Shown one piece after another: positions 1 to 64,000 of a stretch of DNA of 64,000 nt (the first letter of the stretch is position 1; every line of letters starts with the position of its first letter). Made by a program: the position numbers and the translations under genes. The notes under the pieces are model-generated. The model saw only the letters and a list, made by a program, of their open reading frames with translations. It did no database searches and was not told where the DNA came from. Location: NCBI RefSeq assembly GCF_900141825.1, contig NZ_FQYQ01000007.1:1-64000 (forward strand), written 5' to 3'. The DNA is from Pseudobutyrivibrio xylanivorans DSM 14809 (GTDB lineage: Bacteria; Bacillota; Clostridia; Lachnospirales; Lachnospiraceae).

Positions 1-172
<172 letters not shown>

Positions 173-352
173 AAAAGTTTAATTCCGAATCAGTATAAAA
201 CTGACTTCTTTACTAATAAAGGTTTTTGTTTCGTCTTAGAAACTAAATGAATTTCAAGGATACATGTTTTAAAAACTTGTATTAATTCAAGGTTTGTTTC
301 ACTGTTCAGTTATCAATCTTCACTTTGTGTTGCTCTCAGCAGCAACTCGTTT

Positions 353-381
353 ATATTATCACGATGCTGGCTGTTTGTCAA
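353..381 (-). promoter_or_regulatory. rRNA promoter P1 (closest to 16S)
   Basis: On the minus strand TTGACA (381-376) and TAATAT (358-353) are separated by exactly 17 bases. Long A-tracts upstream (about 382-415 read on the minus strand) resemble an UP element. The start point would be near base 346, giving a leader of about 175 nt. That leader (173-346) has a small hairpin near its start (GTTGCT/AGCAAC) and another just before the 16S (TCAGT/ACTGA). Confidence 0.85.
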
Positions 382-453
382 CAACTTTTTTAATTTATTT
401 TCTTGATTTTCTTAGAAAAACCAAGGGCTGAGCTCGTTCGCGTCAGCTTGTAT

Positions 454-482
454 ATAGTATCAAGTGGATGGCTTTTTGTCAA
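454..482 (-). promoter_or_regulatory. rRNA promoter P2
   Basis: TTGACA (482-477), 17-base spacer, TACTAT (459-454) on the minus strand, about 100 bases upstream of P1. It has the same layout: A-tracts upstream of the -35 and an ACAAGCTG-like segment just after the -10 that is also present at P3. Confidence 0.85.
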
Positions 483-567
483 GCACTTTTTACTAATTTT
501 TTCAGCTGTTTTTGTGAGTTATAACTATCACTTTTTCAAGTGTTTTCGCTCACGCGACAGCTTGTTT

Positions 568-596
568 ATAATAGCACCCAGCCCTTTATGTGTCAA
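568..596 (-). promoter_or_regulatory. rRNA promoter P3 (most upstream)
   Basis: TTGACA (596-591), 17-base spacer, TATTAT (573-568) on the minus strand. Its A-rich upstream region starts directly after the stop codon of the threonine aldolase gene, so there is no room for an intervening terminator. Between P3 and P1 (about 360-620) I see only the promoter repeats and A/T tracts. The short reading frames there look spurious. Confidence 0.82.
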
Positions 597-624
597 CATC
601 TTTTTCGATATTTTTTCACTTTTT

Positions 625-1647
625 TCACAGAATCATTTTTAGGGCATTTACCGCCTCATCTGAAGTCGCCCAACTGGTTGCAATTCGTATTACTGTATGA
701 CTATTATCATACTTCTCCCAGAAGCCATAGGCCACCTTTTCTCCAAATGTTTTAAGCGCCTCATTCTCCATGACAACAAAGATCTGGTTTGTAGGATTCT
801 CCATAAAAAGCTGATATCCCTTTTGACGAAGATCCTCTCTTATTATAGTAGCCTGTGAAATAGCGTGACGTCCCATTTCCATATATAGGTCATCTGTAAA
901 TAATGCACCAAACTGCACACCAAGGAGTCTGCCTTTTGCCAAAAGTGCTCCATGCTGTTTGATTTGAGTAATCATATGCTTAGGGGTATTTCCTTTAGTG
1001 AATACAACTGCCTCACCAAAAAGAGCTCCTACTTTTGTTCCTCCTATATAAAATACATCCGCAAAAGAAGCAATATCCGCCATTGTTAACTCATCCTGGG
1101 CTGCCAAGCCATATGCCAAGCGAGCTCCATCTATAAACAATGGAATGTCATACTCCTTACATATAGAAGAAACAGCTTCAAGCTCGCTACGAGAATATAG
1201 TGTTCCATACTCAGTTGGATAAGATATATATACCATTCCGGGATTAACCATATGTTCATAGCTGTCATCTGCATAATGAGTCTCTAACATATCTTTTAAC
1301 TCGGCAGCATCAATCTTTCCCTCGTGGGCAGGTAATGTTATAACCTTATGGCCGCTGTACTCTATAGCACCCGCCTCATGACAAGCCACGTGGCCAGTTG
1401 CTGCGGCAACTACTCCATCATAATTAGAAAGCATAGAATCTATTACGACCTGATTAGTTTGTGTGCCTCCTACCAGAAAATAAATATCTGCATTTGGACA
1501 TTTAATATAATCACGAATCTTCTTCTTCGCTTCCGCACAATATTTATCTTCACCATATCCTGGTGTTGAAACAAGATTTGATTCTGTTAACGCTTCAAGA
1601 ACTTTAGGGTGACACCCTTCAGCATAATCACATGAAAAATATAACAT
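625..1647 (-). CDS. Threonine aldolase family PLP-dependent lyase
   Basis: A 340-residue protein of the beta-eliminating lyase/threonine aldolase family, which cleaves L-threonine or allo-threonine to glycine and acetaldehyde using pyridoxal phosphate. Visible signatures are GGTQTN (60-65) for phosphate binding, the DGAR stretch (173-176) near the cofactor ring, and GGTK with the likely Schiff-base Lys205. Length is normal for the family. The ATG follows a GGGAGG site. A structured leader lies 40 bases upstream, and the rRNA promoters begin right after its stop. The exact substrate (threonine or another beta-hydroxy amino acid) cannot be read from sequence. Confidence 0.9.
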   Translation of the reverse strand: MLYFSCDYAEGCHPKVLEALTESNLVSTPGYGEDKYCAEAKKKIRDYIKCPNADIYFLVGGTQTNQVVIDSMLSNYDGVVAAATGHVACHEAGAIEYSGHKVITLPAHEGKIDAAELKDMLETHYADDSYEHMVNPGMVYISYPTEYGTLYSRSELEAVSSICKEYDIPLFIDGARLAYGLAAQDELTMADIASFADVFYIGGTKVGALFGEAVVFTKGNTPKHMITQIKQHGALLAKGRLLGVQFGALFTDDLYMEMGRHAISQATIIREDLRQKGYQLFMENPTNQIFVVMENEALKTFGEKVAYGFWEKYDNSHTVIRIATSWATSDEAVNALKMIL

Positions 1648-1687
1648 ATCCTACCTCCCTGACAATAATCCTATTCGCGCCCCCCTA

Positions 1688-1755
1688 CCGCATTCATAAT
1701 TGAACTCTTACAGAGTTCTTTCTCGGTGCTTTGCACCTAAAATTATTCATAGCGG
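1688..1755 (-). promoter_or_regulatory. Structured leader, three-way-junction-like, upstream of the threonine aldolase gene
   Basis: The 68-nt segment folds on paper as a closing stem (1752-1755 with 1688-1691), an asymmetric internal loop, a 6-bp stem (1741-1746 with 1696-1701), and two hairpins inside: GGTGC/GCACC with loop AAA (1725-1737) and GAACTC/GAGTTC with loop TGTAA (1702-1718). It lies between the tRNA-Ser terminator and the aldolase RBS. I do not recognise it as a known riboswitch class. It has no U-tract, so any control would more likely be translational. Confidence 0.5.
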
Positions 1756-1790
1756 CAAGGAGTCACTTATTCTAAGTAACATTTATAAAC

Positions 1791-1820
1791 AAAAAAGGCA
1801 ACCGCTTTCGCGATTGCCTT
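1791..1820 (-). terminator. Terminator after tRNA-Ser
   Basis: On the minus strand a hairpin with arms AAGGCAATCGC and GCGGTTGCCTT and a GAAA loop is followed by a run of T. It lies 2 bases beyond the tRNA 3' end. Confidence 0.88.
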
Positions 1821-1822
1821 AA

Positions 1823-1908
1823 CGCAGAGGGTGGGATTCGAACCCACGCGCCCTTGCGGACAAACGGTTTTCAAGACCGCCTCGTTATGACCACTTCGAT
1901 ACCTCTGC
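1823..1908 (-). tRNA. tRNA-Ser (anticodon UGA)
   Basis: An 86-nt class II tRNA with acceptor stem GCAGAGG/CCTCTGC, discriminator G, anticodon loop CTTGAAA (UGA), a long variable arm, and the T-arm GTGGGTTCGAATCCCAC. CCA is not encoded. It stands as a single gene between its own promoter and terminator. Confidence 0.96.
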
Positions 1909-1934
1909 ATCTGTATCTCTCGGACACGAATAGT

Positions 1935-1963
1935 ATAATACCATCCGTCTACCCATATGTCAA
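1935..1963 (-). promoter_or_regulatory. Promoter of tRNA-Ser
   Basis: TTGACA (1963-1958), 17-base spacer, TATTAT (1940-1935) on the minus strand, 27 bases before the mature tRNA 5' end. Of the rest of the ispD-tRNA gap (1964-2072), only A/T-rich sequence is apparent. Confidence 0.85.
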
Positions 1964-2072
1964 CAAAATATTGTAAGTTTTTTTATAAATTTTTGAATTC
2001 GGAATATTGCGACAATAGCACATTTTTCCTAACTTTTCTAGCATATATATTTTGGTCTATATATCACAAGAT

Positions 2073-2762
2073 TTAGTGCTTATTTCTAAGGATTGCTTCG
2101 CCAAATGCAATGTCCTCAGGAGTAGTTACTTTGATGTTCATATAAGAACCAGGAATCATATGCACATCATGGTCCGTTGCCTTTTCTACAATCATGGCAT
2201 CATCTGTAATAGAAGTATCAGCTGATGCTATCACCTTATCATATGCACCGCGGATAAGATTGTACTCAAAACACTGAGGAGTCTGCACTATCCATACATT
2301 ACTTCTGTCTGGGGTATCAAGAACCTTTCTATGATCATCTGTGAGCTTAACTGTATCCTTTGTAGGCATACCAACAACACATGACTCGTAAAGAGTAACT
2401 GCCGACATACATCTGTGAATAACATCAATAGAAACAAAGGCTCTGGCGCAATCATGAATGAGTACATATCCATCATTGATTGCCTGGAGTCCAGCATACA
2501 CAGAATTATAACGTTCCTCACCACCTTCTACGATGGCTACACACTTAGTAATGTGATATCTTTCAATAATCTCCTTGCGACATTTTTCCACGTCACCAGG
2601 TGCAACTACCAAAACAATCTGTGTGACTTTACTTTCCTGAAAGGTCCGTAAGCAATGCACCATCAATGGTGCATCTCCTAATCTCATATATTGTTTTGGA
2701 ATCTCCTGTTCCATTCGCTTTCCGCTGCCAGCTGCAAGAACTATTGCCGTAAATTTATTCAT
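2073..2762 (-). CDS. ispD: 2-C-methyl-D-erythritol 4-phosphate cytidylyltransferase
   Basis: 229 residues, normal for IspD, which transfers CMP from CTP to methylerythritol phosphate in the non-mevalonate isoprenoid pathway. The CTP-binding loop AAGSGKRM with the following PKQ is at residues 11-23. Other family blocks follow: GGEERYNSV, IHDCAR, KDTVK, TPQCF and the C-terminal NIKVTTPED. The start overlaps the tsaD stop (TAATG), so the two are translationally coupled. It is the last gene of the tsaE-to-ispD operon. Confidence 0.96.
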   Translation of the reverse strand: MNKFTAIVLAAGSGKRMEQEIPKQYMRLGDAPLMVHCLRTFQESKVTQIVLVVAPGDVEKCRKEIIERYHITKCVAIVEGGEERYNSVYAGLQAINDGYVLIHDCARAFVSIDVIHRCMSAVTLYESCVVGMPTKDTVKLTDDHRKVLDTPDRSNVWIVQTPQCFEYNLIRGAYDKVIASADTSITDDAMIVEKATDHDVHMIPGSYMNIKVTTPEDIAFGEAILRNKH

Positions 2763-3787
2763 TATCTCTCACCTAATTTTAAATTTGGTATAGCATTAAG
2801 ATCCCAACCATCACGTCGACCAGCAAGATACTCGTAATATGCTGCTGCACCAATCATGGCTGCATTATCTGTACAAAGTATAGGCGATGGATGATAGAAT
2901 TCTACCCCCTTCTCCTGACACATCTTTTCCATGGCACTTCTAAGAGTCTGGTTGGATGCAACGCCTCCGGCGATTGCAAATTTATCCATGCCAAATTCAT
3001 CAATGGCAAGGGCTGCATGTTCACACAAAGTGTCAATTACAGTCTGTTGGAATGACGCCGCTACATCAGCCTCATTCACAGTCTCACCCTTCATCTGCGC
3101 ACCATTAATATAATTTAAAACCTGAGATTTCAAACCGCTGAAGGAGAAATCATATACTCCGTCAGAAACCTTAGGTCGTGTAAACTGAATCGCAAAAGGA
3201 TCACCCTCGTGAGCTGCTTTTTCAATCTTAGGACCACCTGGATAGCCTAATCCGATGGCACGTGCAACTTTATCAAAAGCTTCTCCAGCTGCATCATCTC
3301 TGGTGCGGCCAAGGATTTCATATTTACCATAATCAGCCACACGAACAAGATGTGTGTGACCACCTGAAACTACCAAGCAAAGAAATGGCGGCTTCAGTTC
3401 TTTGTTCTCAATGTAATTAGCGCTAATGTGACCTTCAATATGATGGACTCCAATAAGAGGTAGCTGCTCCGCAAATGCGATAGCCTTTGCTTCTGCAACA
3501 CCTACAAGAAGTGCTCCAACAAGACCAGGACCATAGGTAACCGCAATAGCATCCATATCCTCCAAGCCCATGTCAGCCTCTTCAAGAGCCTGCTCTATAA
3601 CCTGATTAATACGTTCTATATGTTTACGTGATGCGATTTCTGGAACAACGCCACCATAAAGTGTATGAAGTGGTATCTGTGTGGATATCACATTACTTCT
3701 AACATCTCTTCCGTTGATAACTACCGCAGCCGCAGTCTCATCGCAGGAACTTTCAATTGCTAATATTTTTATCTCTTTAGTATCCAT
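2762..3787 (-). CDS. tsaD: tRNA N6-adenosine threonylcarbamoyltransferase TsaD
   Basis: 341 residues of the Kae1/Qri7/TsaD family. With TsaB and TsaE it transfers the threonylcarbamoyl group to A37 of ANN-decoding tRNAs. The start IESSCDET, the metal-binding HHIEGH motif (HxxxH) in the first half, and a C-terminal GGVASN block fit the family. Both partner genes lie 2-3 kb upstream in the same operon. The ATG follows a GAGGATAAAGTAA context and overlaps the end of the preceding gene by 11 bases. Confidence 0.97.
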
Positions 3788-4361
3788 TTACTTTATCCTC
3801 TGAAGACAGCCTCCATGTAAGGATTTTCCAGTTACCATTTTTATCCTTTCTCAAACAGAAGTCCTCGTAGGTACGTTCATAGGTACTCCCTTCCCTGATG
3901 AAATAGTTCGTGGAGACGAATGCACACTCATAACCATTAACAGTTTTGTACTGAACCTCTTTAGAATCACTGACCGTCGCTGAAACTATGGTTCGCGAAC
4001 GGTTCTTAAAATCCTGTATTTCTAAATTAAGAGAAGCTAGATATGTATCCCTTGGATTGTATGCCAATAGCTCATCATCCATGAGAAATCTGGCCTGATC
4101 CGCCATCTTTTCAAGCTGACCCTGATCATAATCCTCTGAATAGTAGGCTGAAATAATTCGATTGTACCATTTTACTACCGCTCTAGGTGTGGCAGGATAA
4201 TCATTCTTAAAATTCTTCGAAATGATAGTCTGCACTTCGGATAACTCTACATTTTCATCTGCTTTAGCCGTGGCATTACGACGTGACAGATAGGTATAGT
4301 AGCCTACAATAAGGCATGCCATACAGATAACCGCTATTCCTATTCGCAGTACCTTTTTCAT
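3777..4361 (-). CDS. Uncharacterised membrane-anchored protein in the t6A operon
   Basis: 194 residues from the ATG at 4361, chosen because GGAGGAG sits 6 bases upstream; an in-frame ATG at 4376 has no such site and lies inside rnz. A hydrophobic segment at about residues 5-21 after MKK suggests a signal anchor, leaving most of the protein outside the membrane. The remainder is an alpha+beta domain rich in Tyr and charged residues, ending in a pattern ([14 protein letters not shown]) reminiscent of NTF2-like folds. It resembles proteins I recall as DUF6715 in Lachnospiraceae, unverified. No catalytic motif is visible and I assign no function. Confidence 0.8.
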
Positions 4362-4362
4362 A

Positions 4363-5274
4363 TTACTCCTCCGCAAAATCCAATTCTAAGAACTTGCCAT
4401 CTTCCCCGAGCTTAGCCTGTGGAAAAATATCACAGACAGCTTTCATATATCTTTTATGACCTGTCATGGATGGTGAGAAATGTGTAAGCCAAAGCTCATT
4501 TACATTTGCATCCTTGGCAACCTGAGCCGCCTCATAGAAGGTCATATGCTTATTCTGTTTTGCTTTTGCTAATTTATCTTCCTCTGCATACATGCCCTCG
4601 CAGATAAGAAGATCTGAGTTCGCCGCCGCCTCCACAAGGGATTTGGTAGGACGAGTGTCTGTACAATAGGTAACTTTTATACCCTTGCGGGCATCTCCCA
4701 TAACCATTTCAGGAGTATAGGTCTTTCCTTCGTGTTCTACTGTCTTGCCCTTTTGAAGCGGATTCCATAGTGTTACAGGAAGTCCAAGAGATTTGGCTGC
4801 TTCTACATCAAATCGACCTTTTCTTGGAATGTCTATCGTATATCCGTAGCAGAGTACATTGTGGTTAACTCTGAATGCATGGATATGGTAGCCTAATAAT
4901 TCGAAGCGTTCATCTGCTTCTGTAATCTCGTGAAACTTAATCTCAAAGGGAAGCTCCGGAGCAATTACCCTGAGAGAATTAACCACCTTTTCAAGCCCCT
5001 TAGGACCTACGATAGTAATTGGTTCAACTCTGTCTGAATTACCCATGGAAAGTAGCAATCCTGGCAGTCCGCTGATATGATCAGCATGGTAATGTGTAAT
5101 ACATATAATAGAGATTGGGTTCGGTGAGAAGCCCGCTTCTCGAAGAGCAACCTGTGTACCCTCTCCACAATCCACTAACAAGCCCTCTCCATTGAATCTA
5201 AATAAACATGAAGTGAGCCATCTATTAGGCAGCGGCATCATGCCTGCTGTGCCTAGTAAACAAACGTCTAACAT
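4363..5274 (-). CDS. rnz: Ribonuclease Z (tRNA 3' endonuclease)
   Basis: 303 residues, metallo-beta-lactamase fold. The zinc motif HYHADH is at residues 61-66, and there are a later CTDTRP region and HFSP near the C-terminus, as in the short-form RNase Z family. It removes 3' trailers from tRNA precursors that lack encoded CCA; the two tRNAs in this window lack CCA, which fits. It overlaps rimI by one base upstream and the next gene's ATG by one base. Confidence 0.95.
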   Translation of the reverse strand: MLDVCLLGTAGMMPLPNRWLTSCLFRFNGEGLLVDCGEGTQVALREAGFSPNPISIICITHYHADHISGLPGLLLSMGNSDRVEPITIVGPKGLEKVVNSLRVIAPELPFEIKFHEITEADERFELLGYHIHAFRVNHNVLCYGYTIDIPRKGRFDVEAAKSLGLPVTLWNPLQKGKTVEHEGKTYTPEMVMGDARKGIKVTYCTDTRPTKSLVEAAANSDLLICEGMYAEEDKLAKAKQNKHMTFYEAAQVAKDANVNELWLTHFSPSMTGHKRYMKAVCDIFPQAKLGEDGKFLELDFAEE

Positions 5275-5720
5275 TAAATAGTCCTTTCAAATTTCATGCA
5301 AATGGCGTCTTCCACTGGATTGGAGTAGAAATATTTACGAACGCCAATTTCTTCGAAACCGAAGCTTTCATACAAACGACGAGCTGGGGTATTGCTGACA
5401 CGCACCTCTAAGAAGATGGTGTCGATTCCACGCGTTTCAAGCTCTTCTAATGATTTGGTGAGAAGCTGACGACCCAGTCCCTGGCCACGATATTTTTCAT
5501 CTACAACAATATCTGGAAGCTCTGCCTCTGGAGGGGTTAGATAGAAAACGCTGAATGCTGCTATCTGACCATCATCCTCTGCAACCATTATAAATGAATG
5601 ATCTGAGGAAATTGCTTCTTCGTAAGACTTCAAAGACCAAGGGCAGCTCATGGCTTCATTTTCGATTTCTACTATCGATGGAAGGTCCTTTTCATTTGCA
5701 AATCTGTATGTGAAAGCCAT
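5274..5720 (-). CDS. rimI: Ribosomal protein S18-alanine N-acetyltransferase RimI
   Basis: 148 residues from the ATG at 5720, which overlaps the tsaB stop (TAATG) and follows AAGGA; an upstream in-frame extension would lie inside tsaB and is rejected. GNAT fold: the acetyl-CoA loop is at the RGQGLGRQLL stretch, followed by the typical NTPARRLYESFGF segment. RimI acetylates the N-terminal Ala of S18 in E. coli. Its placement next to tsaB is a common gene order. The real substrate here is inferred from orthology. Confidence 0.92.
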   Translation of the reverse strand: MAFTYRFANEKDLPSIVEIENEAMSCPWSLKSYEEAISSDHSFIMVAEDDGQIAAFSVFYLTPPEAELPDIVVDEKYRGQGLGRQLLTKSLEELETRGIDTIFLEVRVSNTPARRLYESFGFEEIGVRKYFYSNPVEDAICMKFERTI

Positions 5721-6430
5721 TAAGCTTTTCCTTCCTTTTCCATACGCTCTCTTTCTGCCTGAGAAAGACGAAGGTATTCTGGTCTGTGATCTGCTGCAAT
5801 CTCGCAATCACCATTTGCATAGTAGATTGAACCGAGGCACGCTACTGATGAAGCATGCTGACGGTTAAGGTGCGCTGGCGCAAATCTGTATGGAACCTTA
5901 ATGATTTCTTTAATCTTATCTTTGAAAACTGGCACCCCATCACCAAGGAAGGTAACTGGCTGACCAGCTTCATTTATCTTTTCTGCTATTTCGGTAAAAT
6001 CAACTGCACACTGAGCGTGTACAACTGTGAACTCACCGGACTGTTCAAACTTATAAAGACCTGTGTATACCTGACCACGTCTTGCATCTAAGATAGGGCA
6101 AATAATTCCGTCGTTTCCCCACATGTTGTAAGCAAGAGCATCTACTGTAGGTACAGAAACGATTGGGCAACCAAGTGAAAGTCCCAAGCCCTTTGCTGTG
6201 GCACTGGCGATTCGAAGTCCTGTAAACGAACCAGGGCCTGCAGCTACTGCAATAGCATCTACTGAATTAAGATCCAGTTCTACCATCTTTTTGAGTTCAT
6301 CAAGCATTGGAAGTAAAGTCTGCGAATGAGTCTTTTTATAGCCTGTAGTGTACTCACCAATTAAATTATCGTCTTCTACGATGGCAACTGAGGCAACGAG
6401 ACCTGAGCCATCTATTCCTAAAATCTTCAT
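5720..6430 (-). CDS. tsaB: tRNA threonylcarbamoyladenosine biosynthesis protein TsaB
   Basis: 236 residues of the TsaB/YeaZ branch of the ASKHA fold, the non-catalytic dimer partner of TsaD. It starts with KILGIDGSG and has the signature VAAGPGSFTGLRI near residues 60-75, but lacks the metal-binding HxxxH of TsaD, as expected. It sits between tsaE (3-base gap) and rimI (1-base overlap). Confidence 0.96.
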   Translation of the reverse strand: MKILGIDGSGLVASVAIVEDDNLIGEYTTGYKKTHSQTLLPMLDELKKMVELDLNSVDAIAVAAGPGSFTGLRIASATAKGLGLSLGCPIVSVPTVDALAYNMWGNDGIICPILDARRGQVYTGLYKFEQSGEFTVVHAQCAVDFTEIAEKINEAGQPVTFLGDGVPVFKDKIKEIIKVPYRFAPAHLNRQHASSVACLGSIYYANGDCEIAADHRPEYLRLSQAERERMEKEGKA

Positions 6431-6433
6431 ATT

Positions 6434-6865
6434 CTATATCTGTTCTACCGTAATCCTGCGGTAGTCAAATCCCTTTTCTAAATCTTTTTCGATAGTAATC
6501 TGAGTGTAGTGTTCTGGAAGAATGTCTTCGATAAGATTTGCCCACTCGATAAGTGAGACTCCATCTCCATATACATAATCCTCGTAACCAATCTCATCCA
6601 TTTCCTCTACATCGCCTATACGATATACATCGAAATGGTAGAAAGGCAATCTGCCTGTGTCGTATACCTGCACAATAGTGAAGGTAGGGCTACAGATGGC
6701 CTCATCAATGTGAAGACCTGTGGCAAACCCCTGAGTGAACACTGTCTTGCCAACACCCAAATCTCCAATAAGTGTAAATACCTGCCCTGGTGTGGCTGCT
6801 TCGCCAAGCTTTCTGCCAAGGGCATCTGTTTCTTTTGGTGAATTAGTTTCGAATATTTCTATCAT
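6434..6865 (-). CDS. tsaE: tRNA threonylcarbamoyladenosine biosynthesis ATPase TsaE
   Basis: 143 residues, P-loop ATPase that drives the TsaBD complex. Walker A GDLGVGKT is near residues 35-42. The FTQGFA, SPTF and HFDVYR motifs and a conserved IEWA follow in family order. The start overlaps the upstream gene by 4 bases (ATGA), indicating coupled translation. Confidence 0.96.
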   Translation of the reverse strand: MIEIFETNSPKETDALGRKLGEAATPGQVFTLIGDLGVGKTVFTQGFATGLHIDEAICSPTFTIVQVYDTGRLPFYHFDVYRIGDVEEMDEIGYEDYVYGDGVSLIEWANLIEDILPEHYTQITIEKDLEKGFDYRRITVEQI

Positions 6866-7359
6866 TTTATTTGTAATTTGTAATCCTCTACGTGATTTTT
6901 AATGTAATCAACAGCTGGTTCATACACATCTCCAATGTCTTCTTTTGGAATGATATAAGCATTTACCCTGTTGCTGTAAATAAGAAGATACTCCTTCCAA
7001 GTGGCTACTTTGAATACATACTCCCATGGAAGCTCTGCTGGCTCCTCTGAAGTAGGCGATGATACAACAATGCCTGTATCCTTAAGCTGATACTTAATCG
7101 GGTGCTTGAACACCTCCTGCTGCATCTGAAGCTTAGCTCTGGTCTTCAGGGTAAATGGCATGTAAAAAATAATAATTGCAGCAAATAAAACATATGCCAT
7201 TCGCCAAAACACTGGTAATGTATCAAATTTTAGCATTAATACAAGTAGTAATAGTATTCCAAGTGTAAGGGACATGATACGCTGTCCTAAGGCATGGTGC
7301 CAATTGAATCTGAATAAATCTTCTTCTTTTATTTGGGTTTCAAAGCTAATGTTTTCCAT
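6862..7359 (-). CDS. YcxB-like membrane protein, first gene of the t6A operon
   Basis: 165 residues. Two adjacent hydrophobic segments (about residues 27-45 and 50-68) form a hairpin anchor. The soluble C-terminal part has the WEYVFKV...YLLIYSN...YIIPKEDI pattern of the YcxB-like domain (PH-like fold), known from small bacterial membrane proteins of unclear role. ATGA overlap with tsaE makes it part of the same transcript. Function unknown. Confidence 0.8.
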   Translation of the reverse strand: MENISFETQIKEEDLFRFNWHHALGQRIMSLTLGILLLLVLMLKFDTLPVFWRMAYVLFAAIIIFYMPFTLKTRAKLQMQQEVFKHPIKYQLKDTGIVVSSPTSEEPAELPWEYVFKVATWKEYLLIYSNRVNAYIIPKEDIGDVYEPAVDYIKNHVEDYKLQIK

Positions 7360-7387
7360 AATGCACGTATTCTCCCTATTTTTCTTT

Positions 7388-7417
7388 ATTTTATCATATA
7401 TATAATTATTTCAACAA
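7388..7417 (-). promoter_or_regulatory. Likely promoter of the YcxB-tsaE-tsaB-rimI-rnz-tsaD-ispD operon
   Basis: On the minus strand TTGTTG (7417-7412) and TAAAAT (7393-7388) are 18 bases apart, about 30 bases before the first ATG. The match is moderate, and the region is generally A/T-rich. Confidence 0.5.
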
Positions 7418-7433
7418 GTTTCTATTCTAGATA

Positions 7434-7651
7434 GTTTCTATTCAGCTTACATTCGCAAAATCGCAGCTGCGCTGCTTTTGCTCTCTGCATAAACCTTTTA
7501 GCTTTTGTTTCTATTCAGCTTACATTCGCAAAATCGCAGCTGCGCTGCTTTTCTTTTGCTCATGTAAGGTTCTCGCAAAGTAAAAATATGGACGCCAGTG
7601 AATGCAAGCATTCCCTGGCGTCCATATTTTTACTTTGCTCTGAATAGAAAC
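7434..7651. repeat. Repeat/hairpin element with terminal inverted repeats (MITE- or REP-like)
   Basis: A 46-bp segment starting GTTTCTATTCAG occurs twice in direct orientation (7434-7479 and 7507-7552). A 24-bp perfect inverted repeat (7575-7598 with 7615-7638) follows, with an inner GAATGC/GCATTC stem in its loop. The block ends in CTGAATAGAAAC (7640-7651), the exact reverse complement of the repeat start. It occupies the 495-base gap between tex and the YcxB gene, directly beyond the tex terminator, and encodes no protein. Confidence 0.75.
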
Positions 7652-7687
7652 AAAAAAGAGCGAGTCGAAACCCCTAACGACTCACTC
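7652..7687 (-). terminator. Terminator of tex
   Basis: Minus-strand hairpin with arms GAGTGAGTCG and CGACTCGCTC (one G-T pair), then six T. It lies about 170 bases past the tex stop. Bases 7688-7854 show nothing further. Confidence 0.8.
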
Positions 7688-7854
7688 AAACCTTATCTCC
7701 TAAAAAGCAAACTCACTGTTACTTTTCTCGACTAAGGAAAGTATAGAATTACTAGTAATTAATGTCAACAGTTTGCCCCTTTAAGAGTATTATTTTGTAA
7801 AAATATGACAATTTCAGTTGTTAATATCTGTATAGGATTACAACACTTAAACCT

Positions 7855-10014
7855 TTAACCTTTCTTAGCTTTATTGAGCTTCATCGTGAGTGCAATTCTG
7901 CCCTTCTTTTCATCAACAGATAAAACCTCAACATCAACGATATCTCCAACTGAAACCACCTCAAGCGGATGCTTGATATAACGGTCTGTCATCTGAGAAA
8001 TATGTACTAATCCATCCTGATGAACACCGATATCAATGAAAGCACCAAAGTCGATTACATTACGAACTGTACCCTTAAGCTGCATGCCTGGCTTAAGATC
8101 TTTCATCTCAAGAACATCGCTCTTAAGGATTGGCTTTGGCATATCTTCACGAGGATCACGGCCTGGCTTTTCAAGCTCCTTAACAATATCCTCTAAAGTC
8201 ATCTCACCAACGCCAAGTTCTGTGGATAAAGCCTTTATGTCAGAAATGCTCTTGTGGATATCCTTAAGTGTGCCTGCTGCAATATCCTTTGTATCAAAGC
8301 CTAGTTTCTCAAGAAGTGCTTTAGCTGCATCATAGCTTTCTGGATGAACAGCTGTGGCATCAAGTGGATTCTTTCCACCTGTAATACGCATGAAGCCTGC
8401 GCACTGCTCGAAGGCTTTTGGCCCAAGCTTTGGTACCTTTTTAAGCTCAGCACGTGAATTGAAACGACCATTAGCCTCACGGTATTCAACAATGTTCTTT
8501 GCAAGAGTTTTGTTGATACCTGAAACATACTCTAAAAGTGAAGCTGAGGCTGTATTAAGATCTACACCTACGGCGTTAACGCAAGTCTCTACTACGCCTG
8601 CGAGAGTCTCATCAAGCTTCTTCTGATTCATGTCATGCTGATACTGACCAACACCTACAGATTTTGGATCAATCTTTACAAGCTCAGCAAGTGGATCCTG
8701 AAGACGACGCGCCATGGATGTAGCACTACGCTGTCCTACGTCGAAATTAGGGAACTCCTCTGTAGCTAACTTGCTGGCAGAATAAACCGAAGCACCTGCC
8801 TCATTTACAATAATGTATTCAACCTTTTCGGGAATCTCTTTAAGCATATCTACAATAATCTGCTCAGACTCACGGCTGGCTGTACCATTACCAAGAGAAA
8901 TGAGAGATACGTTGTATTTCTTAATAAGGCCTTTGATAACCTTCTTTGTCTCCTCAACTTTGTTCTGAGGTGCTGTTGGATAAACAACAGTAGTATCGAG
9001 AACCTTTCCTGTTGCATCAACTACCGCAATCTTACAACCTGTACGGAAAGCTGGGTCCCAACCAAGGACATTGCGGCCAGCAATTGGAGGCTGCATGAGA
9101 AGCTGTGTAAGATTCTTTCCGAATACCTTGATAGCTCCGTCCTCTGCCATCTCTGTAAGGTTATTTCTAATTTCATTTTCAATAGAAGGTGCAATAAGTC
9201 TTGTGTATGCATCCTCGATTGTATCGATGAGAGCCTGATTCGTATTTACGTTATCGCGACTGATGATTTTCTTCTGAAGGTAGTTAAGAATATCCTCGAC
9301 AGGAGCTTCAATGCTCACCTTGAGGATTTTCTCCTTTTCACCACGATTGAGAGCAAGGATTCTGTGTCCTGGAAGCTTTGCGATAGCTTCATCATAATCA
9401 TAGTAATTCTCGTAAACTGATTCTGCCTCAGCATCCTTTGCCTTTGAAACAATACGGCCATTCTTGAAAGTCTTTTCACGAATCCAGGTACGATAATCTG
9501 CATCGTCAGAAATGCTTTCAGCGATAATATCGCAGGCACCTGCAATAGCTTCCTCAGGTGTATTAACCTCTTTTTCTGGATTGATGAAAGCTTTTGCCTC
9601 GTCTGTGAGGGACTTATCTGTCATCTGAAGGATGATGATGTTTGCAAGTGGTTCCAAGCCCTTTTCCTTAGCGATAGTTGCACGAGTGCGACGCTTTGGG
9701 CGGTAAGGACGATATAAGTCATCAACAGCTACCTGTGTCTCTGCTTCAAGAATTGCCTTTTTAAGCTCTTCTGTGAGAAGTCCCTGCTCTTCGATAGAAG
9801 CAAGGCATGTAGCTTTTTTATCTTCAAGGTTTCTTAAATATGTGAGACGCTCTGAGAGAGCACGAAGCTGCTCGTCATTAAGACCGCCTGTAACTTCCTT
9901 TCTGTATCGTGAGATGAAAGGAACTGTGTTGCCCTCATCTAATAATTTTATTGCAGCATCAACCTGCTGTGGGCGAACCTGTAATTCAGTTGCTATTTTT
10001 TTAGTAATATCCAT
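7855..10014 (-). CDS. tex: Tex-family RNA-binding protein
   Basis: 719 residues, full length for the Tex/YhgF family of transcription accessory proteins. The N-terminal helical part is followed by a YqgF/RNase H-like domain (IAVVDATGKVL region, about 330-460) and helix-hairpin-helix repeats (about 490-560). A C-terminal S1 domain with the GTVRNVIDFGAFIDIG signature is at about 645-715. It is a nucleic-acid-binding cytosolic protein whose precise role is still debated. Ten bases separate it from the acyltransferase gene upstream, so they are probably co-transcribed. Confidence 0.95.
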   Translation of the reverse strand: MDITKKIATELQVRPQQVDAAIKLLDEGNTVPFISRYRKEVTGGLNDEQLRALSERLTYLRNLEDKKATCLASIEEQGLLTEELKKAILEAETQVAVDDLYRPYRPKRRTRATIAKEKGLEPLANIIILQMTDKSLTDEAKAFINPEKEVNTPEEAIAGACDIIAESISDDADYRTWIREKTFKNGRIVSKAKDAEAESVYENYYDYDEAIAKLPGHRILALNRGEKEKILKVSIEAPVEDILNYLQKKIISRDNVNTNQALIDTIEDAYTRLIAPSIENEIRNNLTEMAEDGAIKVFGKNLTQLLMQPPIAGRNVLGWDPAFRTGCKIAVVDATGKVLDTTVVYPTAPQNKVEETKKVIKGLIKKYNVSLISLGNGTASRESEQIIVDMLKEIPEKVEYIIVNEAGASVYSASKLATEEFPNFDVGQRSATSMARRLQDPLAELVKIDPKSVGVGQYQHDMNQKKLDETLAGVVETCVNAVGVDLNTASASLLEYVSGINKTLAKNIVEYREANGRFNSRAELKKVPKLGPKAFEQCAGFMRITGGKNPLDATAVHPESYDAAKALLEKLGFDTKDIAAGTLKDIHKSISDIKALSTELGVGEMTLEDIVKELEKPGRDPREDMPKPILKSDVLEMKDLKPGMQLKGTVRNVIDFGAFIDIGVHQDGLVHISQMTDRYIKHPLEVVSVGDIVDVEVLSVDEKKGRIALTMKLNKAKKG

Positions 10015-10023
10015 GATGTACTC

Positions 10024-11070
10024 CTATTTAAAAATTTTCTTCACACGTGATGAAAGATTACGAACGAGAATTGACGCTGACCAGGTGATGAATATGCACG
10101 CTAAGAGCAACGCAAAGATTTCTCGATGATTGTAAGCTTCTACCGATAAATGTGAATAGAATAAAATCATTATTCTATGATGTAATAAAATCACATACCA
10201 GCTAATGCCAGAGATGTAAGTTATTAACGTATATACGAATTTGTCGGATGGGATTTCCACATCACGAAGTGCAACAAGCATTGTCATACTGATTGCAAAA
10301 TAAATAAGCTCGTTTTGTTCCTGAGTAAGCTTCATCCATTCTAAGGATGGAACAAAGCCTATGAGGCAGAAATATATAAATATCAGTGCTGAAAGGACTG
10401 CACATACTAATCTTAGCTTTGTGTTAATCTTTTCATCTCCGAGCTGCTGAAGAAGCATCCCAATGTAGAAATACACAATTATGAAAAGAGGATTCATCAA
10501 CTGTGTAAATGGGAATGGATTGTACACAAGAAGAGCAATGACATACCATACCAATAAAACTGCAAGTGTGATGAATTTAAATTTCTTAAGTAATTTTGCA
10601 AGAACTGGAAACAGAGCATAGCAAATTACTATGCAGGACATGAACCACTCTCCTATGAGATAAAAATCTGCTGTGACAAGCTGTGCAACTCCATCTATTC
10701 CCGCAAGGGTGAAGAGGAATCTGCTAATAGGAAGATCGTGTCCTACCACCTGATTATTTACTAAAAAGCAAACCACAAACATCAATGTGTATGCTACATA
10801 AAATGGAATGAACAGTCCCTTAAACCTTCTTAAATAATATTTTCCAAGGGGAAGCTCGTCCTCATGATTGTACATTAGGGCGTAGCCTGAAATTACAAAC
10901 AAAAACAAGCTGGCTGGACGAGCCAAAATATTGAAGAAATAATTGTAGCCAAACATTGCACCATCTGTGCCACCAGCTGTAACTATGTACTCAACAAAGA
11001 AATGATAAAAGAATATAAAAATTACTCCGATATCACGCAGGATATCAAGACCTATGATTCGTTTTTTCAT
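10024..11070 (-). CDS. Membrane acyltransferase family 3 protein
   Basis: 348 residues with about ten hydrophobic segments. The N-terminal GLDILRDIGVIFIFFYHFF contains the conserved histidine region of the acyltransferase-3 (OafA/NolL) family, which O-acylates sugars at the membrane surface. No SGNH domain is fused. The acceptor (cell-wall, exopolysaccharide or lipid glycan) cannot be deduced, and no polysaccharide genes lie nearby. Confidence 0.85.
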   Translation of the reverse strand: MKKRIIGLDILRDIGVIFIFFYHFFVEYIVTAGGTDGAMFGYNYFFNILARPASLFLFVISGYALMYNHEDELPLGKYYLRRFKGLFIPFYVAYTLMFVVCFLVNNQVVGHDLPISRFLFTLAGIDGVAQLVTADFYLIGEWFMSCIVICYALFPVLAKLLKKFKFITLAVLLVWYVIALLVYNPFPFTQLMNPLFIIVYFYIGMLLQQLGDEKINTKLRLVCAVLSALIFIYFCLIGFVPSLEWMKLTQEQNELIYFAISMTMLVALRDVEIPSDKFVYTLITYISGISWYVILLHHRIMILFYSHLSVEAYNHREIFALLLACIFITWSASILVRNLSSRVKKIFK

Positions 11071-11100
11071 ATATACTCTCCTAGAATTATTTTCTAGATA

Positions 11101-11129
11101 AGTATATTAAAAATGGATTGGGATAGCAA
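11101..11129 (-). promoter_or_regulatory. Promoter candidate for the acyltransferase-tex pair
   Basis: TTGCTA (11129-11124), 17 bases, TATACT (11106-11101) on the minus strand. A 6-bp inverted repeat CTAGAA/TTCTAG (11081-11097) lies between this promoter and the start codon and could be an operator. Confidence 0.55.
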
Positions 11130-11164
11130 CTTCATCATACTAACTCCCACTTGTCAAAATCCAT

Positions 11165-11193
11165 ATAAAAAGGAGCCTCCGAGCGGAGACTCC
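11165..11193 (-). terminator. Terminator of rplY
   Basis: Minus-strand hairpin GGAGTCTCCG/CGGAGGCTCC followed by five T, 15 bases after the rplY stop. Confidence 0.88.
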
Positions 11194-11207
11194 ATATTGA
11201 TAACTCT

Positions 11208-11795
11208 CTATGATGCTGCCTGAGTAGAATCCTCTTCTTCCTCTGCATCTGCAACTTTATTCTTTGCTGCAATAACCTCAACAACTACCTGATCAGCTCT
11301 TGTGGTTACTTCAACCTTCTTGTTCTTTGTTATTGCCAAATCAGCAACTGTAACTGTATCACCTAGTCTAAGTGAACTACAATCAATTTCAATCTTCTCA
11401 ACTACATCCTCAGCCTTTGCCTTGTAAGCAACTTCTGAAAGCAGCTGCTCTAAAACACCTTCTGTAACAGCTTCCTTGTTTTCAAGAACAACCTCTGCTG
11501 TTGCATGGATAACCTCGCCTTTTACGAGCTCCTGGAAATCCATCTCTAAAATCTGATGCTTTGCTGCATCGAAATGCAATTCCTTTAATAACACATTGTA
11601 CTTCTTTCCTTCCAAGTCAAGGGTCATCTGAGTGTGCTTACTCTTCCTAAGAGCCTCAGCCTCTTTAACCTCGAACTGGAGTGGGATTGATTGCTCGATA
11701 TCTCTACCGAACAGGTTACCTGTAACGTAGCCTTCTCTTCTCAACCTCTTTGCTTTCTTTTCCATGTCACGTCTTTGTACCTTGTAAGTATCCAT
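11208..11795 (-). CDS. rplY: Large ribosomal subunit protein bL25 (Ctc/general stress form)
   Basis: 195 residues from the ATG at 11795, which follows AGGAGG; the longer open frame upstream covers the promoter and is rejected. The N-terminal half has the L25 fold (MDTYKVQRRD..., with a loop for 5S rRNA). The C-terminal half is the TL5/CTC extension with conserved ITKNKKVEVTTRADQVVVEV. It ends in an acidic tail (DAEEEEDS), common in Clostridia. Single-gene unit with its own promoter and terminator. Confidence 0.9.
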   Translation of the reverse strand: MDTYKVQRRDMEKKAKRLRREGYVTGNLFGRDIEQSIPLQFEVKEAEALRKSKHTQMTLDLEGKKYNVLLKELHFDAAKHQILEMDFQELVKGEVIHATAEVVLENKEAVTEGVLEQLLSEVAYKAKAEDVVEKIEIDCSSLRLGDTVTVADLAITKNKKVEVTTRADQVVVEVIAAKNKVADAEEEEDSTQAAS

Positions 11796-11891
11796 TTGTC
11801 TCTTCCTCCTAAAATACAAATATTTGAGCAGGGAAATTTGCGGAATGTCGATATTCAATTGGCGTTTCGTTTGTTTCTCGTGTTCGACTAT

Positions 11892-11920
11892 GTTATAGTA
11901 CTCTTTTTTCAAATAGTCAA
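11892..11920 (-). promoter_or_regulatory. Promoter of rplY
   Basis: TTGACT (11920-11915), 17 bases, TATAAC (11897-11892) on the minus strand. This gives a leader of about 90 nt with no strong hairpin seen. Confidence 0.75.
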
Positions 11921-11963
11921 GCCCTGAAATAGGAAGTCTTTTGATAATTCTTCTGAATAATAC

Positions 11964-11997
11964 AAAAATGACTGACACTAAGTGCCAGTCATTTTCA
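11964..11997 (-). terminator. Terminator of the glp gene cluster
   Basis: Minus-strand hairpin AAATGACTGGCACT/AGTGTCAGTCATTT with a 1-2-base loop and a T-rich tail, immediately after the DUF1667 gene. It marks the end of the glpP-to-DUF1667 unit. Confidence 0.85.
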
Positions 11998-11999
11998 TT

Positions 12000-12365
12000 T
12001 TATAGTGCCTCTACATTTCTTGTTGCTACAACATCTACGCCGGTTCCGCAAACGTCTTTAACAACTACATCTCCGATATGAACTGGAGCTTTCATGACTG
12101 CTGCATCAATCTCCTTCATAACGTCAGCAATCTTGTCCTTTGGAATGTTGGACTTTGTCTTAACTGAAACACGTGGCTTATCCCCTCCTAAGATAACAGC
12201 TGTAGATGTAACTGTTCTCTCAGGATGTGTTACTTCGTTTTTAGCGTAATTCTCGCCGATTTTGCAAGTGTTACCTGTTACAGATAAAACCTCGCCATTT
12301 TCTAATTCTACTGTAATCTGGCAACCCATTGGACAGCCGATACATGTTAATTCTCTTTTTTCCAT
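12000..12365 (-). CDS. DUF1667 protein linked to glycerol-3-phosphate dehydrogenase
   Basis: 121 residues. The N-terminal CIGCPMGC motif (about residues 8-15) and a further Cys at the GNTCKIG stretch suggest an iron-sulphur site. The family is known from genomes as the third gene next to GlpA- and GlpB-like flavoproteins, as here. A role as a small electron-transfer subunit of the anaerobic dehydrogenase is inference. It starts 20 bases after the preceding stop with a GGAGGCGGC site. Confidence 0.85.
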   Translation of the reverse strand: MEKRELTCIGCPMGCQITVELENGEVLSVTGNTCKIGENYAKNEVTHPERTVTSTAVILGGDKPRVSVKTKSNIPKDKIADVMKEIDAAVMKAPVHIGDVVVKDVCGTGVDVVATRNVEAL

Positions 12366-12385
12366 AATCTATCTGCCGCCTCCTT

Positions 12386-13648
12386 TTACTCTGCTTCAAT
12401 CTTTACTGTGATTTTCTTTAAACCTGGCTTTTCAGCAAGCTTGTCCTTGAGAAGGATAACCTGCTCCATTTCGCCTGGTGCCATGATACGCTTCTTATTG
12501 TGCATTACTCTCTCGTCATCGAAGTAAACACTTACATATGAATCTTTATAAACTGCGCCAACACGGAAACGAACTGTAAGCTTATCATCCATTCTGTCTA
12601 CATTAATTGTAGATGGAACTGTATAGCGAGCGCCTTCTGTTGCAACAATTTCAATGTCAGCTGCTCCATCAGAAAGCTCTCCCTTAACAAACTTAGCGGC
12701 GTTCTGACCTGCTCTGTCTGCTTCCTCAGAAACATAATCAACAAGATCATGTACGTGAAGAACGTTACCACAGGCAAATACGCCAGGGATATTTGTCTCA
12801 AGAGACTCATTTACAACTGGGCCGCTTGTGATAGGGCTCATCTCAACACCTGCTGTTCTCGAAAGCTCATTCTCTGGAATAAGTCCACAAGAAAGAAGAA
12901 GAGTATCGCAAGTATATCTTTCCTCTGTACCTGGGATTGGCTTGCCCTTGTTATCAACTGCTGCAATTGTAACTGCTGTAAGGTGCTCCTTGCCCTCGAT
13001 ATCAACAACTGTGTGACTCAACTTAAGTGGAATACCAAAGTCATCAAGACACTGAACTATATTTCTCTTTAAGCCTCCTGAGTATGGCATAAGCTCTGCT
13101 ACAACCTTTACCTTTGCCCCTTCAAGTGTCATACGACGTGCCATGATAAGTCCGATATCACCAGAGCCAAGAATAACTACCTCACGACCAGGCATGTAAC
13201 CTTCGATATTAACAAGACGCTGAGCTGTACCTGCTGAGAAGATACCAGCTGGTCTGTAGCCTGGAATGTTTAAAGCTCCTCTTGGACGCTCGCGGCATCC
13301 CATTGCAAGGATAACTGCGCCAGCCTTAATCTGGTACATACCATCCTCACGGCTCATAGCCGTAACAACTCTATCACCTGAAATATCCATTACCATTGTG
13401 TTGAGCTTGTACTCAATCTTAGCGTCGAGGACCTTCTCGATGAAACGGTAAGCATACTCTGGGCCTGTAAGCTCCTCTTTAAATGTGTGTAGACCAAAAC
13501 CATTGTGGATGCACTGATTAAGGATACCACCAAGCTCTTTATCTCTCTCTAAAATAAGAATTTTATCTACACCAGCGTTTCTTGCTGCAACTGCAGCTGC
13601 AAGACCTGCTGGGCCACCGCCAACAATAACAATATCATAATTCAACAT
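12386..13648 (-). CDS. FAD/NAD(P)-dependent oxidoreductase, GlpB-like partner subunit
   Basis: 420 residues with a pyridine nucleotide-disulphide oxidoreductase fold. The FAD loop GGGPAGLAAA is at residues 10-19. The second dinucleotide loop LGSGDIGL is near 165. A typical CGNVLHVHD FAD-binding block lies in the C-terminal third. It overlaps the upstream GlpA-like gene by one base. Family members act with GlpA-type dehydrogenases or amine oxidases. Here the glycerol context points to electron transfer from glycerol 3-phosphate, with the acceptor unknown. Confidence 0.85.
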   Translation of the reverse strand: MLNYDIVIVGGGPAGLAAAVAARNAGVDKILILERDKELGGILNQCIHNGFGLHTFKEELTGPEYAYRFIEKVLDAKIEYKLNTMVMDISGDRVVTAMSREDGMYQIKAGAVILAMGCRERPRGALNIPGYRPAGIFSAGTAQRLVNIEGYMPGREVVILGSGDIGLIMARRMTLEGAKVKVVAELMPYSGGLKRNIVQCLDDFGIPLKLSHTVVDIEGKEHLTAVTIAAVDNKGKPIPGTEERYTCDTLLLSCGLIPENELSRTAGVEMSPITSGPVVNESLETNIPGVFACGNVLHVHDLVDYVSEEADRAGQNAAKFVKGELSDGAADIEIVATEGARYTVPSTINVDRMDDKLTVRFRVGAVYKDSYVSVYFDDERVMHNKKRIMAPGEMEQVILLKDKLAEKPGLKKITVKIEAE

Positions 13649-15108
13649 TACTGCTCGCCTCCCTTCTGATTCTTGGTGCGCTCAATAACAATGTTTGAAC
13701 GTCCACCGCTCTTTGTAATCTCTTCATACTTAAGGCCGAGCTCTCTATGAAGAATTTCCATTGTCTTAGGAGAACAGAAGCCTGCCTGGCATCTTCCCAT
13801 TCCAGCACGTGTTCTTCTCTTAACACCATCAAGAGAACGAGCACCTAAAGGTCTATGAATCGCATCAAGAATTTCTCCCTCTGAAATGGATTCACAGCGG
13901 CAAATGATGTTACCATATGCTGGATTTTTCTTAATCAACTCATTTCTTTCTTCTACTGAAAGGTCTGCTGGGTTCATAACATCCTTACGTGTGCTAATCC
14001 AGTTAGCCTTTGGAGTAAGTCCCATCATATCCTTTAACATATTTCCTACCATCTCACCAATAGCTGGGCTTGATGTAAGACCTGGTGACTCGATGGCTGC
14101 ACAATCAATAAAGTGTGGGGCGCCATCAACTTCGCCGATAATAAACTCGTGACGAGCCTCGTGCGCGCGAAGGCCTGCAAATGATGTGATAACCTTTCTC
14201 ATTGGAAGGTTCTTTACGTGGTCATTTGCCTTTGCAATAAGGTCATTGATTCCGTCAGCTGTTGTGTTTGTACCTTCTTTATCTTCGATATCGATAGCTG
14301 TAGGACCAACGATAAGATTGCCGTGAACAGTAGGTGATACAAGAACACCCTTACCAAGGTTAGTAGGCTGTGGGAAGATTGTGTGACTAACATGACCACC
14401 CACTTCCTTATCAAGGAGGCAATAGTCTCCGCGACGAGGAATGATTTCAATCTTATCATCATCCTTGCTAACCATGTTATGGATAACACCAGAATAAACA
14501 CCTGCTGCATTTACTACATATCTAGAAACATACTCACCATTGTTGGTGCGAATGTGCCATAATCCATCTTTATCTTTTACAATATTCTCAACCTTAGTAT
14601 TGAATCTAAAGTCGACTCCGTTTACATTTGCGTTTTCTGCCATTGCAATGCAAAGCTTGAATGGGCAGATGATACCGCCAGTTGGTGCATATAAAGCCCC
14701 CTCAACATTATCTGAAAGGTTTGGCTCCATCTTAAGAGCCTCCTCACGTGTAAGAATCTTTAATCCTTTTACACCATTTTTAACGCCTCTGTCATAAAGG
14801 TCCTGAAGTCCTGGGAGTGCCTCCTTATGGATGCAAACAACCATAGATCCATTTCGTTTGAACGGAATGTCCAAATCACGGCAAAGGTCGTCCATCATCT
14901 CATTTCCACGTACATTTAATTTAGCCATTAACGAACCTGCTGCAGCATCAAAACCTGCATGAACAATTGCAGAATTTGCTTTTGATGTACCCTCACATAC
15001 ATCCTCACACTTTTCAAGAACACAGACGTTAGCTTCGAAACGTGAGAGTTCCCTTGCAATTGCGCTTCCTGAAACGCCTGCGCCTATGATTATGACATCA
15101 TACAACAT
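13648..15108 (-). CDS. glpA: Anaerobic glycerol-3-phosphate dehydrogenase, GlpA-like flavoprotein
   Basis: 486 residues. N-terminal FAD loop IGAGVSGSAIARELSRF (9-25). The DAO-type catalytic domain includes FAGLRAHEARHEFIIG. A C-terminal BFD-like [2Fe-2S] domain carries four cysteines in the pattern CRCES...CQAGFC (about residues 415-455). It oxidises glycerol 3-phosphate to dihydroxyacetone phosphate. With the GlpB-like and DUF1667 genes it probably forms the anaerobic enzyme. The symbol is by family and context. Confidence 0.85.
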   Translation of the reverse strand: MLYDVIIIGAGVSGSAIARELSRFEANVCVLEKCEDVCEGTSKANSAIVHAGFDAAAGSLMAKLNVRGNEMMDDLCRDLDIPFKRNGSMVVCIHKEALPGLQDLYDRGVKNGVKGLKILTREEALKMEPNLSDNVEGALYAPTGGIICPFKLCIAMAENANVNGVDFRFNTKVENIVKDKDGLWHIRTNNGEYVSRYVVNAAGVYSGVIHNMVSKDDDKIEIIPRRGDYCLLDKEVGGHVSHTIFPQPTNLGKGVLVSPTVHGNLIVGPTAIDIEDKEGTNTTADGINDLIAKANDHVKNLPMRKVITSFAGLRAHEARHEFIIGEVDGAPHFIDCAAIESPGLTSSPAIGEMVGNMLKDMMGLTPKANWISTRKDVMNPADLSVEERNELIKKNPAYGNIICRCESISEGEILDAIHRPLGARSLDGVKRRTRAGMGRCQAGFCSPKTMEILHRELGLKYEEITKSGGRSNIVIERTKNQKGGEQ

Positions 15109-15136
15109 ATTTTTTCTCCTTCTAATAAAACTTATA

Positions 15137-15193
15137 AAATAAGGCGAGAGAAATAAACTACGTCCCCCGTAGTCTCATTATTCTCTCGCCTCA
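15137..15193 (-). terminator. Hairpin/attenuator between glpF and glpA
   Basis: Minus strand: GAGGCGAGAGAA pairs with TTTCTCTCGCCTT around an inner ACTACG/CGTAGT stem, followed by ATTTTAT. It can end the glpKF message or act as an attenuator ahead of glpA. GlpP-type antitermination at such a site is plausible but not shown. Confidence 0.7.
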
Positions 15194-15222
15194 ATGAACC
15201 ACTATTTAATTATATTTATATT

Positions 15223-15945
15223 TTAGCCAAACATCTGAGCAGCTGCAAGTGCATTATAAAGAAGCGATGCAACAATACCGCCGCAGATAGGTGCTACTGC
15301 TGGAATCCAACCATAGCTCCAGTTACCGTTCTTCTTGCCAAAGTTTGGTGCAAGACAAAGGTAAGCAATACGAGGAGCTGTATCTCTTGCTGCGTTCATT
15401 GCGTATCCTGTAAGACCACCAAATGAAGCACCACAAGCAACGATTACGCCGTAAACAAGTACCCAAACTGTACGGTCAGAACCTGCTGGAATAAGAGCAA
15501 GTGTAAATACAAGTACAAATGTAGCTACAAACTCTGAAAGGAAATTCAAAGCCTGATTTGGAATTGAAGGTGCTGTACAGAAGCATCCTCTAACAACATC
15601 ATCTTCAGCTGTTGCCTTGATATGATCGCTGTAAAGAAGAATAAGGATAGCTGCGCCAACAAAACCACCAAGCATCTGTGCAACAATCTGTCCAGGAACT
15701 GTGCTCCAGTCACCTGATCTAATTGCAATACCAATTGTAACTGCAGGGTTGAATGCTGAAGGACATCCTGTGAAGTTGCTCATTGCAAATGCAGGAACCA
15801 TAACTGCCATTCCCCAACCGATAAGGATGTGAACAGCTCCGCCGCCCTTGAATCCTGACTTGTTCAATGAAACATTACAGCAAACACCATCTCCGAGTAA
15901 TACCAGTAAAATAGTACCTATAAACTCGCCTACATAAACTGACAT
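15223..15945 (-). CDS. glpF: Glycerol uptake facilitator (aquaglyceroporin)
   Basis: 240 residues from the ATG at 15945 with GGGGG upstream; the longer frame is rejected for lack of an RBS. MIP family with six membrane segments. The first pore motif is NPA (in FNPAVT), the second NAA followed by RD (in MNAARDTAPR). The Asp after the pore Arg is typical of glycerol facilitators rather than water channels. It lies downstream of glpK, separated by a structured 191-base spacer. Confidence 0.93.
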   Translation of the reverse strand: MSVYVGEFIGTILLVLLGDGVCCNVSLNKSGFKGGGAVHILIGWGMAVMVPAFAMSNFTGCPSAFNPAVTIGIAIRSGDWSTVPGQIVAQMLGGFVGAAILILLYSDHIKATAEDDVVRGCFCTAPSIPNQALNFLSEFVATFVLVFTLALIPAGSDRTVWVLVYGVIVACGASFGGLTGYAMNAARDTAPRIAYLCLAPNFGKKNGNWSYGWIPAVAPICGGIVASLLYNALAAAQMFG

Positions 15946-16136
15946 AAAAATTTCCCCCTTACTTAAAATATAATATTTATAAGCACCCAATAAATATAAC
16001 ATGCTCCCGCAGGCCAACTTCCATACTCGGGCAAGGGAACTCCCCTAAAGGGGCACCCTCCTTCCCCGGCATGGAGCCTTCCTGCTCGCGCTTGCCAACT
16101 TTCCGAAGGGTGCTTATTGTTCAATTTTTTAACGAC
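15946..16136 (-). other. Structured, internally repeated glpK-glpF spacer
   Basis: On the minus strand GCACCCT (near 16113-16107) can pair with AGGGTGC (near 16055) or, as an extended arm AATAAGCACCC, with GGGTGCTTAT (near 15985-15976). These are mutually exclusive folds. CCCC-TTTA-GGGG lies between. A motif of the form GGAA(A)GTTGGCnnGCGnGAGCA occurs twice (about 16082-16104 and 15999-16022). No known riboswitch was recognised. Confidence 0.45.
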
Positions 16137-17687
<1,551 letters not shown>

Positions 17688-17702
17688 CTAAATATGAATC
17701 AC

Positions 17703-18281
17703 TTAAAGCTCCCATACCTCTTCGTTCGTAGTAGATACGGCAAGCACCCCATTATTAAGTGCATTCATTACATCATCTCTGTCGCCAATAAGACCTCCTG
17801 CTAAAACAGGAACTCTACTGGCTTTATTCACTCTCTTGATAATCTTTGGTAAGACTATTCCTGGAAGAATTTCGATGACATCTGGCTGAGATACTCCGTG
17901 CCGGTCTTGCTTTTCTATATTAACAAGAGCCATGCTGTCAATCACAAAATATCTAAGCACTGTATATAAGCCTAACTCCTTTGCCCTTCCGATCAGATTA
18001 CCTTTGGTGGTGATGATCCCATCAGCCTTGGTGTTGTTTTTGATAAAGTCTACCGAGATTTCTTTGGTATTATTGAGGCCTGCAATCAGGTCTAGATGAA
18101 CCATTGCGATTTTTCCTGAAGATTTGATTCGTTCCACGATACCTGGAATCGTGCAAACATCTCCATATAGTATGAAGATTATCTCACAATCAGTTTTAAT
18201 CGCTTTCTCAAGCCCTTTATCATCTTTTATGGCTGCGATAACTGGGTTTGCTTCCAGTTTTTCGATGAAGTCTCTATGCAT
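17703..18281 (-). CDS. glpP: Glycerol-3-phosphate-responsive antiterminator
   Basis: 192 residues of the GlpP family (TIM-barrel-like RNA-binding regulator). With glycerol 3-phosphate bound, it prevents termination in glp leaders. Family blocks visible: the early VIAAIKDDKGLEKA, then VHLDLIAGL, ADGIITTK, DSMAL, QPDVIEILPG and the end VLAGGLI...GVLAVSTTNEEVW. It is the first gene of the cluster. Start ATG follows GAGGGAG. About 66 bases separate it from glpK. Confidence 0.93.
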   Translation of the reverse strand: MHRDFIEKLEANPVIAAIKDDKGLEKAIKTDCEIIFILYGDVCTIPGIVERIKSSGKIAMVHLDLIAGLNNTKEISVDFIKNNTKADGIITTKGNLIGRAKELGLYTVLRYFVIDSMALVNIEKQDRHGVSQPDVIEILPGIVLPKIIKRVNKASRVPVLAGGLIGDRDDVMNALNNGVLAVSTTNEEVWEL

Positions 18282-18651
18282 ATCTATTTATACTCCCTCT
18301 ATTACCCTTATTGTTTTAGGCACAAAAAAAGAACATGCCTAAAGATACAAGAGCTCCAACTCTCGACACAGCCACATTCTCATCTCTCACGGGCATTTAT
18401 TAACTTTTATATGTAAATGATACACGACACCTGGGTAAAATTCAACATAAAATTTTCACATAATTACCATTACTTGTACATAATTGCTCAAAATTGTCAT
18501 TGTTATGATATTAACAAACTGTAAATTATGTATAATTTCGTGAGTTTAAGGGATTTTATGTTTAGATAAAATAGACAAGTGTGCGACACAGAAAGATTTT
18601 TGGCAAAATTAAAGCAAGTTTTGATAATAGATACCAAAACTTGCTCTTTTG
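18282..18651 (-). promoter_or_regulatory. glp leader region with hairpin enclosing a U-tract
   Basis: This 370-base gap holds the thrH terminator (18604-18645), an A/T-rich stretch, and the glpP leader. In the leader TTTAGGCA (18343-18336 on the minus strand) can pair with TGCCTAAA (18322-18315), trapping a run of seven T in the loop. Just upstream are AGAG-TTGGAG-CTCT and an ATGCC that could pair with the GGCAT of the same arm. This looks like a terminator/antiterminator choice suited to GlpP. No -10/-35 pair is convincing. Confidence 0.5.
18604..18645 (-). terminator. Terminator after thrH
   Basis: Minus-strand hairpin AGCAAGTTTTG/CAAAACTTGCT with an 11-base loop and a TTAATTTT tail, 7 bases past the stop. 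Confidence 0.85.
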
Positions 18652-19254
18652 TTATTTTTGAACTTCAATTATTGCGTTGTATAAGTCGTCGTATTCTTCA
18701 AAGGCCGGATACTGTGGATAATCCTTCTTGATAGCATCTGTTGTTCTGAATAAGAAGCCTGCCTTTGATGCTTCAATCATTGCAAGATCATTGAAGCTGT
18801 CGCCACTGGCAATAGTTTCAAAACCACAGGACTGCAAAGCTCTTACTGTTGTAAGCTTACTCTTGTCGCAGCGCATCTTGTAGCCTGTGATTTCACCATT
18901 ATCTCCAACGATTAACTCGTTGCAGAAGATTGTAGGCATTCCAAGCTTTTCCATAAGAGGGCCTGCAAACTGTGAAAATGTATCACTAATAATGATAACC
19001 TGACCAAAAGCTCTAAGCTTATCTAAAAACTCCTTAGCACCTGGAAGTGGATCGATAGTAGCAATAGTATTCTGGATTTCTTTTAATCCAAGTCCATGCT
19101 CTTTTAAAATACCAATTCTATAATTCATGAGCTTGTCGTAATCAGGCTCATCTCTTGTAGTCTTTTTAAGCTCAGGAATGCCTGTTGCCTCGGCAAAAGC
19201 AATCCAAATCTCTGGAACCAAAACACCTTCTAAATCTAAGCAAGTAACGTACAT
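18652..19254 (-). CDS. thrH: ThrH-type phosphatase: phosphoserine:homoserine phosphotransferase
   Basis: 200 residues, HAD superfamily. It opens with CLDLEGVLVPEIWIAFAE, very close to the Pseudomonas ThrH sequence I recall, with the nucleophile in DLEG. SDTF gives motif II and GDSFNDLAM motif IV. ThrH dephosphorylates phosphoserine and can pass the phosphate to homoserine. It follows homoserine dehydrogenase by 11 bases, which supports a homoserine kinase-like role in threonine synthesis. Confidence 0.88.
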   Translation of the reverse strand: MYVTCLDLEGVLVPEIWIAFAEATGIPELKKTTRDEPDYDKLMNYRIGILKEHGLGLKEIQNTIATIDPLPGAKEFLDKLRAFGQVIIISDTFSQFAGPLMEKLGMPTIFCNELIVGDNGEITGYKMRCDKSKLTTVRALQSCGFETIASGDSFNDLAMIEASKAGFLFRTTDAIKKDYPQYPAFEEYDDLYNAIIEVQK

Positions 19255-19265
19255 GTCTATTCTCC

Positions 19266-20462
19266 TTATGCCAATCTAATAACTGATATTATTCCACCAA
19301 GTGCCGCAATACGTTCGTTGAATTCACGCTCTGTCATCTCTGAAGTAATGAAACCAACTTCATCATCCAAGTCGAGGTTAGCATATTCAACATTCTCGAA
19401 TTCATTTTCAATATTAGACTGTGAAGCTGTGGCTCTAACAAAATATCTGAACTGCTCCTGGGTTGGATCTGAAAGCTGATACTTTTCTGATGTCCAGCCA
19501 ATCTTTACATATTTGTCCACATTTTTCGCAAGGAAAACCATATCCCCCACAACAGCTGATGCTGTAGGAAGTGCTCCTGCACCAGCGCCATAATACATAG
19601 ACTCACCGAGCATATTTCCCTTTACAGAGACTGCGTTCATAACACCTGAAACGTGATATAGCATGTTCTCTGGCTTAACTAAATATGGTGCCACACGACA
19701 TGCATATTTATCTCCAACCTTAACGCTGCGGGCAATAAGCTTAATGCTTCTTCCCATAGCCTTAGCATATTTGAAATCAGTAGCAGAAATCTTGCTGATT
19801 CCCTCTGTAGGAATATCATTGAAATCAACATTTTTTCCTGTAATAAGAGATGTAAGGATGGCAATTTTACGACAGCTGTCAAAACCTTCAACATCTGCTG
19901 TTGGGTCCTTCTCAGCATAGCCAAGAGACTGTGCCTCCGCTAAAATCTCTGCATAGTCACTGCCAAACTGCTCCATATTTGTAAGCATGTAGTTAGTAGT
20001 ACCGTTGCAGATAGCATCAATCTCTTCTATAACATCACCAGTTAAGCAGGCAGTCAGGGTTCTAATAATAGGAATACCGCCACCTACGGCTGCTTCAAAC
20101 ACAAAGTTAACATTGTGCTTTTCTGCAATCTGCATCAGCTCCGCACCCTTATCGGCAACAAGTGCCTTATTAGATGTAGTAACTGATTTACCAGCTTCCA
20201 ACATTGCCTTCACAAAGGTAAATGCAGGCTCAACACCACCCATTGTCTCGACAACGATTTTGACATCTTTATCTTTTACGATTTCCTTGTAATCCTTAAC
20301 AAAACATTTTTCGTTAGGGTCACCAGGAAAATCTCTAAGGTCAAGAATATATTTAAGCTCAAGTGGCTCACCAATTCTCTCTGCCAAGATGTCTTTGTTT
20401 GTCTCAAGAACCTTTGCTACTCCGGAACCGATAGTTCCATATCCCATAATTGCTGCTTTCAT
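19266..20462 (-). CDS. hom: Homoserine dehydrogenase
   Basis: 398 residues. The NAD(P) loop GYGTIGSGVAKVLE is at residues 7-20. The catalytic core includes VVETMGGVEPA, the TTSNKALVA segment, NGTTNYML and the GAGAGALPTASAVVGD block. The C-terminal part carries an ACT-like region (residues about 325-398), as expected for threonine-feedback control. It reduces aspartate semialdehyde to homoserine. Seven bases separate it from the ACT-domain gene upstream. Confidence 0.96.
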   Translation of the reverse strand: MKAAIMGYGTIGSGVAKVLETNKDILAERIGEPLELKYILDLRDFPGDPNEKCFVKDYKEIVKDKDVKIVVETMGGVEPAFTFVKAMLEAGKSVTTSNKALVADKGAELMQIAEKHNVNFVFEAAVGGGIPIIRTLTACLTGDVIEEIDAICNGTTNYMLTNMEQFGSDYAEILAEAQSLGYAEKDPTADVEGFDSCRKIAILTSLITGKNVDFNDIPTEGISKISATDFKYAKAMGRSIKLIARSVKVGDKYACRVAPYLVKPENMLYHVSGVMNAVSVKGNMLGESMYYGAGAGALPTASAVVGDMVFLAKNVDKYVKIGWTSEKYQLSDPTQEQFRYFVRATASQSNIENEFENVEYANLDLDDEVGFITSEMTEREFNERIAALGGIISVIRLA

Positions 20463-20469
20463 CCTGTTG

Positions 20470-20913
20470 TCACTCCCTTGCTAAAATTTTTACATAATGA
20501 ACACCATCAACGGCCTCTATCGCACTGACAAGATCTGAGAAATCCCCCGAATCTTCCAGCACATCCACCGAAATAGTAAGGGTGGCAAAACCATTGACCG
20601 GAATACTTTGATGTATAGTCAAAATATTCACATGGAAATGGGCCATCTCTTCCAAAACCCCGGATAGAATTCCCGGCTCATCCTCCAGCTGGATAACCAT
20701 ATTAATAGTCTTTCCCTTTATATCCTCATGGAATGGGAAAATGTCATCCTTATACTTATAAAATGAGCTACGGCTTATGCCAACCTTTTCGGTAGCCTCC
20801 TGAACTGAATCGCATTTACCAGTATCAATAAGCTTTTTAGCGGCAACAACCTTTAGCAATACTTCTGGTACAGCTTTTTCTTTTAAAACAAAATAGGTAG
20901 TCTTCTCTGCCAT
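20470..20913 (-). CDS. ACT-domain protein, UPF0735/PheB-like
   Basis: 147 residues from the ATG at 20913 with GGAGGAG upstream; the longer frame runs into the operator region and is rejected. The N-terminal half has a helix-turn-helix-like stretch (VQEATEKVGISRSSFYKYKD, about residues 40-59). The C-terminal half is an ACT domain (DEPGILSGVLEEMAHFHVNI). Length matches the UPF0735 family, often beside hom in Firmicutes. A role as an amino-acid-sensing regulator is likely but unproven. Confidence 0.88.
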   Translation of the reverse strand: MAEKTTYFVLKEKAVPEVLLKVVAAKKLIDTGKCDSVQEATEKVGISRSSFYKYKDDIFPFHEDIKGKTINMVIQLEDEPGILSGVLEEMAHFHVNILTIHQSIPVNGFATLTISVDVLEDSGDFSDLVSAIEAVDGVHYVKILARE

Positions 20914-20934
20914 ATCTCCTCCACAAGTGTCTTT

Positions 20935-20954
20935 TGTACAAATACATTTGTACA
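20935..20954. promoter_or_regulatory. 20-bp palindrome at the transcription start of the ACT-hom-thrH operon
   Basis: TGTACAAAT and ATTTGTACA are perfect inverted arms around a 2-base centre. The site begins a few bases after the expected start point of the promoter at 20965-20994, where a bound protein would block transcription. The DNA-binding-like domain of the adjacent ACT protein makes autoregulation possible (inference). Confidence 0.6.
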
Positions 20955-20964
20955 CGCTTCAAAG

Positions 20965-20994
20965 ATAATAACATTAAACACTACCTAAATTCAA
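20965..20994 (-). promoter_or_regulatory. Promoter of the ACT-hom-thrH operon
   Basis: TTGAAT (20994-20989), 18 bases, TATTAT (20970-20965) on the minus strand. Confidence 0.6.
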
Positions 20995-21036
20995 GTACTT
21001 TATCATATTAAATTGTGAAAGTATTCTAAACCTTAC

Positions 21037-21125
21037 GCAAGTTACACTCTCAAGCCTGAGATATTACTCCGCTCAGCTGAAGAAAGCTTCGCTTGAGTAA
21101 CACTCAGAGCTTGATAGTTACTTGC
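21037..21125 (-). repeat. Dispersed structured element, copy A (3' of prfB)
   Basis: An 89-nt element with nested stems: GCAAGT/ACTTGC (21037-21042, 21120-21125), TCAAGC/GCTTGA, CTGAG/CTCAG (21056-21060, 21103-21107) and TTACT/AGTAA. It shares its loop and junction bases with copies B and C while the stem bases differ. It starts 5 bases past the prfB stop. Strand is assumed from the neighbouring genes. Confidence 0.75.
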
Positions 21126-21129
21126 TAGT

Positions 21130-22267
21130 TTAATCGTCTACGTTAGCGCCACGGTCTGGGCAACCTAATGATAACCATTTCAGGTACGCATTCATGAACG
21201 GTGTGAGTTTTCCATCAAGAACTGCATCGGCATTTCCTGATTCCTCTCCTGTGCGAAGATCTTTGACCATGGTGTAAGGCTGAAGGACATAGGAGCGGAT
21301 TTGGTTGCCCCATCCGATTTCTGATACCTCACCACGAATACCACTGGCCTTGGCTGCGTTCTCCTCCTGCTTTAAAAGAAGAAGCTTTGTCTTCAACATC
21401 TGCATAGCCTTGTCCTTATTTTGGAACTGGCTTCGCTCGTTCTGGCAGGTAACAACTATTCCTGTTGGGAAATGGGTAATGCGGATAGCCGAGCTTGTCT
21501 TATTGATATGCTGACCACCGGCACCTGATGAACGATAAGTATCGATACGGATATCCTCATCCTTAATCTCTACATCAACATCCTCTTCGATATCAGGCAT
21601 TACATCACAGCTGGCAAAGGATGTCTGTCGCTTTCCCTGTGCATTAAATGGGGAAATTCTAACCAATCTGTGGATACCCTTTTCTGATTTTAGATATCCA
21701 TAGGCATTTTCACCATTTACCTGGAATGTAACTGATTTTATTCCCGCTTCATCACCTTCCTGGTAATCAAGCTCATCCAAAGCAAAGCCCATATCAGAAG
21801 CCCAGCGGCTGTACATTCTGTAAAGCATCTGTACCCAATCACAAGCCTCAACACCGCCTGCTCCTGAGTGTAATGTAACAATGGCACTATCACCATCATA
21901 CTCGCCAGAAAGAAGTGTCTTCATTCTGAGAGTCTCTAAATCTGTTTCAAACTCTTCTATAAGAAGAGCAACAGTATCAACTATCTCCTGGTCCTCTTCC
22001 TCATTTCCAAGCTCAATGTAATCTTCTATTTCTTTATATAAGTCTTCAAGCTTATCTATGACTGCAACGTCATCCTTCATGGATTTGAGCTCTTTCATCT
22101 TGGCTGTAGATGTGGTAGCATCTGTCCAAAAATCTGGAGCCTCCATCTCGCGCTCAAGCTCTTCTATGCGAGCTTTCTTGGCTGCGACGTCAAAGTGAAT
22201 CCCTCACTTCCGTCATAGAGTTTTTTTGCGACGTAAGTCGCTGCTTGAACTGATCAAGTTCTATCAC
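21130..22267 (-). CDS. prfB: Peptide chain release factor 2, with programmed +1 frameshift
   Basis: Translation starts at GTG 22267 after AGAGGTG, reads 25 codons, meets an in-frame TGA as codon 26 (22192-22190), and must shift +1 at CTT-TGA-C to continue as LDVAAKKARIEELE and on to 21130. The product is 378 residues. It recognises UGA and UAA stop codons. SSGAGGQHINKT contains the GGQ catalytic motif, and the tripeptide SPF is in RISPFNAQGKR. RF2 controls its own synthesis through this UGA, and a GAGGGAT stretch upstream of the slip site resembles the internal Shine-Dalgarno stimulator. Confidence 0.96.
22190..22204 (-). other. Programmed +1 frameshift site in prfB
   Basis: Minus-strand sequence GAGGGATTCACTTTGAC covers an SD-like block, the slippery CTT and the in-frame TGA followed by C, a weak termination context. 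The shift at codon 26 is in the same position as in E. coli prfB. Confidence 0.93.
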
Positions 22268-22288
22268 GAAATCACCTCTTTCCAGTCC

Positions 22289-22372
22289 GCTGGTTACGGC
22301 AACAAGCCTTATATTTCTCCGCTCATCTAACACGATTCGCTCAAGAAACATAAGAGCTTGATTCCTACCAGC
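22289..22372 (-). repeat. Dispersed structured element, copy B (between the S41 protease gene and prfB)
   Basis: 84 nt, aligned with copies A and C over the whole length. Stems: GCTGG/CCAGC (22289-22293, 22368-22372), CAAGC/GCTTG, CTTAT/ATAAG (22308-22312, 22350-22354), TTTCT/AGAAA (22314-22318, 22344-22348). It lies 7 bases upstream of the prfB RBS. A TATAAT-like -10 at 22429-22434 could place it inside the prfB leader. Confidence 0.72.
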
Positions 22373-22437
22373 TCATCTATTATTACGCTTTAAACCCAAT
22401 GCCTGATAACTATAAGCTATTTTTACATATTATACGA

Positions 22438-23736
22438 TTATTTCTCTGATAATACGTCGAGTGCCTTCTGGATTTGATTATCTAAGTCTACACTATAAGC
22501 GTCGTCTTCGCCACCCTGAAATTCGTACTCGAGTTCGATATCTGGAGCGATTCCTTTTCCGTGGATGCATTCGCCACTTGGAGTGTAATATGTCTGTGTT
22601 GTAAGCTTTAATGCTGAACCATCGCTAAGTGGAATTGTAGACTGAACAATACCCTTACCAAAAGTATTTGTACCAATGATTGTGCCATAGTCAAAATCTC
22701 TGATGGCACCTGTAAAAATCTCTGCTGCTGAAGCTGTATTTCCATTTACAAGAACTACCATAGGAATATCCTTTGATGAACCTTCATCAGAAAGGAAATC
22801 TTCACGATGACCTGCCTTGTCCATTGTGTAAACAACAGTGCCCTTTGGAAGGAGATAATCAAGCATCTCCACCACCGAATCAAGTAATCCGCCACCATTG
22901 TTTCTCATATCAAACACAACTGATACCATTCCTTGCTTTTCAAGATCCTTGTAAGCCGCTACAAAGTCTTTATATGTATGCTCTGTAAACTGAGATACAG
23001 CGATATAACCAACATTTCCCTCAAGCATCTGATACTCAACAGTAGGTGTGGCAATGGATGCTCTGGTACATACCATTGTCTGCTCTTCGCCATCTCTTGA
23101 AATAACAAGTTCAACATCAGTGCCTTCCTCGCCTCGAATGTGCTGAACAAAAGTATCAAGTCCTTCATCAGTTGCAAGGTATCCATCTGCAGAAACAATA
23201 TAATCGCCTTCCTTTAGTCCAGCCTTCTCTGCAGGTGTTTCTTTGTAAACCTTTGTAATAGTAACTGCGCCTGTCTCAGCATTCTTCTGAAGAAGCGCTC
23301 CTATTCCTGCGTAATTTCCAGTGAGGGTAGCCATCAAATCCTCGTACTCCTCTGCTGTGTAGTATTCAGAATATGGATCATCCAAACTCTCTACAACTCC
23401 TTTATAAACGCCATTTACAAGCTTATCATTATCAACATCCTGATAGTAATATGTCTCTATTACAGAAAGAATAGTACTAAATTTTGAATCTCCAGACTCT
23501 CCGCCCTGAAGAGACTCTAATACCTCTTTAGAGGACTCGTCCTTAAAGGAAATTCTTGAACCTATTAATCCAAGTCCAATAATAGCTGTAGCAACACAGC
23601 CTACTACTATTCCTAAGAATCCAACTAAAAATATAGGCCATTTCTTAGGCTTAGGCTGAACCTTTTCTTCAAAGTAATAATTTACTGTCTCTGGATCTAC
23701 TACCTTCCCAACTCGTTCATTCTGATCTTCAAACAT
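22438..23736 (-). CDS. S41 family C-terminal processing peptidase
   Basis: 432 residues. N-terminal membrane anchor at about residues 34-56 after a Lys/Pro-rich cytoplasmic segment, so the protease faces outside. A PDZ domain follows (AGIGALLQ...ETPAEKAGLKEGDYI, about 140-215). The S41 catalytic core has VFDMRNNGGGLLDSVVEML and the serine/lysine pair in NGNTASAAEIFTGA ... TFGKGIVQS. It belongs to the CtpA/CtpB family. Gene order ftsE-ftsX-ctp is common in Firmicutes and suggests a role in envelope remodelling. Confidence 0.93.
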   Translation of the reverse strand: MFEDQNERVGKVVDPETVNYYFEEKVQPKPKKWPIFLVGFLGIVVGCVATAIIGLGLIGSRISFKDESSKEVLESLQGGESGDSKFSTILSVIETYYYQDVDNDKLVNGVYKGVVESLDDPYSEYYTAEEYEDLMATLTGNYAGIGALLQKNAETGAVTITKVYKETPAEKAGLKEGDYIVSADGYLATDEGLDTFVQHIRGEEGTDVELVISRDGEEQTMVCTRASIATPTVEYQMLEGNVGYIAVSQFTEHTYKDFVAAYKDLEKQGMVSVVFDMRNNGGGLLDSVVEMLDYLLPKGTVVYTMDKAGHREDFLSDEGSSKDIPMVVLVNGNTASAAEIFTGAIRDFDYGTIIGTNTFGKGIVQSTIPLSDGSALKLTTQTYYTPSGECIHGKGIAPDIELEYEFQGGEDDAYSVDLDNQIQKALDVLSEK

Positions 23737-23759
23737 TATGTACCTCCATTATATATAGA

Positions 23760-23785
23760 AGTGCCTCAGCATCCGCCAAGGCACT
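23760..23785 (-). other. Hairpin between ftsX and the S41 protease gene
   Basis: AGTGCCT/AGGCACT with a 12-base loop on the minus strand, without a following T-run. It may be a processing or weak attenuation site. Confidence 0.45.
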
Positions 23786-23805
23786 CCCTAAATAAACATT
23801 TTTAA

Positions 23806-24714
23806 CTAAACTCTTAAATGTTTGTGCAATGTTACACGAGAACCGAACCAGCCAATTCCGATACCAAGTATGAGAGAAATAGGAACCAAAGTTCTAAAAA
23901 TTTCTTCTACTGGAATAAATGTAACCATATTGCTAAGGAAATTGAATTCAGAACTAGCATATTCAATTACCTTTTCATAAATAAAGAACAGAAGAACAAG
24001 AGGAATGATTGAACCTATCAAGCCAATGAAAACACCCTCTACTACAAATGGAGCTCTAACGAAAGCATCTTTCGCACCAATGAGCTTCATGATAGCAATC
24101 TCTTCTCTTCTAACTGAAATGCCAACCATAACAGTATTGCTGATAAGGAAAACCGATACAGCAAGAAGTATGATGACAATCGCCATAGATACAATTGTAA
24201 TGGCTCTGTTGATATCTGTAAGTGTTTTTGCAGCTACCTCAGACTGATTTACCTGACGAATACCGTCAAGTCCATTAAGGAAGGAAACCAGTGTTGGCTG
24301 CATAGCTACATCATTAAGATATATCTCATAGTTTGCTGAGTTGGCAAGTGGATTGTCATCTGCAAATCCAGCTGCAAGCTCCTCATTTCCACCAAAGTAT
24401 TCTTCCTGATAATCTGCCCAAGCCTGCTCAGCGGAAATGTAATTATAACTTTTTACTTCTACGCGCTTCTTTATTTCATTACCAATCTCATCTATACGCT
24501 GCTGAGATATTCCTTCATCAAAGAAAACTGTAACTGCAACACCTTCCTCTGCGGATCTTACCATAGCCTGGAAATTTGTTCCCAACGCATAGAAAATACC
24601 GAAAAGGAAAATACATGCTGTCATTGTAGCGATTGAAGCAAGTGAGAACATCTTGTTTCTCCAAATGTTCTTTAAACCTTGTCCCAGGTTGTAAATGTGG
24701 GTACTAATCTTCAT
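23806..24714 (-). CDS. ftsX: Cell division permease FtsX
   Basis: 302 residues from the ATG at 24714, preceded by GGGAGGTG; an ATG 7 codons upstream is less well placed. Four membrane segments: one at about residues 23-43 and three in the C-terminal half, with a large extracellular domain (about 44-165) between the first and second. FtsX with FtsE transmits a signal across the membrane to activate peptidoglycan hydrolases. It overlaps ftsE by 11 bases. Confidence 0.94.
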   Translation of the reverse strand: MKISTHIYNLGQGLKNIWRNKMFSLASIATMTACIFLFGIFYALGTNFQAMVRSAEEGVAVTVFFDEGISQQRIDEIGNEIKKRVEVKSYNYISAEQAWADYQEEYFGGNEELAAGFADDNPLANSANYEIYLNDVAMQPTLVSFLNGLDGIRQVNQSEVAAKTLTDINRAITIVSMAIVIILLAVSVFLISNTVMVGISVRREEIAIMKLIGAKDAFVRAPFVVEGVFIGLIGSIIPLVLLFFIYEKVIEYASSEFNFLSNMVTFIPVEEIFRTLVPISLILGIGIGWFGSRVTLHKHLRV

Positions 24715-25384
24715 AGTTGTCACCTCCCACATCACTTACTACAACACCTTTTTTGATTGTAATAACTCTCTTATTCATGGCTCTGACGATTTCCATATTG
24801 TGTGTTACAACAACAACTGTTGTACCACGCTGATTAATTTCGTCAAGAAGTCTCATGATTTCCCATGTGTTATCACTATCAAGATTTCCAGTAGGCTCAT
24901 CAGCCAGAATAATCTTTGGCTCGTTAACAAGCGCTCTTGCTATAGCAACACGCTGCTGCTCTCCACCGGAAAGCTGACTAGGCTTTGACTTATATTTTGC
25001 TGCAAGTCCTACAAGAGATAACATTGTAGGAACCTTTTTCTTTATTTCACGATTTGAACGTTCAACTACCTTCATAGCAAATGCAACATTTTCATATACA
25101 TTTCTATCCGGCAGAAGACGGAAGTTTTGGAATACTACGCCAACATTCCTACGATACATAGGAACCTTTTTGTGAGTAACCTTTTTTAAATCCTGACCAT
25201 TAATATAAATCTTGCCTTTGGTAGGCTCCAATTCTTTCAATAACAATCTGATAAGGGTAGACTTACCAGAGCCACTATCTCCAACAACAAAAACGAATTC
25301 GCCTGGATCAATGTGAATAGTTACGTCCTCAAGAGCAGGTTTGCCAGCCTCATAGGACTTACTAACATGATCTAATCGTATCAA
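24704..25384 (-). CDS. ftsE: Cell division ATP-binding protein FtsE
   Basis: 226 residues, ABC ATPase. Walker [10 protein letters not shown], the [17 protein letters not shown]-loop region typical of FtsE, signature [14 protein letters not shown], and Walker [13 protein letters not shown]. Translation starts at a TTG (25384) 7 bases after GAGG, an uncommon start codon. Partner of FtsX immediately downstream. Confidence 0.95.
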
Positions 25385-25415
25385 TTCTATACCTCATTTC
25401 CAAACTAACTAATAT

Positions 25416-26504
25416 CTAGAACTTTTCACTTTCCATATACTTCATGTATTTTACTACCATTAAAGCAATCTTGAAAGTAATTGCATCCTCGAATACACGC
25501 AAATCAAGGCCTGTGCTCTTCTCCAACTTATCTAGTCTGTATACAAGAGTATTTCTATGAATGTAGAGCTGGCGTGATGTCTCTGAAACGTTCAGGCTAT
25601 TCTCAAAGAACTTACTAATAGTTGTAAGTGTTTCCTCATCAAAATCATCTGGAGATTTGTTTTCAAAAATCTCAGAGATAAACATTCTACAAAGTGGAAT
25701 AGGAAGCTGATAAATAAGACGACCAATTCCAAGCTGAGAATATGCGATAACATTCTGATCGTTAAAGAAGATTTTGCCTACATCCATAGCCATAGAAGCT
25801 TCTTTATAAGAACGTGAAACTTCTTTGATTTCTCCTACAACAGTACCGTAAGATACTCTTACCTTCTTAGTGTCCTTATCATGGAAAGCATCGATAATAA
25901 CTGCTGCTATCTTATCAATTTCTGCATTAGAATCGTTCTCTCCAAGTTCTTTGACAACAATGATATTTCTCTCATCAACTGCTGTAACGAAATCTTTGTT
26001 CTTTCCCCCAAATACAGAACGCACTCTATCGAGCTCATCGCCATCCTTCTCAGGACCTACTTCGACAATCATAACTACTCTACGTGCATTAATATCCACA
26101 TGTAGCTTCTTAGAACGATTGTAGATATCAACAAGAAGTAAGTTATCTAATAATAAATTCTTGATGAAATTATCCTTATCAAAGCGTTCCTTATAAGCAA
26201 TCATCAGCTCCTGAATCTGGAAAGCTGCAATCTTACCAATAGTAGAAGACTCCTCATTATCGCCTAAAGCTAAAACAACAAACTCTAACTGCTGATCGTC
26301 AAATACTTTGAAAAAATGACAACCTAATGCGACCTGACTTTCAGCCTCAGAAGCCGCAAAAACAGCCACTGCATCTGAGTACTGTGCAGTGTCCCCAAAT
26401 GTTGCTGCGCACATGACACCATCAGAATCCATAACTGCTAAGTCTATTTTAGTCAGCTGATGAAGCCCTTCTAGTGTATTTTGCATAATTTGATTCGAAA
26501 TCAT
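25416..26504 (-). CDS. PucR/CdaR-type transcriptional regulator
   Basis: 362 residues. The C-terminal 60 residues carry the PucR helix-turn-helix (FFENSLNVSETSRQLYIHRNTLVYRLDKLEK). The middle has a GGDEF-like CdaR segment (VRVSYGTVVGEIKEVSRSYKEASMAMDVG). The N-terminal sensor domain (1-130) is unassigned. Such proteins often activate catabolic genes, but none is adjacent. Only 31 bases separate it from ftsE, so co-transcription is possible. The ligand is unknown. Confidence 0.85.
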   Translation of the reverse strand: MISNQIMQNTLEGLHQLTKIDLAVMDSDGVMCAATFGDTAQYSDAVAVFAASEAESQVALGCHFFKVFDDQQLEFVVLALGDNEESSTIGKIAAFQIQELMIAYKERFDKDNFIKNLLLDNLLLVDIYNRSKKLHVDINARRVVMIVEVGPEKDGDELDRVRSVFGGKNKDFVTAVDERNIIVVKELGENDSNAEIDKIAAVIIDAFHDKDTKKVRVSYGTVVGEIKEVSRSYKEASMAMDVGKIFFNDQNVIAYSQLGIGRLIYQLPIPLCRMFISEIFENKSPDDFDEETLTTISKFFENSLNVSETSRQLYIHRNTLVYRLDKLEKSTGLDLRVFEDAITFKIALMVVKYMKYMESEKF

Positions 26505-26818
26505 ATCGAATACCTCCTGAGTATATATGCAATATAAACAATGTAAAACTCCCTTTTTGCATACAAATTCACATAACCTATGCCTATTCTAATATAAATA
26601 ACCAAAAATGGGAATACTTATATTGTGATTTTTTATGCATATTTACAATTATACTCTATAAATTTTTTTGTATGGTTTCACATAATTACCAAATGGCAGT
26701 TATATTGTCAGATAATACTCAGATGTTTCAGATAAAATTCCTTCTCTTCCAAAGTCAAGAGTTTTTAGCATTTTCACAAGTTTTGTAGATTTAGGACAAA
26801 ACAATTGTTCCAGTTCAT
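26505..26818. other. A/T-rich regulatory gap upstream of the PucR-type gene
   Basis: About 310 bases with no reading frame of merit. A weak promoter-like pair TTGTAA/CAATAT is visible on the minus strand near 26620-26650. Otherwise I see nothing definite. Confidence 0.4.
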
Positions 26819-26869
26819 TGTGGATAACTTTTCATATTAGTTCACAATTATTGTGGATAAAGTGGATAA
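26819..26869 (-). promoter_or_regulatory. Cluster of three DnaA-box-like sites
   Basis: TTATCCACA occurs exactly on the minus strand at 26827-26819 and 26860-26852. A one-mismatch copy TTATCCACT is at 26869-26861, directly abutting the second. All three point the same way in very A/T-rich DNA. They may bind DnaA to regulate or titrate. No origin-linked genes (dnaA, dnaN, rpmH) are near, so I do not call an origin. Confidence 0.6.
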
Positions 26870-27059
26870 GACGTGTACAAGTCCGTTTTTTCGCTTTAAT
26901 TGTCCAATTTTTTGTTGATAAAATATTGCAAAACACACAACTGATAATTATATGTATTTTTAACATTCAATTCTTTTGTGCAAAATTATCTAAAAACTTT
27001 CTGTAATGCCAAATATTATTTTCTGACAATTATTAAAATAGTTTGACTATATGGGCGTA

Positions 27060-27088
27060 AGAAAAGGCATCACGCTTGGTGATGCCTT
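27060..27088 (-). terminator. Terminator of the NlpC/P60 gene
   Basis: AAGGCATCAC/GTGATGCCTT with a 5-base loop, followed by TTCTT on the minus strand, 24 bases after the stop. Confidence 0.85.
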
Positions 27089-27111
27089 AATATTTAAATT
27101 ATCTTTTCTGC

Positions 27112-28338
27112 TTAGAAGATTCTTCTAATAGCTAAGATTTTCTTATAGTTTACGTTTGAATATGTAATACCTGTTCTTTTATTTGATGCATGGAGAAGTG
27201 TACCATTACCAGCATAAATACCAACATGGCCTGAGTAACAAACAATATCTCCTGGCTGCATTTCATCATAAGAAACACCATATCCAACGCTACGCATCGA
27301 GCTAGAAGAATGTGGAAGGCTAACACCAAATGCTGAATAGCAACTCATAACGAAACCTGAACAATCAGTACCGCCTGTGAGTGATGAACCTCCATACACA
27401 TATGGATTACCAACAAACTGTGATCCATAATTTACAACTGAACCACCGCCTGAACCTGATGGTGCAGCATAACTCTTACTAGATGAAGAAGATGATGACG
27501 ACTCAGACGACTTAGATGAAGCCTTTGATGCTGCAGCTGCTGTAGCCTTTCTAGCTGCTTCCTCTGCTGCCTTTCTCTCTGCTTCTTCCTTTGCTAAACG
27601 AGCCTGCTCAGCTTCTTTTGATTCTGCAACTGTGAAGTCTGTAGAAATATCAACATAATCTGTGCTGACATATCCTTCACCTTCATTACAGGTAACCTTT
27701 ACCCAACCGCTATCAATATCTGACTCATCGATAACAACAAGGTCATCACCAATAGGAAGTAAATCGATAACTGCTGAATCAGTAGATGCCGACTCTCTTA
27801 CATGAAGAGTAGTAGTAGTAACTGTAGCAAGACGCTGTGAAACCTGTTTAGCAAGCTCCTCATTGTTCTGTACAACGTACTCGCTCTTAACATAGCCTGT
27901 TACATCACCAGAAGTGATAAGTAACCATGTGCCATCTTCTGTTTCTACAGTATCTGAAACTGTAGCTGCTGAATTATTATAAAGCTTTCCAACGTATTCG
28001 CTCTCAGCCGAAGCTGTCTCGCGAATGTATACGTAATTATCAACCTGTGCGATAGCTATATTAGCGTATGGATTCTCTGCTGCAGCAACTGCATCAGCTC
28101 CATTATCTGCTAACTGTGAATCCGCTGCTATAACTGTTGCATTAGCAAGCATATCATTAACTGTAAGCTGTGCTCCTGCAAAAGCAGTGTAGTTTGTAGT
28201 CTCTAAAACGCCAGTAGCACTTGATAGTGCGCTAACACCCGATGTAGCACTAGCTGCATCCGAGGTAAGTGATATACTAGAAACAACGACGCAAGCAGCG
28301 ATGGTGTAGCTAACGGCTCTTGTCAAATTAAATCTCAT
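27112..28338 (-). CDS. Secreted SH3-domain NlpC/P60 peptidoglycan hydrolase
   Basis: 408 residues. Signal peptide at about 1-28 ending in SDAASA. Two bacterial SH3 domains (about 92-160 and 168-232) would bind wall peptides. An Ala/Glu/Lys- and then Ser-rich linker (about 235-300) leads to an NlpC/P60 domain. The catalytic Cys is in TDCSGF, one His in SGHVGIY and the next polar residue in LLHASN. It likely cleaves stem peptides. FtsEX, which activates related hydrolases such as CwlO, is encoded 2.4 kb away. RBS GGAGG. Confidence 0.93.
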   Translation of the reverse strand: MRFNLTRAVSYTIAACVVVSSISLTSDAASATSGVSALSSATGVLETTNYTAFAGAQLTVNDMLANATVIAADSQLADNGADAVAAAENPYANIAIAQVDNYVYIRETASAESEYVGKLYNNSAATVSDTVETEDGTWLLITSGDVTGYVKSEYVVQNNEELAKQVSQRLATVTTTTLHVRESASTDSAVIDLLPIGDDLVVIDESDIDSGWVKVTCNEGEGYVSTDYVDISTDFTVAESKEAEQARLAKEEAERKAAEEAARKATAAAASKASSKSSESSSSSSSSKSYAAPSGSGGGSVVNYGSQFVGNPYVYGGSSLTGGTDCSGFVMSCYSAFGVSLPHSSSSMRSVGYGVSYDEMQPGDIVCYSGHVGIYAGNGTLLHASNKRTGITYSNVNYKKILAIRRIF

Positions 28339-28387
28339 TATCGTAAGAAATCCTCCAATATGTTACAACTTTATTACAACTTTGTAT

Positions 28388-28416
28388 ATTATATAATCTG
28401 TTCTCTATCCTGTCAA
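28388..28416 (-). promoter_or_regulatory. Strong promoter of the NlpC/P60 gene
   Basis: Consensus TTGACA (28416-28411), 17 bases, TATAAT (28393-28388) on the minus strand, 50 bases before the start codon. It is the closest match to the sigma-A consensus in the window. Confidence 0.9.
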
Positions 28417-28476
28417 GTCTGGATTTTCTATTGCCATTCCAATGTTTCTTCACATGTGAGTCTTTGTAATATTTAG

Positions 28477-29385
28477 TTATCCTAAATAATGCTCTATGGA
28501 TGCAATAGAATTAGCTCCATCTGCAGTAGCTGTAATAACCTGCCTTAACTGTTTTGTTCTAACATCTCCAGCGGCATAAATACCTTTTATGGATGTAGAA
28601 CAAGTCTCATCTGCAATGATGTACCCATTTTCATCCTGTGCTGGCAATCCCTCAATCGCTCCTGTATTCGGAACATTGCCAACCGCTATAAATACACCGT
28701 CAAGATCAAAGTGTTGAATGTCATCTGTGTTTTTGTTTTTAACTTTGATGCCTTCGACTTTATCCTGTCCTAATATCTCCTCAACTGTAGAGTCGAAAAT
28801 AATCTGAATCTTATCCGATGCCTTTACCTGCTCCTGAAGTACTACAGCACCTCGGAATTCATCTCGACGATGAATCAGGTAGACTTTCTGACAGAATCTC
28901 GAAAGATAAATGGCATCCTCTAATGCAACATCTCCACCGCCTACAACAGCAACTACCTTATCCTTGAAAAAGGCTCCGTCGCATGTGGCACAATAGGACA
29001 CTCCCATTCCTGAAAGCTCTTCCTCACCTGGACATCCTAATTTTTTATTTGATGCGCCTGTAGCGATGATAACTGCTCTGGTTTCAAATGTAGCTTTCTT
29101 AGTGATAAGCTCTTTTGTGTTGCCCTTATCTATAATAGAAGTAACTCGTCCTCTGGCAAATTCCACATTAAGCTTTTCGCAGTGAGCCTTCATAGCCTCT
29201 GCCAAGCCTTCACCTGAGACACCTGGCATACCAGGATAATTATCAATCTCGTAAGTGCTAAGTATCTGTCCTCCGCTGATAGAACTGGTATCTAAGACAA
29301 GAATGTTTCTTCCCGCTCTCTTGCCATAGATAGCCGCCGCAAGTCCTGCTGGGCCTGCGCCAATAACAACTATGTCATAAATCAT
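28477..29385 (-). CDS. trxB: Thioredoxin reductase
   Basis: 302 residues. FAD loop GAGPAGLAAAIYGKRAG (9-25). Redox-active CATC at 132-135 in the NADPH domain. NADPH loop VGGGDVALEDA follows, and the C-terminal GIYAAGDVRTKQLRQ block closes the FAD site. It passes NADPH electrons to thioredoxin. RidA is encoded 18 bases upstream on the same transcript. Confidence 0.96.
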   Translation of the reverse strand: MIYDIVVIGAGPAGLAAAIYGKRAGRNILVLDTSSISGGQILSTYEIDNYPGMPGVSGEGLAEAMKAHCEKLNVEFARGRVTSIIDKGNTKELITKKATFETRAVIIATGASNKKLGCPGEEELSGMGVSYCATCDGAFFKDKVVAVVGGGDVALEDAIYLSRFCQKVYLIHRRDEFRGAVVLQEQVKASDKIQIIFDSTVEEILGQDKVEGIKVKNKNTDDIQHFDLDGVFIAVGNVPNTGAIEGLPAQDENGYIIADETCSTSIKGIYAAGDVRTKQLRQVITATADGANSIASIEHYLG

Positions 29386-29403
29386 AACCTATTCTCCAAA
29401 ATC

Positions 29404-29781
29404 CTAGTTTTTAGTGGCAATAGCCTCTGCCTCTAAAAGAACATCCTTTGGGATTCTGGCAACTTCGATGCACGAACGTGCTGGGAATGGCTCTGGGAAA
29501 TACTTTGCGTATACCTCATTAATTGCTGCGAAGTCTTCCATGTTCTTGATAAACACAGTAGTCTTAACAACATTAGCCATAGATGTGCCTGCTGACTCTA
29601 GAAGAGCAGACATACTTTTGAATACTCTGTCGGCCTGAGCAGCTGCACCTTCTGGGATAACACCTGTAGCTGGATCTACAGGAATAATTCCGGATGTGTA
29701 TACCATACCATTAACTTCGATTGCCTGTGAATATGGTCCGATCGCTGCCGGAGCCTTTTCGGTAGAAATGACTTTTTTCAT
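29404..29781 (-). CDS. ridA: RidA family enamine/imine deaminase
   Basis: 125 residues, normal for RidA (YjgF/YER057c/UK114), which hydrolyses reactive 2-aminoacrylate. The EKAPAAIGPYSQAI start, the GIIPVDPATG block and the C-terminal PARSCIEVARIPKDVLLEAEAIA with the catalytic Arg all match. It has its own extended -10 promoter and precedes trxB. Confidence 0.95.
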   Translation of the reverse strand: MKKVISTEKAPAAIGPYSQAIEVNGMVYTSGIIPVDPATGVIPEGAAAQADRVFKSMSALLESAGTSMANVVKTTVFIKNMEDFAAINEVYAKYFPEPFPARSCIEVARIPKDVLLEAEAIATKN

Positions 29782-29836
29782 ACCAATATCCTCCTTTTCT
29801 TCTCCCCTTATTTCATCCGCTGATATTACTGGTTAC

Positions 29837-29845
29837 ATTATACCA
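29837..29845 (-). promoter_or_regulatory. Extended -10 promoter of ridA-trxB
   Basis: TGGTATAAT (29845-29837) on the minus strand overlaps the region just beyond the cvfB-like stop. No good -35 is present. The TGn extension is the same as at the PBP1A promoter. Confidence 0.55.
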
Positions 29846-29851
29846 CGTAAT

Positions 29852-30682
29852 TTAGTCGACGGCACGACGAATTTTGCCATCGTTCAAAGTTATTTTTCTT
29901 TCCTTATAAAGACGACCTATTGCACGCTTAAAAGCAGCCTTTGAAAGACCAGTCTCTCTTTTGATAACTTCTGGCGAAGCCTTCTCTGAAAATGGAAGTA
30001 CACCTGCGTAGCTATCGATAAGCTCTAAGATAGCTTCAGCATCATCTTCCATCTGAACGTATGCTTTATCTCTAATAGTAACATCGCATTTTCCATCTTC
30101 CTTGATTCCAGTGATGCGTACCATGATTACATCACCAATGCGATATTTAGATACGTCCTCGTGGCGAGGAATCATTGATGAATATTTATCCTCAAGAGCT
30201 ACAAATGTACCAAAGTCGTGACCAAACTCATAAATACGAGCCTCTACCTCATCACCTACCTGATAAGGTGGCTTCTTTGAAAGGAGCTCATAGATTCCCT
30301 TCATGCTGGCACAAAGTCTCTCACTCTTATCAATATACACCCTGACAAGAATCTCATCACCTTCTGAAGGCTGGCGTGTCATTTCCTTAAATGGAAGGAA
30401 TAAATCTTTTTCAAGACCCCAATCCAAAAAAGCGCCCACCTTATTAACCTGGCTGACTGAAAGCACACCGTACTGACCTAATGTCAATTTAGGCATATTA
30501 GTAGTAGCGATAAGTCTGTCCTTTGAATCCTTATAAACAAAGGCTGAAATCTCATCTCCAATACCAGCTCCTTCAGGAACCTGCTTCTTTGGAAGAAGGA
30601 CTCTATCCTGTCCGTCGGAAAGATATACTCCGAACTCTACTTTCTTTTCTATTTTAAGCTTCTGTATTTCTCCTAGCTTCAT
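29852..30682 (-). CDS. S1-domain RNA-binding protein, CvfB-like
   Basis: 276 residues. Tandem S1-type OB folds make up the first 210 residues (for example VGAFLDWGLEKDLFLPFKEM and the later HDFGTFVALEDKYSSMIP). A winged-helix C-terminus (ETGLSKAAFKRAIGRLYKERKI) follows, the layout of CvfB, a virulence and RNA-turnover factor in staphylococci. It overlaps the thioesterase stop by one base. Confidence 0.88.
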   Translation of the reverse strand: MKLGEIQKLKIEKKVEFGVYLSDGQDRVLLPKKQVPEGAGIGDEISAFVYKDSKDRLIATTNMPKLTLGQYGVLSVSQVNKVGAFLDWGLEKDLFLPFKEMTRQPSEGDEILVRVYIDKSERLCASMKGIYELLSKKPPYQVGDEVEARIYEFGHDFGTFVALEDKYSSMIPRHEDVSKYRIGDVIMVRITGIKEDGKCDVTIRDKAYVQMEDDAEAILELIDSYAGVLPFSEKASPEVIKRETGLSKAAFKRAIGRLYKERKITLNDGKIRRAVD

Positions 30683-31380
30683 TATTTGTACTCCACAATT
30701 GTATAAATTTCATCGTCCTTTTTCAGAACAACCTGGTAACCTTGTTCTAATTCTACCAAATAAACCTGTAACTCATCAAATAGCAATGCTGCTTTTTTAT
30801 AATTTACTATTATGGTAGAGAAATCTTCTGTCGGAAGAAAGCGTCTTGTCACATCAATATAGTAGGAATTGTTCATATGACTATTTGTATCAAGATGAAA
30901 TTCTCCTACTACAAATGTACCTACCTGCTTTCCCTCTCCATTATATCTTAGCTTCTCGCGACTAAAATCAATTTTAGGTCTGTCAGGATCATCTGGATAT
31001 GCCTCGATAATCTTCGGTGTCAGACGTGCTGGTCGTGAATTCAGCAAATCCATAAGTATCCAGAGAGAATCTGCATATACCAATAGCTCGCCATCCTCAG
31101 AATAGATAGTGTACATACGTCTGGCAAGCATGCCTTTTACCTGATATGGATATGTTTTAACAACAATTCTTTCCATATATTTAGGCATTCTATTTACATG
31201 GATTTCGTAAGCAGTAACAAACCAGCCCATATTCTGCGGTGCAAGGTAATGTACTCCTACACCTACATCATCAGAATGAAAGCAACTGCAATCCTGCATA
31301 TAATTAACCAAATCAAAATATGTAAGATTAAGATTGGAATCAACCTCGCTATAACTTACTCTACCGTTGTACTGATACAT
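30682..31380 (-). CDS. Acyl-ACP/acyl-CoA thioesterase, double hotdog
   Basis: 232 residues from the ATG at 31380 behind GGAG; an in-frame extension to 31509 would cross the tRNA-Gln gene and is rejected. Two hotdog repeats, with YSEVDSNLNLTYFDLVNYMQD near the N-terminus and a second HLDTNSHMNNSYYIDVTRRFLP at about residue 160, fit the FatA-like acyl-ACP thioesterase family. That family releases fatty acids from ACP or CoA. Chain-length preference is unknown. Confidence 0.87.
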   Translation of the reverse strand: MYQYNGRVSYSEVDSNLNLTYFDLVNYMQDCSCFHSDDVGVGVHYLAPQNMGWFVTAYEIHVNRMPKYMERIVVKTYPYQVKGMLARRMYTIYSEDGELLVYADSLWILMDLLNSRPARLTPKIIEAYPDDPDRPKIDFSREKLRYNGEGKQVGTFVVGEFHLDTNSHMNNSYYIDVTRRFLPTEDFSTIIVNYKKAALLFDELQVYLVELEQGYQVVLKKDDEIYTIVEYK

Positions 31381-31400
31381 AACTACTCCTTCAGAATATA

Positions 31401-31430
31401 GAAAAAGACCTAAGCACTTTCGCTTAGGTC
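31401..31430 (-). terminator. Terminator after tRNA-Gln
   Basis: GACCTAAGC/GCTTAGGTC hairpin with five T following on the minus strand. It sits in front of the thioesterase gene, which would then depend on read-through. Confidence 0.85.
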
Positions 31431-31436
31431 TTGAAG

Positions 31437-31508
31437 CTGGCCCACAAGGATTCGAACCTTGAAATGACGGAGTCAGAGTCCGTTGCCTTACCATTTGGCG
31501 ATGGGCCA
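31437..31508 (-). tRNA. tRNA-Gln (anticodon CUG)
   Basis: 72 nt. Acceptor TGGCCCA/TGGGCCA with U1 typical of tRNA-Gln, discriminator G. Anticodon loop CTCTGAC gives CUG. T-arm CAAGGTTCGAATCCTTG. No encoded CCA. Confidence 0.95.
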
Positions 31509-31560
31509 TTACTATTCGTTTCCGCTGTGTTTTTGTTTCTTTACCGCGTCAACGAATGCT

Positions 31561-31589
31561 ATTATAGGACATAAATTTTAAAAGTGCAA
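31561..31589 (-). promoter_or_regulatory. Promoter of tRNA-Gln
   Basis: TTGCAC (31589-31584), 17 bases, TATAAT (31566-31561) on the minus strand, about 50 bases before the tRNA. Confidence 0.78.
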
Positions 31590-31608
31590 GTACTTTTTTC
31601 AACTTTTT

Positions 31609-32262
31609 TTAAAATTTTAAAAGTTGGCCGTTTAATATGTCATATTTAATCTCGTCATCCCAGGTAATTACTGCGTTTCCGGCAGTTTTGTCTGCAATGA
31701 TTGTATTTATATTTTCTACCATTTCTGTTGGTGCAACAGAAGAAATAATTACATCTGCTCCAAAATCTGTATTTAAAATTGGTAGATTTTTTTCTCGAAG
31801 AACATATTCTATTTTTCCATATCCATTATAGTCAGTTGTAATAGAACATTCTCTTCCATTTTTAGGAGAAAGAATCTGGCAATTTTTTAGTCCTTCCTGA
31901 ACAGCAGCCTGATATGCACGTACCAATCCACCCGTTCCTAAAAGAACTCCACCAAAATATCTTGTGACAACCACAACGCAATTATGAATATTCTCTCTAA
32001 GGAGAACATCTAACATAGGTCGACCTGCTGTCTGGGCTGGTTCACCGTCATCATTACATCTTGTTATTTCATTATTCTGTCCTATCACAAATGCAGAACA
32101 GTTGTGTCTTGCGTCCCAGAACTCTTTTTTCTTTCCATTGATAAATTGCACAGCCTCTTCCTCGGAATTAACTGGAGCAATATGGGCTATAAACCTGGAT
32201 TTCTTTTCCTCGATTTCTCCAGTTGCTCCCTTATAAATTATCCTAAATTCTTTCTCTGACAT
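31609..32262 (-). CDS. YigZ/IMPACT family protein
   Basis: 217 residues. The N-terminal UPF0029 domain contains KKSRFIAHIAPV, the DARHNCSAF block and the NDDGEPAQTAGRPML signature, then TRYFGGVLLGTGGLVRAY. A short C-terminal DUF1949-like domain follows. The family is broadly conserved, with a suggested link to translation control in eukaryotes and no firm bacterial role. It faces away from the PBP1A gene. Confidence 0.92.
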   Translation of the reverse strand: MSEKEFRIIYKGATGEIEEKKSRFIAHIAPVNSEEEAVQFINGKKKEFWDARHNCSAFVIGQNNEITRCNDDGEPAQTAGRPMLDVLLRENIHNCVVVVTRYFGGVLLGTGGLVRAYQAAVQEGLKNCQILSPKNGRECSITTDYNGYGKIEYVLREKNLPILNTDFGADVIISSVAPTEMVENINTIIADKTAGNAVITWDDEIKYDILNGQLLKF

Positions 32263-32309
32263 ATTACCTTTGCCCTCTTTTTGATTCTCTTTATTATAAG
32301 GGATTATTT

Positions 32310-32318
32310 TGGTATAAT
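32310..32318 (+). promoter_or_regulatory. Extended -10 promoter of the PBP1A gene
   Basis: TGGTATAAT lies 24 bases before the start codon on the plus strand, without a clear -35. The divergent yigZ gene may use TATAAT on the other strand at 32298-32293, so the two promoters nearly overlap. Confidence 0.55.
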
Positions 32319-32341
32319 GAAGTCTAAATTTGGAGGTTATT

Positions 32342-34930
32342 ATGAATTACGGAAAAGAAAATGCAGCTAAGCAATCAGCAAAGCTTGCAGGACGAAGCAA
32401 ACGTAAGCGCCATAGTGCCGGTCTTGCTATAATTCGTATCACATTGATATGTATAGTCTCTGTCATAGTCGCAAGCGGTGTTTTTGCTTACCTCTATGCA
32501 AAGAATCTTATTGACCAGTTACCAGATGTATCTACTATTGATATTTCCCCAACGGGATATATGAGTAAGGTATATGATTCAGATGGCAACGAAATTGAAA
32601 CTTTAGCATCCACAGGTGCCAACAGAACTTACGTCACACTGGATCAAATTCCAGAAGATTTACAACATGCATTTGTTGCAATAGAAGACTCCCGTTTCTA
32701 TGAACATAACGGAATCGATCCTCAGGGTATCATAAGAGCTGCCGTTGATGGTGTTTTAAATGGTTTTCATTTTTCCCAGGGTGCCAGTACTCTTACCCAG
32801 CAGCTATTAAAAAATAACTATTTCACAACCTGGACTTCCGAGCACACTAAGATGGACAGTATTAATCGAAAGATTCAGGAACAGTATTTAGCTGTTCAGC
32901 TTGAAAAAATAGTTAAAAAATCAGTAATACTTGAGAATTACCTTAACAGTATCAACTTAGGCCAGAACACATTAGGTGTACAATCTGCCGCTGAAAGATA
33001 TTTTAACAAGCCAGTTTCAGAGCTTACCCTTTCAGAAAGTGCTGTTATAGCTAGTATTACACAGAATCCATCAAAGTATAATCCAATTACTCATCCAGAA
33101 GAAAATGCCAAGCGCCGCAAAAAGTGTTTGAACCACATGCTGGATCAGGGGTACATCACAGAGAATGAATATGAAGCAGCCCTTTCAGATGATGTTTACG
33201 ACAGAATCCAGGTTCTTAACACAGAGCTTTCAACATCTTCTACTTCTTATTTTGTAGATGCTCTTACAGATGAAATTGTTGCAGATTTACAGGAAAAACT
33301 TGGCTATTCTGAATCAGAGGCTTACTCATTATTATACTCAGGTGGTCTTTCAATTTACTCTACTCAGGACTCTAACATCCAGAGCATAGTAGAAGAAGAA
33401 ATTAACAATACCGATAACTACAACAAGCTAGAAAAAATTTCATTCTCTTATAGACTTACAATAAATAAAGCAGACGGTTCCACAAAGAATTACTCTGATA
33501 TTACAATGCTTTCTTATTATCAGGCAGCAAAAAATAACAGTAATTATAATTTGGAATTCGATTCAGAGGAAGCTGCTGCAGAAGCTATTGAAGCCTACAA
33601 GGCTGCAATTATGGAAGAGGGCGATGAAGTAGCTGGTGAATCAATCACCTACACACTTCAGCCTCAGGCGGCAATGACTATCATTAACCACTCCACTGGA
33701 GAGGTTGTTGCCATGGTCGGTGGACGTGGTGACAAAACAGCTGCTAAAACTTTAAACCGAGCAACAGGTATTAAAAGACAGCCAGGTTCTACTTTCAAGG
33801 TAATTGCCTGCTATGCAGCAGCACTCGACGCCGGCGGAATGACATTGGCATCTGTCGAAAACGATATGCCTACCACCTATAGAAATGGTAAACCAGTTAA
33901 GAATTATAATAATGCTTACCTTGGATGGACTAATATTCGTACAGCGATTACTCATTCTATCAATGTTGTTACAATCGAAGTAATGGCTGATATTGGCACA
34001 AGCCTTGGTTTCCAATACGCTAAAGATTTAGGAATCACAACTCTTATAGACGGTGATAATAATCAGGCTCTTGCTTTAGGTGGTATCACAGATGGTGTTA
34101 CAAACGTTGATTTGACATCAGCATATGCCACAATCGCCAATGGTGGCGAATACAACAAGCCAATCTTCTACACAACAGTAGTTGATCATCAGGGAAATAT
34201 AATTCTTGATAACAGAGAAAACGCTCCTAAGAGAGTATTAAAAGAAACAACAGCATGGCTTCTTACAAGTGCTATGCAGGATGTTATGACTGCCGGAACC
34301 GGTAAAGTTGCAAACTTCGAAGGAATGGCAGTTGCTGGTAAATCTGGTACAACAACAAAGAATAAAGATACTGTATTTGCGGGTTTTACACCATACTATA
34401 CAGGTGTTATTTGGGGCGGATTTGATGACAACACACCACAGAGCTACACCACTTATTCAAAGGTTATTTGGAAGGCAGTTATGAGCAGAATCCATCAGGG
34501 ATTGCCATACAAGAACTTCACTCAGCCTTCTGGAATCGTACAAGCTACTGTATGTAAGAAATCTGGAAAGCTTGCAGTTGCAGGTGTTTGTGACTGTGAT
34601 CCAAGAGGTTCTCAGGTATACACAGAATACTTTGAACAGGGCACCGAGCCTACAGAATACTGCGACAAGCATTATCTCGGTAATGTATGTACAGAATCGC
34701 ACATGTTTGCAACCTCAGGTTGCCCTCATTACACAGGTGTATTCATAATTGGAGCAGGCGCAGGTTCACAAGACGAGCCATATGGCGTTGATCCTGCTAC
34801 ATTTGGACAGTATTGCCCATTCCATGGTGGCGAACCGTTACCTAACTCAGGTTCCTTCGGAGGCAGTGCTGGAGGTAGCACAGAAACTACAGATGATGGC
34901 ATTAAGATCCAAGTTATTGGTGGAGAATAA
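32342..34930 (+). CDS. Class A penicillin-binding protein 1A
   Basis: 862 residues from the ATG at 32342 after TTTGGAGG. A basic cytoplasmic tail and a membrane segment (about 27-52) lead to a GT51 glycosyltransferase with EDSRFYEHNGID and QGASTLTQQLLKN. The transpeptidase domain follows: SxxK in PGSTFKVI, SxN in HSINVV, and KSGTT in place of KTG. The last 150 residues hold seven cysteines and a Gly/Ser/Thr tail (CDCDP, EYCDKH, GCPHY, YCPFH). It builds and cross-links peptidoglycan outside the membrane. It is the only plus-strand gene in the window. Confidence 0.95.
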   Translation: MNYGKENAAKQSAKLAGRSKRKRHSAGLAIIRITLICIVSVIVASGVFAYLYAKNLIDQLPDVSTIDISPTGYMSKVYDSDGNEIETLASTGANRTYVTLDQIPEDLQHAFVAIEDSRFYEHNGIDPQGIIRAAVDGVLNGFHFSQGASTLTQQLLKNNYFTTWTSEHTKMDSINRKIQEQYLAVQLEKIVKKSVILENYLNSINLGQNTLGVQSAAERYFNKPVSELTLSESAVIASITQNPSKYNPITHPEENAKRRKKCLNHMLDQGYITENEYEAALSDDVYDRIQVLNTELSTSSTSYFVDALTDEIVADLQEKLGYSESEAYSLLYSGGLSIYSTQDSNIQSIVEEEINNTDNYNKLEKISFSYRLTINKADGSTKNYSDITMLSYYQAAKNNSNYNLEFDSEEAAAEAIEAYKAAIMEEGDEVAGESITYTLQPQAAMTIINHSTGEVVAMVGGRGDKTAAKTLNRATGIKRQPGSTFKVIACYAAALDAGGMTLASVENDMPTTYRNGKPVKNYNNAYLGWTNIRTAITHSINVVTIEVMADIGTSLGFQYAKDLGITTLIDGDNNQALALGGITDGVTNVDLTSAYATIANGGEYNKPIFYTTVVDHQGNIILDNRENAPKRVLKETTAWLLTSAMQDVMTAGTGKVANFEGMAVAGKSGTTTKNKDTVFAGFTPYYTGVIWGGFDDNTPQSYTTYSKVIWKAVMSRIHQGLPYKNFTQPSGIVQATVCKKSGKLAVAGVCDCDPRGSQVYTEYFEQGTEPTEYCDKHYLGNVCTESHMFATSGCPHYTGVFIIGAGAGSQDEPYGVDPATFGQYCPFHGGEPLPNSGSFGGSAGGSTETTDDGIKIQVIGGE

Positions 34931-34940
34931 CATGCATATA

Positions 34941-34971
34941 AAAAAGAGCTCAATACTGAGCTCTTTTTTTT
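34941..34971. terminator. Bidirectional terminator between the PBP1A and glnN genes
   Basis: AAAAAAGAGCTCA/TGAGCTCTTTTTT around ATAC gives T-runs on both strands, so it serves both convergent genes. A second, U-free hairpin (GCACCC/GGGTGC with inner TTGCC/GGCAA) lies nearby at about 34981-35016. Confidence 0.88.
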
Positions 34972-35027
34972 GACACGGCGCACCCTCTTTGCCGTAGGCA
35001 ATTATAACGGGTGCTGCCTTCCTTGTT

Positions 35028-37148
35028 CTAAACCTCGAAGATCATATCTCCATAGCTAGGCATTGGCCAAGCTTCCTTGTCTACAATCATTTCAAGGGCA
35101 TCTACTGGACGACGAAGGTCTTCCATAGCCTTTACAACATCTGAGTGATAGAAGTTTGCTTTCTCACAGCTAGATGCCTTCATAGTATATGCTTTCTCGT
35201 TAGTTTCCTTAAGGGTGATAAGAGCATCCTTAGCTTCACGTAAGTAATTAGATACCTTAACAAGAAGCTCCTTCTGTGTGCTTACATCAGCCTCAGGACA
35301 CGCGTCAGCGATTGTGCCAATAGAAAGTCCAAGCTCTGTAGCATAGCTGATTACAGCTGGAATAATCTGCTTAGAAGCCATATCAATCATTGTACGTGCT
35401 TCGATATTAATTGACTTAATATACTGCTCGTATTCGATTTCTGCACGAGATTCAAGCTCTACCTTAGAGAATACGCCAAACTTCTCAAACATTGAAACTG
35501 TAGCATCAGTTGTAAGAGCTGGAATAGCTTCAACAAGTGAGTTAATGCTTGGCAGACCTCTCTTCTCTGCCTCAGCAATCCATTCTTCACCGTATCCATT
35601 ACCATTGAATACGATACGCTGGTGCTCTGTAGCAAGCTTCTTAATCATATCGTGAACGGCTGAATCAAAATCCTTAGCCTTTTCAAGCTCATCACAAGCC
35701 TCGCTAAGAGCCTCTGCCATAATTGTATTTAAAACAACATTTGGCTCACCAACTGAATCCTGTGAACCCGGCATTCTGAACTCAAATTTGTTTCCAGTAA
35801 ATGCAAATGGGGATGTACGGTTTCTATCAGTAGCATCTTTTCTAAAATCTGGAAGAGTCTTGACACCTGTAGCAAGCTTTTCGCCCTTCTTTGATTTTGT
35901 AGCTGTACCTGTAGAGATAAGCTGAGTAAGAACGTCCTCAAGCTGCTCTCCAAGATATACAGAAATGATAACTGGAGGTGCCTCATTTCCGCCGAGACGC
36001 TGATCATTGCCAACATCTGATGCAGACTCACGAAGAAGATCTGCGTGACGGTCTACAGCCTTTAATACAAGGCAAAGAACAAGCAAGAACTGAATGTTCT
36101 CGTGTGGTGACTTGCCTGGCTCAAATAGATTGATGCCATCATCTGTAACAAGCGACCAATTGTTGTGCTTACCTGAACCGTTTACACCACTAAATGGTTT
36201 CTCATGAAGGAGACACTGAAGACCATGGCGATTAGCCACCTTTCTAAGAGTCTCCATAATAATCTGGTTGTGATCTACAGCAACGTTACACTGAGCATAG
36301 ATAGGTGCAAGCTCGTGCTGAGCTGGTGCGACCTCATTATGCTGTGTCTTAGATGAAACGCCAAGCTTCCAAAGCTCGATGTTTACATCGCGCATATATG
36401 CCTCAATACGCTCAGGAATAGAACCAAAGTAATGGTCGTCCATCTCCTGTCCTTTTGGTGGCATAGCGCCAAATAAAGTACGTCCTGTGTACATTAAATC
36501 CTTGCGTGCAAGATACATTTCACGATCTATAAGGAAATATTCCTGCTCAGCACCAACTGATGGTGTGACACGCTGTGATGTTGTGTTACCAAATAATCTA
36601 AGAAGACGAACTGCCTGCTCAGAAAGAATCTCCATTGAACGAAGAAGTGGAGTCTTCTGATCAAGTGCTTCGCCAGTGTATGAGCAGAAAGCTGTAGGAA
36701 TGCAAAGTGTTGCACCAGCTGCATCCTGTCTAACAAAAGCAGGAGAAGTTGGATCCCAGGCTGTATATCCTCTAGCTTCGAATGTGGCACGTAAACCACC
36801 TGAAGGGAATGATGATGCATCTGGCTCACCCTTAATTAATTCCTTACCTGAAAAGCTCATAAGAACCTTTCCTGATGGTAATGGAGCTGAAATGAAGGAA
36901 TCATGTTTTTCTGCTGTGATACCAGTAAGTGGTTGGAACCAATGAGTATAGTGAGTTGCACCTTTCTCAATTGCCCACTCTTTCATCTCATGAGCAATCA
37001 CATCTGCTGTCTCTAAATCTAGTTCTTTCCCCTCTGAGATAGTCTGCTTAAGCTTCTGATATGTCTTCTTTGGAAGGCGTTCCTGCATAACTGTATCGTT
37101 AAATACATTCTCTCCAAAGATGTCAGCCACATTAAAATATCGTTCCAT
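35028..37148 (-). CDS. glnN: Glutamine synthetase type III
   Basis: 706 residues, the length of the GSIII family found in Bacteroides and Clostridia (GSI is about 450). Key blocks: [16 protein letters not shown] in the N-terminal part, [10 protein letters not shown] for the metal site, [16 protein letters not shown], and [12 protein letters not shown] for ATP/ammonium. It condenses ammonia with glutamate using ATP. It is preceded by a hairpin-rich spacer after fba. Confidence 0.96.
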
Positions 37149-37186
37149 TATATCTGTATCCTTTCACACAAAATTACAAAATAATA

Positions 37187-37357
37187 GAAAAGACAACCAG
37201 CGATTGACATTGCCGATTGTCTTTTTGCATTCCTCTATTTTAGGTTAGCAAACTCATAAAGGAATTGAGTTTGCTAATCCAGCAAAGCTGGACATGATTT
37301 TTCTTCGAAAAATCCTGCCATATACGGATTGCAAATTTTTGATAAAATTTACAATCC
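37187..37357 (-). other. Array of five hairpins between fba and glnN
   Basis: Reading from fba to glnN: GGATTG...CAATCC (37357-37326), GATTTTTC/GAAAAATC (37314-37296), TCCAGC/GCTGGA (37292-37278), GCAAACTCA/TGAGTTTGC (37274-37248), then AAAAGACAA...TTGTCTTTTC (about 37225-37187), which has a T-rich tail like a terminator. Almost the whole 208-base spacer is paired. I see no sigma-A promoter. Confidence 0.6.
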
Positions 37358-38220
37358 TAAGCCTTTCCTACTGAACCGAAAAGCTCCATCTTCTCTTTAA
37401 CTGTAGCCTTGATAGCATCTGTACCAGGAGCAAGAAGCTTACGTGGGTCAAATCCCTTACCCTCAAGGTCCTTACCAGCCTCTACATACTTACGTGTAGC
37501 ATCAGCGAATGAAAGCTGGCACTCTGTGTTAACGTTGATCTTAGAAACGCCAAGCTCGATTGCCTTCTTGATCATATCAGCTGGGATACCTGTACCACCG
37601 TGAAGAACGAGTGGCATAGCACCTGTCTTCTGCTGGATAGCATCAAGTGTCTCGAATGAAAGACCAGCCCAGTTCTCTGGGTACTTGCCGTGGATGTTAC
37701 CAATACCAGCTGCAAGCATATCTACGCCGAGGTCAGCGATTGTCTTGCACTCTTCTGGATCAGCACACTCGCCCATACCTACAACGCCGTCTTCCTCACC
37801 ACCGATTGAACCAACTTCGCACTCGATAGAAAGACCAAGCTCGTGAGCTACGTGAACGAGCTCTGTAGACTTAGCAAGGTTCTCCTCGAATGGATAGTGT
37901 GAACCATCAAACATGATAGATGTGAAGCCAGCCTTAATGCACTTGTAGCATCCTTCGTATGTACCGTGATCAAGGTGAAGTGCTACAGGAACTGTGATTC
38001 CGAGCTCCTCATCCATAGCCTTAACCATAGCTGCAACAGTCTTGAAACCTGTCATGTACTTACCAGCACCCTCAGAAACACCAAGAATTACAGGTGAGTT
38101 GAGCTCCTGTGCTGTAAGAAGAATGGCCTTTGTCCACTCAAGGTTGTTAATGTTGAACTGACCAACTGCATAGTGGCCTGCTTTTGCTTTATCAAGCATT
38201 TCTTTTGCAGAAACTAACAT
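37357..38220 (-). CDS. fba: Class II fructose-1,6-bisphosphate aldolase
   Basis: 287 residues from the ATG at 38220 behind GGAGG; the longer frame lacks an RBS. Zinc enzyme of glycolysis that splits fructose bisphosphate. Signatures: LHLDHGTYEGCYKCIKAGF with two metal ligands, SIMFDGSHYPFEEN, VLHGGTGIP, KINVNTECQ. In this organism its substrate would also be the activator of HprK, encoded 5 kb away. Confidence 0.96.
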   Translation of the reverse strand: MLVSAKEMLDKAKAGHYAVGQFNINNLEWTKAILLTAQELNSPVILGVSEGAGKYMTGFKTVAAMVKAMDEELGITVPVALHLDHGTYEGCYKCIKAGFTSIMFDGSHYPFEENLAKSTELVHVAHELGLSIECEVGSIGGEEDGVVGMGECADPEECKTIADLGVDMLAAGIGNIHGKYPENWAGLSFETLDAIQQKTGAMPLVLHGGTGIPADMIKKAIELGVSKINVNTECQLSFADATRKYVEAGKDLEGKGFDPRKLLAPGTDAIKATVKEKMELFGSVGKA

Positions 38221-38294
38221 AAAATTATTCCTCCATATTTTCGTTTTAGGCTTTTTTACCCTATCTAAACGAAATTTTAGCATAAGCTAAATTT

Positions 38295-39188
38295 CTATTC
38301 AATAGCAATTTCCACTGCATGGCTCTCATCCTTTATGACAACCACGTCATGTTTTCCTCCAAACTCTCCATCAAGAGTCCAAGGAACAACATCTGAACTT
38401 AAGAATTTTATCTCCTCAGTCTGGAATGCATAAACCATATCTGAATCAGAAATGATACCCGTCATAAATCCAAGAATCTCATTAAGCTCAATTGGATTAC
38501 GAGGCATCTTTATAAGAGTGACCTCAAAAACACCATCATTCAATCCGATATCTCCTCGGATAATTCCCTGGAATCCACCAACTGATTTCGAATTGGTAAT
38601 CATTCCAAAGATAAACTCATCATATATAACGTTACCATCATACTCAACCTGCATTCTGAAAGATGGTATATCTCTGAGCTGCTTAGCTCCTTCTATAATA
38701 TATGCTGCATGTCCTAGAATATTTTTCATGTCCTGTGGTGTAGCATAAGAAACTTCTGTAAATAAACCAAATGCAGCCACATAAACAAATGAATCTGAAT
38801 TAAAACGACCTATATCACATGGAAACAGGTTATCAGAAACACTCATACGAGCTGCATTTAACATGTTCTTATCTATACCGAGAGAGTTTCCGAAATCGTT
38901 AGTAGAGCCTGCAGGAATATATCCTATAGGCTTTCTCTGAGATGGCTCTAATTTCATCATGCCGGTAACCACTTCATCAAGGGTACCATCGCCACCTGAA
39001 CACACGATTCTGTCGAAATTCTCTGCCTGTGCAATTGTCTGATCTGTAGCGTCACCACCAGACTGAGTAATATGTACACTCACCTGATAGCCAGCCTTAA
39101 TCATAATATCTAGGATGTCAGCCAGATGATCCTTTATTTGTCCCTTGCCTGAGCGAGGATTTGCTATAAATAATAATCTTTTTGACAT
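38295..39188 (-). CDS. Diacylglycerol kinase-family lipid kinase
   Basis: 297 residues, DagK/YegS fold. NPRSGKG near the N-terminus, then the nucleotide motif SGGDGTLDEVVTGM (about 63-76) and GYIPAGSTNDFGNSLG. It probably phosphorylates diacylglycerol or another lipid to recycle membrane headgroups. It stands 18 bases after crh. Confidence 0.9.
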   Translation of the reverse strand: MSKRLLFIANPRSGKGQIKDHLADILDIMIKAGYQVSVHITQSGGDATDQTIAQAENFDRIVCSGGDGTLDEVVTGMMKLEPSQRKPIGYIPAGSTNDFGNSLGIDKNMLNAARMSVSDNLFPCDIGRFNSDSFVYVAAFGLFTEVSYATPQDMKNILGHAAYIIEGAKQLRDIPSFRMQVEYDGNVIYDEFIFGMITNSKSVGGFQGIIRGDIGLNDGVFEVTLIKMPRNPIELNEILGFMTGIISDSDMVYAFQTEEIKFLSSDVVPWTLDGEFGGKHDVVVIKDESHAVEIAIE

Positions 39189-39206
39189 ATATCCCTCTAT
39201 TTATAT

Positions 39207-39455
39207 TTATTTTGTAAGGAAATCAGAAAGTTCTGCTACTGCCTTTTCTTCATCGTCTCCTGCTGCATCAATTACAACGTGCGAGCCAGAAGCTAATACC
39301 AAACTCATCATACCCATAATACTCTTTGCGTTAACCTTTTTCTCGTCCATCTCAAAGTAAATTGAACTAGAGAATCTATTTGCTAACTGTACTAAATGGG
39401 CTATAGGTGTAGCTTCCATTGAATTTGACATCTGAATAGTAACTTCTTTTTGCAT
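39207..39455 (-). CDS. crh: Crh-like HPr homologue lacking the PTS histidine
   Basis: 82 residues, HPr fold. At the position of the phosphorylatable His the sequence reads SMEATP (Glu14), and the usual Arg is Thr16, so it cannot serve the phosphotransferase system. The regulatory serine is kept in KKVNAKSIMGMMSL (Ser45), the target of HprK. Bacillus Crh has Gln at the His site and also follows whiA. It probably acts in catabolite control through CcpA (inference). Confidence 0.88.
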   Translation of the reverse strand: MQKEVTIQMSNSMEATPIAHLVQLANRFSSSIYFEMDEKKVNAKSIMGMMSLVLASGSHVVIDAAGDDEEKAVAELSDFLTK

Positions 39456-39496
39456 GACGTCCTCCTGAATTTCTAATAAAACCTAACGCTGACTAT

Positions 39497-40339
39497 TTAT
39501 AATTCCTTTGCTATTGCAGCCAGCTTTTTAAACCGATGGTTAACCCCTGACTTTCCAATTGGTGGATCCAATAACTGACCTAAGTCAGCCAATGGCGTGT
39601 CTGGATATGCCAGTCTGATATTGGCAATCTCCTGCAGCTGCACTGGTAAATTCTCTAAACCAATCCTCTCACTAATCAGATTGATATCCTCAATCTGACG
39701 AACTGCAGCATTAACTGTTTTACCAATATTAGCAGTTTCACAGTTTACCTTTCGGTTAATCGTGCCTCGTACTTCTTTGACAACTCTGATGTTTTCCAAA
39801 TCCATAACAGAATGAGCAGCCTCCATAACTCGGAGTACCTCGACTATCTGGGCACCATCTTTAATGTAAACAACATGTTTACCAGTGCGCCTAACTACCT
39901 TTGCCTCAACATCGAAGGCCTTCATAGCTTTCTGTAAAAGCTTAGCCTGCTGAGGATTGTTGCACACTATTTCAAAATGATAACCCTTGTTCGGATCTGA
40001 TATTGAACCAGCCGCCAAAAATGCTCCTCTAATAAAAGCTCTCTTACAACAAGTCTGCTGAATAACAATATCATCAACAATTTGCCCATCTTCAGAAAAC
40101 TTAAGCATTTTTTGCGTCTCAAAAAAAACATCGTCAGAAATAACGATGACATCTTTTCCTATATTACATGCATTATTTAATAAAGTAAAGACTTTTCTAT
40201 TTAAATGGTCCTCAGATTTTTCTCTGAAGCTGTCGAGTCCTTGTAACATAAGGATTCCCGCAAGCTCCGCAACGACACAATGTCGGCTCTTTGGAACGAC
40301 CAAAATTAGTTCTTCTTTTACATTTTTTGAAAATGACAA
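39497..40339 (-). CDS. whiA: DNA-binding protein WhiA
   Basis: 280 residues. N-terminal LAGLIDADG-like domains and a C-terminal helix-turn-helix (RLAYPDTPLADLGQLLDPPI...NHRFKKL). WhiA influences cell division and chromosome segregation in Gram-positives. Translation starts at a TTG (40339) immediately after the rapZ stop, with GAGGG upstream. Confidence 0.95.
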   Translation of the reverse strand: MSFSKNVKEELILVVPKSRHCVVAELAGILMLQGLDSFREKSEDHLNRKVFTLLNNACNIGKDVIVISDDVFFETQKMLKFSEDGQIVDDIVIQQTCCKRAFIRGAFLAAGSISDPNKGYHFEIVCNNPQQAKLLQKAMKAFDVEAKVVRRTGKHVVYIKDGAQIVEVLRVMEAAHSVMDLENIRVVKEVRGTINRKVNCETANIGKTVNAAVRQIEDINLISERIGLENLPVQLQEIANIRLAYPDTPLADLGQLLDPPIGKSGVNHRFKKLAAIAKEL

Positions 40340-41212
40340 TTATTTCCCTCTCAAAGCATCTTTTCCGATATCACGATGCTCAATTTTAAGTCCGTAAGAC
40401 TCATCTCCATTTAATGCTTCAAATATTTCATCTGCAAGACATACTGAACGGTGCTTACCACCTGTACAGCCTACTGCAATTACAAGCTGATTCTTTCCTT
40501 CATTTATATAGTTTGGAATCAGGAATTTGATAAGGTCTGTAGTCTTCTCCAGGAAGATTTGTGCTTCATCATACTTCAATACGAAATCCTTTATAGGCTG
40601 GTCATTGCCTGTAAACGGACGTAGTTCAGTGTCATAATACGGATTAGGAAGAAAACGCACATCAAATACCAAATCTGCATCCTCTGGAATTCCATATTTA
40701 AAACCAAATGAAATGATTGTAATGAAAAGACTTTTATACTCTGCATCATCAACGAAAATCTTTTCAAGCTCAGCCTTAAGCTCTCTTGTAAGAAGATGTG
40801 TCGTGTCGATAACGTAATCAGCTTCTTCTCTAAGGAAACCAATTGACTCTCTCTCTTCTTTAATACCTGCTGCAATTCTTTCGCGACCTGAAAGTGGATG
40901 ATTACGTCTGGTCTCCTTATATCTTTTTATAAGAACATCATCCTCAGCATCGAGAAATAGTATCTTAAATGGCTTCTGATCATTGTCCATTTCCTGCAAG
41001 ATATCAGGCAAAAGCTTCATAGCATTGCCACTACGCACATCAATTCCCACTACAATATTTTTATCAAAAGAACCATTGTCAGCCAATTCCACTACACTCT
41101 TGAGCAATTGTACAGGCAAATTATCCACGCAATAATATCCCATATCCTCGAACATTTTAAACGCTGTATTTTTACCCGCTCCGGACATTCCGGTAAGAAT
41201 TAATAGCTTCAA
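40340..41212 (-). CDS. rapZ: RNase adapter protein RapZ/YvcJ
   Basis: 290 residues. N-terminal P-loop TGMSGAGKNTAF with Asn15 where the family normally has Ser or Thr after Lys14. Then EDMGYYCVDNLP, the FLDAEDDVLIKRYKETRRNHPL nucleotide-binding motif and the C-terminal VAVGCTGGKHRSVCLADEI signature. YvcJ/RapZ binds GTP or ATP and RNA or metabolites. It overlaps murB by 4 bases and abuts whiA. Confidence 0.95.
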   Translation of the reverse strand: MKLLILTGMSGAGKNTAFKMFEDMGYYCVDNLPVQLLKSVVELADNGSFDKNIVVGIDVRSGNAMKLLPDILQEMDNDQKPFKILFLDAEDDVLIKRYKETRRNHPLSGRERIAAGIKEERESIGFLREEADYVIDTTHLLTRELKAELEKIFVDDAEYKSLFITIISFGFKYGIPEDADLVFDVRFLPNPYYDTELRPFTGNDQPIKDFVLKYDEAQIFLEKTTDLIKFLIPNYINEGKNQLVIAVGCTGGKHRSVCLADEIFEALNGDESYGLKIEHRDIGKDALRGK

Positions 41213-42144
41213 TTGACGTTCCTCCCGATAATTCTAACCTCTGGAGTAAGATGAACTCCAAACTTTTCATATACTTTCTCATCCACATCCTTCATAAGCT
41301 TTAATACATCTGAAGCTGTGGCATCTGATTTGTTAATAACAAATCCACAGTGTTTTTCAGAAACCTGTGCATTTCCTACAGTATAGCCTCTAAGTCCTGC
41401 ATCATCAATAAGTTTTCCAGCAAAAAATCCCTCAGGTCTCTTAAATGTTGAGCCAGCGCTAGGGAAATTAAGTGGTTGTTTCTCTATGCGTTTCTGACGG
41501 ATGTCTTCTATTGTCGCCTTAATCTCGGAAACATCTCCTGCAGCCAGCTGAAGCTTAGCCCCAAGTACAATTCCAGGTTTCTCCATAAGAACTGAATGTC
41601 TGTAAGATAAATCAAGCTTATCAACTGGAATTTCTTCCACCTGGCCATCAGCATTTAAAAGCTTAACCGATGTGAGAACATCCTTCATCTCCCCACCGTA
41701 GGCACCTGCATTCATATAAACAGCGCCACCGATAGAGCCTGGGATTCCTGATGCGAACTCTAGTCCTGTAAGCCCCACTTCTGCTGCGCGATTGGCAACT
41801 GATGAAAGCATGGCTCCAGCTTCCGCAAAAATCTCGCACTTTGCTTCGTCGATAATAACCTCTGATGAACTCTTGCCCATAGAAATAACTACACCTTCGA
41901 TTCCATCATCGGAAACAAGTAGATTACTTCCATTTCCTATTACCATGAATGGAACCTCTGAATCCTTCAAGAAGGCAATAAGAGGAACCACCTGAGAAAC
42001 AGATGGCTCCACATATATATCCGCAGGACCACCAATCCTGAAGGTAGTATGTTTCTTCATTGGTTCATCAAGAAGAAAATCTACCTCAGGAAATCGCTCC
42101 TGCAACTCATTATAAAAATCTTTTTTAGAAAAACTGTTATGCAT
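41209..42144 (-). CDS. murB: UDP-N-acetylenolpyruvoylglucosamine reductase
   Basis: 311 residues, FAD enzyme that makes UDP-N-acetylmuramic acid. TTFRIGGPADIYVEP (FAD site), IGNGSNLLVSDDGI, GIPGSIGGAVYMNAGAYGGEM, the catalytic Ser in AGSTFKRP, and VHLTPEVRIIG at the end. The RBS is weak, but the start overlaps the aminopeptidase stop by 8 bases, suggesting coupling. Confidence 0.96.
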   Translation of the reverse strand: MHNSFSKKDFYNELQERFPEVDFLLDEPMKKHTTFRIGGPADIYVEPSVSQVVPLIAFLKDSEVPFMVIGNGSNLLVSDDGIEGVVISMGKSSSEVIIDEAKCEIFAEAGAMLSSVANRAAEVGLTGLEFASGIPGSIGGAVYMNAGAYGGEMKDVLTSVKLLNADGQVEEIPVDKLDLSYRHSVLMEKPGIVLGAKLQLAAGDVSEIKATIEDIRQKRIEKQPLNFPSAGSTFKRPEGFFAGKLIDDAGLRGYTVGNAQVSEKHCGFVINKSDATASDVLKLMKDVDEKVYEKFGVHLTPEVRIIGRNVN

Positions 42145-43534
42145 ACTTAATAAATGCCTCGTATCCTAATAAAGCTTCGTATAAGTCTACCTTAGAAATG
42201 ATTTCGCATGGTGCGTGCATTGAAAGAACTGCAACGCCTGAATCAATTACCTGCATGTTGTAGTTACCCATGATGTAAGCGATTGTTCCGCCGCCACCCT
42301 GGTCTACCTTACCAAGCTCTGCTGTCTGCCAGCAAACCTTATCCTTATCCATGATTGCTCTAACCTCTCCAACATACTCTGCTGAAGCATCATTTGAACC
42401 ACTCTTTCCTCTTGCACCTGTGTACTTGTTAAATACAAGACCACGTCCAAGGTAAGCTGAATTGTTCTTTTCAAATGCTGATGCATAGTTCGGATCGAAA
42501 GCTGCAGATACATCTGAAGAAAGCACCTTGCAATTTGTAAGAGCTCTTCTAAGCTTAAGCTCTGAATAATCACCCATAAGGTTGAAAAGCTCTGCAAGTG
42601 TGTTTTCGAAGAACTTAGACTGCATACCTGTTGCACCAACAGAACCAATCTCTTCCTTATCAACAAGAAGTGCACAAGCTGTCTTTGAAAGCTTCTTTGT
42701 TGTATTGAGAAGTGCCATAAATGATGGGTAAGCACATACTCTGTCATCGTGACCATACCCTAAAATCATTGAACGATCGAAGCCGAAATCTCTTGCCTCA
42801 CCAGCTGGAACAACTTCGATTTCTGCTGAAATGAAATCTTCCTCTTCAATATCGTACTTTTCCTTGAGAAGCTTAAGGATATTCTTCTTAACAGATTCCT
42901 TTTCCTTCTCACCCTTTTTATCAAAACCTGGGATGCTGCCAACGATAATGTTAAGGTCTTCACCTTCTACTACCTTAGCGCCCTTTTTATCCATCTGATC
43001 AGCTGCAAGGTGGATAAGAAGATCTGAAATACCAAATACTGGATCTGAAGCATCCTCACCTACGTTAACCTTTACAACCTCTCCTGTCTTCTTAACAAGA
43101 ACACCGTGAAGAGCAAGTGGAATAGTAACCCACTGATATTTCTTGATACCGCCATAGTAGTGTGTGTCAAGCATGGCAATATCTGAATCCTCGTATAATG
43201 GATTCTGCTTTAAATCCATACGAGGGCTATCAATATGTGCACCCAGGATATTAAGACCGTTCTCAAGAGACTCAGAACCGATATTAAATACAGCCATCAT
43301 CTTGCCCTTGTTTACAGCATATACCTTGTCACCAGCCTTAAGCTTTGTATTCTTTTCAATTGCATCCTCAAGATTAATATATCCTGCTTTCTCTGCCTTC
43401 TCTACAAAGAAATCGATGCATTCTCTTTCTGTCTTGCACTGTGAAAGGAACTTTCTATAATCCTCTCCAAATGCCATTACCTTTTTCAAATCCTTTTCTG
43501 AAGTATACTTACTCCATGCGTTAGTGCGTTCCAT
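42137..43534 (-). CDS. M18 family aminopeptidase
   Basis: 465 residues. NILGAHIDSPRMDLKQ has the first zinc His and Asp. VDKEEIGSVGATGM gives the catalytic Glu pair, and SMHAPCEIISKVDLYEA carries the last zinc His. It is a cytosolic aminopeptidase I homologue removing N-terminal residues. It precedes murB. Confidence 0.94.
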   Translation of the reverse strand: MERTNAWSKYTSEKDLKKVMAFGEDYRKFLSQCKTERECIDFFVEKAEKAGYINLEDAIEKNTKLKAGDKVYAVNKGKMMAVFNIGSESLENGLNILGAHIDSPRMDLKQNPLYEDSDIAMLDTHYYGGIKKYQWVTIPLALHGVLVKKTGEVVKVNVGEDASDPVFGISDLLIHLAADQMDKKGAKVVEGEDLNIIVGSIPGFDKKGEKEKESVKKNILKLLKEKYDIEEEDFISAEIEVVPAGEARDFGFDRSMILGYGHDDRVCAYPSFMALLNTTKKLSKTACALLVDKEEIGSVGATGMQSKFFENTLAELFNLMGDYSELKLRRALTNCKVLSSDVSAAFDPNYASAFEKNNSAYLGRGLVFNKYTGARGKSGSNDASAEYVGEVRAIMDKDKVCWQTAELGKVDQGGGGTIAYIMGNYNMQVIDSGVAVLSMHAPCEIISKVDLYEALLGYEAFIKYA

Positions 43535-43612
43535 TTCTTAAAATAACTCCTACTTCTAAATAAATATTTCTTAATATATCTCAATCACCCTTTAAAGGGC
43601 AATTATTTTTTC

Positions 43613-44548
43613 TTACTGCTCACCTGCAATATTGTTCTGAACTCTGCGATAAAGCTCTTCTGCTGCGTTGTAACCCATCTTTTTCTGACGATGGTTAACA
43701 GCTGCTGCCTCACAGATAATTGCAAGATTTCGACCTGGCCTGATTGGAAGTGAATGACATGTAACATCAATACCAAGAATGTTCATGTACTCATCTGTCA
43801 TACCAAGACGGTCATATTCCTTTTCCTTGCTCCAATCTTCAAGCTTGATAACAAGGTCGATTCTCTGCTCATCCTTAACAGCCTCAACACCGTAAAGAGA
43901 CTTAACATCGATGATACCGATGCCTCTAAGCTCGATTAAGTACTGAGTGATAGATGGAGCGCGACCATATAATCTCTCGTTGTTAGGGCGACGAATCTCA
44001 ACAACATCATCAGATACAAGTCTGTGACCACGTCTTATAAGCTCAAGTGCTGCCTCTGACTTACCGATACCAGACTCACCTGTAATAAGAAGACCTTCGC
44101 CATATACATCAACCAATACACCATGAATAGTAGTGTATGGAGCAAAGTCCTTATTTAACGAGAAGATAAGTGCTGACATAAATTCTGATGTAGCACGGTC
44201 TGTTCCAAGGATTGGAACATTTGCCTTAACAGCTGCCTTTAAAAGAACATCTTCTGGCTTTTCTCCTCTACAGAAAATGATACAAGGAATATCATATGAG
44301 AAAAGCTTGGCAAAGCTCTCTGCCTTTTCCTCATCTGACTTCTTTGATATATATGCAGCTTCAACATTACCAATTACCTGAATACGGCTTGGCTCAAAAT
44401 GCTCATAGAATCCATGAAGCTGAAGAGCTGGTCTGTTGACATCAGAACAAGTAACCTTTACCTCCCCCAAGTTTAATTCAGGTGTAAAATTAGTAAGATT
44501 AAATCTTTCCTGGACAGTAGCTACTGTAACATATTTGTTTGCTGCCAT
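43613..44548 (-). CDS. hprK: HPr kinase/phosphorylase
   Basis: 311 residues. Walker A GESGIGKS at 157-164, followed by ELIRRGHRLVSDD. The LRGIGIIDVKSLYG signature lies at about 205. N-terminal domain up to 130. It phosphorylates the serine of HPr and Crh in response to fructose bisphosphate and ATP, and removes it when phosphate is high. A Ser-45 target, crh, lies 4 kb downstream. Confidence 0.96.
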   Translation of the reverse strand: MAANKYVTVATVQERFNLTNFTPELNLGEVKVTCSDVNRPALQLHGFYEHFEPSRIQVIGNVEAAYISKKSDEEKAESFAKLFSYDIPCIIFCRGEKPEDVLLKAAVKANVPILGTDRATSEFMSALIFSLNKDFAPYTTIHGVLVDVYGEGLLITGESGIGKSEAALELIRRGHRLVSDDVVEIRRPNNERLYGRAPSITQYLIELRGIGIIDVKSLYGVEAVKDEQRIDLVIKLEDWSKEKEYDRLGMTDEYMNILGIDVTCHSLPIRPGRNLAIICEAAAVNHRQKKMGYNAAEELYRRVQNNIAGEQ

Positions 44549-44603
44549 AAAATTCCCTCCATTATAAAAGATATCGCTTTATATATGATATATCATTTTT
44601 TAA

Positions 44604-46454
44604 TTAATTCATAGGGTGAAAGTAATTGAATACATTGGCGGCTGCTTCCTGATTCATTCCATCTGTGGCTGCCAGTTCTTCAATTGTAGCTTCTGCCATT
44701 TTTTCTGCCGACACAAACCTTTTCATAAGAGCTTTTCTTCTCTTTGGTCCAATTCCTGGAATATCATCTAAGAAGCTGTGAACCTGTCCTTTGCTTCTGA
44801 GACTTCTGTGATATTCAATTGCAAATCTATGGGCCTCGTCCTGTAGTCTTGTGATAAGCTTGAAGCCCTCGGAATGAGTATCGATAGGAAGCTCCTGATC
44901 TCTAAAATATAATCCTCTGGTTCTATGGTGATCGTCCTTAACCATACCAGCAATAGGTATGTGAAGACCTAATTCTGCCAGAACCTGCTCCGCAATATGG
45001 ATCTGACCCTTACCACCATCCATCATGATTACATCAGGAAATTTCGTGAAGCTATCTTCAATCACTCCGCCATTCTCTTCCAGCTCCTCTAATCCGTGCG
45101 AAAAACGGCGTTTAAGAACTTCATACATAGATGCGTAATCATTTGGGCCCTCAACAGTTTTAATCTTGAATTTGCGGTAATCTGAGCGTTTGGGCTTACC
45201 TTTCTCGAATACTACCATGGAACCAACTGACTGAAATCCTGAAATGTTGGAAATATCGAAGGCTTCCATACGGCTGGCGCCTTCAAGGCCAAGAAGAGTC
45301 GATATTTCTTTCATAGCACCGATAGTGCGGCTCTCTTCCTTTTTAATCTTTTCTCTGTCCTGATCCAAAACCATCTGAGCATTTTTAGCCGCCAGCTCCA
45401 CAAGCTTTTCCTTGGCTCCTCGCTTAGGCGTTCTAAGATAAACTCTGGCACCTTTTTTATTTGTCAGCCAGTTTTCTATTAGCTCTGCTTCCTCTAAATC
45501 ATACTGGACATATATTTCCCTAGGAACAAATGGCGTTCCTGTATAGTAGTCCTTCAAGAAATATTGGAGCAGATCCTCATCTGTATCATCCACTCTTACA
45601 TTGATAAAGAAATGCTCTCGTCCAATCATTTTGCCACCGCGGATAAAGAATACCTGAACAACGGCATCTTCTGTCGCTTTTGCCATGGCAATAATGTCTC
45701 TATCCTCACCATCCAGCTGTGTGGCTTTCTGTCTGCCTGCGCATGCCTTTACCGACTCGATTAAATCGCGATAAAGTGCAGCTTTCTCAAAATCTAATTC
45801 CTCTGAAGCGGCAAGCATTTTTGTTTCTAAATCTTTTAGCGTATCGTAGTAATCTCCATTTAAAAACTCGATTACCTTATCTACATTTTTCCGATATTCA
45901 TCCTTATCAACGTTTCCCTGACATGGACCCAGACATTGGCCAATATGATAATTCAGGCAAGGTCTGTTCTTGCCAAAATTCTCCGGCAACTTCTGATTGC
46001 AGGTACGAATCTTATATAATTTCTGAACCAAATCAATTGTGTCATGAACTGCTCCCGCCGAAGTAAATGGGCCAAAGAATTTGCTTCCATTCTTTTTGAG
46101 TCTACGGGAAAAGAGAACCCTCGGATAAGCCTCTGTGAGGGTAACTTCGATGTAAGGATAGGTTTTATCATCACGAAGCATTGTGTTGTACTTTGGACGA
46201 TATTCCTTTATTAGATTGCACTCTAAAATGAGGGCTTCCATCTCGGAATCAGTGACGATGAATTCAAAATAATCGATATTCTGAACCATCTGCTTTTTCT
46301 TTAGGCCCTCATCGTGACTAGGCTGAAAGTATTGACGGACTCTGTTGCGTAAGGACAACGCTTTTCCCACGTAAATAATCTCATCATTTTTTCCGTGCAT
46401 TAGATAAACTCCCGGTTGGTCCGGGAGTTTACTTAAGTCTTGTTCTGTTACCAT
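44604..46454 (-). CDS. uvrC: Excinuclease ABC subunit C
   Basis: 616 residues. GIY-YIG nuclease at the N-terminus ([18 protein letters not shown], about 15-32). A UvrB-binding UVR motif lies near residue 210 ([22 protein letters not shown]-like). A central Cys-containing GQCLGPC stretch, an RNase H-like endonuclease domain with AFDISN and MMDGGKGQ, and C-terminal helix-hairpin-helix ([17 protein letters not shown]) complete the layout. It makes both incisions in nucleotide excision repair. It starts 4 bases after ftsH. Confidence 0.96.
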
Positions 46455-46457
46455 AAA

Positions 46458-48473
46458 TTACTCATCAAAAATACTATCTGTAACTACGTTATTAGGGTCA
46501 TCTTCAAAGACGCTCTTAAACTGTGATGCAGGGTCTTTCTCCTTGTCTGCATCTGGGTCTGGAATACCCTTAATCTCTCTGAAAATCTTCATGAATTCTT
46601 TACCAGTAATAGTCTCGTTTTCGAAAAGATACTCAGAAATCTTATCAAGGCTTTCCATGTTCTCAGAAAGAAGTTCCTTAGCCTTAGCATAGGCTTCAGT
46701 AATCATCTTAAGAACTTCGTCATCAATCTGGGCTGCTGTGTTCTCACCGCAGATAAGAGAAGCTCTTCCGTCAAGATACTGACTCTCTACTGTAGCAAGT
46801 CCCATCATGCCAAACTTCTCTGACATACCAAAGCGAGTAACCATAGCTCTGGCAATCTTTGTAGCCTGCTCAATATCGTTTGCTGCACCTGATGTAAACG
46901 AACCAAACTTGATATCCTCGGCAGCTCTACCACCCATGTATGTAACAATCTTCGCAATGAGCTCATCCTTTGTCTCAAGGAACTTCTCCTCCTCTGGAGT
47001 CTGAAGTGTGTAGCCCAAAGCACCCATTGTACGTGGTACGATTGTAATCTTCTGAACTGGCTCAGCATCCTTCTGGAGTGCTGAAACAAGTGCGTGACCA
47101 ACCTCGTGATAAGAAACGATTCTACGCTCCTTCTCACTCATTGCTCTATCCTTCTTCTCCTTGCCACCTACAGCAACGAGCTCGAAGGCCTCAAATAAAT
47201 CTTTCTGATTAACAAACTTTCGCTTATCCTTAACTGCAAGGATAGCTGCCTCGTTGATAATGTTGGCAAGGTCAGAACCTACAAGTCCAACAGATGCAAG
47301 AGCAAGTGCATCTAAATCAACCGACTCATCCATCTTAACATCCTTGGCATGAACCTTAAGGATTTCAAGACGTCCCTTCTGGTCTGGTCGATCTACGATA
47401 ATTCGTCTATCGAAACGTCCTGGACGAAGAAGTGCTTTATCAAGAACCTCTGGACGGTTTGTAGCTGCAAGAATAAGAAGACCCTTGTTAGAATCAAATC
47501 CGTCCATTTCTGAAAGGAGCTGATTAAGTGTCTGCTCACGCTCATCATTACCACCGCCATAGTGAGCATCACGGCTCTTACCAATGGCATCAATCTCATC
47601 GATGAATACGATACAAGGTGCTACCTTCTGCGCCTCCTTGAAAAGGTCACGTACACGTGATGCACCTACACCAACGAACATCTCTACGAAATCTGAACCT
47701 GCAAGTGAGAAGAATGGAACACCAGCTTCCCCGGCAACTGCCTTTGCAAGAAGTGTCTTACCTGTTCCAGGAGGGCCTACTAAAAGTGCACCCTTTGGAA
47801 GCTTAGCACCGATTTCCGTATATTTCTTAGGATTGTGAAGGAAATCAACCATTTCCTGAACTGATTCCTTAGCCTCATCCTGACCTGCAACATCCTTAAA
47901 TGTGATACCTGTTGCTTTCTCCATGTTATAGAGCTTGGCATTTGATTTGCCAACACCCATTGGGCCTGCGCCCATCTTCTTCATAAGGTAGCCTAGGATT
48001 ACCCAAAGCAATACCAATGGAAGGATAAAGGATAGGATGTTGTAAATAATAGCCGCTGTAGAATCAGGAATTGTACCCTTAATCTCGACTTTATGCTTTT
48101 TAAGAAGTGGCATCAACTCATCATCCTGTACACCTGGGTACGCGGTATAAAGAGTCGACTTTGCTTTCTGACCTGTTGCCTCATAAAGCTGCTGAAGCTT
48201 AGCTGCCTCCTCATCTGAAACACCATAGGTCTCGCCCTCTTTTAATTCGATGTTAATAACATCATCCTTGAAGGTGACGCTATCTACCTTATCATCTTCA
48301 ACCAGCGTCAAGAACTCTGTGTATGTGATTTCTTGATTTCCGCCAGAACTTGAGCCCTTATACATCATGCTTGTAAAGAAAAGCGCTATAAGTACAAGAA
48401 TTCCTAATGTATAAAAAGGCTGACGATTATTCTTTTTATCTCCACCATTCTGGTTGTTATTATTTTCGTTCAC
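46458..48473 (-). CDS. ftsH: ATP-dependent zinc metalloprotease FtsH
   Basis: 671 residues. Start codon is GTG (48473) after GGAGG. Two membrane segments (about 21-37 and 140-163) flank an extracytoplasmic domain. The AAA module has Walker A GPPGTGKT at 233-240 and Walker B VFIDEIDA. Zinc protease motif HEVGH at 456-460. It degrades misassembled membrane proteins and regulators. The cytoplasmic C-terminus is acidic. Confidence 0.97.
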
Positions 48474-48586
48474 ATCTGCCTCCGAATCGTAATTTAATTT
48501 TGTACGATACTAATTTATCATATATTGTTGCAAAAGTATCGATTTTAATACTTTTTTAATACATTTAAAATAATAAAACCACTTGT

Positions 48587-48671
48587 TACGCTCTCAAGCC
48601 TTGTCATTACTCCGCTCAACGTAGAATGTTTCGCTTTAGTAATGTCAAGAGCTTGATAGCTACAAGTGGTT
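48587..48671 (-). repeat. Dispersed structured element, copy C (3' of the ABC ATPase gene)
   Basis: 85 nt with a 10-bp outer stem AACCACTTGT/ACAAGTGGTT (48587-48596, 48662-48671), inner TCAAGC/GCTTGA and TTGnCATTACT/AGTAATGnCAA. Conserved loop bases match copies A and B. Its minus-strand exit is followed by TTTTATTATTTT, so this copy may also terminate the ABC operon. It starts 12 bases after the ATPase stop. Confidence 0.75.
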
Positions 48672-48682
48672 AATAAAATAAA

Positions 48683-49480
48683 CTATTTAGATAGAATTTC
48701 AGTATCATTCGTAAATTCGGTTCCTGACACTTCTTCAAACTTATGAAGAAGGTCCTCGATAGTAAGATTTTTCTTCTCTTCTCCGCTGATATTAAGGATT
48801 ACACGTCCCTCATTCATCATGATAAGTCTATTACCGTAATTAATGGCATCACGCATATTGTGTGTAACCATCATAGCTGTAAGACCGTGCTCCTTAATTA
48901 GCATATCTGTAATCTCAAGAACCTTTGATGCTGTTTTAGGATCAAGAGCAGCTGTATGCTCATCCAGAAGAAGTACCTTTGGCTTCTGAATTGTCGCCAT
49001 CAGAAGTGTAAGAGCCTGTCTCTGACCACCCGAAAGAAGGCCTACCTTTGCTGTTAATCTGTCTTCCAAACCAAGATCAAGCTCCTTAAGCATCTCATGA
49101 TAACGTGCACGTTCTGATCGAGTAACTCCCCAGCCAAGTCCTCTGCCTTTTCCACGGCGGGCTGCAAGAGCCATATTTTCATCAATCTGCATATTTGCTG
49201 CAGTTCCTGTCATTGGGTCCTGAAATACTCGACCCAAATATTTTGCACGCTTATGCTCAGGAAGTCCTGTTACATCAATTCCATCAATTGTAATACTTCC
49301 ACCGTCTACAGGCCAAACACCCGCTACAGCATTAAGGAATGTAGATTTTCCTGCACCATTTCCACCAATTACTGTACAGAATTCTCCCTCTGCAAGATTA
49401 AGTGTGGCACCAGCCAATGCTACCTTCTCGTTGATTGTGCCAGCATTGAAGGTCTTTTGTAAATTAAAAGCATTAAGCAT
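48683..49480 (-). CDS. ABC transporter ATP-binding protein (TrpZ-like)
   Basis: 265 residues. Walker A GGNGAGKST, Q-loop region GRVFQDPMTGTAANM, signature LSGGQRQALTL, Walker B VLLLDEHTAALD and switch His in MVTHNMRDA. It overlaps the permease gene by 8 bases. With the two upstream genes it forms a small-solute importer. The substrate is suggested by family only. Confidence 0.9.
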   Translation of the reverse strand: MLNAFNLQKTFNAGTINEKVALAGATLNLAEGEFCTVIGGNGAGKSTFLNAVAGVWPVDGGSITIDGIDVTGLPEHKRAKYLGRVFQDPMTGTAANMQIDENMALAARRGKGRGLGWGVTRSERARYHEMLKELDLGLEDRLTAKVGLLSGGQRQALTLLMATIQKPKVLLLDEHTAALDPKTASKVLEITDMLIKEHGLTAMMVTHNMRDAINYGNRLIMMNEGRVILNISGEEKKNLTIEDLLHKFEEVSGTEFTNDTEILSK

Positions 49481-50402
49481 TTCCCTTACCTCCTCTTCTG
49501 GCTGCCTTTCTAAAGGAGCTATTTGCCTTATTCTTTAAATATGGTACTGCAAGGAATACTGCAACGATGATAGCTGTGAAAAGCTTCATGTCGTTTGCTG
49601 GCATCTTGAGCCACAGTACAATCGCGATAAACAGGTAGTATAAAATTCCACCTATGATTACAAAAGATAATGCTAATGCGAAATTTGATTTCTTTCTAAA
49701 CAGCGCTGTACACAAAACATCACCTATGATAATAGACGCTAATCCGATAACGATAGCACCACGTCCCATATTTACATCAGCATTTCCGTTAAACTGAGCA
49801 AATAATGCTCCAGCAAATGCTACTAATGCATTTGAAATAATAAGCCCCAAAGCCTTCATAACATTTACATTAATTCCCTGCGCCTTTGCCATAGCTGGAT
49901 TAGTACCTGTTGCTCTAAGTGCAGAACCCATCTCTGTACCGAAGAACCAATACATAAGTGCAATGATAATAGCTGCCATTACAATTACTGTAATAAGAGC
50001 GTCTGTCTTGTATCTAAGAGATACTGCCAAATTATATTTATCTACCGAAATAGGAGTGTTAGGCTGATTGTCAGCTATTCTAAGATTAATGGAGTACAAT
50101 GCGAGCTGTGTTAAAATTCCTGCCAAAATATCTGGAATACCAAGAACTGTATGAAGCACACCAGTTATAAGACCAGCTGCTGCTCCTGCAATAAACGCCA
50201 ACACAAGGGCAAGTATCCATGAATGACCTGAAAGAATAACCATGGCCGCTACAGCTCCACCTGTCGCGAAAGAACCATCTACAGACAAATCTGCGAAATT
50301 CAATAATTTAAATGTAATAAATATGCCGAGAGCCATAATTCCATAAATTATACCTTGCGCTACGGTGCCCGGCATTCCTGCTATTAGTGTTTCAATTCCC
50401 AT
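49473..50402 (-). CDS. ABC transporter permease (TrpY-like)
   Basis: 309 residues from the ATG at 50402 (GGAG upstream); a TTG four codons earlier is less likely. About eight to nine hydrophobic segments of the branched-chain-permease fold (BPD_transp_2). Conserved LLNFADLSVDGSFATGGA near the N-terminus, and AMAKAQGINVNVMKALGLIISNALVA in the centre. It lies between the binding protein and ATPase genes. Confidence 0.88.
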   Translation of the reverse strand: MGIETLIAGMPGTVAQGIIYGIMALGIFITFKLLNFADLSVDGSFATGGAVAAMVILSGHSWILALVLAFIAGAAAGLITGVLHTVLGIPDILAGILTQLALYSINLRIADNQPNTPISVDKYNLAVSLRYKTDALITVIVMAAIIIALMYWFFGTEMGSALRATGTNPAMAKAQGINVNVMKALGLIISNALVAFAGALFAQFNGNADVNMGRGAIVIGLASIIIGDVLCTALFRKKSNFALALSFVIIGGILYYLFIAIVLWLKMPANDMKLFTAIIVAVFLAVPYLKNKANSSFRKAARRGGKGNA

Positions 50403-50417
50403 TTTAAACTCCAAAGA

Positions 50418-50442
50418 GCAAGGCCCAAAAATCTGGCCTTGC
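50418..50442 (-). terminator. Attenuator-like hairpin between binding-protein and permease genes
   Basis: GCAAGGCC/GGCCTTGC with a 9-base loop followed by TCTTT on the minus strand. Partial termination here would give more binding protein than permease, a common arrangement. Confidence 0.6.
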
Positions 50443-50479
50443 CCGTATTAATAAATTTTATTTTTTTTAATACTTCTCT

Positions 50480-51508
50480 TTATTCCATTTCAATTTCTAC
50501 ATAATCTTCTGGAACCTTGATACCAAGAGTATCTGCGATAGACTTGTTATATTCCTTTGTGAACTCTGTAGCATATTCAATATCGTATGTAGCTGGATCT
50601 TTTCCATTTACTAAGATTTCGTATGCCATGAGGCCAGCATTGTAACCGATGTCATAGTATGAAATAGAAAGAGTAGCGATACCACATCCCTTGCAGATTC
50701 CCTCTTCACCTGCAACGATAGGTACTCCTGCTGTTAAAGCTACATTGTTGATTGTCTCAGCTGCGTTAGCTGCTACATTATCTGTAGGAACATATAAAAC
50801 GTCGCTTGAGCCACATGCTGACTGTACTACTGTTGCAACATCTGCAGAATCAGCAAATGTGTAATCATTTACGTTGTAACCATACTTCTCTAAATACTTT
50901 GTAATTTCTTTTGCCTGATACAATGAGTTCTTCTCACCTGAGCAATAGATAAGTCCAACTTCCTTAGCATCTGGAAAAAGTGTATTTAACATTTCTGCCT
51001 GACCATCAAGTGGTGCAAGATCAGAAGTACCTGTTACATTTACGCCAGTAGCACCGCTCCAATCCTCGATATCGAGAGCAGATGCATAATCTGTAATTGA
51101 TGTAGCAACGATTGGAATAGAATTTGTAGCTGTAGCTGCAGCCTGTAATGCAGGTGTAGCATTTGCCATAATCAAATCTACGTTATCAGATACAAATGTA
51201 TTTGCAATTGTTGCACATGTAGCATTGTCACCTGATGCGTTCTCGATAGTTACTGTGACCTTGTCTCCAAGCTTCTCAACAATAGCATCTTGGAATCCCT
51301 CAGTAGCTGCATCTAAAGCTGGATGCTGAACAAGCTGTATAACTCCCACATTATAAGTTTTTGAATCGTCTGTTGAAGCAGCTGCAGTTTCTGTAGCAGC
51401 TTCTGATGTTGTGCTCTCAGCTTCTTTCTGAGCAGCAGAATCAGTTCCACAGGCAACCAAAGAAAGTGTCAATGTCATCATTGCGATCAGACTAACAAGT
51501 TTCTTCAT
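50480..51508 (-). CDS. ABC transporter substrate-binding lipoprotein (TrpX-like)
   Basis: 342 residues from the ATG at 51508 behind AAGGAGGAG. Lipoprotein signal with lipobox LVAC (Cys near 20), then an Ala/Thr/Ser-rich linker. The rest is a type I periplasmic-binding fold of the PF04392 family (NVGVIQLVQHPALDAATEGF...). Known members of this group bind tryptophan or tyrosine. No T-box or other amino-acid leader precedes the gene here, so the ligand is left open. Confidence 0.9.
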   Translation of the reverse strand: MKKLVSLIAMMTLTLSLVACGTDSAAQKEAESTTSEAATETAAASTDDSKTYNVGVIQLVQHPALDAATEGFQDAIVEKLGDKVTVTIENASGDNATCATIANTFVSDNVDLIMANATPALQAAATATNSIPIVATSITDYASALDIEDWSGATGVNVTGTSDLAPLDGQAEMLNTLFPDAKEVGLIYCSGEKNSLYQAKEITKYLEKYGYNVNDYTFADSADVATVVQSACGSSDVLYVPTDNVAANAAETINNVALTAGVPIVAGEEGICKGCGIATLSISYYDIGYNAGLMAYEILVNGKDPATYDIEYATEFTKEYNKSIADTLGIKVPEDYVEIEME

Positions 51509-51539
51509 ATTTTTCTCCTCCTTAATATTCAATGTGTAC

Positions 51540-51568
51540 ACTTTAGCACTTTTAACGACTAAAGTCAA
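51540..51568 (-). promoter_or_regulatory. Promoter of the ABC importer operon
   Basis: TTGACT (51568-51563), 17 bases, TAAAGT (51545-51540) on the minus strand, about 32 bases before the start codon. GACT-rich repeats (TTGACTAATTGACT) around the -35 could be an operator. Confidence 0.65.
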
Positions 51569-51663
51569 TTAGTCAAACTAAGGCCTTTGGAGGAAAATTA
51601 TTTCTGTATTTAATTGATTTTTCTGTTTGATCTTAATTATTAAGAATTCCATTAATAGGTTTA

Positions 51664-53028
51664 TTAGAAATGGTGAAACCCATCTTCGCCAAATTTCTTA
51701 TCGAGCTTTTTACAGCAATAATAGAATCCCGGAATAAGGAAGAACACAGCAAACAGCCATGCAATTGGACTAGCCCAGATTGCACCTGCATAACCTATCA
51801 TTGGCACAAATGTAAATGCCACAAGGATCCTTGCTATCATTTCCATTACACCTGAATATATTGCGAAGGTGGAAAATCCCATACCCTGAATTGCAAATCT
51901 GAATATATTTACGGCCGCAAGCAATGTATATGTAATTGCGTTTGCAAGCAGGAACATCATTGCCTGCTCAATAACTATGTCAGTATCTGTAAACAGTCTG
52001 AGTATATATCTTCCTGAGAAAAACAGGATTACAAATATAATAACTGCGTATATTGTTCCCAAAAGCTGTGCAGTCCATACCCCCTTCTTAACACGTGGGA
52101 TATTCTTTGCTCCTACATTCTGGCCTGCATATGTGGCCATTGTGCCTCCTAAAGCATCAAATGGGCACACTACAAACATAGATACTTTTACACCCGCTGT
52201 CATGGATGCTACGGCGATTGTACCCAGTCCATTAACTGCAGTCTGGAGAATAACAGAACCTATGGCTGTAATAGAGTACTGTAACCCAAATGGGATACCC
52301 ATGGCAATCAACACCTGAGTGTGATGTTTACCTAGAACCATATCTGTTTTCTTCATTTTTAAGATAGGGAATTTCTTTCTCATGTAAATAAGACAGCTTA
52401 AGCCTGCGATAAGCTGTGATATTACTGTAGCAAGCGCTGGACCTTCCACGTTCATTTTAAGGCCTATAATGAATGCTATATCAAGTACGATATTAATTCC
52501 TGCAGCCATTATAAGGAAATATGAAGGTGTCTTACTATCTCCAAGAGAACGCATTATACCTGCAGTCAAGTTATAAAGGAATGTAACTGGAATTCCAAAG
52601 AAAATAATTGATATGTACGCATAAGCTAAGTCGATAATATCATCTGGTGTTTGCATTATCGCTAATATGTCATAACAATAAATAGATATAACTGTAGTGA
52701 GCACTACAGAAAAAATAACAGATAATATAATAGAATTACCTACGAATTTTCTCATCGAATCATAAGATTCTGCTCCAAAACGCTGTGCGACTGGAATCGC
52801 AAATCCAGAGCATACACCTATACAGAATCCGTTAATGAGGAAATTTATCGAACCAGTGGAACCAACAGCTGCTAAAGCACTATCCCCAAGAGTTTGTCCT
52901 ACGATGATAGTATCCACCAAACTATACATTTGTTGAAATAACAAACCTGCCAACATAGGAATTGAGAAACCGAGTATAAGAGTAAGTGGATTTCCTTCTG
53001 TTAACTTCTTTGTAGAATCTGCAGCCAT
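51664..53028 (-). CDS. MATE family efflux transporter
   Basis: 454 residues with twelve hydrophobic segments in two halves. N-terminal GNPLTLILGFSIPMLAGLLFQQMYSLVDTIIVG is typical of the DinF/NorM-like MATE group. Exchanges Na+ or H+ for drugs or metabolites. No neighbouring regulator or substrate clue. A stand-alone gene. Confidence 0.92.
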   Translation of the reverse strand: MAADSTKKLTEGNPLTLILGFSIPMLAGLLFQQMYSLVDTIIVGQTLGDSALAAVGSTGSINFLINGFCIGVCSGFAIPVAQRFGAESYDSMRKFVGNSIILSVIFSVVLTTVISIYCYDILAIMQTPDDIIDLAYAYISIIFFGIPVTFLYNLTAGIMRSLGDSKTPSYFLIMAAGINIVLDIAFIIGLKMNVEGPALATVISQLIAGLSCLIYMRKKFPILKMKKTDMVLGKHHTQVLIAMGIPFGLQYSITAIGSVILQTAVNGLGTIAVASMTAGVKVSMFVVCPFDALGGTMATYAGQNVGAKNIPRVKKGVWTAQLLGTIYAVIIFVILFFSGRYILRLFTDTDIVIEQAMMFLLANAITYTLLAAVNIFRFAIQGMGFSTFAIYSGVMEMIARILVAFTFVPMIGYAGAIWASPIAWLFAVFFLIPGFYYCCKKLDKKFGEDGFHHF

Positions 53029-53065
53029 AAAATACTCCTTTGTATTTTAGTATAAATTTTGCTCC

Positions 53066-53094
53066 ATTAAATTGTCCTTGTCTTCATAATACAA
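53066..53094 (-). promoter_or_regulatory. Promoter candidate for the MATE gene
   Basis: TTGTAT (53094-53089), 17 bases, TTTAAT (53071-53066) on the minus strand. Moderate match. Confidence 0.42.
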
Positions 53095-53135
53095 TATATG
53101 ACTTTTATATGATATGAATTTTTTCCAAAAAATGT

Positions 53136-53170
53136 GCAAAAAAATCCCAGAACAATTTCTGTTCTGGGAT
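53136..53170 (-). terminator. Terminator of the alpha ribosomal operon (after rplQ)
   Basis: ATCCCAGAAC/GTTCTGGGAT with a 7-base loop and a run of seven T on the minus strand, 17 bases after the rplQ stop. Confidence 0.92.
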
Positions 53171-53186
53171 TAATGAAAGTCTCAAA

Positions 53187-53711
53187 TTATACTAACTCAA
53201 GAACAACTTCCATAGCTGCATCGCCCTTACGTGGTCCAATCTTAACGATACGTGTGTAACCACCCTTACGATCAACGTACTTTGGAGCGATCTCATCGAA
53301 TACGAAGTTAGCCATATCAACCTTGTGTGACTCTGACTTCTTTGCACCCTTAGCAGTTGGAGTGTAAAGAACCCGCATCATCTGACGACGAGCGTGAAGT
53401 CTTGAAGGAGAGTCCTTCTTAATCTTCTTATCTACTGTATCGTATACAGTAACCTTCTTGCCATCAACAACTTCCTTTACTCTCTTACCATCTTTATCCT
53501 TGCGAGCAACCTTAGCCTGAACTGTAACCTCTTCGAAGTTATCCTTTTCCTTTATACCAAGTGTAATGATGTGCTCTGCAATCTTCTTTACTTCCTTAGC
53601 CTTAGCCTCAGTTGTAACGATCTTTCCGTGATAAAGAAGCTCTGTTACCTGATTTCTTAAAAGTGCTTTTCTCTGTGAAGATGTTCTGCTTAACTTTCTG
53701 TACTTTGCCAT
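53187..53711 (-). CDS. rplQ: Large ribosomal subunit protein bL17, with insertion
   Basis: 174 residues from the ATG at 53711 (AAGGAGAAAAG upstream). The core matches L17 (YRKLSRTSSQRKALLRNQVTE at the start, RKGGYTRIVKIGPRKGDAAMEVVLEL at the end). Between ITLG and RLHARRQ there is an extra Lys/Val/Asp-rich segment of about 48 residues (56-103) absent from the 120-residue Bacillus protein. I recall similar enlarged L17 proteins in Lachnospiraceae. L17 sits at the peptide exit. Confidence 0.95.
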   Translation of the reverse strand: MAKYRKLSRTSSQRKALLRNQVTELLYHGKIVTTEAKAKEVKKIAEHIITLGIKEKDNFEEVTVQAKVARKDKDGKRVKEVVDGKKVTVYDTVDKKIKKDSPSRLHARRQMMRVLYTPTAKGAKKSESHKVDMANFVFDEIAPKYVDRKGGYTRIVKIGPRKGDAAMEVVLELV

Positions 53712-53734
53712 TTCTTTTCTCCTTAAAACTGGCG

Positions 53735-53818
53735 TCACAGGTGCTCATCGGTCTTACCCCGTAACTGTGATTAATGGAAAGGCATTCGCGAAAATGCTCA
53801 TCGGTCTTATATTTCACG
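53735..53818 (-). promoter_or_regulatory. Duplicated loop motif between rpoA and rplQ
   Basis: TAAGACCGATGAGCA occurs twice (53809-53795 and 53756-53742). Each copy lies in the loop of a hairpin whose stems differ: CGTGAAA/TTTCGCG (53818-53787) and TCACAG/CTGTGA (53770-53735). Same loop, different stems is what a protein-binding RNA site would show. It sits directly in the rplQ leader. Confidence 0.5.
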
Positions 53819-53853
53819 TATTATTTCCTGTTACTTAAATATCACTAAGCGAA

Positions 53854-54813
53854 TTAGTCCTCAATTAATCTAAGTGAAAGACCAAGCTCGCTAAGCTTCT
53901 GCTCTACTTCTTCCATTGACTTGCGACCAAGGTTACGTACCTTCATCATATCATCAGGTGACTTGTCGCAAAGCTCTGCTACTGTGTTGATACCAGCTCT
54001 CTTTAAGCAGTTGTATGAACGAACTGAAAGCTCAAGCTCATCAATGCTCATCTCAAGAGTCTTACCTGTTGTATCATCAGGCTTATCAGCGATAACGCTG
54101 AGATCCTGAGCAGCCTCTGAAAGATTAACGAATAAGTTAAGGTGCTCGCTGAGTACCTTTGCAGCCATAGAAACGGCCTCATCAGGACCCATAGTACCAT
54201 TTGTGTATACATCAAGTGTAAGCTTGTCGTAATCTGTAACCTGGCCTACACGAGTGTCTTCAACTGTCATATTTACACGCTCTACTGGTGTGTAAATTGA
54301 GTCAACTGCAATCTTGCCGATTGGAGTATCTGGAGTCTTGTTCTTATCTGCTGAAATATAACCTCTGTTCTTTGTAATTGTAAGCTCCATGTAAAGCTTG
54401 CAATCATTACCACCATTAAGGTGAGCAATAACAAGATCAGGATTAATAATCTCGATATCAGAGTCAACCTGGATATCAGCAGCTGTTACTACTCCTTCTC
54501 CCTCGAACTCGATATATGCTGTCTTTGGCTCATCTGAACTACTATTATTTCTAATAGCAAGCTCCTTGATATTCATAACGATTTCTGTAACGTCTTCCTT
54601 AACGCCTGGGATGGCACTAAACTCATGAAGAACGCCCTCAATCTTAATCTGGCTAACTGCAGCTCCAGGCAGAGATGAAAGCATAATTCTACGAAGAGAA
54701 TTGCCAAGTGTTATACCATAACCTCTCTCGAGAGGCTCTACAACGAATCTGCCGTATTTTTTGTCCTCAGAAATCTCAGCGATTTCAATATTTGGGTTTT
54801 CAAAATTTAACAC
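53854..54813 (-). CDS. rpoA: DNA-directed RNA polymerase alpha subunit
   Basis: 319 residues. N-terminal assembly domain ([29 protein letters not shown]) and C-terminal domain ([23 protein letters not shown]...[12 protein letters not shown]) that contacts UP elements. The latter is relevant to the A-tracts at the rRNA promoters here. Spacing to rpsD is 156 bases with two hairpins. Confidence 0.98.
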
Positions 54814-54846
54814 TACATTGCCTCCTTAATATAGTTTGCTAGACTC

Positions 54847-54876
54847 TAAAAAACAGAATATTTTAAAAATATTCTG
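54847..54876 (-). terminator. Attenuator-like terminator in front of rpoA
   Basis: CAGAATATTTT/AAAATATTCTG followed by six T on the minus strand, 34 bases before the rpoA start. As rpoA and rplQ must still be made, it is probably partial or regulated. Confidence 0.7.
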
Positions 54877-54913
54877 AATCTGCTTATGCCGTATAGAAAA
54901 ATTTTAACAAATC

Positions 54914-54943
54914 GCACTTATACAAGCAAGCTTGTATAAGTGC
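54914..54943. other. 14-bp perfect hairpin in the rpsD-rpoA spacer
   Basis: GCACTTATACAAGC/GCTTGTATAAGTGC with a 2-base loop. A T-run follows on the plus strand only, so for the plus strand it could act as a terminator. On the minus strand it is a plain stem-loop ahead of the attenuator at 54847. Confidence 0.7.
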
Positions 54944-54969
54944 TTTTTGTAATAATTTACTAAAATTTA

Positions 54970-55563
54970 TTATTTTGAATATAACTCGACGATAAGCATC
55001 TCGTCTACAGGAACATCGATCTGTTCTCTGTTAGGAAGCTCCTTAACTGTACCCTTAAGGTTCTCAGCGTCAACGTCAACCCACTCAGGAACTGTTCTAC
55101 CAGCTGTTACTTCAGTGATATCCTTGAATCTCTGAATGCTCTTTGACTTCTCGCGAACTTCGATAACATCTCCAGCCTTTACAAGGTATGAAGGAATGTT
55201 AACTGGCTTGCCGTTTACAAGGAACATCTTGTGATCAACAACCTGACGAGCTTCCTTTCTTGTACGTGCGAATCCCATACGGAATACTACGTTATCAAGA
55301 CGGCTCTCAAGCATTGTCATAAGGTTCTCACCTGTCATGCCCTTCTGACGGTCTGCCTTCTCATAATAATTACGGAAAGGCTTCTCAAGTACGCCATAGA
55401 TGAACTTAGCCTTCTGCTTCTCCTGAAGCTGAAGAGCGTACTCAGACTTCTTACCTCTTCCTCTATTCTTCTGTCTACGTGACTTTTTATCATATCCTAA
55501 AAATGTAGGATCTAAATCAAGAGATCTACATCTTTTAAGAACTGGTGTCTTATTAACTGCCAT
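54970..55563 (-). CDS. rpsD: Small ribosomal subunit protein uS4
   Basis: 197 residues. [24 protein letters not shown] and the S4 RNA-binding domain ([44 protein letters not shown]). The N-terminus has one cysteine only, so it is the zinc-free form. S4 starts 16S assembly and represses its own operon in many bacteria. Confidence 0.98.
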
Positions 55564-55579
55564 TAGATTTTCCTCCTAA

Positions 55580-55972
55580 TTAGACTCTTCTACGCTTTGG
55601 TGGACGACATCCGTTGTGTGGAACTGGAGTAACATCCTTGATTGTAAGAACCTGAACGCCGTTTGCATCGATTGCTCTGATTGCAGCTTCACGTCCTGAA
55701 CCTGGTCCCTTAACGAATACATCTACACTCTTTAAACCGTGAACTAATGCAGCCTTAACTGCTGTCTCTGCTGCCATCTGTGCAGCATATGGAGTAGATT
55801 TTCTTGAACCTCTAAATCCTAGACCACCAGCACTTGCCCATGAAAGAGCATTACCCTGAGCATCTGTAATAGTAACGATAGTGTTATTGAAAGATGCCTG
55901 AACATGTACCTGTCCGTGTTCAACGTTTTTCTTTACACGCTTTTTTGTTGTCTTCTTTGCAACTTTAGCCAT
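55580..55972 (-). CDS. rpsK: Small ribosomal subunit protein uS11
   Basis: 130 residues. [27 protein letters not shown], then [13 protein letters not shown] and the C-terminal [17 protein letters not shown]. It lies 16 bases from rpsD and 35 from rpsM. Confidence 0.98.
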
Positions 55973-56007
55973 AATTAAACTAACCTACTTTCTTTCTATT
56001 AAAATAA

Positions 56008-56376
56008 TTACTTCTTCTTATTTGCTACTGTACGCTTTGGACCCTTGCGAGTACGAGCGTTTGTCTTAGTCTTCTGTCCACGAACAGGAAGACCCTTTCT
56101 ATGACGGATTCCTCTATAGCATCCGATTTCCTGAAGTCTCTTGATATCAAGGGCAACTTCTCTTCTAAGATCACCTTCTACAGTTAATGTCTCATCGATA
56201 ACTGTGCTGATCTTCTTAACTTCTTCATCAGTTAAATCCTTAACACGTGTGTTAGGATCTACGCCAGCTGCCTCAAGAACTTTGTTTGAGCTTACTCTAC
56301 CAATTCCGTAAATGTAAGTTAAACCAATTTCAATTCTCTTGTCTCTTGGTAAATCTACACCTGCAATACGAGCCAT
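56008..56376 (-). CDS. rpsM: Small ribosomal subunit protein uS13
   Basis: 122 residues. [25 protein letters not shown] start, [26 protein letters not shown] end. It follows a 210-base structured spacer after rpmJ with GGAGGTG before the ATG. Confidence 0.98.
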
Positions 56377-56586
56377 GTGTGTTTACACCTCCATAAATAT
56401 TTCTACAATTAATAAGCGATATAAAATAATGCAGCTCCGAAAAATCGGCCTGAAATGTGTGCATATCCCATATCTTGTCCAAAGTGGCCCCGGTATGATG
56501 GGCCTTTTTATTATGAACAGCCTAAATTAGATACTCTTTAGGCTGCAGCCGCACATAATAAATGCATTACATAAACTAATCAGAAA
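56377..56586 (-). promoter_or_regulatory. Structured leader of rpsM
   Basis: The longest spacer in the ribosomal block (210 bases). Stems: CAGCCTAAA/TTTAGGCTG (56545-56537, 56526-56518), GGCCC/GGGCC (56504-56486 region) and CCGA/TCGG around 56438-56449. In E. coli the S4 repressor binds at the analogous place before rpsM. Whether this RNA does the same is open. Confidence 0.5.
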
Positions 56587-56700
56587 TTAACCCTGACGCT
56601 GCTTATGCTTTGGGTTTTCACAAATGATGCGAATGCTACCCTTTCTTTTGATGACCTTGCACTTCTCGCACATAGGCTTTACAGAAGATCTTACTTTCAC
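56587..56700 (-). CDS. rpmJ: Large ribosomal subunit protein bL36
   Basis: 37 residues, reading [20 protein letters not shown] through ...[17 protein letters not shown]. Start is GTG (56700) after GGAGG. The zinc-binding C-x2-C...C...H set is complete, so it is the zinc-containing form. It is the first gene behind the internal promoter at 56780-56808. Confidence 0.96.
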
Positions 56701-56779
56701 GATTTTCCTCCTTTCCATGCCCTTTTTTCAAAGGTTGTGGTCAACTTATATTTGAACATTCCAAAAACGTCCGCTTAAT

Positions 56780-56808
56780 AGTATAGCGACCGTTTGTCAG
56801 TATGTCAA
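56780..56808 (-). promoter_or_regulatory. Internal promoter in front of rpmJ (alpha operon)
   Basis: TTGACA (56808-56803), 17 bases, TATACT (56785-56780) on the minus strand, in a 130-base spacer between infA and rpmJ. It would drive rpmJ-rpsM-rpsK-rpsD-rpoA-rplQ separately from the spc genes. Confidence 0.85.
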
Positions 56809-56831
56809 TATCTTTTTTCAATAACTATTTA

Positions 56832-57050
56832 TTACTTATCTCTCCAAATAATTCTTCCCTTAGAAAGATCATAAGGACTCATTTCGATTGTAACTTTATC
56901 ACCTGGTAAGATACGAATGTAATTCTGTCTTAACTTACCACTGATGTGAGCAAGAATCTGGTGACCATTCTCAAGCTCTACTTTAAACATTGCGTTTGGA
57001 AGTTTTTCAACAACAACTCCCTCAACTTCAATAACATCTGCCTTAGACAT
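56832..57050 (-). CDS. infA: Translation initiation factor IF-1
   Basis: 72 residues, S1-like OB fold: [25 protein letters not shown], then [27 protein letters not shown]. It binds the A site of the 30S subunit during initiation. It overlaps the KOW gene by 8 bases. Confidence 0.98.
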
Positions 57051-57309
57051 CCTGGTTCCTCCTATTATAAACCTTAAGAATTCTTTTAATAGTTATATCA
57101 TCCAGCGCTTCTTTATCCTGGATTTCATCCAACACTTCTGATGGAATATTTTTTATAAGTTGTAAATGAATCTTTTTCTTTTTCTTAGGCTTAGCAACCG
57201 GCTTGGTTGTGCCATTTGCTATCATATAGAAATCATCTCTTTCTTCCAGTATTACATATACCTGTTTTCTATCATGACCTGCCTTTGATGTTGCAAGCAT
57301 TAAATCCAT
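57043..57309 (-). CDS. KOW-domain RNA-binding protein
   Basis: 88 residues. Start ATG at 57309 has GGAGG 7 bases upstream. KOW-like beta segment [26 protein letters not shown], then a basic [15 protein letters not shown] stretch as in L14e-like proteins. It is often found between map and infA in Clostridia. It probably binds rRNA, role unknown. Confidence 0.85.
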
Positions 57310-58100
57310 TTATTTCCCTCCGGATTTGAAAGCTCTGTTGGAGTAAGTGTAAGAATCTCTGGAGCTCCATCTGTTATAACAATTGTATTTTCATAATGAG
57401 CTGATAAAGACTCATCCATTGTAACAACTGTCCACTCATCATCCATCCAAGCTACATCAGGACCACCTGCATTTATCATTGGCTCAACTGCAAGAGTCAT
57501 GCCCTTAATAAGCTTAGGTCCTTTTCTAAATTTACGACGGAAGTTTGGAATTTCTGGAGCTTCATGTAAAGAACGGCCAATTCCATGTCCAACTAAATCT
57601 CTGACAACTCCATAACCAAAACTCTCGGCATAATCGCCGATTGCCCCTGAAATATCATAAAGATGATTTCCAGCTGTTGCAAATTTCATTCCCTGAAAGA
57701 AAGACTGTCGTGTTCTTTCTATAAGAAGTCTTGCCTCTTCGCTAATCTCTCCAACACCGACTGTACGAGCCGCATCTGAGTGATAACCTTTATACAAAAC
57801 TCCTGTGTCCAAACTGACAATATCACCATTTACTAAAATGTGATCTGCTGTTGGTATGCCATGAACCACTTCATCATTAACAGAAACACAAACGCTTCCT
57901 GGATAGCCATACAAGCCCTTGAAGTTTGGTTCACAGCCAAAACTTCTAATGACTTCCTCACCCAGTCTATCTACATCTAAAGTAGACATACCTTCATGAA
58001 TCTCTTTTGCAAGAGTCTCATGAACCTGAGCAAGAATCTTTCCAGCTTCTCTCATTAATTGAATTTCTTCTTCAGTTTTAATAGTTATAACTTCCGACAT
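57300..58100 (-). CDS. map: Type I methionine aminopeptidase
   Basis: 266 residues. The five metal ligands appear in order: D in SLDTGVLYKG, D in HSDAARTVGVG, H in VGHGIGRSLHE, E in TLAVEPMIN, E in YENTIVITD. It removes initiator Met. Adjacent to adk (1-base gap). Confidence 0.97.
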   Translation of the reverse strand: MSEVITIKTEEEIQLMREAGKILAQVHETLAKEIHEGMSTLDVDRLGEEVIRSFGCEPNFKGLYGYPGSVCVSVNDEVVHGIPTADHILVNGDIVSLDTGVLYKGYHSDAARTVGVGEISEEARLLIERTRQSFFQGMKFATAGNHLYDISGAIGDYAESFGYGVVRDLVGHGIGRSLHEAPEIPNFRRKFRKGPKLIKGMTLAVEPMINAGGPDVAWMDDEWTVVTMDESLSAHYENTIVITDGAPEILTLTPTELSNPEGNKWI

Positions 58101-58101
58101 C

Positions 58102-58746
58102 TTAAGCTCCTAAAATAGCTGTGATATCCTCAAAAACTTTTTCCATTGGCTGTGTACCATCAACAGACTTAAGAATACCCTTACCATTATAGTAATCGAT
58201 AAGTGGCTGTGTCTGATCATGATATACATCAAGTCTCTTCTTTACTGTCTCTGGCTTGTCATCTTCTCTAAGTACAAGCTCGTTACCACATGTATCACAA
58301 ATTCCTTCCTTCTTAGGTGGAATAGAAACGATGTGATATGTAGCTCCACAGTTAAGACATGCTCTACGCCCCGACATTCTGTTGATGATATTCTCATCTG
58401 GAACGTCTACATCGATTGCATAGTCCATAGACTGACCAATCTTTGTAAGAGCAGCATCAAGAGCCTCTGCCTGAGGAATTGTTCTTGGGAATCCATCTAA
58501 TACAAATCCATTTTTTGCGTCATCCTGTGCAATACGGTCCATAACAAGATCACATGTAAGTTCATCTGGAACAAGCAAACCCTGATCCATGTATTCCTTT
58601 GCCTTCTTGCCAAGCTCTGTACCGTTTTTAATGTTAGCACGGAATATATCACCTGTCGAAATGTGAGGAATAGAATACTTAGAGGCAATCTGCTTTGCCT
58701 GTGTTCCTTTGCCTGCACCAGGTGCACCTAACATAATAATCTTCAT
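58102..58746 (-). CDS. adk: Adenylate kinase
   Basis: 214 residues from the ATG at 58746 behind AGGAGG. P-loop [13 protein letters not shown] domain has a zinc cysteine set CLNCGATYH...CDTCGNEL, usual for Gram-positive long-form enzymes. It interconverts AMP, ADP and ATP. Located between secY and map as in most Firmicutes. Confidence 0.97.
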
Positions 58747-58855
58747 TTTTATAAAAACCTCCTGCATAAGTAGATTGTCGATAAAATTTTTCTCTAAAAA
58801 CACCTTAAGAGATACGCAGAAATCCCACGTATCTCCCTTGGTATCTTAATGACGA

Positions 58856-60169
58856 TTAGTCATTTAAAAATCCTTTGTAATTACGAACCATCATCTGTGA
58901 TTCAACCTGCTTAAGTGTCTCAACGATAACACCAACAATAATGATGATTGATGTTCCACCAAATGAAACGCTTGCGCCAAGTAAACCGTTAAAGATGAGT
59001 GGAAGTATAGCTACGATTGAAAGACCAATTGCACCAATGAAAATGATGTGCTTCAGAATGCTTGTTAAGTAATCTGAAGTTGGCTTTCCTGGTCTAATAC
59101 CAGGGATAAATCCGCCTGAACGCTTAAGATTCTCAGCAATCTCAAGTGGATTAAATGTAATCTCTGTGTAGAAATAAGCAAATCCAATGATGAGAAGTAC
59201 ATATACAACTGCACCAATTGTATTTACCCAATTTCCTGGGTTAAACCAGTTAGACTGATTCATAGCATTTAATACTTTACCCCAGAATCCCTGAACGCCA
59301 TTCTTGTCGAAAAGCTGAACAAGCATTATTGGAGTCTGTAACAGGGACTGTGCGAAGATAACCGGGATAACACCTGCTGTATTAACCTTCATAGGAATTA
59401 CAGATGAGTTACCACCAACCTGTCTTCTACCCTGAATTTTATTGGAATACTGTACTGGGATACGTCTTTCTGCGCTCTGTAAGATAACAACAAATACTAC
59501 AAGTGCAACGATGATTGCCGCAATAATAATTCCAGCAAGTGTTGCCTTTGGTACTGTCTTACCCTTCATGAACTGCTCATAAAGCTTTGTTAAATCAGAT
59601 GGGATACGGCTGATAATGTTAATAGTAAGTACTATTGAAATACCATTTCCGATTCCTCGTTCTGTAATTCTCTCACCGATCCACATAAGAACTGCAGAAC
59701 CTGCTGTAAGAGAAGCTACAACTAAAATAACATATAAAGGATTATAAGCTACAAGGTATCCGCTTCTTCCAAAACCAATTGCCATAGCAATAGATTCCCC
59801 CAGTGCTAAGCCGACTGTAAGATAACGTGTAATCTGAGTCATCTTCTTTCGACCAGCTTCACCATCTCGCTGCATCTCTTCTAATTTAGGAAATGCAATT
59901 GTAAGCAACTGCATAATAATTGAAGAGGTAATGTATGGTGTAATGTTCAGTGCAAATACTGACATTGCTGAAAAAGAACCACCAGTGATTGAATCGAAGA
60001 AATTCAATGCACTGTCACTATCCGCGAAGAGACTGCTAAAGGCACTACCATTGATGCCAGGCACTGGAAGCAAGCTTCCAAGCCTAACAACAATAAGCAT
60101 TAAAAATGTAAAACCAATTCGTCTTCTTAAATCTTTAATTTTAAAAGCATCGCGTAGTGTTTGAAGCAT
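58856..60169 (-). CDS. secY: Protein translocase subunit SecY
   Basis: 437 residues, ten membrane segments. GIGNGISIVLTINII and the FAYFYTEITFNPLEIAENLKRSGGFIPGIRPGKPT signature are present. It forms the channel with SecE and SecG. It starts immediately after the rplO stop. Confidence 0.98.
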   Translation of the reverse strand: MLQTLRDAFKIKDLRRRIGFTFLMLIVVRLGSLLPVPGINGSAFSSLFADSDSALNFFDSITGGSFSAMSVFALNITPYITSSIIMQLLTIAFPKLEEMQRDGEAGRKKMTQITRYLTVGLALGESIAMAIGFGRSGYLVAYNPLYVILVVASLTAGSAVLMWIGERITERGIGNGISIVLTINIISRIPSDLTKLYEQFMKGKTVPKATLAGIIIAAIIVALVVFVVILQSAERRIPVQYSNKIQGRRQVGGNSSVIPMKVNTAGVIPVIFAQSLLQTPIMLVQLFDKNGVQGFWGKVLNAMNQSNWFNPGNWVNTIGAVVYVLLIIGFAYFYTEITFNPLEIAENLKRSGGFIPGIRPGKPTSDYLTSILKHIIFIGAIGLSIVAILPLIFNGLLGASVSFGGTSIIIIVGVIVETLKQVESQMMVRNYKGFLND

Positions 60170-60170
60170 A

Positions 60171-60614
60171 TTAGATCACCTCTACAGTTCCGCCTAAAGC
60201 TTCAATCTTTTCCTTTGCACTTGCGCTAAAAGCATTAGCCTTAACATTGAGCTTCTTTGTAAGCTCTCCGCCACCAAGGATCTTAACGCCATCGCGAGGG
60301 TTCTTAATGATACCGCTCTCGATAAGTGACTCAACAGTTACAGTAGCACCATTATCAAATCTCTCTAAATAAGAAACATTGATACCAACGATTTCCTTTG
60401 TATTTCTGTTCTTGAAACCACGCTTAGGAAGACGTCTGTATAAAGGCATCTGTCCACCTTCGAATCCAAGTCTAATGCTTCCGCCAGAACGAGCCTTCTG
60501 TCCCTTATGACCCTTACCAGCAGTCTTGCCATTTCCTGAACCGTGTCCACGGCCTCTTCTGAAATTATCGCTATGCTTTGAGCCTTCTGCTGGCTGTAAG
60601 TTAGATAAATCCAT
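60171..60614 (-). CDS. rplO: Large ribosomal subunit protein uL15
   Basis: 147 residues. The N-terminal Gly/Lys/Arg-rich tail ([26 protein letters not shown]) reaches into 23S rRNA. The [13 protein letters not shown]-like end follows. Standard spc position. Confidence 0.98.
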
Positions 60615-60631
60615 TATGGCACCTCCTTCTA

Positions 60632-60817
60632 TTAAATTTCTTCAACTTTTACTAAGTGATTGACCATTCTAAGCATTCCGCGAACGCTGTCGTTGTCAGG
60701 AAGCTCAACAGTCTTATTGACCTTTCTAAGGCCAAGTGCTTCTACAGTCTTCTTGTTCTTAGGAACAGCACCGATTGTAGACTTTACGAGTGTTACTCTT
60801 AACTTCTTCTCTGCCAT
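60632..60817 (-). CDS. rpmD: Large ribosomal subunit protein uL30
   Basis: 61 residues from the ATG at 60817 behind TTAAGGAGG; the longer frame is inside rps[21 protein letters not shown] with [14 protein letters not shown] is the L30 signature. Confidence 0.97.
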
Positions 60818-60830
60818 TTTACTTTCCTCC

Positions 60831-61340
60831 TTAAGCAAGAATGTCTTCAACCTTCTTGCCACGAGCCTTAGCTACTTCTTCAGGTGACTTAAGAAGCTTA
60901 AGTCCCTCGATAGTAGCAAGAACAACGTTCTGCTTATTTGATGATCCAAGTGACTTTGTACGGATATTTCCAATACCTGCAAGCTCACATACGGCACGTG
61001 CTGGACCACCAGCGATGATACCAGTACCTTCTGGAGCCTTCTTAAGAAGGACAGAAGCACCTGTGTGCTTACCCTGAATGTCATGTGTAATACTGTGGTT
61101 GTCATCAAGTTTAACTGTGATGAGCTTCTTCATTGCATCTTCCTTACCCTTGCGGATAGCTTCAGGAATTTCAGCTGCCTTGCCAAGTCCAGCGCCAACG
61201 TGTCCGTTCTTATCGCCTACTACAACAAGAGCTGTGAAACGCATGTTACGTCCACCCTTAACAACCTTTGTTACACGCTTAATTTCTACAACCTGCTCAG
61301 TTAACTCTAACTGGCTAGCGTCAATGATTTCACGTTTCAT
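60831..61340 (-). CDS. rpsE: Small ribosomal subunit protein uS5
   Basis: 169 residues. [22 protein letters not shown] (S5 dsRBD) and [17 protein letters not shown]-type C-terminal domain with [13 protein letters not shown]5 affects decoding accuracy. Confidence 0.98.
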
Positions 61341-61351
61341 GTGTTCTCCTC

Positions 61352-61720
61352 CTAGAATTCTAATCCAGCTTCTCTAGCTGCGTCTGCAAGAGCTGCAACC
61401 TTGCCGGCATAAATGTAACCACCTCTGTCGAATACGACTTCCTTGATTCCCTTTTCCTGTGCCTTCTTTGCAATAACTGTACCAAGCTTTGAAGCAGCTT
61501 CTACGTTATTTGTCTTTGCAAGATCTGCCTTAACGTCTGCGTCAAGAGTAGATGCTGAAACGAGTGTATTTCCACATGTATCATCAATAACCTGAACATA
61601 CATGTGATTGTTGCTTCTGAACACTGCTAAACGTGGTCTTTCTGCAGTACCGGCTAGAGTGTTACGAAGTCTTCTATGCTTTGTCTGGCGAACTACTGAT
61701 CTAGATTTCTTACTTACCAT
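61352..61720 (-). CDS. rplR: Large ribosomal subunit protein uL18
   Basis: 122 residues. [18 protein letters not shown] and [28 protein letters not shown]. It binds 5S rRNA. Confidence 0.98.
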
Positions 61721-61738
61721 TTTACATTCACTCCTTTA

Positions 61739-62278
61739 CTATTTCTTACCGGTCTTACCGACTTTACGTCTAATAACTTCATCAGAGTACTTAATACCCT
61801 TACCCTTGTATGGCTCAGGTCTTCTCTTATCTCTGATGTTGGCAGCGTACTGACCAACCTTTTCCTTGTCGATACCCTTGATGATAATTTTATTTCCGTC
61901 AACAGTTGACTCGATACCCTCTGGATCTTCCATCTCAACTGGGTGTGAGTAACCAAGGTTAAGAGTAAGCTTCTTACCAGCCTTTGATGCTCTGTAACCT
62001 ACACCGTTAACCTCAAGAGTCTTCTCATAGCCATCAGTAACACCAACAACCATGTTGTTGATAAGTGTTCTTGTAAGACCATGTAAAGACTTCATCTTCT
62101 TTAAATCATTAGGTCTAGTAACAACAACTTCTGCACCCTCAAGCTTGATATCCATCTCTGATGGAAGTGTTCTCTCAAGAGTACCCTTAGGACCTTTTAC
62201 AGTCACATGATTATTTTCTGCAATCTCAACTGTAACACCAGCTGGAACTGCGATTGGCATTCTTCCTATACGTGACAT
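61739..62278 (-). CDS. rplF: Large ribosomal subunit protein uL6
   Basis: 179 residues. [18 protein letters not shown] start, and the [31 protein letters not shown] end typical of L6. It lies near the sarcin-ricin loop. Confidence 0.98.
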
Positions 62279-62367
62279 GCCCGTACCTCCTTAAATAAGA
62301 TAGTATGTCCGGCTTCTATAACCGGGTTATACTTTTTGGTAATTAGTTACTTATTGTTTGATATTGA
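62279..62367 (-). other. rpsH-rplF spacer with a small hairpin
   Basis: CCGG/CCGG with a 9-base loop (62325-62309) inside a GTAT/ATAC stem (62332-62303), and a second weak stem GGTAAT/ATTACC overlapping the rpsH stop. It may be a processing or binding site. Confidence 0.35.
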
Positions 62368-62769
62368 TTACCAAACGTATGCAAGAACTTCGCCACCAAC
62401 CTGAAGCTTACGAGCTTCCTTATCTGTGATGATGCCCTTGTTTGTTGAAAGGATAGCGATACCAAGACCACCTAAAACGTATGGGATATCGTCCTTACCA
62501 GCGTAAATACGAAGACCTGGCTTAGAGATTCTCTTAATACCAGAAATGATCTTCTCGTTCTTGTTTGCACCGTACTTTAATGTAACACGGATATCCTTGA
62601 AGTTACCATTATCAACGATGTCGTACTTTGTGATAAATCCTTCATCTACAAGAATGTCTGCAATTGCAAGCTTCATCTTTGATGCAGGAATATCTACTGT
62701 ATCATGTTTTGCAGTATTTGCATTACGGATTCTTGTAAGCATATCTGCTATTGGATCACTCATATTCAT
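62368..62769 (-). CDS. rpsH: Small ribosomal subunit protein uS8
   Basis: 133 residues. [30 protein letters not shown] start and [31 protein letters not shown] end. The first ATG (62769) is best spaced to AGGAGG. S8 is the spc-operon repressor in E. coli. Confidence 0.98.
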
Positions 62770-62809
62770 GATGCAATTTCCTCCTAATTTTCAATCTGTG
62801 CTCGTTATC

Positions 62810-62995
62810 TTACCATGAAGCTTTCTTAACGCCTGGGATCTGACCCTTGTAAGCTAACTCACGGAAACATACTCTACAAATACCATACTTTCTAAGGTAT
62901 GCATGTGGACGACCGCAGATTTTGCAGCGGCTATATTCCTGTGTAGAGAACTTAGCTGCGCGCTGCTGCTTTACTTTCATTGACTTCTTTGCCAT
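62810..62995 (-). CDS. rpsN: Small ribosomal subunit protein uS14, zinc-binding type
   Basis: 61 residues from the ATG at 62995; the longer frame lies in rplE. Zinc cysteines in [20 protein letters not shown]. This is the short, zinc-containing S14 form. Confidence 0.97.
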
Positions 62996-63005
62996 AACTT
63001 TCCTC

Positions 63006-63551
63006 CTATGCTTCCTTAGCGAAAGGCATGTTGAATAAACGAAGTAATTCTCTTGCCTCTTCATCTGTCTTAGCTGTAGTTACGAAGATGATATCCATAC
63101 CACGAGTCTTGTCGATCTTATCGTACTCGATCTCAGGGAAGATAATCTGCTCCTTGATACCAAGTGCATAGTTACCTCTACCATCGAAGGAATTAGGATT
63201 TACACCTCTAAAGTCACGTACACGTGGGAGTGCAAGATTGATGAGACGATCTGCGAACTCGTACATCTTCTCTCCACGAAGTGTAGTCTTACATCCGATT
63301 GCCATACCTTCACGAATCTTGAAGTTAGCAACAGAATTCTTAGCCTTTGTTGTAACAGCTTTCTGGCCTGTAATCTTTTCCATATCATTAACTGCAGACT
63401 CAAGAAGCTTTGCGTTGTCCTTTGCCTCGCCAACACCCATGTTGACAACGATCTTTTCGATCTTAGGAACTTCCATAATATTCTTGTATCCAAACTTCTC
63501 TACCATTGCTGGTACGATCTCATTAAGATACTGATCTTTTAATCTACTCAA
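63006..63551 (-). CDS. rplE: Large ribosomal subunit protein uL5
   Basis: 181 residues. [44 protein letters not shown], and [24 protein letters not shown]. It binds 5S rRNA and the P-site tRNA elbow. Confidence 0.98.
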
Positions 63552-63573
63552 CGAACTGTTCTCCTTTCTTCAA

Positions 63574-63885
63574 TTAGTCAATCACTTCGCCAGTCTTCTT
63601 AGCGAAACGGACCTTCTTATCTCCGTCCATCTTGAAGCCAACGCGTGTAGGCTGACCGTTATGAAGTAACATAACATTTGAAGCATCGATAGGAGCTTCC
63701 TGCTCGATGATACCGCCTGCCTGGTTAGCCATGCTAGGCTTAACATGACGCTTAACCATGTTAACACCTTCAACTGTAACGGTGTTATTCTTCTTATCTA
63801 CTGCGATAACCTTACCTTCGTTGTTAACATCGCCACCTGCGATGACACGAACTGTATCGCCTTTTTTAATTTTCATTGTTGCCAT
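63574..63885 (-). CDS. rplX: Large ribosomal subunit protein uL24
   Basis: 103 residues. [20 protein letters not shown] (KOW motif), [12 protein letters not shown], and the end [15 protein letters not shown] at 63885 is 8 bases from AGGAGG, which overlaps the rplN stop codon. Confidence 0.98.
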
Positions 63886-63897
63886 TCGTTCTTCCTC

Positions 63898-64000
63898 CTA
63901 CAATACTTCTGGAGCGAGAGAAACAATCTTCATGAACTGCTTCTCACGAAGCTCTCTAGCTACAGGTCCAAAAATACGAGTTCCTCTTGGAGTCTTGTCA
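63898..64000 (-). CDS. rplN: Large ribosomal subunit protein uL14, C-terminal part (cut by window end)
   Basis: The visible 33 codons read [20 protein letters not shown] and then [13 protein letters not shown] before a TAG stop, the conserved L14 C-terminus. The remainder of the gene and the S10-side of the cluster lie beyond base 64000. Confidence 0.96.

Follow-up and report, generated by a model that had tools for sequence, protein, structure and literature searches.

Dispersed repeats able to fold into hairpins are known in several bacteria, and their features are given here as described in the corresponding papers. In the B. cereus group, bcr1 occurs at an average of 39 copies per genome, and up to 130, and the mobility of the bcr1-bcr18 repeats (100-400 bp) has been linked to a process resembling site-specific recombination at TTTAT motifs (PMC6542083). 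In Streptococcus pneumoniae, the BOX, RUP and SPRITE repeats have strong predicted RNA folds, are transcribed as operon extensions and possibly act as terminators, BOX being modular (boxA, boxB and boxC) with ends that were likened to an insertion sequence (PMC3049150). The GTAG REPs are 20-40 bp long and carry an unpaired GTAG at their end (PMC3733652, in the text of which the word Firmicutes does not appear). The Clop-1, Clot-1 and Bhal-1 families of Firmicutes are 74-93 nt long and possess a conserved stem-loop (PMC2267715).

The window analysed here, i.e. the whole stretch of 64,000 nucleotides from Pseudobutyrivibrio xylanivorans DSM 14809 (contig NZ_FQYQ01000007.1), harbors three copies of an imperfect hairpin of about 84-91 nt, which is REP-, BOX- or bcr1-like in kind, although the exchange of its cores between base stems that are paired locally seems unusual. 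Similarly to the bcr-type repeats, it is group-specific and abundant, with mobile features and a conserved fold. Unlike these repeats, as judged from their description, it shows no TTTAT motif evident by eye, and its base stem changes independently of its core. It resembles BOX, RUP and SPRITE as a short interspersed repeat with a strong predicted fold, but neither the module arrangement of BOX nor a related insertion sequence was found. Like the GTAG REPs associated with RAYT, it is a high-copy hairpin that carries GTAR close to its 5' base; however, its length (84-91 nt) and the pairing of the GT of GTAR with AC set it apart from REPs as described. Clop-1, Clot-1 and Bhal-1, again compared by description, have a similar size and a stem-loop, in other genera.

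Three copies in the window and anatomy of the element

The three copies, all on the minus strand, can be aligned over their entire length and contain the motifs quoted in the preliminary description, which also rightly reported that two of them flank prfB. This minus-strand gene (21130-22267, start codon GTG at 22267), which we take to be prfB (release factor 2) from its sequence, contains the programmed frameshift site CTTTGAC and stands outside the element; its part located 3' of the frameshift has a match in 29/29 Pseudobutyrivibrio genomes. Copy 1 (21037-21125) is directly 3' of the prfB stop codon (TAA, 21132-21130), and its base stem pairs GCAAGT (21125-21120) with ACTTGC (21042-21037). 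Copy 2 (22289-22372), which separates the preceding gene (ORF 22438-23736) from prfB, pairs GCTGGT (22372-22367) with ACCAGC (22294-22289), and is framed by TGA (22375-22373) and GGA (22288-22286). It is followed by a Shine-Dalgarno-like AAGAGGTG (22280-22273) and the GTG start codon, so that besides being 3' of the preceding gene it ends about 21 nt ahead of prfB. Copy 3 (48577-48671), which had been delimited about 10 nt too short at its 3' end whereas the coordinates of copies 1 and 2 were correct, has an extended base stem, AACCACTTGT (48671-48662) with ACAAGTGGTT (48586-48577), and, beyond it, a T-rich stretch; it reads as an intrinsic terminator after the ORF 48683-49480. The copy 3 site was inspected in 29 genomes, 27 of which were readable.

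In the element, the two inner pairs of the base stem P1 are near-constant (GT/AC) and the outer pairs freely variable. Next to P1 stands an asymmetric internal loop, A / GTA, which is near-invariant (91-100% per position), then a long stem carrying CAAGC/GCTTG, an inner motif CTnnAGCGAA / TGAGCGGAG present in most copies, and a variable tip. The GTA...GTAAC frame is intact in 201/223 copies. The R boxes of integron attC sites read RYYYAAC / GTTRRRY, and the constant GTA...GTAAC of the element, compared by eye with this consensus, is arranged oppositely.

Family size, fold and covariation

The covariance-model search proposed in the preliminary description did return further copies: the model built from the three copies found 43 copies in this genome, and 5-104 copies per genome in 23 of the 25 Pseudobutyrivibrio genomes searched (G007 and G021, both incomplete in the available sequence, have none), while no genome outside Pseudobutyrivibrio matched in family-wide and phylum-wide samples. 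No Rfam match over the three copies reached its gathering score, which supports the initial view of an undescribed-looking structured element; with E-values up to 10, there were two weak matches over copy 3 (16.6 and 13.5 bits, for cut-offs of 50 and 119) and nothing over copies 1 and 2. Plasmids (queried with copy 2), phages (copy 3) and viral contigs (a pattern) gave no match, and a literature search covering few subscription papers returned nothing on such a repeat in Pseudobutyrivibrio. This dispersed hairpin family of a cultured rumen genus, found in none of the sources searched, is apparently genus-specific and previously undescribed.

With short flanks included, the minimum free energies of copies 1, 2 and 3 are −44.2, −39.6 and −43.3 kcal/mol, versus means of −25.4, −22.8 and −19.05 kcal/mol for shuffled sequences (z from −5.6 to −8.1), and for each copy 0/200 shuffles equalled the native fold. 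Among 61 distinct copies, including the three starting ones, 96.8% of the pair cells are paired versus 78.2% in shuffles, and the covariation score is 0.518 versus 0.162 in shuffles and at most 0.079 when the partner columns are slid by 1-3. Among 126 distinct copies, 13 of which also belong to the former set, the corresponding values are 95.4% paired, and 0.548 versus 0.153; the alignment of both sets to models descended from the three starting copies creates a bias towards structure that is smaller than the observed margin. Both-side changes affect 28/32 pairs (61 copies) and 29/32 pairs (126 copies), exceeding every shuffle. Covariation is thus significant, and very strong, in both sets, whereas three sequences alone might mislead.

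When the same copy was tracked in two genomes (eight hand-picked pairs, seven of them with differences), the 17 changed pair positions comprised 9 that were broken in one genome, 6 one-sided changes that kept the pair (G-U types) and only 2 compensated ones. The strong covariation is seen when copies are compared with one another, which is the pattern to be expected from the spread of well-folded copies and the decay of old ones, but the suggestion that it points by itself to selection for structure at each site is not supported, since same-site changes mostly break or half-change pairs. More generally, covariation among dispersed copies need not imply selection at every site.

Gene context and turnover between genomes

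The copies had been placed just 3' of genes, which is half of their context, many others lying just 5' of a gene start. Among the copies without stem extension, 89/119 have a gene of the same strand starting within 200 nt on their 3' side and 23/119 an opposite-strand start on their 5' side. For copies with at least three extra pairs, these numbers are 16/65 and 17/65, and 54/65 of them have a same-strand gene end on their 5' side. Such extensions of at least three base pairs occur in 68/226 copies (a count including up to five antisense duplicates), with a left flank that is A-rich and a right flank that is T-rich on average; a run of at least four T within 10 nt past the stem was observed in only 25/228 copies. 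One set of copies thus stands just before gene starts, whereas another resembles terminator stems, and the elements are probably transcribed with their genes, as judged from this context. A subset of the copies combines a stable hairpin with a T run at the end of a gene, and by eye the extended-stem copies followed by T's occupy terminator positions. An ordinary intrinsic terminator has a loop devoid of such an 80-nt structured core.

Copies at orthologous sites differ between related genomes. At the site of copy 1, the near relative G005 retains only the 3' end of the element (GAGTGTAACTTGCG) and G010 is empty. The junction upstream of prfB that is orthologous to the copy 2 site carries a full copy in 11/21 genomes, with mostly unrelated cores, the G005/G014 and G008/G015 pairs sharing theirs. 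Nested copies, for which insertion is unambiguous, occur upstream of prfB in G008 and G015, in L168 and L135, and in L085. Deletions of the hairpin centre were seen by eye in G000, G005, G020 and G022. The orientation of the element differs at some terminators, and cores and base stems change independently of each other at a given site. The idea that gene-junction copies bring their own ribosome site was dropped, as other genomes show a similar site without the element.

In the sister genomes G012 and G020 (about 94% identical), 21 sites that are not of the terminator type could be read on both sides. The same element is present at 4 of them and a different one at 1; at 5, one of the two genomes has a remnant or some other insert; the remaining 11 are occupied in G012 (one by a tip-less stub) with no trace in G020. 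At terminator-type sites, the hairpin is retained in both genomes (6/6). None of the 11 G012-only copies is near-identical to another sampled G012 copy (36/70 sampled), the nearest differing at 6-32 core columns for ten of them and at 46 for the stub; many are thus probably old copies lost from G020. The claim that they are recent gains was dropped, in view of these distant relatives and because comparison with other genomes at two of the G012-only junctions gave no direction of change.

These data bear on a possible cis-regulatory RNA, either a riboswitch or a leader that binds a protein, which would control a regulon of some 40-100 genes across the genus. The conserved internal loop at the base, the many copies in sense orientation close to the ribosome site and the excellent covariation would fit such a role. 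However, occupancy is not conserved per gene (as exemplified upstream of prfB), many copies are terminator-like or lie between gene ends, and same-site copies accumulate pair-breaking changes. We consider this role very improbable, and reject it as the main reading owing to the turnover at orthologous genes. The copies do not amount to a single conserved RNA kept at fixed positions: first, orthologous sites differ; second, copies nest; third, centres are deleted; fourth, near-identical cores stand on different paired stems (see below).

Together, these data support the proposal, likely in our opinion, that Pseudobutyrivibrio hosts a family of non-autonomous, dispersed and mobile imperfect hairpins. 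They would spread as selfish hairpins, the likely substrate being the folded strand or its replication, and would be tolerated between genes, where they would be transcribed as a stem-loop. With an extended base stem and T's, an element could act as a terminator and be kept, while upstream of gene starts it would mostly be transient. This suggests how selfish hairpins could remodel terminators and gene junctions. As turnover between sister species is high, the mode of movement is testable.

Cores, base stems and possible modes of movement

We compared 39 pairs of same-length copies whose cores are at least 95% identical. In the 25 pairs with unrelated flanks, 20 of which stem from one ten-copy cluster and are not independent, cores differ at 0.038 per nt and outer arms at 0.645 per nt; the arms differ in 25/25 pairs, and in 22/25 they are fully paired in each of the two copies. 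In the other 14 pairs, with similar flanks, the arms still differ in 5. Such differing yet paired arms on near-identical cores, even between similar flanks, are what hairpin-templated repair (quasipalindrome correction) of a palindromic DNA repeat would produce, in which case covariation would stem from mutation rather than selection; the pair-breaking drift at single sites and the deletions of hairpin centres at several sites point the same way. Correction would, however, erase mismatches, yet the A / GTA loop is near-invariant and GTA...GTAAC mostly intact. This loop, at least, must therefore be under selection, either within the element or during its spread, and we regard repair as a rather improbable origin of the covariation.

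A classical MITE, mobilised in trans by the transposase of an insertion sequence whose terminal repeats match its own, would also be compatible with the size of the elements, their copy number, their hairpin shape and their nesting. The 3.3 Mb of sequence scanned contained no longer parent sharing these ends within 5 kb, unrelated-site copies with the same core have different base stems, and no consistent target-site duplication was seen by eye at empty/occupied sites, where the direction of change is uncertain. Unlike what is expected for REPs moved by RAYT, the Y1 (HUH) transposase is absent in 19/29 genomes of the genus, including this genome (G000, 43 copies) and G012 (70 copies). Reverse transcriptase (RVT_1) is absent in 14/29, and IS110 matches are absent or below cut-off in 13/29, both including G012. 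RAYT, reverse transcriptase and IS110 were therefore rejected as movers, and a MITE is a doubtful, though not negligible, possibility.

As a tentative alternative, which we hold to be possible rather than likely, the structured GTA...GTAAC core, about 75-81 nt in length, might pass from hairpin to hairpin (terminators, gene-junction hairpins and other copies), by inserting at, or converting, any hairpin tip. The receiving stem would become the base stem, a complementary stem being made or kept locally. Such a transfer would use no Y1 transposase, reverse transcriptase or IS110 transposase, and might rely on template switching and on breaks induced by the hairpins. If the base stem truly changes independently of the core, we know of no REP, MITE or intron that moves in this way. 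Precise insertion at GTAAC palindromes was rejected as a general rule, such palindromes being rare: only 2/633 palindromes are GTAAC-tipped, both at the terminator site of G013/G017 described below, and none of the nine TGA/GGA-framed hairpins with tips shorter than 60 nt that were listed is GTAAC-tipped (ATA- and TAA-framed ones were only counted).

Core transfer would be illustrated by G013, where three elements stand in terminators CCCCTAGTA[...]GTAACTAGGGG, the middle one being degraded at its right end, while its sister G017 has at these terminators the plain hairpins CCCCTTAGTAACTAAGGGG and CCCCCTAGTAACTAGGGGG, which may equally be scars of centre deletions. At a second terminator, the same stem is found with and without a core. 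Similarly, in L135 the base stem of the inner copy is, by eye, the stem of the outer copy, and L009 and L054 have the site and the base stem in common, with a different core.

A structured repeat family of one genus

The three copies of the element in the window (copy 1, 21037-21125; copy 2, 22289-22372; copy 3, 48577-48671; all on the minus strand) align end to end when read on that strand, as the preliminary description had stated; its coordinates stand for copies 1 and 2, and fell about 10 nt short of the real extent of copy 3. Each copy folds into a single long imperfect hairpin, with a stability far above that of shuffled sequence. Copies 1 and 2 flank prfB (21130-22267, strand -), which starts with the GTG at 22267 and contains a programmed frameshift site, CTTTGAC, so that a plain list of open reading frames holds only its longer second part, 21130-22146. 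In agreement with their undescribed look, the three copies have no family in Rfam release 15, and a covariance model built from them retrieves 43 copies from this genome of 3.42 Mb.

The compensatory stem changes first noticed in these three copies recur in larger sets, with both-side changes in 28/32 pairs among 61 distinct copies and in 29/32 pairs among 126 distinct copies (the sets have 13 sequences in common). In both sets, five of five measures exceed all 500 shuffles, and the signal is lost when partner columns are slid by 1-3. The most constant part of the element is the mismatched A opposite GTA, adjoining the base stem (91-100% per position). The GTA...GTAAC frame of the core is unbroken in 201 of the 223 copies that are left of 228 distinct flanked copies once 5 antisense duplicates are dropped. 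The inner motif is looser (AGCGAR with GAGCG in 165/223), and deviating subfamilies exist. When the same copy was followed in two genomes (a small sample of 8 hand-picked pairs), 17 pair positions had changed (in 9 the pair was broken in one of the genomes, in 6 one side changed and the pair held, and 2 were compensated), together with 7 additional, unpaired positions. This speaks for drift in single copies, with the covariation stemming from descent through copies that fold well.

Within the genus, the covariance model found 5 to 104 copies per genome in 23 of 25 genomes (counting the own genome) and none in the other two (G007 and G021, both incomplete); 16 of 16 genomes belonging to the order's other families gave no copies. 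At least 111 stretches in named genome contigs matched in a pattern scan; of the 80 matches whose titles are listed, 79 carry the name Pseudobutyrivibrio and one Butyrivibrio fibrisolvens 16/4. With a model built from 67 copies, two of 397 genomes sampled family-wide matched, both from the own genus, and one of 398 sampled phylum-wide, the own genome; these samples overlap, and 11 candidates per genome were scored in each, so that single or divergent copies elsewhere may escape detection. As far as searched, the family is confined to one genus.

The nearest systems in kind, going by their published descriptions, are bcr1 (PMC6542083), the pneumococcal BOX/RUP/SPRITE (PMC3049150), the GTAG REPs (PMC3733652) and stem-loop families of other Firmicutes (PMC2267715). 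The element is a real structured dispersed repeat family, apparently undescribed; it is known in kind, and the independence of its core and base stem is unusual.

Independence of core and base stem

This independence is seen in the following observations. First, 39 copy pairs of the same length have cores at least 95% identical, 25 with unrelated flanks (best local flank score below 30; the 95th percentile of random pairs is 21) and 14 with similar flanks. In the unrelated-flank pairs, 20 of which are drawn from a single cluster of ten copies, differences per nt amount to 0.038 in the cores and 0.645 in the outer arms; the arms differ in 25/25, and pairing is complete in both copies in 22/25. 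The similar-flank pairs give 0.015 (cores) and 0.125 (arms), with arm changes in 5 of them. Second, at the orthologous site of loci L009 and L054, the core differs and the base stem and flanks are retained. Third, at another orthologous site, L154 and L138 share the core on different base stems, and L022 differs in both. An exchange of cores between copies, ending where homology ends, would explain much of this independence; a transfer of cores into existing hairpins would do so too. Hairpins are substrates of quasipalindrome correction and SbcCD cleavage.

Class I comprises the copies without extra base pairs, window copies 1 and 2 among them, and class II those with a base stem extended by at least 3 pairs, copy 3 among them. 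With antisense duplicates still included, GC...GC stands at the base-stem foot in 98/127 class I copies, and the correlated flanks are TGA/GGA (50/127), ATA/GAG (21/127) and TAA/GTA (8/127). In class I, 119 copies have sufficient flanking sequence: a gene on the same strand starts no more than 200 nt away on the 3' side in 89 of them, and a gene on the opposite strand starts on the 5' side in 23, the latter figure being partly background because of crude ORF calling; a stricter limit of 60 nt gives 79/127 and 7/127. The corresponding class II values are 16/65 and 17/65, with gene ends on both sides in 43/65 and flanks that are A-rich on the left and T-rich on the right. Some copies form pairs of opposite orientation, about 10-20 bp apart (L036, L037, L047, L048).

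Turnover at single sites

A full copy stands upstream of prfB in 11 of 21 genomes, the cores being mostly unrelated; the rest carry remnants or nothing. The unambiguous insertions are nested copies, which occur at this site in G008 and G015. In a synteny comparison of five stretches (123-180 kb, 38 copies), a site near 85 kb bears the element in all five genomes, with related base stems and four kinds of core (those of the own genome, G000, and G010 being alike). The copy-3 site, readable in 27/29 genomes, has a terminator-like hairpin in about 24 (by eye); G000 and G010 have the element in it, G003 (L031), G001 and G013 have it inverted, and it is reduced to a short tip in G439 and a stub in G438. 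About 18 genomes are readable at the terminator between convergent genes near 35 kb: G003 has the element there, G015 and G008 have its base and lower stem enclosing another hairpin, and G013 has three tandem embedded elements (contig C22, ~36409-36761; L254:16409-16761), whereas its sister G017 has two plain hairpins with GTAAC tips; this difference reflects either gains or precise losses.

Turnover of the element is shown by two sister genomes, G012 with 70 copies and G020 with 35, which are about 94% identical across the prfB region. Among the non-terminator-type sites, 21 can be read in both genomes (3 more copies have no readable counterpart): four hold the same element, one a different element and, on one side, five a remnant or some other insert; at the other 11, G012 has the element (once as a tip-less stub) and G020 no trace of it. 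In G020, the stop codon overlaps the start codon, or is separated from it by no more than 3 nt, at 8 of these 11 sites (one not measurable). A reading of the G012-only copies as insertions into tight gene junctions is weakened by the junctions of other genomes and by the distance to other copies: at one junction G016 has the same flanks as G012, so that the G020 version could be a deletion product; the other is tight in G020, G437 and G021, the last having no element copies; and none of the G012-only copies is close to another sampled G012 copy. At the terminator-type sites, the hairpin is retained in both genomes in 6/6 cases (one core-less and one inverted, matched by eye), which suggests that such copies are useful as terminators. 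At G012 646467 / G020 251172, also matched by eye, the core is inverted between identical base arms, as if flipped across its own stem.

Candidate movers and other repeats

Among 29 genomes of the genus, a Y1 transposase was matched in 10, RVT_1 in 15 and IS110, above cut-off, in 16; none of the three scored above cut-off in G012 (2.7 Mb contig), with its 70 copies.

Two further repeat families and an Rfam RNA were also observed. A second repeat family, GGCAAGCGCGAGCAGG...CCTGCGGGAGCATG, has a member in the window (16000-16096, strand -) and others at gene junctions of G006, G002, G015 and G023, the G006 member being placed by eye within the tip of one of the main element's copies; six loci searched against Rfam gave no match. 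The window also holds a Clostridiales-1 RNA (RF01699, an Rfam sRNA entry; 7509-7649, strand -, 59.4 bits). A third hairpin family, TTAGATGGT...GCATCTTA(T/C)GTA...GAGCG(A/C)AAGCGTG, stands at the gene junctions L357, L365, L358, L388, L389 and L391; its middle motif occurs at 19 distinct places in the sequence collected for analysis, and in G010 it has the same TTTAGATGAGCC...GGCGGA frame as many class I copies.
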